From positions 1 through 34,375 of the forward strand of contig JACPPN010000264.1 in NCBI GenBank assembly GCA_016190995.1: a DNA stretch of 34,375 nt, read 5' to 3'. Below the pieces are notes generated by a model that searched no databases, had not been told where the DNA came from, and saw nothing but the letters and a program-made list of their open reading frames with translations. This DNA is from Acidobacteriota bacterium (GTDB taxonomy: Bacteria > Acidobacteriota > Vicinamibacteria > Vicinamibacterales > JACPPN01). This document shows, in pieces, positions 1 through 34,375 of this stretch; positions within the stretch are counted from its first letter, which is position 1, and the number at the start of each line of letters is the position of its first letter. The position numbers were made by a program, and so were the translations under genes.

Positions 1-2
1 GC

Positions 3-1088
3 GCGTTCGTGCTGCCGGGTCTCATCAACGCGCACGACCACCTCGAGCTGAATCATTACGGATTGCTGAAGTTTCGCAGCGTGCACGCGAACGCTTCCGA
101 GTGGATCGACGATGTCCACCCGCGACTGAAGAGTGACGGCGAGCTCCTCGATGCACAACGAAAGCCGCTCGCCGATCGTCTGCTCGTCGGCGGCATCAAG
201 AACCTGTTGAGCGGCGTCACGACCGTGGCGCACCACAATCCGCTCTACGCGGAGCTTCGTCGGGGATTCCCCGTACGGCTCGTGCGGCGCTTTGGGTGGG
301 CCCACTCCTTCTATCTCTCAGGGCGGAACGGCAACGGACAGGCGACGCGTGATAGCGCGGCCCTCGAGATTGCTGGACGATACGCGGCCACGAAGGGACG
401 CCGGCCGTTCATCATGCATGTTGCCGAAGGATCGGACGCGGCCGCCTCGACGGAAGCGTCGCGGCTCGACGCCCTCGGATGCCTCCACGCCAACACCGTG
501 CTCGTCCACGGCACCGGCATCGAGGCGGACCAATGGAAGCTCATTTGCGCGCGCCGTGCGGGGCTCGTGTGGTGCCCGGCGTCGAACGTCTTCCTGCTGG
601 GCCGCACGCTCGATCCGCATCACCTGGAGCAGCTTGTTCCGCGCTCGCTGGACCGCATCGCGCTCGGCACCGATTCGCGCCTGACCGGCTCGCGGGACCT
701 CCTCGACGAGCTTCGCGTTGCTGACTCGCTGACCTCGGCCGGTCGTGACGTGCTCGTCGAGATGGTGACGAGGACACCGGCGCGTCTGATGCAACTGGGT
801 TACGCCGGACGGCTGCAGGCAGGCTGGCCCGCGGATCTGATCGTCGTGCCCGCGGCGCTCGGGCGTCCCGCGGATGCGCTGCTGGCGTGCCGGCGGGCCG
901 ATCTTCAGCTGGTCGTCGTGGGTGGCAGGCCGATGGTGGCCTCGCCGGGATTCGCCGATGCGTTTTCGGAAAGACCATCCACGCCAGTGATCATCGACGG
1001 ACGACCGATGGTTCTCGATAAAGCGGTGGCGGGAAGACTGGCGCGCAGCTCGATTCAGGAGCCGGGGGTCGAGATCGCGACTTCGTGA
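3..1088 (+). CDS. Amidohydrolase, metal-dependent deaminase type (5' end outside window)
   Basis: This is the C-terminal part of a TIM-barrel amidohydrolase of the cytosine deaminase/chlorohydrolase (TRZ/ATZ) class, which hydrolytically deaminates or dechlorinates rings using a bound metal. The reading frame is open to the left edge and begins mid-domain with LPGLINAHDHLEL, the HxH metal motif that normally follows about 50-60 residues of N-terminal beta-sandwich, so the gene starts upstream. The GTG at position 9 is an internal valine codon rather than a start. Further metal ligands are visible: His in MHVAEG, His in LVHGTG and Asp in LGTDSRLTGS. The ending VTRTPARLMQLGYAGRLQAGWPADLIVVP is typical of the family. 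The substrate cannot be told. The next gene starts 6 bp after the stop, so the two are probably co-transcribed. Confidence 0.88.
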   Translation, partial: AFVLPGLINAHDHLELNHYGLLKFRSVHANASEWIDDVHPRLKSDGELLDAQRKPLADRLLVGGIKNLLSGVTTVAHHNPLYAELRRGFPVRLVRRFGWAHSFYLSGRNGNGQATRDSAALEIAGRYAATKGRRPFIMHVAEGSDAAASTEASRLDALGCLHANTVLVHGTGIEADQWKLICARRAGLVWCPASNVFLLGRTLDPHHLEQLVPRSLDRIALGTDSRLTGSRDLLDELRVADSLTSAGRDVLVEMVTRTPARLMQLGYAGRLQAGWPADLIVVPAALGRPADALLACRRADLQLVVVGGRPMVASPGFADAFSERPSTPVIIDGRPMVLDKAVAGRLARSSIQEPGVEIATS

Positions 1089-1094
1089 GCCCGC

Positions 1095-2669
1095 ATGGTG
1101 CACGCCGGATCTGCCCCCGCCTCACCGGCACGCGCGACGTCTGCCCGTCGTTCCGTGAGAGTTGCCCTTGCGCTCTTCGCGCTGTCGCTGGCCGTCAGGC
1201 TCGCGATCGTTCTGGCGAGCGGCTTCAACGGTCTCTACGGCCAGGACGCGTACGCCTACGTCGACTACGCGCGGCAGATCTCGAGCGGCCGGCTTGCCGG
1301 TCCGTTCTACTGGCCGCTCGGATATCCGCTGCTCGTCGCGATTGCCAGCCTGGGGGTCTTGGACCTCGCGCGTGCGGGACAGATCGTCAGCCTGATGTCC
1401 GGGTCCGCGATCGCGCCGCTCGCGTACTGGATCGCGCACGATCTGCCGCTCGATGACCGGGTGCGAAAGGACGCGGCCGTCGTGGCCGGCGCGCTGGCAG
1501 CCGTCTCCGGGCAGCTGATTCAGGCCTCTCTCGTTGTCATGAGCGATGCCGCGGCGCTGTTCGCGGCGACGGTTGGGGCCGCTGCACTGCTTCGATACGG
1601 CGTCGCTCGTGGTAGCGCAGGCGCACGGACGCCGCCAGGCGGTCCCATTTACACGGCTGAGGGGCGGGCGGATTCATCGCGTTCGCCGGGCAGGCCCGGC
1701 TGGCTGCTGGTTCTTGCCGGTACCTTCCTGGCGATGGCGACGGGCTGCCGCTGGATCTTCGGCCTGCTGTTCGTACCCGCGGCGCTCTTCTGCATCGATC
1801 TCTGGCGGAGCGGCCGGCTGCCGTGGAAGGCCATCGTGATTGCCGCGGCCTCCGGCACCGTGCTGATTCTGCCGCACCTCTTGATCGCGAGGACGTTTCC
1901 ATCACAGCTCGTCGATCATCCGTGGCTGGCAAGCTGGTCGCCGGCGAACGCCATCCGCACGGTGTTCGACAACGCCGATGGGCACTTCGAGTATCGCTGG
2001 CCACCGGCGCTCTACTACCTCGAGCCCGCGCTCCATCCCTTCTTCATCTCACCGGTCTTCTCGGTATTCATCGCGCGTGGCGCCTGGGCCATGCGGGGCA
2101 CGCCTGCGCTCCTGTTGCTCGGCGGCTGGATGGCCATTCAGTACGGGTTTCTGATCGGCGTTCCTCTGGAGAACTTCCGATTCGGGCTGGCGTACTTCGT
2201 GCCGGTCATCCTCTTCGCCGCGGTGGGTCTCGCGGTTGCGCTTCCGCGAGCGCGCCTGCGCGGGCTCGTGCTGGCGATCGGCCTCGCGACCACGATCCCG
2301 TTCGCCGCGCGGGGCCTGGGCGGCCTGTTGCACCTGAGCGCGGACGAGCGAGCCGTGGTTGAGCAATTGAAGGCGGCCCTACCACCCGGCGCGACGGTGG
2401 TCACGATGGGGCTCACCGAGCGTCTGATCCGGGACACGGCGTTCAAGGTGGTCGAGCTCTATCACGAGTCCCCGTCGACACTCCAGCGGCTCACGTGCAC
2501 GGCGCGATCCCTCCATCTCGTCATCGACACCCAGGCCATTGCGCGCCAGTGGGCGGGACGCGCGCCTGCGCGCACGCTCGCGGACTTGCAGCGGAGACAT
2601 GCGCTACGCTTGATCGGGAGTGCCGCCCGGTGGGACGTCTACAGGATCGTTCCGAGTGCTGGGTGCTGA
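1095..2669 (+). CDS. GT-C family (GT39/ArnT-like) membrane glycosyltransferase
   Basis: A 524-residue polytopic membrane protein with about ten hydrophobic segments. After the first membrane segment comes the loop GLYGQDAYAYVDYARQI, whose aspartate matches the catalytic acidic position in the first external loop of GT-C enzymes such as PMT and ArnT. The motif YWPLGYPLLVA follows, as is usual in glycosyltransferase family 39 proteins. These enzymes transfer a sugar from a polyprenyl-phosphate donor on the outer face of the inner membrane. The C-terminal 130 residues are hydrophilic and probably periplasmic. ATG at 1095 is taken because it lies 6 bp after the preceding stop; no clear ribosome-binding site is seen. 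A Gly/Pro/Arg-rich loop near residues 170-205 is unusual but in frame. The 3' end runs into a GAGTGCTGGGTGC repeat. Donor and acceptor are unknown. Confidence 0.82.
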   Translation: MVHAGSAPASPARATSARRSVRVALALFALSLAVRLAIVLASGFNGLYGQDAYAYVDYARQISSGRLAGPFYWPLGYPLLVAIASLGVLDLARAGQIVSLMSGSAIAPLAYWIAHDLPLDDRVRKDAAVVAGALAAVSGQLIQASLVVMSDAAALFAATVGAAALLRYGVARGSAGARTPPGGPIYTAEGRADSSRSPGRPGWLLVLAGTFLAMATGCRWIFGLLFVPAALFCIDLWRSGRLPWKAIVIAAASGTVLILPHLLIARTFPSQLVDHPWLASWSPANAIRTVFDNADGHFEYRWPPALYYLEPALHPFFISPVFSVFIARGAWAMRGTPALLLLGGWMAIQYGFLIGVPLENFRFGLAYFVPVILFAAVGLAVALPRARLRGLVLAIGLATTIPFAARGLGGLLHLSADERAVVEQLKAALPPGATVVTMGLTERLIRDTAFKVVELYHESPSTLQRLTCTARSLHLVIDTQAIARQWAGRAPARTLADLQRRHALRLIGSAARWDVYRIVPSAGC

Positions 2670-2725
2670 GGGCCTGAGTACTGGGTGCCAAGCGTCACGA
2701 CTGACGGGTGCGTGCTGAGTGCGCG
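2653..2725. repeat. Low-complexity GTGCTGAG/GAGTGCTGGGTGC repeats
   Basis: Two imperfect copies of GAGTGCTGGGTGC (2653-2665 and 2676-2688), followed by GTGCTGAGTGCG near 2712-2723. They begin inside the last codons of the GT-C gene and continue into the intergenic space. Such degenerate short-unit stretches are common between genes in GC-rich genomes; no function is inferred. Confidence 0.55.
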
Positions 2726-2763
2726 GGTTGAAACCCCGCAAAGACGCTCGTAGCAGAGACACT

Positions 2764-2850
2764 CGTAGCGTCCGGCTTCAGCAAAGGCACTCGTAGCGTC
2801 CGGCTTCAGCCGGACTTCACGGTAGCGTCCGGCTTCAGCCGGACTTCACT
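2764..2850. repeat. REP-like palindromic repeat cluster
   Basis: Three tandem copies of a CGTAGCGTCCGGCTTCAGC unit lie at 2764-2782 (half unit), 2792-2820 and 2823-2850. The last two contain the 18-bp palindrome GTCCGGCTTCAGCCGGAC at 2798-2815 and 2827-2844, an 8-bp perfect stem with a 2-base loop, and each ends ACTTCAC. A weaker unit with CGTAG lies near 2748. The cluster sits between two co-oriented glycosyltransferase genes. Possible roles are transcript stabilisation or attenuation, or spread as a non-autonomous REP element. Read on the minus strand it gives the peptide VRLKPDAT, which can appear as a false protein tail. Confidence 0.85.
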
Positions 2851-2898
2851 GAGCCCGAAGCCCGTGCTGGCTTTCAGAGGCGCAGCATCGCGGTGGAC

Positions 2899-3990
2899 AT
2901 GAAGATTGGTCTCATCGTTCCAGGCTTTGGCGCGCACGACACCGACTGGTGCATTCCGGCCCTCACCAACTTTGCGCGTTCCTTGACGGCCGGCGCGACG
3001 GTTCATGTCTTTGCAGTCCGCTGGCCCGAGCGACTGGCGACTTACCGCGTTGGTGACGTCACGGTCCACGCGGTCGGCGGCCGCAAGCGTCTTGGGCTCA
3101 AGGTGGCGACCCTCTGGGCGCGGGCCCTCGGGGCAATCGCGGCGGAACATCGCCGCGGTCCATTCAGCGTGCTCCACGCCTGGTGGGCCGACGAGCCGGC
3201 ATGGATTGCCGTCGTGGCCTCGCGCGTCCTGCGAGCTCCAGTCGTCGTGAGCCTGGCCGGCGGCGAGCTCGCCGGCCTGCGGGACATCGGCTACGGGCTG
3301 CAGCTCCTCAGGGCGCGCCCGACGCTCGTGCGATGTGTGACGCGCGCGGCTGATCGCGTCACGGTGGGATCCAGATATCTGATGACCCTCGCCGAGGAAC
3401 GGCTGGGCCGGTCGATGACGAACCGATTCGTGGAGGCGCCGCTTGGTGTCGACACGGCGATGTTCTGTCCAGGCCGGCGGAGCACCGTGCCGCCCGTGTT
3501 GAACGTGGGAGCATTGGCGCCAGTCAAGGATCAGGCCGCCTTTCTGCGTGTCATGGCCGCGGTACCGCACGTCCGCGGCGAGATCGTGGGGGACGGACCG
3601 CTTGCCCCGACCTTGAGGAGCCTGGCGGCCAGCTTGAATCTCGAGGACCGGATCAGCTTCGCGGGGGCAGTCGATCATGGGTCGATGCCGGCCGTCTATC
3701 AGCGTGCCGGGATCCTGCTGCAGACGTCACGTCATGAGGCCGAGGGCATGGCGGTCCTCGAGGCCGCCGCGTGCGGCATACCCGCAGTCGGGACCGCCGT
3801 GGGTGTATTGCCCGAAGTAGGCATCGCGACCGATGTCGGGCACCTCGCGCCGGTGCTAAGCGATCTCGTCCGCGACACCGCGCGGCATCAGCTTCTCGGC
3901 GACGAGGCGCGCGCGCGGGTGGAGCGCGACTTCTCGCTTGCCCGCTGCCGGGATCGGTTCCTCAATCTCTACGCGGCTCTCGAGGCGTGA
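2899..3990 (+). CDS. GT4-family glycosyltransferase
   Basis: A 363-residue GT-B fold retaining glycosyltransferase of family 4, acting on the cytoplasmic face with a nucleotide-sugar donor. The N-terminus MKIGLIVPGFG is the first Rossmann strand. The middle contains VVVSLAGGELAG and a linker leading to the second Rossmann domain (PPVLNVGALAPVKDQ, about residue 200). The donor-binding E-x7-E motif is visible in HEAEGMAVLEAAACGIPAVGT (about residues 277-297). I start at ATG 2899 because it gives the usual family N-terminus; a GTG two codons upstream (2893) is possible. Its neighbours suggest a role in surface glycan assembly. The acceptor is unknown. The REP cluster just upstream may carry or disturb its leader. 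Confidence 0.87.
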   Translation: MKIGLIVPGFGAHDTDWCIPALTNFARSLTAGATVHVFAVRWPERLATYRVGDVTVHAVGGRKRLGLKVATLWARALGAIAAEHRRGPFSVLHAWWADEPAWIAVVASRVLRAPVVVSLAGGELAGLRDIGYGLQLLRARPTLVRCVTRAADRVTVGSRYLMTLAEERLGRSMTNRFVEAPLGVDTAMFCPGRRSTVPPVLNVGALAPVKDQAAFLRVMAAVPHVRGEIVGDGPLAPTLRSLAASLNLEDRISFAGAVDHGSMPAVYQRAGILLQTSRHEAEGMAVLEAAACGIPAVGTAVGVLPEVGIATDVGHLAPVLSDLVRDTARHQLLGDEARARVERDFSLARCRDRFLNLYAALEA

Positions 3991-4077
3991 GCACGCAGCC
4001 CCCGGAACGTTCGAAGCCATCACCACGGAGCACGCGCAGAGCATGGAGAACGTCGAGATGGTGGGTTCTGCCGCGCC

Positions 4078-4257
4078 CGGATCAAATGGACGGCAGCAAG
4101 CTGCATAGGAGCACCTGAGATTTGCGCGTTGCTGATGTGGCTGGCAACGAAGCGGCACGTCAGCGGCTCGACGCAGAATCAAGCACTCGCGGTGTTGCTC
4201 TTCTTGTTTAGCCGCCTGTTCGCTGACGGAGGACGCCGACGTCAGCCGCCTGCCTGA
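4078..4257 (+). pseudogene. Integron-integrase-like fragment (intI remnant)
   Basis: One open frame reads RIKWTAASCIGAPEICALLMWLATKRHVSGSTQNQALAVLLFLFSRLFADGG and stops at 4255-4257. The stretch WLATKRHVSGSTQNQAL followed by ALLFL-like residues matches the N-terminal SAM-like core-binding domain of integron integrases, where STQNQAL..LLFLYR is highly characteristic. Only about 50 of the usual roughly 320 residues remain. The whole catalytic domain with its Arg-His-Arg-Tyr residues is missing, and no credible start is seen, so this is a pseudogene. It lies on the same strand as the cassette genes downstream, as in so-called inverted integrons. The family call is from memory of the motif, and other tyrosine recombinases are possible. 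The two attC sites downstream make the integron reading much stronger. Confidence 0.68.
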
Positions 4258-4547
4258 CGCGTAACGGCGGCCCCAAGGGGCCGACTACTCGTGCATTCCG
4301 GCTCGGTCTCATGTGCTCTTGTCACCCGGCCTGCCGCCAGGGCCGGCGTAGATGTTGGCCGCCACGTTGGCGGCTGTCATGGATCGGTCCGATTCGTGGT
4401 CGCGCGGCTCACGTCTACGTCTTCAGCGGTGCTGCTGTCGTGCTACCATCCGCGGAGTCAGGAGCTTGTGACGAAGCGCGCGATGTTTGGTGGTCTCAGA
4501 TTGGCCGCCTCGTCGTAGCCGTCGGTCGGAAGGTCTAATCAATCCTG
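4258..4547. other. Degraded stretch between integrase remnant and first cassette
   Basis: No convincing gene is seen in about 290 bp. Two overlapping short plus-strand frames (4291-4518 and 4311-4538) have no recognisable motifs and look non-coding. A perfect 16-bp palindrome CGGCCCCAAGGGGCCG at 4268-4283 lies just after the integrase-fragment stop and could be a remnant hairpin. GTAACGGCGGCC near 4261 and GGCCGCCACGTTGGC near 4356-4370 are partly complementary and might be a ruined attC, but the cores do not fit RYYYAAC/GTTRRRY. The missing part of intI may once have been here. Confidence 0.5.
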
Positions 4548-4554
4548 GTTAGCG
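4548..4554 (+). other. Integron core recombination site (attI-like), G^TTAGCG
   Basis: GTTAGCG fits GTTRRRY except for the last base. It is the exact reverse complement of CGCTAAC, the 5' core of the attC ending cassette 1, so it marks the left boundary of that cassette. The sequence to its left lacks the long palindrome of an attC. It resembles instead a simple site, with CTAATC a few bases upstream (4534-4539) in inverted orientation. An attI, or the right end of a lost attC, are both possible. Confidence 0.6.
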
Positions 4555-4588
4555 GGACAAGAACTTCGGGAACGGATCAATCACGAAG

Positions 4589-4912
4589 TTGAGCAAGACT
4601 CTTGAACAGGTGCGCGTGCTCGTCGCGCGGGGCGACGTACGGGTATCACTGCATGGGTACGAGGAACTCGCTGCAGACGGTATCCAGGTGCGTGATGTTA
4701 TCGACGGTCTGAATACGGCCGTTGTGATCGAGGATTATCCTGTCTACCAGAAGGGACCGTGCGTCTTGGTTCTCGAGCAGGATCGCACGAATCTGCCAAT
4801 TCATGTAGTCTGGGGCATCCCTGCGGGTCGAGAGTCACCGGCCGTTGTGGTCACCGCGTACCGGCCCGACCCTGCGAAATGGGACGAGACGTGGTTGAAG
4901 AGGCGGACATGA
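4589..4912 (+). CDS. DUF4258-family protein, probable toxin of a cassette-borne pair
   Basis: A 107-residue soluble protein matching the DUF4258 pattern. An early His-containing helix (VSLHGYEELAADGIQVRDVIDGL) is followed by VVIEDYPVYQKGPCVLVLEQ, a strand NLPIHVVWGIP, and the ending VVVTAYRPDPAKWDETW. This domain has a RelE/BrnT-like fold and is usually found beside a small antitoxin-like gene, so an RNase-type toxin role is inferred, not shown. The start is taken as TTG 4589, which gives the usual N-terminus; GAAG at 4585-4588 is the only nearby ribosome-binding candidate. Its stop overlaps the next start (ATGA, 4909-4912). It is the first gene of integron cassette 1, about 40 bp from the cassette edge, so it could be read from its own promoter or from outside. 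Confidence 0.78.
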   Translation: MSKTLEQVRVLVARGDVRVSLHGYEELAADGIQVRDVIDGLNTAVVIEDYPVYQKGPCVLVLEQDRTNLPIHVVWGIPAGRESPAVVVTAYRPDPAKWDETWLKRRT

Positions 4913-5124
4913 ACACCAGGTCGACCAGGAAACTCGTACGCGAAGGCGACCTCATCGCCGAGGTGGAGGTCAACCTTGTGGAAGCCGAGGGCGGCTGGGC
5001 GCCCTATCTTTCCCTGGACGACGCGTACAAGCTCGATGACGTGCGGGACGCTCTCCGAGCGCGTGACGTCAAGCGGGCATCTCAGCTTGCCACACAGGTT
5101 TATCGTCTGACGCCGGTAGCGTAG
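4909..5124 (+). CDS. Small partner of DUF4258 protein, probable antitoxin
   Basis: A 71-residue acidic-to-neutral protein containing KLVREGDLIAEVEVNLVE, then GGWAPYLSLDDAYKLDDVRDALRARDVKRASQL and ending YRLTPVA. This pattern (an REG-x-IAEVEV strand, then a YLSLDDAYKLD helix) is seen in small proteins that commonly follow DUF4258 genes. The 4-bp overlap with the upstream stop implies coupled translation. A neutralising role is inferred from pairing alone; no classical DNA-binding motif such as AbrB, RHH or HTH is evident. The stop is 24 bp before attC 1, a normal cassette layout. Confidence 0.75.
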   Translation: MNTRSTRKLVREGDLIAEVEVNLVEAEGGWAPYLSLDDAYKLDDVRDALRARDVKRASQLATQVYRLTPVA

Positions 5125-5148
5125 CGGGCCGAGGCCACCGACGGAGCC

Positions 5149-5219
5149 CGCTAACAGGCGAATGGAGCCGACGCGGCGCGTCCTCCGGACGCCGCGCGGC
5201 TCCTTCGCGACCGTTAGGC
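5149..5219 (+). other. attC recombination site of integron cassette 1
   Basis: A 71-bp site with 5' core CGCTAAC (5149-5155) and 3' core GTTAGGC (5213-5219, a perfect GTTRRRY). The cores flank a long imperfect hairpin. GCGAA pairs with TTCGC, GGAGCC (5164-5169) with GGCTCC, and a GC-rich stem closes on a TCC loop near 5183-5185. This is the single-strand folding geometry of attC sites. Cleavage is expected between G5213 and T5214. The last six bases belong to cassette 2. The site follows the antitoxin stop by 24 bp. Confidence 0.87.
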
Positions 5220-5290
5220 GACCTAGGACAGATCGAGGATACGTGTCCAATCAAGAAGAGCGAAGGCACCAAAGGCATTGAACATCTTTC

Positions 5291-5593
5291 ATGGCGGCGT
5301 ACGCGATAGAGTTTGCAGAATTGGTCAAGGGACACCTCGAGGCCCTGACCGCACGACAGCGGACGACGGTTCTCGACGCCCTTGAACCGCGGCTCGCGAA
5401 CGAGCCGCTTAGCGAAACGCGGAATCGAAAACCGCTCAGGCCCAATCCGATCGCGCCATGGGAATTGCGCGTCGGCAACTTGCGTGTATTCTACGAAGTG
5501 GCGACCACGCCGGCCGCTGTGGTTCGCATTCTCGCAGTGGGTATCAAGGAGCGAAACATCGTTCGGATCGGCGGCCAGGAGTTTCAGTTGTGA
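5291..5593 (+). CDS. RelE/ParE-superfamily toxin
   Basis: A 100-residue protein with the RelE/ParE order. An N-terminal strand YAIEFAELVKGHLEAL leads to helix ARQRTTVLDALEPRLANEP. Then come the basic segment ETRNRKPLRPNP, the core strand APWELRVGNLRVFYEV (compare WELRIGDYRVFYDV in the family) and the strand VVRILAVGIKERN. RelE-type members cut mRNA at the ribosome and ParE-type members poison gyrase; which applies here cannot be told. The toxin precedes its antitoxin, a HigBA-like order. ATG 5291 is the start that gives a normal N-terminus; no strong Shine-Dalgarno is seen. It is the first gene of integron cassette 2, 77 bp from the cassette edge, leaving room for a cassette promoter. Its stop overlaps the next start. 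Confidence 0.87.
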   Translation: MAAYAIEFAELVKGHLEALTARQRTTVLDALEPRLANEPLSETRNRKPLRPNPIAPWELRVGNLRVFYEVATTPAAVVRILAVGIKERNIVRIGGQEFQL

Positions 5594-5934
5594 AAACACT
5601 CAGACTGTCCCGCGCGTCGCGCTCGCTGACTGAATACGCCACCGAACTTCGTGACGAGGTGCTGCTATTAACAGACCGGAATCGGCCAGTTGCCGCCATC
5701 GTCCCGCTGAAAGGCATCGATCGAGAATCGCTGGCGCTCAGCAGCCACCCCGAGTTTCTTGCGCTCATTGCGAGATCGCGTGCGGAATTCCGCCGTGGAC
5801 GAACACTGACGCTCGATGAAATGAAGGAGACGTTCTCAGCCGACCGGTCGCCTAACCAGGCGCTGCAGCCGGCGAGCCGCGCGCGTGGCGGTCGTCGCAA
5901 GTCGAAGCGTCGGGCCCGCGCGGCTCGCGGCTGA
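5590..5934 (+). CDS. Phd/YefM-type antitoxin whose 3' end reads into attC
   Basis: A 114-residue product beginning VKTLRLSRASRSLTEYATEL from GTG 5590, which overlaps the toxin stop by 4 bp (GTGA). An ATG-started frame further upstream (5458) would lie wholly inside the toxin gene and is rejected. The pattern of a short strand, a helix and DEVLLLTDRNRPVAAIVPL is the Phd/YefM N-terminal dimerisation and DNA-binding fold. The segment ALSSHPEFLALIARSRAEFRRGRTLTLDEMKE is the toxin-wrapping C-terminus. From about residue 87 (SPNQALQPASRARGG onward) the frame crosses the attC hairpin, giving an Arg/Ala-rich tail that is probably an accident of the cassette end rather than a folded domain. Phd/YefM proteins usually repress their own operon. 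Confidence 0.82.
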   Translation: MKTLRLSRASRSLTEYATELRDEVLLLTDRNRPVAAIVPLKGIDRESLALSSHPEFLALIARSRAEFRRGRTLTLDEMKETFSADRSPNQALQPASRARGGRRKSKRRARAARG

Positions 5935-5951
5935 GCGCCAATGCGTTAGCC
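5850..5951 (+). other. attC recombination site of integron cassette 2
   Basis: A 102-bp site with a perfect 5' core GCCTAAC (5850-5856) and 3' core GTTAGCC (5945-5951). Inner arms pair: GGCGCT (5860-5865) with AGCGCC, GCAGCC with GGCTG, and CGAGCCGCGCGC with GCGCGGCTCG nearer the loop, around a roughly 30-base variable centre. The 5' core is the exact reverse complement of GTTAGGC at the left edge of cassette 2 (5213-5219), so both ends belong to one cassette. The coding frame of the antitoxin covers most of the site. Confidence 0.87.
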
Positions 5952-6010
5952 TGCTGATTCGATTCAATCAGCCTGGCCATTCGCTCGGCGTGTGATTCCA
6001 ATGTAGTCAC

Positions 6011-6277
6011 ATGCCTACGAAGACCCGAATCGTGCGCATCGGCAACTCTCAGGGCATTCGAGTGCCACGGGCATTGCTGGAGCAGGCCGAGTTGCCCGAG
6101 GTCTTCCGGCAGTCGGCTCGTGGAGGATGGACCGCGCGACTTGGCGCGGGAGGTCGTCAGCGAGCGAGGATCTCCCGGGGAAACGCGTCCTCGGCCGGCG
6201 ATGCAGGACGGCCCAGAGACGCCAACCGCCGGCGCGCGAGAGACGCCACCGTCGTTCCGTCCCTCGTCATCATCTGA
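6011..6277 (+). pseudogene. Truncated MazE/AbrB-type antitoxin (third cassette)
   Basis: The first 26 or so residues, MPTKTRIVRIGNSQGIRVPR followed by ALLEQAELPE, are the swapped-hairpin AbrB/MazE DNA-binding fold; IGNSQGIRVP is its signature loop. Normal members continue with an acidic strand and a toxin-binding tail to about 75-85 residues. Here the frame instead turns Arg/Gly-rich and from 6157 is antisense to the end of the PEGA/PDZ gene, so the genuine part ends at about 6095. No toxin gene follows. It starts 60 bp after the attC 2 core, as a cassette gene should, and marks where a deletion or rearrangement cut the array. The 88-residue open frame could still be expressed, but I judge it non-functional. 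Confidence 0.7.
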
Positions 6278-8418
6278 CCCTCCATGGACGCCGCCTCGCG
6301 GTAGAACCCGACGGCGCGGTCCGCTTCGCCCAGCTCCTCGTAGCACCGCGCCTTGAAGAAGGCCACGGCGGCCGGCCCCACGCCGATTCCGATCGGCGGG
6401 GACGGCAACGCGTTCAGGACATCGAGGGCCGCACGCCATTCACGGAAGCGCATTCGCGCCAGCGCCAGATTGAAGGCATAGAGGGCGCGGTCGCCTTCGT
6501 TGGTCGCGGTCACCTGGGCGATGGCCAGCTTCGCGAGCATCGCGTTGCCGAAGTACGTGCTCTCGAACACCGGCGCCATCTTGGGCACCTGCTGGACGGG
6601 GATTGGCACCTGGCGGCTCGGGGACCCCGCGCGCACCGCGTGAAATGTCAGCAGGTCGCCCGGCTTCTTGCGCGCCAGCCGCTCCGCCAGCTGAGTGGCG
6701 TTCATCGCCGCGCCGTCGACCAGCGCGATGCTGTCGCCTACCTGCATGCCCGCGGTCGCCGCGGGCGAGTGCGGTTCGACGTGCACGACCATCAGGGGCG
6801 ACTCGGACAGCACCGTGTCCGCGACCCGCATGCCGAGCACCGATTCATGCGTGAGATCGGCGACGTCGGCAGGCGAGTCGAACTTGCTCACGAGCGGGCC
6901 GGGGTCCGGCTGTTTGGCCGGCACCCACGGCACGCGATCGGCGCCGGGGTGATCGCTCCAGAAGACGAGGAGATCGACGGGCGCGTCGCCGCCAGCGCGT
7001 CGCACGGCGGTGACGAGAAGCGGCGCGTCGTAGGTTTCGCTCGCCTGCCGCAACAGGCGCGTGACCGCCGTGCTGTCGTTGCGGTCATAGGCGGCCACGA
7101 GCTCGGCGGTTGTCGCGTCCGACCACGTGGCCATGTCCATGCCGAACTCGCTCCGGTCCGTCAGCCGAAACGTCGTGAGGGCGGACCCAAGGGCCCGCCG
7201 AATCGCCGCGTCGAACTCGCCGAACGGCCGCAAGGTTCCCTGCGCCGCGTCGACGGATCCCAGAAAGGCGATGCTCGGCTTGAGCACGGCGTCGATGACT
7301 TCCGTCCCGCCCCGTCGGACCATCGCGCTGGCGGTGTAGGAGCCGATGCGGTGCCGGACGCGGATGCGGCGCTCGCCGGTGCAGATGTCGCGTTCGAAGG
7401 GCGTCCGCCCGAGCAGCTGATTGTCGATGAAAACGTCGGCGTCGCTCGGCGACGAGGTGACTTTCAACCGCCCGGTATCGGTCTGCATCCGGACGGCGCT
7501 CGTGTCCCCGAGCCAGAGAATCGGATCGGTCGTGGTTGTCGCGAGCTTGTCGCTCGTGATCGTGATGTTGCGGCTCACCTCGACGAAACAATCGCGCTGG
7601 AACCGAACCGCCATCGCGCGATCCACGGAGGGCTGTCGGAGCAGAATGGCCGCGGCGCTTGCCCCGAACCCGGCGCTCGAGGCGGCGCGATCGAGCGCGG
7701 CGCTCTCGTCGGTGGAGAGCTGGCTCCTGAGCGTCGAGAGCGCGACGGTCTTGCCAACCGGCGTCTTGTCCACGACAACCTCGACCCCCTCCCGGTCGGC
7801 GACGAAGGCGACCGGAGGAACTCGGCGGCTCGGCGTCAGGTCCGGCAGCGCCACCGTCTCACCGCGTGGGACGGACGCCTTCACGCTGGTCGCCTGGAAG
7901 CCTTCCTTTTCGACGCGGATGTCGTAGTCGCCCGACAGCAGTGCGACACGAAGCGGCGCATCTCCGGTGACGCCCGCCTCCACGCCGTTCACGTACACCT
8001 TCGAGCCGGCAAGACCGCTCATGATCTCGACCGAGCCACCTTCGCGCCGCCTCAACGAGTCGAGCAGCTCCTGTTCGAGCGGATTCAGGCTGCCCTTGAA
8101 CACCGGCTCCACCTTCAGAAGCTGACGAAAATCCTCGTCGACCTTTTCGTTCTCGAGCAGTTGCAGATGCGCGCGCGCCCTGGCCAGGAACAGGTCCCGG
8201 TGAAGCCCACGCTCGGCTTCTGTCAGGGCACGCGTCTGCCGGAGCCGTATCGACTCCTCTGCCAGCACGTCGAGCGCCTGCATGGCGGTAGCGATGTCGC
8301 TGTCCATCTGCTGCCGCGCGGCATCGAGCCTCTTCCTAAAATCTGCGGTCGCATCCGTCTGGGCGAGCGCGGCCGCGCCCGCCAGCACCAGCGTCATCGC
8401 GCCCAGGAATCGTTTCAT
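6157..8418 (-). CDS. Exported PEGA-PDZ-TPR protein (module copy 1)
   Basis: About 753 residues with a signal peptide (KRFLGAMTLVLAGAAALAQT). Residues 25-125 are a helical, TPR-like region. PEGA-like beta domains follow at about 130-195, 200-235 and 315-380 (for example VTSSPSDADVFIDNQLLGRTPF). A middle domain of unknown type spans about 395-510, a PDZ domain about 540-610 (LMVVHVEPHSPAATAGMQVGDSIALVDG), and C-terminal TPRs about 640-735. PEGA modules occur on cell-surface proteins and PDZ domains bind exposed C-termini, so a periplasmic scaffold is likely. Cysteines at about 278, 347 and 693 match those of the homologue at 21650-23890. ATG 8418 overlaps the upstream stop (TGATG); GTG 8421 is an alternative. 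It is the third gene of a kinase/propeller/PEGA unit and converges on the integron remnant. Confidence 0.83.
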   Translation of the reverse strand: MKRFLGAMTLVLAGAAALAQTDATADFRKRLDAARQQMDSDIATAMQALDVLAEESIRLRQTRALTEAERGLHRDLFLARARAHLQLLENEKVDEDFRQLLKVEPVFKGSLNPLEQELLDSLRRREGGSVEIMSGLAGSKVYVNGVEAGVTGDAPLRVALLSGDYDIRVEKEGFQATSVKASVPRGETVALPDLTPSRRVPPVAFVADREGVEVVVDKTPVGKTVALSTLRSQLSTDESAALDRAASSAGFGASAAAILLRQPSVDRAMAVRFQRDCFVEVSRNITITSDKLATTTTDPILWLGDTSAVRMQTDTGRLKVTSSPSDADVFIDNQLLGRTPFERDICTGERRIRVRHRIGSYTASAMVRRGGTEVIDAVLKPSIAFLGSVDAAQGTLRPFGEFDAAIRRALGSALTTFRLTDRSEFGMDMATWSDATTAELVAAYDRNDSTAVTRLLRQASETYDAPLLVTAVRRAGGDAPVDLLVFWSDHPGADRVPWVPAKQPDPGPLVSKFDSPADVADLTHESVLGMRVADTVLSESPLMVVHVEPHSPAATAGMQVGDSIALVDGAAMNATQLAERLARKKPGDLLTFHAVRAGSPSRQVPIPVQQVPKMAPVFESTYFGNAMLAKLAIAQVTATNEGDRALYAFNLALARMRFREWRAALDVLNALPSPPIGIGVGPAAVAFFKARCYEELGEADRAVGFYREAASMEGQMMTRDGTTVASLARRRLASLGRPASPAEDAFPREILAR

Positions 8419-9737
8419 CACCGGAACCTCAGGAGCCGCGGCGCGCCGCGACCCGCGACGATGACCGATCCATCCAGCCCGACCCCGATGGCCGCCGGGG
8501 TCTTCATCGCGCGATCGCCTTCTGCGGGAACCACGATGCCCGCCACGCTGTCAGGCGAGATCTGCCCGTTCACCAGCTTGACGGCGCCAATCTGAATGCG
8601 ATGGGCGTCCGCGTCGAGCATGAACACGGTGTACGCCGAATCGACCGCGATGTCGACGAGCTTCTCGATTCTCGTCGCCCCGACAAGAGGCCCAAACACC
8701 GTTAACTGCCGGCCGTTGTCGTCGACCACGCGAACCGTCTCCCCTCGTTCGTCCAGGAGATACACGAGATCCGAGGCGCCAATCTTCACCGTCCGCATCT
8801 TCGCGACCGGTCCCCACGCGACGCACGTCGGCGTGCCGCCCTTGCACCGAAGCGTCCCGTCATGGTCGCGGTCCACGACAAACAGATCGCCCTTCGAGTT
8901 GGTCGCGATCGCCCGCACTTTGCGCAGCGGGCCTCGCGGTCCGGCGAGCGCCCTGGCCTGGCCGCCGACGTTGAAGCCCCCGGCGCCGCCCAGCACGAGG
9001 GATCCGTCTGGCAGCACAGCCGCTGCGGCCGGCTCAGCCGTTCCTGTGACCGCGGAAGCGACGTTGCCACTGACTCGCTGCACGCTACGTCGCCCGCCGT
9101 CGACGACAAGGAGCGCCCCGTTGCGCTCGAGCACGACGCCGCTGGGATCGTCCAGCGGCGTCAGACCGCCAGGAGTGAACGCCTCAACGCTGTTGAAATA
9201 CGCTCGCGCTTGGGCCGGCGCCCCACCGGCCTGGGGCCGCTGCGCTCCAATCGACACGATAACGCCCGCCGGCAGCGCGCCGGCCACAGCCTTGCCCGAC
9301 TGCTCGGCACGCAGGCGTCGCGCGATGGTCGTCGCGAGTCCCAGCGCCGCCGCGTGCTCCGGCTGGTCCTCGCGCGTCTCGTCACGTACGGCCTGGCACT
9401 GGAGCACCGCAGCCGAAAGGGAACCGCTGAGCGCCAGCAGTCGCGCGAGCTGCAGGCGCGCTTCAGGTATCTCAGGGGTGCCCGGATGCTCGACTACGAT
9501 CTGATACAGGCTGTCGATGGCGCGATCGTATTGACCGGAGAATTCCGCGGTGACGGCGCGCCCGAGCAACTGTCCCGAGACCGAAGGAGATGAGGGCGCT
9601 GCCTGTCGCGCGCCGCTCGTCCGGACCATGCCCCCGGCAAGCGCCGCGACCAGCACGAGCAGGTGCACGAGCGTGTGTCCACGCCTCGAGCCGCGCATTC
9701 GCTCACGCCGGTTGAAGATACCTGACGACGCAGTCAA
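8418..9737 (-). CDS. Exported TPR plus beta-propeller (NHL-like) protein (module copy 1)
   Basis: A 439-residue protein with a membrane-targeting segment (HTLVHLLVLVAALAGGMVRTSG) after a basic N-terminus. A TPR-like helical part spans about residues 55-140 (FSGQYDRAIDSLYQIVVEHPGTPEIPEARLQLARL). The rest reads as propeller blades with repeated VVDGG, LFVVDRDHDG, LVYLLDERG and VFMLDADAHRIQ strands. Such propellers are usually binding platforms, here probably periplasmic. TTG 9737 is chosen because the minus strand has GGGAGGT just before it (9741-9747); the ATG 13 codons later has no good site. The stop overlaps the start of the PEGA/PDZ gene. The same TPR-propeller design recurs at 23913-25430. 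No enzyme motif is seen. Confidence 0.78.
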   Translation of the reverse strand: MTASSGIFNRRERMRGSRRGHTLVHLLVLVAALAGGMVRTSGARQAAPSSPSVSGQLLGRAVTAEFSGQYDRAIDSLYQIVVEHPGTPEIPEARLQLARLLALSGSLSAAVLQCQAVRDETREDQPEHAAALGLATTIARRLRAEQSGKAVAGALPAGVIVSIGAQRPQAGGAPAQARAYFNSVEAFTPGGLTPLDDPSGVVLERNGALLVVDGGRRSVQRVSGNVASAVTGTAEPAAAAVLPDGSLVLGGAGGFNVGGQARALAGPRGPLRKVRAIATNSKGDLFVVDRDHDGTLRCKGGTPTCVAWGPVAKMRTVKIGASDLVYLLDERGETVRVVDDNGRQLTVFGPLVGATRIEKLVDIAVDSAYTVFMLDADAHRIQIGAVKLVNGQISPDSVAGIVVPAEGDRAMKTPAAIGVGLDGSVIVAGRGAPRLLRFR

Positions 9738-9740
9738 GAG

Positions 9741-9747
9741 ACCTCCC
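9741..9747 (-). promoter_or_regulatory. Ribosome-binding site supporting the TTG start at 9737
   Basis: On the minus strand the sequence reads GGGAGGTCTCTTG. The strong Shine-Dalgarno GGGAGGT lies 3 bases before TTG, slightly close but far better than anything near the next ATG (9698). It decides the start of the TPR/propeller gene. Confidence 0.6.
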
Positions 9748-9805
9748 GGGGAAACGCCAATGACATGGAGCGATACCGGCGGGTCTGCGAATCCGCTGAG
9801 GTACC

Positions 9806-9867
9806 GTAACGAAGCCTCACTTCAAGCCGACGAGTACGAACGACGCCTCGGCGTCGTCGAAGCTTCG

Positions 9868-9871
<4 letters not shown>
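9806..9871. repeat. Inverted-repeat element GTAACGAAGC...GCTTCGTTAC with inner hairpin
   Basis: A 66-bp element bounded by GTAACGAAGC (9806-9815) and its inverse GCTTCGTTAC (9862-9871). Inside is the perfect 18-bp palindrome ACGACGCCTCGGCGTCGT (9840-9857). The right arm supplies the TAA stop of the kinase gene, so the inner hairpin begins about 11 bases after that stop and may end or protect the kinase transcript, although no T-run follows. The arm sequence CGAAGCTTCGTTAC or its variant also occurs at 12566-12577 and 23896-23909, always between genes. Confidence 0.7.
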
Positions 9872-11535
<1,664 letters not shown>

Positions 11536-11779
11536 CAAGACGCCTGATGCGGTTCGGGAATCTGGAGTTTACCGCCCAAAGGTCGAGGCGTCAACGTTAT
11601 GACCGATCGAGGCTTGCGGCCAGCTGAGCCTTCTGGCCACGGTAGTGCCCGAGACCCGGAAGGGCTGAGCTCTCCGGAAGACGCGCGTTCTGGGCGGGGT
11701 GTGGCCTGCGGTCGGCGCAGGGGACAGGCGCGAGCCGAGGGCCGGGCCAGCAGCCCGACCCTCCGGGCAATCGACTCCC
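11536..11779. other. Intergenic space between kinase and DinB genes
   Basis: About 244 bp with no convincing gene; the short frames here lack motifs. It should hold the promoter of the kinase (minus strand), but no clear -35/-10 pair is visible. Near the end of the DinB gene an imperfect hairpin GAGGGCCGGG/CCCGACCCTC (11737-11746 and 11754-11763) begins 16 bases after the DinB stop. It could be a weak terminator but lacks a T-run. Confidence 0.4.
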
Positions 11780-12331
11780 TCAGGATGCGGCTGGTGTCGG
11801 GGCAGCCTGCGTCAGGCGAGCCTCTCTGTCTCGTGTGAGGTGAGGGACGATGCCGATCATCCGCTGGACGAGCATCAGCTGCCCGCGATGGTGCATCTCA
11901 TGTTCCTTGACCGAGAGCAGCATTTCAAAGCGGCTCTTGGTCTCTGGCGTCGTGCCAGGCGCCATCCCAACCGCCTCGCCGAGGACGTCATCGGACAGGC
12001 TTTCGAGCACGCTGGCAAAATGCTCTCCCTCTGCTCTCAGCAGCTCGAGAATCTCGGTTTTTGCGCGCGGCTTCTTCTCTTCGGCTGTCAAGTTCGTGAT
12101 GACGCCGACGAAATCGAAGGTGAGGACCGACGTGTGGTGCGCATCAAGGTGAAACCGCTCCTGAAACCGGCTCGCGACGGCGATATGGGTCAGGGTTTCG
12201 GCGATGCTTCGCGTGTCGGGAGTGGCGCGAAAGCTGTACTTGTCTTCAGGAATCTCTTCCGCGATCCTGATCGTGTTGGTCCGAACGGTTCGAAAGCTTC
12301 GTGCAAGCTCGCATGGGCCATAGTGGGCCAT
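11780..12331 (-). CDS. DinB-family (DUF664-like) metal-binding protein
   Basis: A 183-residue four-helix-bundle protein of the DinB/YfiT superfamily. Members bind a divalent metal through three histidines, and several act as thiol-dependent transferases in low-GC bacteria and actinobacteria. Visible ligand candidates are His in ETLTHIAVASRF and the HxxxH-like pair in VKEHEMHHRGQLMLVQRM. The helix IPEDKYSFRATPDTRSIAETL is typical. An in-frame upstream ATG would add 18 residues, but ATG 12331 follows a perfect AGGAGG and is chosen. The physiological substrate is unknown. It stands alone on its strand, with divergent and tandem neighbours of unrelated function. Confidence 0.87.
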   Translation of the reverse strand: MAHYGPCELARSFRTVRTNTIRIAEEIPEDKYSFRATPDTRSIAETLTHIAVASRFQERFHLDAHHTSVLTFDFVGVITNLTAEEKKPRAKTEILELLRAEGEHFASVLESLSDDVLGEAVGMAPGTTPETKSRFEMLLSVKEHEMHHRGQLMLVQRMIGIVPHLTRDREARLTQAAPTPAAS

Positions 12332-12337
12332 CAGTCG

Positions 12338-12343
12338 CCTCCT
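12338..12343 (-). promoter_or_regulatory. Perfect Shine-Dalgarno AGGAGG for DinB-family gene
   Basis: The minus strand reads AGGAGGCGACTGATG, giving a 6-base spacing to ATG 12331. This decides the start against the longer frame. Confidence 0.8.
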
Positions 12344-12510
12344 GATCACATAGGCCCCGGCCTGATGCCGCGTCAGTCGGGGCAAGTTACCGGTTGAAGA
12401 TCAAAGGTCGAGCGCTTCAAAGCGGGAAGGTTCTCCTGTCGCGTGAGCCCCAATATAGCAAGAACAGGCCGCGGCTGCACCGCGACGACGATGAGCGAAA
12501 GTCGCGTCGG

Positions 12511-12577
12511 CCCGAATCCCGAGTCCGTGGTCGGTCCCGAGTCCCGAATCCCCAGTCCCCGGTCCCGAAGCTTCGTT
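12511..12577. repeat. Degenerate TCCCGAAT/TCCCGAGT repeats ending in CGAAGCTTCGTT
   Basis: Several copies of an octamer-like unit (CCCGAATCCCGAGTCC at 12511-12526, then CCCGAGTCCCGAATCCCCAG from 12536) lead into CGAAGCTTCGTT at 12566-12577, the same palindromic core found at 9858-9871 and 23896-23909. The stretch is intergenic, immediately upstream of the zinc hydrolase gene. Open frames across it encode low-complexity arginine/proline peptides that should not be annotated. Confidence 0.6.
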
Positions 12578-12587
12578 CCCAGGTAGC

Positions 12588-12594
12588 GGAGGTG
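12588..12594 (+). promoter_or_regulatory. Ribosome-binding site GGAGGTG for the zinc hydrolase
   Basis: GGAGGTG lies 3 bases before ATG 12598. It supports this start over a long upstream in-frame extension from 12394, which would translate the TCCCGA repeats. Confidence 0.75.
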
Positions 12595-12597
12595 CAG

Positions 12598-13662
12598 ATG
12601 AGACGCATGCTTCCCGTCCTCGTGCTCGTAATGGCTGTTCCCGTCACGGCTTTGGCGGCTGATCGAGAGATCTTCGTCGTGGGGACCGCGAAGGCCGCGC
12701 GAGGGCAAACCGCGACCGGCGTCATCGAGGTTCCCTCTCTGAGCGATGCGGCGCTGAACATTCCCGTTGCGGTGGTGCACGGATTGAGGCCCGGCAAGGT
12801 GCTGGCGCTCGTGGCGGGATCGCACGGCACCGAATACGCGTCGATCATCGCGCTCGAGAAGCTGATCGAAGCGCTCGATCCCGCTGATCTCTCCGGCACC
12901 GTGATCATCGTTCCCCTGATCAACATCCCGGCATTCGAGCAAATGGTGCCTCACGTCAACCCGATTGACGGGAAGAACATGAACCGGTTCTTTCCGGGAA
13001 AGGCAGACGGGACGCAGACCGAGCGCACGTCTCATCTGATCACCAGGCAGGTGATCGAGCAGAGCGACCACGTGATCGACCTGCACGGCGGCGATCTCGA
13101 CGAAAGCCTCCGCCCTTACGCGTACTGGACCGTGACGGGCAACGAGAACCAGGACGCCATCTCGCGGGACATGGCGCTCGCGTTCGGTCTGGATCACATC
13201 ATCATCTCGAGCGATCGCCCGAAAGATCCCGCCGCATCACGCTATCTCGAGAACACAGCGACCACGAGAGGGAAGCCGTCGATCACCGTGGAGGCGGGGC
13301 ATGCCGGAACGACGGAAGGAGAGGATGTGGGGGCGCTGCTGCTGGGCAGCTTCAGCGTGATGCGCTACCTTGGCATCATGCGCGGCCAACCGAGCAGCGT
13401 CGAGCATCCGGTCTGGGTGCACCGCGTCGCCGCGGTCGTGAGCGAGGCCACCGGAATCTTCTACGCGCTCGTGAAGCGGGGCGCCTTCGTCGCGAAGGAC
13501 ATGAAGATCGGTTATGTCACCGACTATCTGGGGAAGGTGATCTTCGAGGCCCGTGCGCCGGAGGCCGGCATCGTCCTCTACATCCGCGCCGTGCCGTCGA
13601 TGACGAAAGGGGAATCGATTGCAAATATTGGGGTCCTGCGGGCCGGCGGTTCCGGGCACTGA
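12598..13662 (+). CDS. Exported succinylglutamate desuccinylase/aspartoacylase-family zinc hydrolase
   Basis: A 354-residue protein with a signal peptide (MLPVLVLVMAVPVTALA, cut after ALA or AD). The M14-type AspA/AstE signature is clear: the zinc ligands His and Glu of SHGTEY (about 76 and 79), GKNMNRFFPG (substrate-binding Asn/Arg) and the third zinc His in DLHGGDLDES (about 163). VEAGHAG provides the catalytic glutamate (about 232), and a C-terminal beta barrel follows. Characterised relatives release an acyl group from N-acyl amino acids in the cytosol. A secreted version more likely acts on an amide or peptide outside the membrane; the substrate is unknown. It converges on the large kinase gene with only 22 bp between the stops. 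Confidence 0.87.
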   Translation: MRRMLPVLVLVMAVPVTALAADREIFVVGTAKAARGQTATGVIEVPSLSDAALNIPVAVVHGLRPGKVLALVAGSHGTEYASIIALEKLIEALDPADLSGTVIIVPLINIPAFEQMVPHVNPIDGKNMNRFFPGKADGTQTERTSHLITRQVIEQSDHVIDLHGGDLDESLRPYAYWTVTGNENQDAISRDMALAFGLDHIIISSDRPKDPAASRYLENTATTRGKPSITVEAGHAGTTEGEDVGALLLGSFSVMRYLGIMRGQPSSVEHPVWVHRVAAVVSEATGIFYALVKRGAFVAKDMKIGYVTDYLGKVIFEARAPEAGIVLYIRAVPSMTKGESIANIGVLRAGGSGH

Positions 13663-13684
13663 CGCGGGCCGGCCATCGCGCAAC

Positions 13685-16600
13685 TCATCGCAGCACCACC
13701 GTGGCGATCGAGCCAATCACCCAGGCGTCTCCCGCCTTTTTCATGACGAGGGTACGGACGGTCGAGCTGGATTGCCTCGCGCCAGACTTCGCCACCGTCG
13801 TCTGGTTGAATCGGCAGCTCACGCGCGCCGTGGTGTCGTCGACCGACAGCACCTTGATGTTGTCGATGGTGACGGTCAGGGCGCTCAGGCTCTTGTAGGT
13901 TTCGGCGAGGACGTCGACATCCACCGTCGGCCAGACCTGCCGAACCGCCGCGGGATTGAGGGTTGCCTGCGCGGCCGCATAGCGCTGCAGCGTGTCCGCG
14001 ATGGCCGCCTCGGGCGAGACGGCCGCCAGCGACGGTTTCGCTGGTGAGCCGGGCTTTGCCGCAATCTTCTCGTCCGGCGGCCGGCCAACCGAGGTCGGCG
14101 GCGAGCCGACCGTCGCCGGAGCCGATGCCGGCTTGGACGACGTTGGCGATGGCATCGCCTGTGATCCTGAGGGCTGCGTCACGGCTGGCCTGCCCCCGGA
14201 GGCCGCGCGGCCCTGCAACGCTGCTTGTTCGAAAAGGGTCGAAGCTCTCCAGTATTGGCGGATGGCCTGGTCGATTTTTCGATCGCGCGCCAGACGTGTG
14301 GCTCCCGACTCTGCCGAGACGGCCTGTTGATAGCTCGCCGATCCGCTCGCGCCTGCCGCAGTAGCGCCCTCACGCGCCTTGTCGGATTGCAGCCGCGCGT
14401 ATCCCAGGAGAGCTTCCAGGATGCGCGTCAGCTCCGGGTCATTGTTCCGGATCTGCAGGCCTGCTGACACTGACTGCAGGGCGGCACGATCTTCGCCGCG
14501 CGCGAGCTGCTGGCGGGCCGCGCTGCGGTAGGTTGCGAGCTGCTGTTCAATCTCGGCAGGCGACAACGTGGACGGGGCCAGTGTCATCGACGGCGCTGCG
14601 ATCGCGGCTGATGGCAACGCGGCGGGTGGTGTCGCCGCTGGTGGTGTGGCCGGCACACCCGTGACCTGCCCGGCGGGCGGGGCCGTTTCAGGCGATCGCA
14701 GCCTCGCGACCCATAATCCGATTCCCAGGACCAGGACCGCGGCAATAGAAACCAGGACGCGCCGCTCGCGGAGGGGGCGAGGAAGCCGAACCTGGAGCCG
14801 GGACGCCAGCACTTGGGGGGCCGAGGCGACCGAGATCCGAGCCGTCGCGGTCGAGTCCTGCGGTACGGCCGTCGCCGTGGTCTCCTCCAGCCGCGCGGCA
14901 GCGGGGGCGCTCAATCGTTCACCGTCGGCGCGGACCCCCTCGTGATCGAGGATGTCTATCGGCTCCGGGGGTGCGGAATCGACGGCGGTCGGGGCTGGAG
15001 CGAGCTCCTGCGCTTCCCTCGCCTCGCGCCGGCGTGTGGCCTCCGCTTCCTGAAGCGCGGCAAGACGGCGTTCGCACTGCTGAAATCGAGGCGAATCGGC
15101 ATGCGTCTCCCGCGTCTCCTGTAGCGCGCGCGCCGCCATATCGAGATCGCCGAGATCGAGCAGGTTCTCCACTCGCGTGATCAACGCGTCGACCAGCCGC
15201 TCATGCGCCTTGGCGGCGGCCTTCTGCTCCTTGCGCTTCTGCTCGGCGCGCTGACGAAACTCGTCGACCGCCGCAACGTGCGGATGCGCCCGGGCGGCTT
15301 CCTCGATTTTCAGTAGCGCGCCGTCGACGTCGCCCGCGGCGAGCAGCCGCTCGGCCTCGCCGGTGACGAGCCTCGCGGCTCGCTCGGCCGCCTTGTCCGC
15401 CCGCTGGTCCTCGCGGATGCGCGCCAGCAGATCAGAGGCGCGTGCGGAATCGGCATCTGCTGCGAGCGCCTCCCGCGCACATGTCAGCGCGTCGCTGAAG
15501 CGTCGCGTCCCCAACGCGCGCTCGGCAGCCTCGAGACGGGCGGCGACGTACTGCTCCCGCTCGCGCTGCACACGCTCCTGGTGATCGCGTGCCTCCTGCT
15601 CCCGTCGGCGACGCTCTTCTTCCTCCTGATCTCTGCGCCGCGCGTCCTCCTGCTCTCGTCGTCGTGCCTCTTCGGCCTCGCGTCGTTGACCCTCGTCTTC
15701 CGCCCGCTTGCGACGGGCTTCCTCTCGCTGACGCTGCTCTTCTTCCTTCTTCCGCCGGCGCTCTTCATCGCGCCGCTCCCCCTCTGCCGCTTCCTCGCGC
15801 TTGCGACGCGCCTCCTCCTCGCGACGGTGTCGTTGCTCGTCCTCGCGCTGGCGGCGGGCTTCTTCCTCCCGCTGACGCTGCCAGATGGCTTCAGCCTCGT
15901 GCTGGAGCTCGCCGAGCGCTCGTTCGACCTCGTCATGATGGGGCTCAAACGCCTGCAGTCGGGCCAGCGCCGCTTCGAGCTGTCCCGCTCGGAATTCCGC
16001 CCGCGCATCCTCGATCGCCTGACAGGCGCGCTCGTCCAGCTCGTCGCGGCGCCGGCAATCCTCGAGCGCGGCCCGGGCGCGCTGCCGGAGCTCGCGCGCC
16101 TCGATGTGGTCCGGATCGATAGCGAGGGCCTCGGTCGCGGCGTCGCGCGCCTCGTCGAGATGGCCGGCGTCGAACGCGGCCCGCGACCGCTCAAGCGAGC
16201 GTGCAATGGCGGCGGATCGTTCGCGCAATCGTTCCGCTTCGTACCTGGCTTGCGTGATGCGTCGCTTGAGCTGTAGGGCGTCCTCGAAAGCGGGAGCGAT
16301 CGCGAGCGCGCGCTCGACCAGCTCCTGAGCCGCCGTCCAGACGCCGCGTTCGACTGCCTCACGCGCCTCCGCCACCCATCCGGACGCTTGCTGCTGCTCG
16401 AACGCCTGCCGCGCCTCGTCGAGGAGCGCCAGGATCCGCCCGTCATCCGGATTGAGAACCGCGGCCTGCTCGCACGACGCCACCGCGGCCTCGTACCGGC
16501 CGGCACTCATGGCTTCGCGCGCGGCGGTCAGAAACGCTGCTATCTGCTCGGCGCGACGCTTTGCAATCGCGGCGCGATCCGTGCGGCGCGGCGTCATCGA

Positions 16601-17488
16601 GGGCGGGGGCGTGCTCGCCTGCAGGACCGTCGCCTGCTCGGGCAGGTCGAGGTCGGTCCGCGTTTCCTCAACCGGTGACAGGCGATGCCGAATCGCGGCA
16701 ATGTCCAGGCGCATCCGGCCGAGATCCTGATACCGATCGGCGGGATCTTTGGCGAGCGCGCGAAAGATCATCCGTTCCAGATCGGGATCGCGGTCGGCGA
16801 TGAACTTGCTGATCGGTTCCGGGTTCAGGGTCTGGATCTTGGGGATCAGGCCCTCCTCAATGCCTCCCGGAAACGCCTGCCGATAGGTCAAGAGCTCGTA
16901 GAGGACGGCTCCAACCGCGAAGATGTCGCTCCGGTGATCGATCCGCTGACCGGTAACTTGCTCCGGCGACATATAGTTGATCGTGCCAATCAGCATGCCA
17001 GCCAGCGTCATGCCCGAGCCGCCGATGCGTGCGATCCCGAAGTCGAGGATCTTCAGGACGCCGTCGGCGTCGACAATCAGATTCGCAGGCTTGATGTCCC
17101 GGTGAATGATGCCCGCATTGTGGGCGTAGGCGAGGCCGGCGCACAGTTCCTCCACTAGAGTCAGCTTGCGCACGATGGAGAGCGGCGCGCGGCGTCCGAT
17201 GAGATCGGCGAGCGTGTTGCCCGGAATGTACTCCATGGCAATGAAGGGCTGGCCGTCGTGCTCGCCGACGTCGAAGATGGTGACGATATTGACGTGCCGG
17301 AGGCGGCCGGCCGAGCGCGCCTCGCGCGCGAACCGCTCACGCACTTCGTCGCTGTTGTCCCGCAGGAGCTTGATGGCGACGAGACGCTCGATGGCCGGAT
17401 CGCGCGCGAGATAGAGGTACCCCATCCCGCCCTGGCCGAGGCGGTCAATGACCTGGTAGCGCCCGATGCTATGCGGATTGGCCGTCAC
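13685..17488 (-). CDS. Very large Ser/Thr kinase: kinase, TPRs, charged helix, TM, TPRs, NTF2-like end
   Basis: A 1267-residue protein. The kinase domain (about 11-270) has LGQGGMGYLY, ATP lysine K40, HRDIKPAN (129-136), DFG (149-151) and TINYMSPEQ. Degenerate TPRs occupy about 310-530. About 538-645 is almost only Glu, Arg, Lys and Gln in alternating short blocks, with few hydrophobic heptads, as in single alpha-helix domains. More TPRs lie at about 650-815. One transmembrane helix (about 910-929, LVSIAAVLVLGIGLWVA) leads to a periplasmic part with TPR-like helices (about 960-1090), a Pro/Ser linker and a C-terminal domain of about 115 residues resembling SnoaL/NTF2-like folds. Start GTG 17488 gives the same N-terminus as its paralogue. 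It is last in the minus-strand run, 165 bp after its paralogue, and may have its own promoter. EQATVLQA near residue 287 is a candidate phospho-site. Confidence 0.9.
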   Translation of the reverse strand: MTANPHSIGRYQVIDRLGQGGMGYLYLARDPAIERLVAIKLLRDNSDEVRERFAREARSAGRLRHVNIVTIFDVGEHDGQPFIAMEYIPGNTLADLIGRRAPLSIVRKLTLVEELCAGLAYAHNAGIIHRDIKPANLIVDADGVLKILDFGIARIGGSGMTLAGMLIGTINYMSPEQVTGQRIDHRSDIFAVGAVLYELLTYRQAFPGGIEEGLIPKIQTLNPEPISKFIADRDPDLERMIFRALAKDPADRYQDLGRMRLDIAAIRHRLSPVEETRTDLDLPEQATVLQASTPPPSMTPRRTDRAAIAKRRAEQIAAFLTAAREAMSAGRYEAAVASCEQAAVLNPDDGRILALLDEARQAFEQQQASGWVAEAREAVERGVWTAAQELVERALAIAPAFEDALQLKRRITQARYEAERLRERSAAIARSLERSRAAFDAGHLDEARDAATEALAIDPDHIEARELRQRARAALEDCRRRDELDERACQAIEDARAEFRAGQLEAALARLQAFEPHHDEVERALGELQHEAEAIWQRQREEEARRQREDEQRHRREEEARRKREEAAEGERRDEERRRKKEEEQRQREEARRKRAEDEGQRREAEEARRREQEDARRRDQEEEERRRREQEARDHQERVQREREQYVAARLEAAERALGTRRFSDALTCAREALAADADSARASDLLARIREDQRADKAAERAARLVTGEAERLLAAGDVDGALLKIEEAARAHPHVAAVDEFRQRAEQKRKEQKAAAKAHERLVDALITRVENLLDLGDLDMAARALQETRETHADSPRFQQCERRLAALQEAEATRRREAREAQELAPAPTAVDSAPPEPIDILDHEGVRADGERLSAPAAARLEETTATAVPQDSTATARISVASAPQVLASRLQVRLPRPLRERRVLVSIAAVLVLGIGLWVARLRSPETAPPAGQVTGVPATPPAATPPAALPSAAIAAPSMTLAPSTLSPAEIEQQLATYRSAARQQLARGEDRAALQSVSAGLQIRNNDPELTRILEALLGYARLQSDKAREGATAAGASGSASYQQAVSAESGATRLARDRKIDQAIRQYWRASTLFEQAALQGRAASGGRPAVTQPSGSQAMPSPTSSKPASAPATVGSPPTSVGRPPDEKIAAKPGSPAKPSLAAVSPEAAIADTLQRYAAAQATLNPAAVRQVWPTVDVDVLAETYKSLSALTVTIDNIKVLSVDDTTARVSCRFNQTTVAKSGARQSSSTVRTLVMKKAGDAWVIGSIATVVLR

Positions 17489-17653
17489 GTCGCGTTACCG
17501 TCGACCTGGCGCCGCCCGACCGCCGAACGCCCGAAGCTTGCGCTGGCTCGCCGCAGGCATGAACATGGGGTGGGCGCCCCGGGGGGGAGGAAAACGGCGC
17601 CCTGAGTGGGTGCGAGTGTACCTCGGTGGATCCGGAGGGTCAACCGGTCCGCG
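17489..17653. other. Intergenic gap between the two large kinases
   Basis: This 165-bp gap is by far the largest within the minus-strand run. It includes a C-rich block on the minus strand (GGGCGCCCCGGGGGGG on plus, near 17573-17588) that could form a structure. No clear promoter or terminator was recognised. It is the natural place for an internal promoter for the last kinase gene. Confidence 0.4.
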
Positions 17654-20600
17654 TCAGCGAATCAGCCAACGGCCCTCGACCTTCTGGAGCGCCAGCACCT
17701 GCGACACGGTCTGTGACGTCGTGCCCCCGCGTCGATTCTGCAGCATGTACCTGATCCGGCAGGACGCGGTGGCGCGGTCGCCGGTGATCGAGATCGTGAC
17801 GTTCTCAAACTGCAGGCGCAGGGCGATCAGCTCGGAGAAGTACGTGCTTCGCTCCTGTACCTGCGCCTCCGTCATCCACGGCCTGATCTTCTTCAGCGCC
17901 GTCACGCTGAGACGCTCGTGCGCCTCTTTATAGAGCTGCAGGGCATCGCGAACCCCCTGCTCGTCCGCCGCCGCCGACTGGGGCGTTGCGGGAGGCGCGG
18001 CCGCAGGCTGCGCGACCGGTGCGGTCTCACGACTCGGCGATGGCGCGGTCTCACGGCTCGGCGACGGCGCGGGCACTGTGGTCGACGCGGCGGGCGTTCC
18101 TTCTACGCTCGGCTTAGGCGGCGGCGGTTCGGGTGCGGCAGTAGGCTCCACGTTCGAAGGCGCTTGTTGCGTCGGGGTCGCACGGTTCGCCGACAACTGT
18201 TCACTGTTACGTCGGGCCTCGCCCGCCGCGACACCGAACAGCTCCGCCGCCGACCAGAATTGCTGCGCCGATTCCGCAAGTTTTCCTTCGCGCCGGAGCT
18301 GCTCCGCAAGCGCGCGGCGGCGCGCCGCATTCTCGAAACTGACCACGCCCAGACGCTCCGCTCCCGCCAGGTTGGCGTCCGATTGCGCTCGATCCGATCG
18401 TTGCCGCGCATCATCGGCGAGCCGCGTCATGAGCGCGCGCAACTGGACATCGGACGGGTCGAGGTGCAAACCGGCGATCACGGTCGTAAGCGCCTGCAGA
18501 TAGTTGGCCTTGGAGAATTGCTGGAGAGCGTCGGCGCGGATTTTCGCGAGTCGCGGGTCTTTGGGCGGCGGCGCATTCGCAACTTCTGGCGAGGACACCG
18601 GCTGTGACTGAAGAGACGGGGCCTGACTCTGAACGGCCGGCTCTGTCGGTGGCTGCGGCGGCGTTGCCGGCGCCGACGGTGGCGCCGCCTGCGGTGACGG
18701 TGGCACCGCCTGCGCCTTCTCCTCGGTCAGGGGCGCCTGCTGGTCGGGTGCGCTTCCGCCGAACAACCACATGCCTATCACGATCAGGAGCGCAAGCCCG
18801 AGAGCGCCCCATCGCCTCAAGTCGAACGATCGCCAGCGCCCGATTTCCGCCTCGAGGAACGAAGCGCCAGGTTCCGCTGCCTGCTCGACCAGGGGCCCGG
18901 GCCGTTCGGCGATCGAGGGCTGCACGCGCGCCTGAACAGCCGGCGCGCGCCCCACGTGGGACTCGACCGGCACCGGCGTGACTGCGCCCGAAGAGGCCCG
19001 CGCGAAAACGGTCTTGTCCTGCTCGGATGCTGGCGGCGCCCCTTCCCGGCCGAGTGGCATAACAGATGCCGGCGAAGGGGCGACCGGTTGCGCCGGTGCA
19101 GGCAGCTCCGCTTCAACCTTCGCGTTGGCGATGCGCTGCTCTGCCTCGCGCAATCGTCCGGCGGCTTCGAGATCGGCACGCGCTCGAATCAGCTCACGCT
19201 CCGCCGTGTCAGGGTCGCCCGCCGCCAGCCATCGGTCGATGCGTAGGATGACTTCCGCCGCGCGGGTCATGGCGGTGGCGAACGCCACGCCGGAAGCCGA
19301 TGCGGCCCGAACCTGCGACCCGGAACCGGGAGACGGCGGCGGCGCGGCCGGGCTGGGTGCCGGCGGGGCGAGCCCAGCCGGCGGAGGAGACTGAGCCGCT
19401 ACGGGAGGCGGAACAGAGGCGACGGGGTCGGCCGAACGGTCTGGCGGCGCCCCCGCAGAAGCGGGGGCCGAGCCGGGTACCAGCGGCGGCGGCTCCGAAA
19501 CGGCGGCCTCCGGCTGTCGCGGCGCGCCGGCCGGTCGCGCCACGACACCTCGTCCTGTCCGCGACTCCTTCTTCCGGCGCTCCGCTTCCTCGCGCTGCCG
19601 CGTGATTTCCGCCCGCAATTCGAGCGACCGCAAGTCGCCGGGGTCCTTCTCGAGAGCCGCCGTGACGCTGCGCATCGCCTCGGCAAACCGGTGGCGCGCC
19701 AAAGCCCGTTCCGCCTGCGCGACAGCTTTCGCCACCTGTCGAGCCACCTCGGCCCGTGCTTCGTCCATGGATGCTGCCGGAGCCTCCCGAACATCCGCAG
19801 GAGATTCTGTCGCTCGTTCTTCTTCAGGCGCGGCGGCCGGTTCGCTCGCCGACACCGCGGTCGCGATGCCGGATGGTTTCGGCGGTTCGATCGCGGCGGC
19901 GCCCTCGGCCGCCACAGCGGGCACGGCGGGTTCTCCCGCTTCTTCGGCCGGCGTAGAAGGAGCAGGAACAGCCGGCCCGGCCGCCTGTTGCGCTTCATGT
20001 CGGCGTTTTTCCCGCTCTTCCAGCCGTCTCCGCCAGATGGCTTCGGCTTCGTTCCGGAGCTCGACGAGCACCCGCCTTACTTCTTCGTTCGCCGGACTGA
20101 ACGCCTGCAGCATGGCGAGGGCCGACTCGTGCGCTCCCGAGGCGAACTCGCGCCGGGCCTCCGCGATCGCTTCAGCGGCGTGTCGATCGGCCTCGCGACG
20201 GCGCCGCTCTTCTTCAGCTGCCGCGGAGGCGCGCTGCTTCAGGTCGCGCGCGTCAGCACACTGCGGATCGATGGCGAGCGCATCGGCCGCCGCCTGCACC
20301 GCGGTCTCGAACGCGCCGACATCGAAGCTCGAGCGCGCGCGCTCGAGGGAGGCGGCGAGGGCCTGAGCGCGCTCCTGCCGGATACGCGCCTGCTCGGCAT
20401 CCACCACCACCGCCGTCAGGCCGGGGTCTTCCGGGTTGACCGCGCGCGCCCGCGCGATGGCGTCCAACGCGAGGTCGATTTCACCGCGGTCGAGCGCGGC
20501 GCGCGCCTCGGCGACCAGCGCCGCCAGCTGACGCGCCTCGCGTGCCGCGCGCGCGCTGTCGATCATGTCGATGACGCGCGATTCGTCCGGATCGATCAGC

Positions 20601-21631
20601 GACGCCCGGTCGCACGCGTCGATCGCGCCGTCGAAATCCTCGGCCTCGAACTTCGCGCGCGCCTCCCCGAGCAGCGTGTCGATTTGTTCGGCCCGCCGCT
20701 TCGCGATGAGCTCACGATCCACGGCGGCGCGACGCGTGCCACTGGAAGGCGCGGGCGTTTGCGGGGGTGGAACCGGGAGGAATGGCGTGACGGGCGCCGT
20801 CTCGTCCATGGCCGCCCCGCGGGCGAGCTGGCGCCGCACGAGCCCGATCTCGCCCCTCATCGCGCCCATGTCCTGGTACCGCATGCTCATCTCCTTCGCC
20901 AGCGCGCGGGAGACGATTGGATCGATCGGCGCGAGCTGCGGCGCGAGCAGCCGCAAGGGCGGCGGATCGTTCTGGGCGATCCGCTGCAGCACGCCGTCCT
21001 CGAGGCTGCCCGGGAACGCCTGGCGGTAGGTGAGGAGCTCGTACAAGACGGCGCCCACCGCGAAGACATCGCTCCGGGCGTCGGCGGGCATGCCGGCGGT
21101 CTGCTCGGGGGACATGTAGTTGACTGTGCCGACCAGCGTACCGATACGCGTCATGCTGGAGTTCACGACGCGGGCGATGCCGAAGTCGAGGATCTTGAGC
21201 ACCCCCTCCGCATCGACGATCAGGTTTGCCGGCTTCACGTCACGATGGACGATGCCGGCGCGGTGCGCGTAGGCGAGGCCCGCGCACAGCTCCTCCATCA
21301 TCTTCAGCTTGTCGTCGAGCGGAATCACCGCCCGGCGCTGAATGATCTGCCCGAGCGTCTCACCGGGGATGTACTCCATCGCGATGAAGGGAATCCCCTC
21401 GTGCTCGCCGACGTCGAAGATGGTGACGATGTTCGGATGGTGGAGGCGGCCGGCCGAGCGCGCTTCACGCGCGAAGCGTTCGCGGATGTCGCGGCTGTCG
21501 TCGCGCAGCACCTTGATCGCGACGAGTCGATCGATCGCGGGATCGCGGGCGAGAAACAGCGCACCCATTCCTCCTCGCCCGAGCCGCTCGAGCACCTGAT
21601 ACCGTCCGATGGCGGGAGGAATCGCGCTCAT
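17654..21631 (-). CDS. Very large Ser/Thr kinase paralogue: kinase, TPRs, Pro/Ala linkers, TM, TPRs, NTF2-like end
   Basis: A 1325-residue protein collinear with the kinase at 13685-17488. The kinase domain (about 11-270) has LGRGGMGALF, K40, HRDVKPAN, DFG and TVNYMSPEQ. TPRs at about 310-535 end in NEAEAIWRRR, matching HEAEAIWQRQ at the same position in the paralogue. Instead of the long charged helix there is a Pro/Ala/Glu-rich linker (about 545-620), then TPRs, another Pro-rich stretch, a further helical pair, a transmembrane helix (about 941-958) and periplasmic TPR-like helices. A Pro/Ser/Thr linker with a duplicated eight-residue unit and a C-terminal NTF2-like domain follow. DKTVFARA near residue 874 is a candidate phospho-site close to the membrane. 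It starts 18 bp after the PEGA/PDZ stop, so translation is probably coupled. Confidence 0.9.
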   Translation of the reverse strand: MSAIPPAIGRYQVLERLGRGGMGALFLARDPAIDRLVAIKVLRDDSRDIRERFAREARSAGRLHHPNIVTIFDVGEHEGIPFIAMEYIPGETLGQIIQRRAVIPLDDKLKMMEELCAGLAYAHRAGIVHRDVKPANLIVDAEGVLKILDFGIARVVNSSMTRIGTLVGTVNYMSPEQTAGMPADARSDVFAVGAVLYELLTYRQAFPGSLEDGVLQRIAQNDPPPLRLLAPQLAPIDPIVSRALAKEMSMRYQDMGAMRGEIGLVRRQLARGAAMDETAPVTPFLPVPPPQTPAPSSGTRRAAVDRELIAKRRAEQIDTLLGEARAKFEAEDFDGAIDACDRASLIDPDESRVIDMIDSARAAREARQLAALVAEARAALDRGEIDLALDAIARARAVNPEDPGLTAVVVDAEQARIRQERAQALAASLERARSSFDVGAFETAVQAAADALAIDPQCADARDLKQRASAAAEEERRRREADRHAAEAIAEARREFASGAHESALAMLQAFSPANEEVRRVLVELRNEAEAIWRRRLEEREKRRHEAQQAAGPAVPAPSTPAEEAGEPAVPAVAAEGAAAIEPPKPSGIATAVSASEPAAAPEEERATESPADVREAPAASMDEARAEVARQVAKAVAQAERALARHRFAEAMRSVTAALEKDPGDLRSLELRAEITRQREEAERRKKESRTGRGVVARPAGAPRQPEAAVSEPPPLVPGSAPASAGAPPDRSADPVASVPPPVAAQSPPPAGLAPPAPSPAAPPPSPGSGSQVRAASASGVAFATAMTRAAEVILRIDRWLAAGDPDTAERELIRARADLEAAGRLREAEQRIANAKVEAELPAPAQPVAPSPASVMPLGREGAPPASEQDKTVFARASSGAVTPVPVESHVGRAPAVQARVQPSIAERPGPLVEQAAEPGASFLEAEIGRWRSFDLRRWGALGLALLIVIGMWLFGGSAPDQQAPLTEEKAQAVPPSPQAAPPSAPATPPQPPTEPAVQSQAPSLQSQPVSSPEVANAPPPKDPRLAKIRADALQQFSKANYLQALTTVIAGLHLDPSDVQLRALMTRLADDARQRSDRAQSDANLAGAERLGVVSFENAARRRALAEQLRREGKLAESAQQFWSAAELFGVAAGEARRNSEQLSANRATPTQQAPSNVEPTAAPEPPPPKPSVEGTPAASTTVPAPSPSRETAPSPSRETAPVAQPAAAPPATPQSAAADEQGVRDALQLYKEAHERLSVTALKKIRPWMTEAQVQERSTYFSELIALRLQFENVTISITGDRATASCRIRYMLQNRRGGTTSQTVSQVLALQKVEGRWLIR
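18021..18068 (-). repeat. 24-bp tandem duplication inside kinase gene (PSPSRETA twice)
   Basis: Two 24-bp units, differing by two or three bases, at 18021-18044 and 18045-18068 encode PSPSRETA-PSPSRETA in the periplasmic linker before the C-terminal domain. It is probably a recent slippage event and the copy number may vary between strains. Confidence 0.75.
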
Positions 21632-21649
21632 ACCGGCATCAGTTCGAGC

Positions 21650-23890
21650 TCAGAACCGTCCGCCGGACCGGCGTCCGGCGCGCTGGAGCTCGGCGAGCTT
21701 CCGATCCGCGAGCTCCTTGACCGGAGGGCCGTCCTCGGTCAGGAGGCTGTCCTTGGCTGCCGAGGCGGCGCGCCAGGCACGCTCGGCCTCCGCCAGTTGC
21801 CCCAGCTTCTCGTGACAAAGCCCGGTCAGATATTGAACCGTGCCATTCGAGACGCCGACCACGTCAGCGAGCTTGACCCGCTCCAGCTCGCTGCGCGCGT
21901 CGTCCCAGTTGCCCGCGGCCATGAGCGCAATCGCCAGATTCAGGCGTGCCGCGGCCTCTTCGATCGACGCCAGCGGCCCCGCAAGCCGGGTCCGGAAATC
22001 GAGAATCAGCTTGTTGAACAGCAGCGTCTGATCTTCCATGTACACGGCACGCGGCGACGCGCTCACGCGCAGGTCCGCGGTCTTGGCGGCGCCATCACGC
22101 GTCCGGAGCTCGAGCGAGAGCCGTGTGTCCGGTTTGAGACCGGCCAGCAGCTTCTCGAAGCCGGAAGCATCAGTGATGTTCTGGCCGTTGGCGCGCTGGA
22201 TGACGTCGCCCGGCACCAGCCCGACCGTCGCGGCATCGGTGTTGGGCTCGACCGTGATGATCACGGCGCCGGGAACGTCGGCGACGTCAATGGCGACCAG
22301 ACCGGCCGACGGGCGGAGCAGCGGCGGCACGTCGCTCAGTCGCGCGATGAGCCTGTCCCGCGAGGCCGGGTCGTCGAGTCTCAGTTCCAGCACGTCGGGC
22401 TGGCTGCTGCCAGCCGCGAGAATCGACACGAGCAACTGTCCCGTGGCCGCGTTGGGCGGAATCGTCACGGCGCCGACGCCCTGCGCGTCGAGCTGGGTTG
22501 CGATCTGCCTCGAGAGATTCAGGCGCGCGTCGGGCGTGAAGTTCGCGGCCTCCCCGACGGGGCGCCCGCCGCGCGTGAACGTCAGCCAGCCGGCGGGAAC
22601 CTTCTGATCCTTGAGCGCGCGCTCCACTTCTTCGGGGGGCGGCGCCACGAACGCGATCGTTGCGGCGTCGCCAATGATCCGCTCGACTTCGCGCCGGAAA
22701 TCGGGCGCGCCGCGCAGATTGGGCGGCAGCCCCGAAACACTGAGGAGCGCGAACGCCGGTTTGAGCATGCCCTCGAGAGTCAGCGTGTCGCCCGATTTCA
22801 CCTGCAGGCGGCGCACGAATCGTCCACTTGGAGAACGCACTTCCACCGTGTGATCGCCTTTGCAGACGTCGAGCGAGAGTGGCGTTTTTCCTTTCGCCTG
22901 GCCGTCGAGAAAGACGTTGCCTCCCGCCGGAGTGGACGACACCGCAATCGATCCGACCGCCGGGTCCAGCTTCAGCGGCTCGAGCTTGTAGTCGGAGGGC
23001 TGCGTCACAGCAACCGTGCGCTGCAGCGACTCGTAGCATTCCTTGCGCAGCTCCAGCAGGTGATCGCCGTTCGACAGGTCGGCAACGATGTAGGGCGCCG
23101 AGAATTTCTCGAGCGGCTCGCCGAGCCGGGTCGCCCAGTCGCTGTATTGCGCCGGCGGCGGACCGGTGGCCGTGACGCCCGCTTTCGCGCCGTCGACGAA
23201 CACCTCGACACCCGATGGCACGGTGACGAGCAGCGCCGTCGACGAGACGCGCGTGAGGGTGATACCGAGCGGCGTCGATGTGCCGGCCGCTGCGCTGATT
23301 TGCTCCGTGACCGCTTGATAGCCCGGCGCCTTTGCGACAATCGTGTGAGGCCCTGCCACCACCGCCAGCGGTGCGCTCGACGTCGTCACCGACCGGCCAT
23401 CGAGCTCGACCTGCGCGTCCTGGGGCGTGACGCTCAGGGCGATCTCCGCAACGAGGCCCTTGCGAACCTCCCTGAAAAAGTCGCTGATCTTCGGCGATAC
23501 CGGTTGCGCGAGCGCGTGACCGGGATCGCGCCGCAGAAGCGTCGTGAAGTCGGCACGCGCACCCTCCGTGTCGCGCAGGCCGACGAAGCGCGATCGCCCC
23601 CGCAGCTCGTACGCCGACACGAGCACGGTATGCACGGCGGCCGTGTTGCCACCATCCTGTGCCTCGAGCTTCGAGATGAGATCGTCGAGCAGGGGGACCG
23701 CCTTGTCGTGCTCGCCCATGTCGGCGAGACGCCGCGCTTCGGCGAGCGGATCGCTGCCGAGCGCGGATGGATCCTGCACTGCGGTTCCAGTGCGGGCCAG
23801 CGAAGAGATCGCCAGCGCGCAGACCATCAGGGCCAGGCGCAGCCATGACGGCCTGCCGGGCCGACTTGGTGACTTGGATGCCATCGACAT
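21650..23890 (-). CDS. Exported PEGA-PDZ-TPR protein (module copy 2)
   Basis: A 746-residue protein with a signal peptide (WLRLALMVCALAISSLARTG). A helical segment spans about 45-140. PEGA modules lie at about 148-214 (LSVTPQDAQVELDGRSV), 218-300 and 313-378 (SSTPAGGNVFLDGQAKGKTPLSL). A middle domain spans about 385-525, a PDZ domain about 530-610 (VIITVEPNTDAATVGLVPGDVIQRANGQ) and C-terminal TPRs about 640-735. Cysteines at 285, 343 and 692 match 278, 347 and 693 of the homologue at 6157-8418. The frame is open a further 280 bp upstream, but that part is antisense-like shadow of the preceding gene; ATG 23890 (or ATG 23884) precedes the signal peptide. It lies between the propeller gene (22-bp gap, holding the CGAAGCTTCG repeat) and the large kinase. 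Confidence 0.84.
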   Translation of the reverse strand: MSMASKSPSRPGRPSWLRLALMVCALAISSLARTGTAVQDPSALGSDPLAEARRLADMGEHDKAVPLLDDLISKLEAQDGGNTAAVHTVLVSAYELRGRSRFVGLRDTEGARADFTTLLRRDPGHALAQPVSPKISDFFREVRKGLVAEIALSVTPQDAQVELDGRSVTTSSAPLAVVAGPHTIVAKAPGYQAVTEQISAAAGTSTPLGITLTRVSSTALLVTVPSGVEVFVDGAKAGVTATGPPPAQYSDWATRLGEPLEKFSAPYIVADLSNGDHLLELRKECYESLQRTVAVTQPSDYKLEPLKLDPAVGSIAVSSTPAGGNVFLDGQAKGKTPLSLDVCKGDHTVEVRSPSGRFVRRLQVKSGDTLTLEGMLKPAFALLSVSGLPPNLRGAPDFRREVERIIGDAATIAFVAPPPEEVERALKDQKVPAGWLTFTRGGRPVGEAANFTPDARLNLSRQIATQLDAQGVGAVTIPPNAATGQLLVSILAAGSSQPDVLELRLDDPASRDRLIARLSDVPPLLRPSAGLVAIDVADVPGAVIITVEPNTDAATVGLVPGDVIQRANGQNITDASGFEKLLAGLKPDTRLSLELRTRDGAAKTADLRVSASPRAVYMEDQTLLFNKLILDFRTRLAGPLASIEEAAARLNLAIALMAAGNWDDARSELERVKLADVVGVSNGTVQYLTGLCHEKLGQLAEAERAWRAASAAKDSLLTEDGPPVKELADRKLAELQRAGRRSGGRF

Positions 23891-23895
23891 AGGCA

Positions 23896-23909
23896 GTAAC
23901 GAAGCTTCG
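23896..23909. repeat. Intergenic GTAACGAAGCTTCG palindrome
   Basis: GTAACGAAGCTTCG, with the perfect palindrome CGAAGCTTCG inside, fills the short gap between the propeller and PEGA/PDZ genes. It is the same sequence, inverted, as 9858-9871, which lies between kinase and propeller genes of the other module copy. It may be a small dispersed element or a regulatory or processing site. Confidence 0.65.
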
Positions 23910-23912
23910 CCT

Positions 23913-25430
23913 CTAGTGATACACCTGAACGCGCTCGGCGCGGTCATCGTAGATGAAGAGCCGTCCGGCCGAATCGACCGCCAGTGCCTTCGCCCGCCGG
24001 AACGCCCCGGGCGATTTCTCCGGCACGCTGAACTGCGTGACGAGCCGATTCGGCGGCCCGAAGACGAAGACGGTGCCGAGGTCGCGATCGAGCACATACA
24101 GGTGCCCGAGCGCGTCAAACGCGACGTCGACCGGATTCTTGAGCTCGTACCCCGGTCCACGCGCGGCAATCTGCGAGATTTGCCGGCCGTCGCTACCGAG
24201 AATCGTCAGCGTCTTGGCGTCCTTGTCGAGCGCTGCCACCCGGTCGAGCGCGTCGACGGCGATGCGGGCCGGCGCGCCGGGCGCGAATCGATCGAGGTAC
24301 TTACCCGAGCTGGAGAACCTCGCGATGGACCGCTCTTGGCGATCGACGAGCAGGATCTCGTCGGTCGAGAGCCTCGCCCCCGCCGGAATCTCTTCGAGCG
24401 GTCGCGGCGTGTTGTCCGGCTTCGGCGCGGCGATTGCGATCTTCGTCCCGCCTTCCATTGGGTGCAGCGCGCTCTTTTCGATGATGACCGCGCGATCCTG
24501 TTGATCGAAGAACACGGCCCGCGCCTGTTCCGCCGGCAGCGAGCGCGCGACCCCGCCCTGCCGGTCGTACATGGAAGCGCCATCGTTGGTCACCACGACG
24601 AGCGCGTCCTGCGCATTGATTCCGAGTGCCACGACGTCCTGCAACTTGGCGGCGGGGGGAATGACGCGCGGAGCGACGCGGTATGGCGGCTGTCCGGCGG
24701 ATCCGAGCAGGTAGAGGCGGTAGAGGATCGTGCTCCACGCAAGCGCTCTGACCGCTTCCTGGCTGGCCGGGTGGCGCATGCGGACGCGATGGAGCTCTTC
24801 GAGCGCCTTGAACGGCTGCCCGGCGCGCGTCAGCGCCAGGGCGAGCCCGAGGTGCGCCCTGGCGGCCCAAGGCGTAGACGCCGGATACTCCGCGAATACT
24901 CGGCGGTACTTGTCGATCGCTTCGTCGTTGCGTCCCGCAATGCGCAAGGTTTCGGCGGCGTAGTACAGCGCCGCGGACAGCGCCTCGTTCTTGCGATCGA
25001 AGAGGCTCAGGACGCGGTCGAAGCTCGCGAGCGCGGTGTCGACCTGCCTTTCGGTCCGGCCGCGGGCAAGCGCGATCCGGCCGACGAGGATGTGTCCCAT
25101 CGGGGCGGCGTCGCCCTGTTCGTACTTCGTGACCAGCATCTGGGCCGCGCCCTGGGCCGCGTCGAAGTTGCGCGTGTCGAAATGATACTGCGCAATCTGC
25201 AGCAAGGCATCGTCAGCGACCGAGGTGTTCGGATAGGCCTCGACGACGACCTGAAAATCCTTGAGCGCTTCGTCGAACCGACCGGTTTCCATGAAGCTGA
25301 GACCGGTATCGAGACGGCGGCGAGCCGCCTCTTCAGGGGCCGCGGCCTGTCCCCACCCGCGCACCGCGGCCGCGCACAGGATGGCGCCGAGAACGACGAC
25401 GAAGAGGTTGGAAGAGCTGCGATGAATCAT
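23913..25430 (-). CDS. Exported TPR plus beta-propeller (NHL-like) protein (module copy 2)
   Basis: A 505-residue protein with a signal peptide (SSSNLFVVVLGAILCAAAVRGWG). TPRs occupy about 30-220 (LDTGLSFMETGRFDEALKDF, ALYYAAETLRIAGRNDEAIDKYRRVFAEYP and others). The C-terminal half is a propeller with NHL-type blades such as KNPVDVAFDALGHLYVLDRD and RAKALAVDSAGRLFIYDDRA. It matches the design of the gene at 8418-9737, with a longer TPR part resembling YbgF/CpoB-like outer-membrane coordination proteins. ATG 25430 overlaps the kinase stop (ATGA). A longer frame upstream is only a shadow of the kinase gene. It probably acts as a periplasmic protein-protein platform for the kinase encoded just before it. 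Confidence 0.82.
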   Translation of the reverse strand: MIHRSSSNLFVVVLGAILCAAAVRGWGQAAAPEEAARRRLDTGLSFMETGRFDEALKDFQVVVEAYPNTSVADDALLQIAQYHFDTRNFDAAQGAAQMLVTKYEQGDAAPMGHILVGRIALARGRTERQVDTALASFDRVLSLFDRKNEALSAALYYAAETLRIAGRNDEAIDKYRRVFAEYPASTPWAARAHLGLALALTRAGQPFKALEELHRVRMRHPASQEAVRALAWSTILYRLYLLGSAGQPPYRVAPRVIPPAAKLQDVVALGINAQDALVVVTNDGASMYDRQGGVARSLPAEQARAVFFDQQDRAVIIEKSALHPMEGGTKIAIAAPKPDNTPRPLEEIPAGARLSTDEILLVDRQERSIARFSSSGKYLDRFAPGAPARIAVDALDRVAALDKDAKTLTILGSDGRQISQIAARGPGYELKNPVDVAFDALGHLYVLDRDLGTVFVFGPPNRLVTQFSVPEKSPGAFRRAKALAVDSAGRLFIYDDRAERVQVYH

Positions 25431-27310
25431 CGAATCGGGAGGCGAGTCGTGTCGCCGGGCTGGATGCTGACCTTGAACGGGCGACGGGTTCCGTTCGGGC
25501 AATCGAGATTCACGGCATAGCCTCGGGGCGCAAGGCGTTGCGCCTCGAAAGGTGCGTAGCCGAGGTCGCGGGTCTCCAGCGAAACCGCGCAGTTCTCGAC
25601 CGCGCTTGCCACCGTGATGAGCAACGTGCCGAGCTCGGGCGCCCGCAGCTCGACGTTTCTGCCCGGGGGCACGTCGACATTCATTGCGTAGTCCAGGAAG
25701 TACTCCGATGCCCGCAGGCGCAACGTGTGACGCCCGGCGAGCGTCAGGCGGTGGCTCTCGGCTGCCTCGCCGAGCACGCGCCGCCCTTCCACCACCTCGA
25801 ACGGATACGCCCCCGTGATGCTCACGGTGCCGGGCTGTTGCGACGCGGCTTCGAGCTGGAACGTCGCCGTTCCTGCCCGCGCCTGCTCTTCGGTGACGCG
25901 CCCCTCGTACGTTTGATAGCCACGCTTCACGAGCCGCAAGCGCCACGGCGGCGATCCCGGCAACGGAATCGTGGCGGGCGTCACGGCATCGAGATCACGT
26001 CCCTCGAGGTTGATGTTCGCGCCCGAGGGCTCCGTGACGATGGCGAGCTTGAGCTCGGTCGTCGTCGGCGCGGGTGCGGGTTTCGGCGGCTGTACGACGA
26101 TAATCGGCGCAGGCGTTGTGGTCCCGGCCGAAACCGGCTGCGTGGCAGGTTGCGACGAGAGCCACATCCTGGCTGAAAAGAGCAGGATGATGACGAGCGA
26201 GACCCCGCCCGCCGCTCCTGCCAGCACCCCCCATCCGCCCGAGCGGTCGAAGACAGAGGGCAAGCCGCTGCGCCGCTTCGGCGGCGCCCACAGCTCGGAC
26301 GTCGACTCGCGGTACGGTAGCGGCGGCTCGGTGGCGGTCCGGGCAGTTCCGGAAGCAACGGGGACGGCGCTCCACGACCCCGAGGGTGATGGACCAGCAG
26401 GGGTTCGGTACCGCGAGCTCGGGGGCGGTGCCGCGTCGCTGGGCGCGTAAACAGTCTCGGGCAGCACGACCGCGGGCTGCTCGATGGGCAGCGACTGCCG
26501 GATCGCCTGCAGATCGCCCGCGAGGTCGCCGGCGCGCTGGTACCGGTTGTCGGCATTCTTCTGGAGCGCCTTCCCGACCGTGTTGATCAACGCAGGCGGC
26601 AGATGGAGCGGCAGATTCTGGAGCGGCGGCGGTTCGTCCCTGATGATCTTCAGAAGAAGTGCCGTCGGTGAATCTGCCTCGAACGGTTTATGTCCGGCCA
26701 GGAGCTCGTAGAGCACGACGCCGGCGGAGAACACGTCGGCGCGCCCGTCGATGATCCGCCCCTCCACCTGTTCGGGCGCCATGTAGGCCGCGCTCCCGAG
26801 CACGTCGCCGGCATTGGTGAGCGCGGTGCTCGCCATCTTCGCGATGCCGAAGTCGAGGAGCTTCACCGTGCCGTCTTCGAGCAGCCAGATGTTCGGCGGC
26901 TTGACGTCGCGATGGACGACGCCCTGCTCGTGGGCGAAGTGGAGGCCCGTGCAGAGCTGCACCATGATGTCGAGCTTCGAGTCGAGCGGGAGGGACGGCA
27001 CCTTCTGCAGCCGGCCCGTGAGGTTGGTGCCGCGCAGGAACTCCATCACGATGTACGGCACGCCTTCTTCCTCGGCGAACTCGAAAATCGTGACGATGTT
27101 GCGGTGCTGGAGCTTCGCGGCGGCGCGCGCCTCGCGGAAGAATCGCGGGCGGGCGGACTCGTCGGCCGTGAAATCGGTCGACATCAGCTTGATCGCCACC
27201 TCGCGATCGAGCACCGGATCGAGCGCGCGATAGAGCACGCCCATCCCACCTCGTCCGACGCGCTCGAGCACTTCGTACCGGCCAATCTTGCGAACCACAT
27301 CCGCCATCAT
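25427..27310 (-). CDS. Membrane Ser/Thr protein kinase with periplasmic PEGA modules (module copy 2)
   Basis: About 627 residues. The kinase domain spans about 10-275: VGRGGMGVLY, ATP lysine in AIK (about 41), HRDVKPPN (a proline replaces the usual alanine), DFG, and an activation loop TALTNAGDVLGSAAYMAPEQ. A disordered Pro/Ser/Thr linker (about 280-355) includes LPETVYAP, a candidate phospho-site. A transmembrane helix (about 360-382) is followed by a PEGA module (VTEPSGANINLEGRDLDAVTPATIPL) and more beta-rich sequence to the end, containing two cysteines (VENCAVSL and NLDCPNG) that could form a disulphide. ATG 27310 has GGAG 8 bases upstream; GTG 27316, overlapping the previous stop, is possible. 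It is co-translated with the propeller gene that follows. Confidence 0.92.
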   Translation of the reverse strand: MMADVVRKIGRYEVLERVGRGGMGVLYRALDPVLDREVAIKLMSTDFTADESARPRFFREARAAAKLQHRNIVTIFEFAEEEGVPYIVMEFLRGTNLTGRLQKVPSLPLDSKLDIMVQLCTGLHFAHEQGVVHRDVKPPNIWLLEDGTVKLLDFGIAKMASTALTNAGDVLGSAAYMAPEQVEGRIIDGRADVFSAGVVLYELLAGHKPFEADSPTALLLKIIRDEPPPLQNLPLHLPPALINTVGKALQKNADNRYQRAGDLAGDLQAIRQSLPIEQPAVVLPETVYAPSDAAPPPSSRYRTPAGPSPSGSWSAVPVASGTARTATEPPLPYRESTSELWAPPKRRSGLPSVFDRSGGWGVLAGAAGGVSLVIILLFSARMWLSSQPATQPVSAGTTTPAPIIVVQPPKPAPAPTTTELKLAIVTEPSGANINLEGRDLDAVTPATIPLPGSPPWRLRLVKRGYQTYEGRVTEEQARAGTATFQLEAASQQPGTVSITGAYPFEVVEGRRVLGEAAESHRLTLAGRHTLRLRASEYFLDYAMNVDVPPGRNVELRAPELGTLLITVASAVENCAVSLETRDLGYAPFEAQRLAPRGYAVNLDCPNGTRRPFKVSIQPGDTTRLPIR

Positions 27311-27312
27311 CG

Positions 27313-27868
27313 TCACTCCGTGCGCGACACGATGGTGAACGACGCCGCCACGTGCGCGAATACCGGCTCGAACTTGGTGAACTGCGCGACGGCGGAGCTG
27401 CAGATCAGGCGATACAGGTCCGTGCCGACCGGGAAGGAGTACTGACGAACGCGCTCGGCGCCCTTGATGCCGGGCCGGCCGAATTCGACCAGGATGAGCC
27501 GACGGGGTCCCACGTCGAGGAGCTTCGCCGTGACATTGGTGGCGGCGACCTGACGTTCGCGAACGAGATCGGCCTCCGTCTGGGCGAAGACGTCGTCGAT
27601 GTCGGCGGCCGTGAGCGCGATGTTGAGCGTCGCGTGCTCGACGACGATGGCCGCCTCACCCTTCTTCTGCGCCAGGGTTACGAGAACGAACCCGCCGCCC
27701 GGGACGGCCTGCCAGTCCTTTTTCGGGTACTCGAGGTTGAACCGTCCGCTTGGTCCCTGGAGCGGCTGCACGCCGAGCTTGGCGTTCCGTCCGAAGATGT
27801 TCGCCGGCTGCGCGGTCACGACGAGCGACGCGAGCGCGGCGAACGCCGGCACGAGAGACCAGATCCGT

Positions 27869-27876
<8 letters not shown>
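27313..27876 (-). CDS. Small exported protein of unknown function
   Basis: A 187-residue protein starting MRKRIWSLVPAFAALASLVVTAQP, a classical signal peptide. The mature part (GRFNLEYPKKDWQAVPGGGFVLVTLAQKKGEAAIVVEH) resembles in outline PsbP/DcrB/DUF1795-like alpha/beta domains, in which a strand FNLEYPKDW is common. This is a pattern impression only. No cysteines other than one near the end (LICSSAV) and no lipobox are seen. ATG 27876 overlaps the ATPase stop by 8 bp. Its own stop overlaps the next possible start (GTGA), so it is tightly built into the operon between the ATPase and the kinase. Confidence 0.7.
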
Positions 27877-29715
<1,839 letters not shown>

Positions 29716-29719
<4 letters not shown>

Positions 29720-31266
29720 CGGGGGCTCGCTCGAAGGGCTGAGAGGCGGTCCTGTGCCGGTTTCCGGTTCGGGTTGTTGTCACTCAGGAACTTGACCGCG
29801 CGCTCGTACAGGGCAATGGCCTCGGGGGTCCGGCCGAGCGCGTCGTATTGCTTCGCGCGCCGGTAGGCTTCGTCGCCTTCCTTGTTCATCTTGTCGCGGA
29901 CGCGACGCGTCGCTTCGTCGACGCCTCCAATCGACGCATCGATGCGCCGCGCCCGGGCATACTCGTCGAGCGCTGCGGTCAGGTCGCCTTCATTCTCGAG
30001 CTTCGTGGCCCCGTCAAATGCCTGCTGCGCCGACTGCCGGAGCGTGTTTCGTACCTGCGCGAGGAGCGCGGCGGCGTCGCGATACCGCGGCTCCTCACGA
30101 ACGATGGCTTCGAACTCGCCCGCCGCCCCCACCAGCTCTCCCCGGCTCAGATTCGCTTTCCCCTGGTCGTAGCGCGCCTGCATCTGGGCCATGCGTGCGC
30201 GCCACGAGACCGGCTTCTCGCCCGGCTGCAGCGTCACCCCTCCATCCTCTGGTTTCGGTGGCGCGGCACCGCGCGGCGCCGTGGCTGGCGCGGCCTTCGG
30301 CGGCGGCGTCGGTTTGGCGGACGCCCCGCTGGTGTCGGTCGAGCTCGCGGGTGGTGTCGCGGCCGGCGGGGTCGAGGCACCCGTGCTCCCCGGCGACGTG
30401 GCGGACTCCGCGGGCGCGATTGTCTCCTGCTCGGCCTGGTGCTGCTTCGCGCGCGCCAGGTCGTCCGCCTTGACCTTGAGCTCGTTGGCTTCCGCGTGCG
30501 TCCGGTCGATGAGCAGCACCGCGTCGAACTCCTGCCGCGCCGCGTCGTAGTCCCCGCGGTCGATCAGGGCCCTCCCATCCGCGATGTGCCTCGCGATTAC
30601 CTCCTCGTTTGGAGGCGCCGGCGGGGCCGGTTCCTGAGGGGTCGTGACGGTGGTCGTTGCCTGCGTGGCATCCTCCGGCGCCGGCGTGAGCATCACTTTG
30701 AGGCCGACGAGCACGATCATGAATACCGCGAAGACGCCGAAGACAAGCGGCTTCGGTTGACGGGCCAGCCACCCGACCGGGCCGCCAGCCGCCTGGGCGG
30801 CCGCCGCCTGTGACTTCGCCGGTCTGCGAGCGCTGCGAGCGGTGGCAGGCGTCGGCAACGGCGGCCGCGGCGCCACCAGCATCGTCTCCCTGCCCACGGA
30901 CTGCGTGGATTCGCGTGCAGCGCCGACGATCGTTTCGGGCATCGCGGCGCTGCCGACTGCTGCAATGGCCGGCTGCGCCTTCTCGAGCACCAACCGGTAC
31001 GGCCCCACCATTACCGCGAGGCCCGGTTCGAGCGCGGCACGGGCGACCCGCTGACCGCCCATCCAGATTCCGTTCTGGCTGTTCAGGTCGAGCAGCACGT
31101 ACTGGCCGCCCTCGTACCGCAGTTCAGCATGAATGCGCGACACACCCTTGGTGGGATCCTCGAGAATGATGTCGTTTTGATCGCCGCGGCCGATGCGGAG
31201 GTCGCGGTCGGCGAGATCGATTTGTTTGTACGGCGTCTCGCCGCGGAAGATGAGCAGCTTGGCCAC
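29716..31266 (-). CDS. FHA-TM-TPR membrane protein
   Basis: A 516-residue protein. The N-terminal FHA domain (about 1-97) has all hallmark residues: IGRGDQNDIIL, SRIHAEL and LNSQNGIW. A disordered linker holds two Thr motifs, PETIVGA (T112) and RETMLVAP (T128). A transmembrane helix lies at about 172-193. An external part has TPR-like helices at about 222-275 and 360-516, separated by a Pro/Ala/Ser linker. FHA domains bind phosphothreonine peptides, so it should read the activity of the kinases in this run. The start is taken as GTG 31266 (VAKLLIFRG), which has GAGGGA upstream and fits the FHA fold; the longer frame to 31329 runs into the preceding gene. Confidence 0.87.
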
Positions 31267-31273
31267 TGGAATT

Positions 31274-31279
31274 TCCCTC
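31274..31279 (-). promoter_or_regulatory. Ribosome-binding site GAGGGA for the FHA-TM-TPR gene
   Basis: On the minus strand GAGGGA lies 7 bases before GTG 31266. It supports the shorter start over the in-frame extension to 31329. Confidence 0.6.
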
Positions 31280-31294
31280 GCTGTTACGCGCGCG

Positions 31295-32203
31295 TCAGCG
31301 CCCCGAACGCCGCCGCGCTTCCTCAACACCCGTTGTCGCCTCGGCGTTGCGGGGATCGCCGGGATACGTCAGGAGCAGCACTTTTTCCCACGCGAGCGCG
31401 CCATCGTCGAATCGGAGCTGCGCCATGGCACGGCGGGCTTCCGCCAGCTCGTCGGCAATGGATCGTTCGAGCAGCGCTTGTGTCTCCGCCAGGCGCGCCC
31501 GCGCGATGTCGTTGCGCGGGGCGCGCTGGACGATCGCGGCGAACAACTGCACCGCCTCGCGATAGCGGCCCGCCTGCTGGTGCATCACGCCCTCGTCGTG
31601 AAGCGCCTCTTCTTCGCGCACGCCCGCCTGTGTCGCGCGCGCGGCGACCTCGGCGATGAGCTCGGTATCCACAATCGTGACCGGCTTCGTCGGGCCGACG
31701 GGCGCGGGCGCCGCCGCGGGGCCCGTCCGGACCTCCGTTCCCGGAGTCGACGAGGAGGGCGCGAGCATCATGAAGAGCACGAGCATCACCAACAGGGCGC
31801 CGGCCCCGACCATTGCCAGCCGGAGCTGCTTGGACTTGCCCGGCGCCGCCCCCGCCGCTTCGGCCGCGCGGTCGACGAACACCAGCTGTTGATCGCCGAC
31901 TTCGATGACGTCACCCGGCTTGAGCGCGTGGTAGACCGAGATCGGCGCGCCGTTGACTCGCGTGCCGTTCGCGCTCTTCAGATCCTCGACGACGAACTGT
32001 CCGCCCGTGTACTGCAGGATGGCGTGGTTTTTGGAGACGAACGCCGAATCTATGCTGATCGTGTTCGTCGGCTCACGGCCGATCGTGATGGGCCGCTCCG
32101 GCCAGATCGTGTACTCCACGGGCGTTCCGCCCGCGCGCTGCCACACCAGAACGGGACGTTGAACGTCCGAGTCTTTCGTTCCAATCAACGAATCGCGCCT
32201 CAT
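31295..32203 (-). CDS. Short FHA-TM-TPR membrane protein
   Basis: A 302-residue protein with an FHA domain at about 17-110 (IGREPTNTISI, SKNHAILQY, KSANGTRVNG), a transmembrane helix at about 128-147 (MVGAGALLVMLVLFMMLAP) and an external helical region (about 180-300) with TPR-like repeats (HDEGVMHQQAGRYREAVQLFAAIVQRAP). It is a shorter relative in design of the protein at 29716-31266. ATG 32203 overlaps the preceding stop (ATGA). The same frame is open well upstream, but that part is a shadow of the preceding gene. The role is inferred as a phosphothreonine reader anchored in the inner membrane with a periplasmic protein-binding arm. Confidence 0.86.
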   Translation of the reverse strand: MRRDSLIGTKDSDVQRPVLVWQRAGGTPVEYTIWPERPITIGREPTNTISIDSAFVSKNHAILQYTGGQFVVEDLKSANGTRVNGAPISVYHALKPGDVIEVGDQQLVFVDRAAEAAGAAPGKSKQLRLAMVGAGALLVMLVLFMMLAPSSSTPGTEVRTGPAAAPAPVGPTKPVTIVDTELIAEVAARATQAGVREEEALHDEGVMHQQAGRYREAVQLFAAIVQRAPRNDIARARLAETQALLERSIADELAEARRAMAQLRFDDGALAWEKVLLLTYPGDPRNAEATTGVEEARRRSGR

Positions 32204-33966
32204 GCGTGCCCCCTGCTTCCCGTTGGTTTGAACGCCACGTGCACCGGCTGGTCCTTGCCCGCGCGCGTGACCGTGATCTCGAGCTCGTACGGCCGTCCTT
32301 CCGGCTTGATGACCACGCGATCGGTGCCGCCGGCCGCCACGGTGCTCAGGCACGTCATCAGGCCAGCCGCGATCCCCTGATCCGGCAGCGCGTCCATCAG
32401 GTGCTGGCCGATGATGGCCTCGGGCTTGACGCCAAGCAGCTCCGAGCACCCCGGCGTGGCTTCGGTGATCCTGAACTTCTCGTTCGCGACCAGGCGCCCC
32501 TCCATCAGTGGCGCCGCCGCGGGCGGGGGGGCCCTGCGGGCGGTCGTGGCCGGCATCGGCGCCGCGTAGGAACGCGGCGCCGCCGGTGCGCGCGCGGCGA
32601 CCGGCTCCGGCGCAGCCTGCCGGCTGAGCGAGACGCCCGCCGCCTTCAACCGGTCGACGAGATAGCTCACCGAGTCGGCGATGTCCTTCGATGGCTGGGA
32701 ACCCAGAGGATCCGCCACCTCGCTGATTTGCCCCGACATGGCGAGCTCGATGTCTTCGTTCAGCGCCTTGAGCCCGTTCATCGTTGCGCGCCGGATCGCA
32801 GTCGCCACAACGAAGCCGGCCGCAAGCGCGAGAATCAGGGTCGGGAAGAGCACCATGCCGGTTCCCCCCGCGTCGGGAGGCACGGACGGCCTGAACGTAA
32901 TCCAGGCAACCGCGCTGGTGCCCTGCCTGGTCCGCACCGGCGCAACCGCCTCGATGACCTCGCCGTTCCACGCCGAGTGCGGCGAGCGTACGTCGCGCGG
33001 CGCGAGCCCGACGGCAGGAATGGTGGAGAACGATTCGGTCGCGCGCGCGCCTGGGGACTGCACGCGGCCGTCCCGCGTGAGCACGAGCGCGCTGATGACG
33101 CCGGCCTGCTCGAGCACACCGGTGGCGGCGTCCGCGATGCCCGAATTGGTCTCGATGGCGGCCCCCGCATCGGCGGCGAGCCATCGGACGAGCGCCAGCG
33201 CGCGCGCGTCTCCCGTGGCGGCCAGCAGGTTGGTGCGCGAGATGGTGAGGGGCACGGCCGCGATGAAGAACGCCACGACCGCGAGACCCATGACCAGGAC
33301 GAGCACGCGTCCGTTCCAGGATCCGCTGGGTGCCTTCTTCCGGCGCGCAGCCGCGCCCGGCGCAGGCGCGGGGGGCGCAATCGTCGGAATCGGCGCGGTC
33401 CTGGACGGGCGCGGCGGTTCGATCGGAACGCTCGGGGCCCCCCGCACGGCGCCCCGTGAGGGCGTCAAGATCGTCGCATCGCGGGCGATCTCCGGCGCGG
33501 AATCCACCATCGCGCCCCGATAGGCCGCGGCTGCCGGGCTCGCGTACGAAGGCGCGGCGGCGGGCGGAACCTGCGGTGCCATCGGCTGGGCATAGGGCAC
33601 GGCTCCGGACGCCGGCGGGGCGACGAGGACCGTGCGATCGCCCGACATCGTATCGCTCGCCGGCGGCGCGGCGTTCGGCTGCGGCTCCTCGACGAACTGG
33701 ATGTGAATACCGGCGACTTCGATGACGTCGCCCGGCAGCAGCGTGGCCTGCGTCGTCTGGACGCCGTTGACGCGGATGCCGTTGCGGCTGCCGAGGTCGC
33801 GGACGGTCACGGCGCTCGCGGAGGCGCGGAACTCGGCATGCTGGCGCGACAGGAGCGGGTCGTTGTCGCTGATGTCGCAGCTGGGATCCCGCCCGACGGT
33901 CATGGTTCCGGCGAGCAGGAGGTCACGTTCTCCACGGGAATCGCGGACGACAAGTTTGCGGCTCAC
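32200..33966 (-). CDS. FHA - TM - sensor - TM - HAMP-like - PAS membrane protein
   Basis: A 588-residue protein of unusual layout. The FHA domain (about 1-93) has VGRDPSCDI, SRQHAEF and GSRNGIRVNG. A long Pro/Ala linker (about 96-215) contains DRTVLVAP (T112) and DATILTP (T165). TM1 (about 220-240) leads to an extracytoplasmic sensor of about 130 residues resembling a single Cache-like domain (ALVLTRDGRVQSPG). TM2 (about 370-391) is followed by a HAMP-like linker (about 392-445) and a PAS-like domain (about 488-575; FRITEATPGCSELLGVKPEAIIGQHLMDALP). No kinase, cyclase or receiver domain follows, so signalling must pass through FHA or PAS contacts, most simply to the Ser/Thr kinases encoded downstream. 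The start overlaps the DUF192 stop (ATGA). Confidence 0.84.
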   Translation of the reverse strand: MSRKLVVRDSRGERDLLLAGTMTVGRDPSCDISDNDPLLSRQHAEFRASASAVTVRDLGSRNGIRVNGVQTTQATLLPGDVIEVAGIHIQFVEEPQPNAAPPASDTMSGDRTVLVAPPASGAVPYAQPMAPQVPPAAAPSYASPAAAAYRGAMVDSAPEIARDATILTPSRGAVRGAPSVPIEPPRPSRTAPIPTIAPPAPAPGAAARRKKAPSGSWNGRVLVLVMGLAVVAFFIAAVPLTISRTNLLAATGDARALALVRWLAADAGAAIETNSGIADAATGVLEQAGVISALVLTRDGRVQSPGARATESFSTIPAVGLAPRDVRSPHSAWNGEVIEAVAPVRTRQGTSAVAWITFRPSVPPDAGGTGMVLFPTLILALAAGFVVATAIRRATMNGLKALNEDIELAMSGQISEVADPLGSQPSKDIADSVSYLVDRLKAAGVSLSRQAAPEPVAARAPAAPRSYAAPMPATTARRAPPPAAAPLMEGRLVANEKFRITEATPGCSELLGVKPEAIIGQHLMDALPDQGIAAGLMTCLSTVAAGGTDRVVIKPEGRPYELEITVTRAGKDQPVHVAFKPTGSRGHA

Positions 33967-34337
33967 GCTGGGTCGATCCTTATCCGCTGCCCCGCACGAA
34001 CGCCGGCACGTGTGGCCGCGCCCGCAGGCAGCTCAATGGTGGTCCGGGCACGCCATCCGCCCCACGCGACACCGAAGGGTCGAAGCGTGTCGACAACCCG
34101 CAGGACGGTGCCGTGACGATCGAGGAAGATGACGTCAATCGCAAAACGCATGAACCATGTGTGCACCATCGAGCACGGCCGCAGCACCAGTCCGTCGCCT
34201 TCGTCGAGCGACCGGCGGGCGAGCAGGCCGATCATGCGCGAGAACGGCGTCGCGGCCACCGTCGCAAGTGTGAACGGCGCCGCCGGCTCGATCACGAGCT
34301 TCGCGCGGGGCGCGCGACCCTCACCGCGAGCGCGCAA
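33963..34337 (-). CDS. DUF192-family protein
   Basis: A small protein (124 residues if started at TTG 34337) with the DUF192 pattern: SRMIGLLARRSLDEGDGLVL, MVHTWFMRFAIDVIFLDRHG, VLRVVDTLRPF and the ending TIELPAGAATRAGVRAGQRI. The family forms a small beta barrel often found as an exported or lipoprotein domain; its biochemical role is not established, and no signal peptide is visible here. The start is uncertain: TTG 34337 overlaps the upstream gene by 17 bp, and GTG 34295 would give 110 residues. The stop overlaps the start of the FHA-PAS gene by 4 bp, so it belongs to the same run. Confidence 0.8.
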   Translation of the reverse strand: MRARGEGRAPRAKLVIEPAAPFTLATVAATPFSRMIGLLARRSLDEGDGLVLRPCSMVHTWFMRFAIDVIFLDRHGTVLRVVDTLRPFGVAWGGWRARTTIELPAGAATRAGVRAGQRIRIDPA

Positions 34338-34375
34338 GGAACTGGAGCGCCACCGGCGCGATGATCACGATCAAC
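34321..34375 (-). CDS. 3' end of an unidentified membrane protein gene (partial)
   Basis: On the minus strand the window edge reads LIVIIAPVALQFLARSR and then TGA at 34323-34321. A hydrophobic stretch followed by a basic tail suggests the final transmembrane helix of an integral membrane protein. It lies just before DUF192 and upstream of a GspE/PilB-like ATPase, so a platform protein of the GspF/TadC kind is one guess. Seventeen residues are too few to decide. Confidence 0.5.
   Translation of the reverse strand, partial: LIVIIAPVALQFLARSR

What the first reader, a model, noticed from the sequence alone, without database searches (positions are those of the whole stretch)
13685..34375. A roughly 20-kb kinase-FHA-secretion ATPase operon
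At least twelve minus-strand genes follow each other, most with ATGA-type overlaps and only one gap over 30 bp (17489-17653). It combines three kinases, three membrane FHA proteins, a GspE/PilB ATPase, a propeller, a PEGA-PDZ scaffold and DUF192. This mix implies that a pilus or secretion machine is assembled or gated by Ser/Thr phosphorylation, somewhat as PpkA-Fha control type VI secretion, but with different parts.
Basis: inference. Interest (0 to 1): 0.8.

Follow-up and report, generated by a model that had tools for sequence, protein, structure and literature searches.

The report
Kinase-controlled two-motor Tad pilus locus
The gene run is the downstream half of a Tad (tight-adherence) pilus locus in an Acidobacteria genome; it carries three phosphothreonine-reading proteins, dedicated Ser/Thr kinases and an unexpected second assembly motor, which suggests that phosphorylation decides when the pilus is built or pulled.

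Summary
The window is a whole MAG contig. Its 34059-34375 end overlaps contig C240 (98.7% over 317 bp), which carries tadC, an Flp-like pilin, tadB, a TadZ::TadA fusion and a short secretin directly upstream. The order Tad-(DUF192)-FHA-FHA-FHA-PilB-type ATPase recurs in related loci with enough flank and, more diverged, in other Acidobacteriota families. That ATPase forms its own supported clade and is a second motor beside TadA. The kinase part is a separable PP2C/kinase/FHA cassette that also occurs without Tad. Tad-locus kinases form orthologous clades, and PP2C phosphatases, 2-4 per genome, sit at the Tad locus in 7 of 10 genomes. Phospho-control of this pilus is well supported by linkage, but untested. 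The one-transcript claim is weaker: STK1 lies behind its own gap, and STK2/STK1 are placed differently elsewhere. Verdict: a new variant of the Tad pilus; the second motor is the most surprising part.

The parts
34321..34375 (-). 3' end of tadC (LIVIIAPVALQFLARSR*); rest of tadC, Flp-like ORF, tadB, tadZ::tadA and short secretin on contig C240 (locus L052)
   Evidence: 317-bp overlap, 98.7%
33963..34337 (-). DUF192 protein (PF02643), conserved companion of these Tad loci
   Evidence: 2.4e-19
32200..33966 (-). FHA1: FHA - TM - extracytoplasmic sensor-like domain - TM - PAS
   Evidence: FHA domain closest to GarA/OdhI
31295..32203 (-). FHA2: FHA - TM - TPR
29716..31266 (-). FHA3: FHA - TM - TPR (GTG start 31266 preferred; open frame to 31329)
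27869..29719 (-). PilB/GspE-type hexameric motor ATPase (T2SSE + degenerate MshEN); second motor of the Tad locus
27313..27876 (-). orf202: predicted exported protein of unknown fold, conserved in these loci (ATG 27876; open frame to 27921)
25427..27316 (-). STK3: Ser/Thr kinase - TM - periplasmic PEGA (cassette kinase B)
23913..25430 (-). exported TPR + NHL propeller protein of the kinase cassette
21650..23890 (-). exported TPR-PEGA-PDZ protein of the kinase cassette
17654..21631 (-). STK2: kinase - TPR - TM - DUF4440-like C-terminus (kinase clade L)
13685..17488 (-). STK1: kinase - TPR - TM - C-terminus similar to that of STK2 (kinase clade L); behind a 165-bp gap

Best explanation
The run is the downstream half of a Tad (type IVc) pilus locus with phosphothreonine control and a second motor. 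The Tad core (pilins, CpaB, short secretin, TadZ::TadA, TadB, TadC) is followed by three inner-membrane FHA proteins and a PilB-type ATPase. Next to it lies a signalling cassette: membrane kinase with periplasmic PEGA, exported TPR/propeller and TPR-PEGA-PDZ proteins and, in most relatives, a PP2C phosphatase and a second kinase. Proposed working: (1) the exported TPR/PEGA/PDZ proteins and the sensor domain of FHA1 report an envelope or surface-contact state; (2) the kinases phosphorylate threonines on Tad or FHA partners; (3) the FHA2/FHA3 heads bind these sites and dock the PilB-type motor, in addition to TadA, on the TadB/TadC platform; (4) PP2C resets it. Shown: the genes, their order, conservation across the order and more distantly across the phylum, conserved pThr-binding and catalytic motifs, and non-random linkage of STK and PP2C. 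Inferred: steps 1-4, and which direction the second motor drives.
For: Tad genes adjoin: contig overlap 98.7%/317 bp; TadZ::TadA (CbiA/AAA_31 + T2SSE), TadB, TadC, Flp-like ORF, pil_N secretin; CpaB, TadE/G-like and Flp-like genes in relatives. Gene order conserved in G006, G023, G004, G053, G015, G046, G253. In the phylum sample the same 7 of 396 genomes carry both the ATPase ortholog and the TadZ::TadA ortholog at 61% identity or more. More diverged TadZA-B-C-FHA-FHA-(FHA)-ATPase loci in G079, G152, G064. The ATPase clade is supported (100/98) apart from PilB with all motor motifs. FHA residues G-R, S-x-x-H and NG kept in most orthologs and kinase K/HRD/DFG intact. STK within the locus region in 9/10 genomes (1.7 expected, P about 7e-7; per family 7/8, P about 2e-5); PP2C in 7/10 (0.23 expected, P about 3e-10). 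Tad-locus kinases fall in orthologous clades. The genome's other, canonical Tad system (C91/C54) shows no FHA or GspE gene next to its held genes.
Against: No expression or biochemical data. The kinase cassette occurs without Tad in at least five genomes (G021, G017, G025, G056, G041) and its PEGA-PDZ gene in 11 of 51 genomes lacking the ATPase, so it may serve something else and be co-located. G253 has the full Tad-FHA-ATPase-PP2C locus but no STK on that contig. STK2/STK1 are not in the same position elsewhere. In this genome the PP2C-kinase pair is on an unjoined contig (C324). G004 FHA3 has lost the FHA serine.
Confidence: 0.68

Rival explanations
1. Two neighbouring but functionally separate units: a Tad-FHA-ATPase pilus locus (27313-34375 and upstream), and an independent envelope-stress or surface-sensing kinase cassette (21650-27316, perhaps with STK2/STK1) that regulates other targets.
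For: The cassette is complete and Tad-free in G021, G017, G025, G056, G041. PEGA-PDZ is in 11/51 genomes without the ATPase. A diverged copy of the triplet lies in this same window at 6157-11568.
Against: STK and PP2C linkage to Tad well above chance. FHA and orf202 genes are shared between cassette and Tad locus (L101). 4- to 8-bp overlaps between ATPase, orf202, kinase and propeller genes.
Confidence: 0.22
2. The PilB-type ATPase is a stray T4aP/T2SS motor that merely lies near the Tad genes and acts with PilC or GspF elsewhere.
For: Sequence type is PilB/GspE, not CpaF; the genome has its own PilB-PilT-PilC (C280) and a GspE-F pair (C49).
Against: Found at the same position after TadC-FHA in every related locus with enough flank, including other families of the phylum; separate supported clade; co-occurs with the TadZ::TadA type.
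Confidence: 0.07
3. A Kil-like (Myxococcus) contact-dependent predation machine: the pilus is used to kill other cells, with FHA/kinase signalling triggering assembly on contact.
For: Kil is a Tad derivative with several FHA proteins and an unusually short secretin (PMC8460266); here too there are several FHA proteins and a short, diverged secretin.
Against: No FHA-TadA fusion (TadZ fusion instead), an extra motor, and the paper reports Kil only from Myxococcales, Bdellovibrionales and Bradymonadales. No effector genes identified.
Confidence: 0.1

Closest known systems
Tad / type IVc pilus (Caulobacter Cpa, Aggregatibacter Tad)
   Same: TadZ, TadA, separate single-domain TadB and TadC, CpaB/RcpC, pil_N secretin, TadE/G-like and Flp-like genes.
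   Different: TadZ fused to TadA; three FHA proteins, a second PilB-type ATPase, kinases and PP2C added. Tad is described as a single-motor system driven by bifunctional CpaF (PMC12019362).
Myxococcus Kil system (PMC8460266, PMC12075869)
   Same: Tad derivative with several FHA proteins; short secretin.
   Different: KilF carries the FHA domain itself; single ATPase; the word kinase does not occur in the main text of either paper; two unlinked clusters.
Class III CpaF (FHA-CpaF; PMC12019362)
   Same: Links pThr reading to the Tad motor. A TadA protein with an extra N-terminal part and separate FHA genes occurs in Acidobacteriota family f30 (G072, G175).
   Different: In the window type, FHA is on separate membrane proteins and TadA is fused to TadZ.
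T6SS PpkA-PppA-Fha threonine phosphorylation pathway (PMC3953482)
   Same: Locus-linked Ser/Thr kinase, PP2C phosphatase and FHA protein controlling an envelope machine.
   Different: The machine is a Tad pilus; no T6SS sheath gene in four genomes tested; three membrane FHA proteins and extra exported PEGA/PDZ/propeller proteins.
T7SSc-j variants with kinase, PPM phosphatase and FHA (PMC11217815)
   Same: Same regulatory triad attached to a different secretion machine.
   Different: Gram-positive FtsK-type ATPase systems, unrelated machine.

Membership tests
Tad (type IVc) pilus | TadA/CpaF ATPase with separate one-domain TadB and TadC platform proteins | tested here: met
   C240: T2SSE half of the 697-aa protein, two single-T2SSF proteins
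Tad (type IVc) pilus | TadZ (MinD/ParA-like) | tested here: met
   Fused to the N-terminus of TadA (CbiA 3.1e-9, AAA_31 6.3e-9)
Tad (type IVc) pilus | CpaB/RcpC | tested here: met
   In relatives (G006: RcpC 3e-24); not located in this fragmented genome
Tad (type IVc) pilus | Secretin | tested here: inconclusive
   389-aa protein with pil_N domain (4.3e-15); secretin domain PF00263 not matched; C-terminus diverged but aligns with a relative's secretin-like end
Tad (type IVc) pilus | Flp pilin and TadE/G pseudopilins | tested here: inconclusive
   Flp-like GQTPTEYLM ORF between tadB and tadC in C240; in G006 Tad PF13400 1e-5, TadE 0.002 and Flp 0.0025, the last two below cut-off
Tad (type IVc) pilus | Prepilin peptidase in the genome | tested here: met
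   Two Peptidase_A24 genes, C293 and C365; assignment to this system not tested
Tad (type IVc) pilus | Single motor ATPase (usual for Tad, not a membership criterion) | tested here: not met
   A second, PilB-type ATPase is part of the conserved locus
Kil system | FHA domain fused to the motor ATPase (KilF) | tested here: not met
   No FHA match in TadZ::TadA
Kil system | Several separate FHA proteins | tested here: met
   Three FHA proteins
T6SS PpkA/PppA/Fha pathway | Linked STK + PP2C + FHA | tested here: met
   STK and FHA in the window; PP2C linked in 7 of 10 genomes, in this genome on contig C324
T6SS PpkA/PppA/Fha pathway | T6SS apparatus (VipB sheath) | tested here: not met
   PF05943 absent in G000, G006, G015, G053
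T2SS or T4aP | GspE/PilB next to a two-domain GspF/PilC platform | tested here: not met
   Two-domain T2SSF proteins only on C280 and C49
Phospho-regulated pilus | Kinase-dependent phosphorylation of a pilus component read by FHA | not testable with these tools
   Motifs only

The most novel reading that the evidence does not exclude
A two-motor Tad pilus: besides the archaeal-derived TadA, a bacterial PilB-type hexamer, recruited through FHA proteins when they bind kinase-made phosphothreonines, works on the same TadB/TadC platform, so extension and retraction are split between two motors and switched by a kinase/phosphatase pair.
Probability: 0.33. Interest if true: 0.82.

Novelty: new variant of a known kind. 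Interest (0 to 1): 0.62.

Why it matters
Tad pili are held to be single-motor systems whose one ATPase both extends and retracts the filament. A conserved Tad type with a second, PilB-lineage motor would make the question of how direction is chosen testable by gene removal. The locus also supplies the parts missing from the Kil literature, where many FHA proteins were noted and a signalling cascade proposed: here cognate kinases and a PP2C are linked to an FHA-rich Tad system. It would extend PpkA/PppA/Fha-type control from T6SS and T7SS to a pilus.

Tried and rejected
orf202: AlphaFold model from two sequences, mean pLDDT 39, useless, not searched. FHA1 model: only the FHA and PAS regions are confident; the fold search supports the FHA domain alone. 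The genome-contig scan with the ATPase gave only two named loci (UBA2161 and RIFCSPLOWO2_12_FULL_66_21). A T6SS was considered because of the PpkA-Fha likeness and rejected. A T2SS or T4aP locus was rejected: no PilC/GspF in the locus. The 1283-1385-aa plus-strand ORF over 19691-23848 was picked by my codon caller, but it overlaps domain-bearing minus-strand genes and is taken as a high-GC shadow frame. First ATPase sequences were partly read on the wrong strand and were replaced. Two family-scan calls failed on wrong coordinates. Papers on Tad with kinase, second ATPase or Acidobacteria: none found describing this arrangement in the held library.
Full report
What was checked. The window is the whole contig C192 of a 3.82-Mb, 400-contig MAG. 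Named relatives of the same order are Acidobacteria MAGs (UBA2161 and RIFCSPLOWO2_12_FULL_66_21, matching the G023 and G053 contigs by length); that the order is Vicinamibacterales is my inference. The minus-strand genes are real by Pfam content and by orthology. There are 11 complete genes. Junctions are tight: five 4-bp overlaps, one 8-bp overlap, gaps of 28, about 22 and 18 bp, and one of 165 bp. In the 165-bp gap there is a weak sigma-70-like match, not above chance, and, by eye, a GC-rich inverted repeat.

What the machine is. The first bases upstream of DUF192 encode LIVIIAPVALQFLARSR*, the end of a TadC. Contig C240 of the same genome reads TadC-DUF192 at its left end and overlaps window 34059-34375 at 98.7% over 317 bp. 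C240 carries, in transcription order, a 389-aa pil_N secretin-like protein, a 697-aa TadZ::TadA fusion, TadB, an Flp-like ORF and TadC. The locus is therefore a Tad pilus. The genome has a second, canonical Tad system on C91/C54 with separate TadZ and TadA; the genes held downstream of its TadC are an AAA-like and a methyltransferase-like protein, not FHA or GspE.

Conservation. In relatives with enough flank (G006, G023, G004, G053, G015, G046, G253) the order is TadE/G-like genes - CpaB - secretin - TadZ::TadA - TadB - (Flp-like) - TadC - (DUF192) - FHA1 - FHA2 - FHA3 - ATPase - (PP2C) - orf202, with DUF192, PP2C and orf202 shifting place or missing and the upstream genes cut off in G053 by its contig end. 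In a 396-genome phylum sample the ATPase (E <= 1e-150) is in 7 genomes, and the TadZ::TadA ortholog at 61% identity or more is in the same 7. More diverged versions, TadZA-B-C-(DUF192)-FHA-FHA-(FHA)-ATPase, are in G079, G152 and, cut by the contig end, G064; G124 ends in its third FHA gene. Family f30 (G072, G175) has a TadA with an extra N-terminal part, DUF192 and two FHA genes but no such ATPase beside them. So the FHA genes and the second ATPase belong to this Tad type.

The second motor. The ATPase aligns best with PilB, PilF and GspE structures and only weakly with CpaF. It keeps Walker A GPTGSGKS, the GEIRD Walker B region, the HTND box and the paired CxxC motifs, and it forms a clade with 100/98 support apart from the PilB of the same order. 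No two-domain PilC/GspF is in the locus; those lie on C280 and C49. Published Tad work describes a single bifunctional motor (PMC12019362). Two motors in one conserved Tad locus is the main novelty. What it drives is unknown: dedicated extension is my first guess because its kin are extension motors, but that is inference.

The phosphothreonine part. The FHA proteins are membrane proteins: FHA1 has two TM segments around a sensor-like domain plus PAS, FHA2 and FHA3 have one TM and TPRs. Their FHA domains keep the G-R, S-x-x-H and NG residues in most orthologs; G004 FHA3 has lost the serine, and my motif search missed G023 FHA1, which the alignment shows to keep GR, S and H. FHA1's FHA domain is closest in fold to GarA and OdhI. 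All window kinases keep the catalytic K, HRD and DFG. STKs lie in or next to the locus in 9 of 10 genomes (G253 is the exception) against 1.7 expected for a 40-kb region. PP2C genes, only 2-4 per genome, do so in 7 of 10 against 0.23 expected. The test assumes random placement; one genome per family still gives about 2e-5 and 2e-7. For G023 the kinase and PP2C are 15-20 kb from the FHA genes. Kinase-domain phylogeny puts the Tad-locus kinases in orthologous clades apart from most genomic STKs: clade B with STK3, clade A with the PP2C-linked kinases, clade L with STK1 and STK2, a G004 Tad-locus kinase and the G015/G046 kinases upstream of Tad; a further clade-L copy of this genome, C79, has no Tad gene recognised on its contig. 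Six kinase loci lacked my motif pattern and were left out of that tree.

The cassette is separable. In G021, G017, G025, G056 and G041 a run with PP2C (not seen in G025), kinase A, an FHA protein in most, kinase B, TPR-propeller and PEGA-PDZ stands without Tad; in G021 it also holds an FHA3-like protein and orf202. PEGA-PDZ is in 6 of 9 genomes with the ATPase and 11 of 51 without. A diverged copy of the triplet lies in this window at 6157-11568. In this genome PP2C and kinase A sit at the end of contig C324, beside a 729-aa protein that is 48% identical to the gene between PP2C and the pilin genes in G006; it is likely that C324 flanks the same locus, but the contigs are not joined.

Reading. 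The best account is a Tad pilus variant into which a kinase/phosphatase/FHA cassette has been joined, with FHA proteins as pThr readers between kinases and motor. It works like PpkA/PppA/Fha control of T6SS (PMC3953482) but is not a T6SS. It resembles Kil (PMC8460266) in its FHA richness and short secretin, but fails Kil's FHA-fused single ATPase. Shown: gene content, order, linkage, motifs. Inferred: phosphorylation of Tad parts, FHA docking of the motor, sensing by the exported proteins. The single-operon claim is likely for DUF192 to PEGA-PDZ, uncertain for STK2 and unlikely for STK1.

Noticed in passing
window 6157-11568 (-): A second kinase - TPR protein - PEGA-PDZ triplet, same gene order, 41% (kinase domain), 24% and 25% identical to the Tad-linked one, without FHA or Tad genes beside it in the window.
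   Followed up: partly
L052:1142-1822 (-) (contig C240, between tadB and tadC): Flp-like pilin ORF (GQTPTEYLMLGGLG...) with an unusually long, proline-rich, cysteine-containing C-terminus, placed between tadB and tadC; G004, G053, G006, G023 and G253 have a pilin-like ORF at the same place.
   Followed up: partly
L052:4770-5939 (-): Secretin-like protein of the Tad locus is short (389 aa) with only the pil_N domain recognised; a very diverged secretin domain.
   Followed up: partly
L138:8118-13168 (+) (contig C324): 729-aa membrane protein gene, no Pfam match, 48% identical to a Tad-flanking gene in G006, followed by PP2C and a clade-A kinase at the contig end; probably the other flank of this locus.
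   Followed up: partly
L101:192-12124 (+): Stand-alone cassette PP2C - kinase - FHA - FHA3-like - orf202 - kinase/PEGA - TPR-propeller - PEGA-PDZ just before what look like ribosomal and elongation-factor genes; G053's Tad locus and G009's cassette end beside the same kind of genes.
   Followed up: no
L061, G023:C40:33903-36533 (-): One protein with two kinase domains, one grouping with clade A and one with clade B: an apparent fusion of the two cassette kinases.
   Followed up: no
window 5291-5593 (+): ParE-like toxin gene (1.3e-4, just below cut-off) with a small ORF of no Pfam match upstream at 4879-5124.
   Followed up: no
window 2738-2849: Tandem 28-29-bp GC-rich repeat (GTAGCGTCCGGCTTCAGCCGGACTTCACG), intergenic.
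   Followed up: no
window 19691-23848 (+): 1385-codon open frame antisense to STK2 and PEGA-PDZ; taken as a high-GC shadow frame, not a gene.
   Followed up: partly
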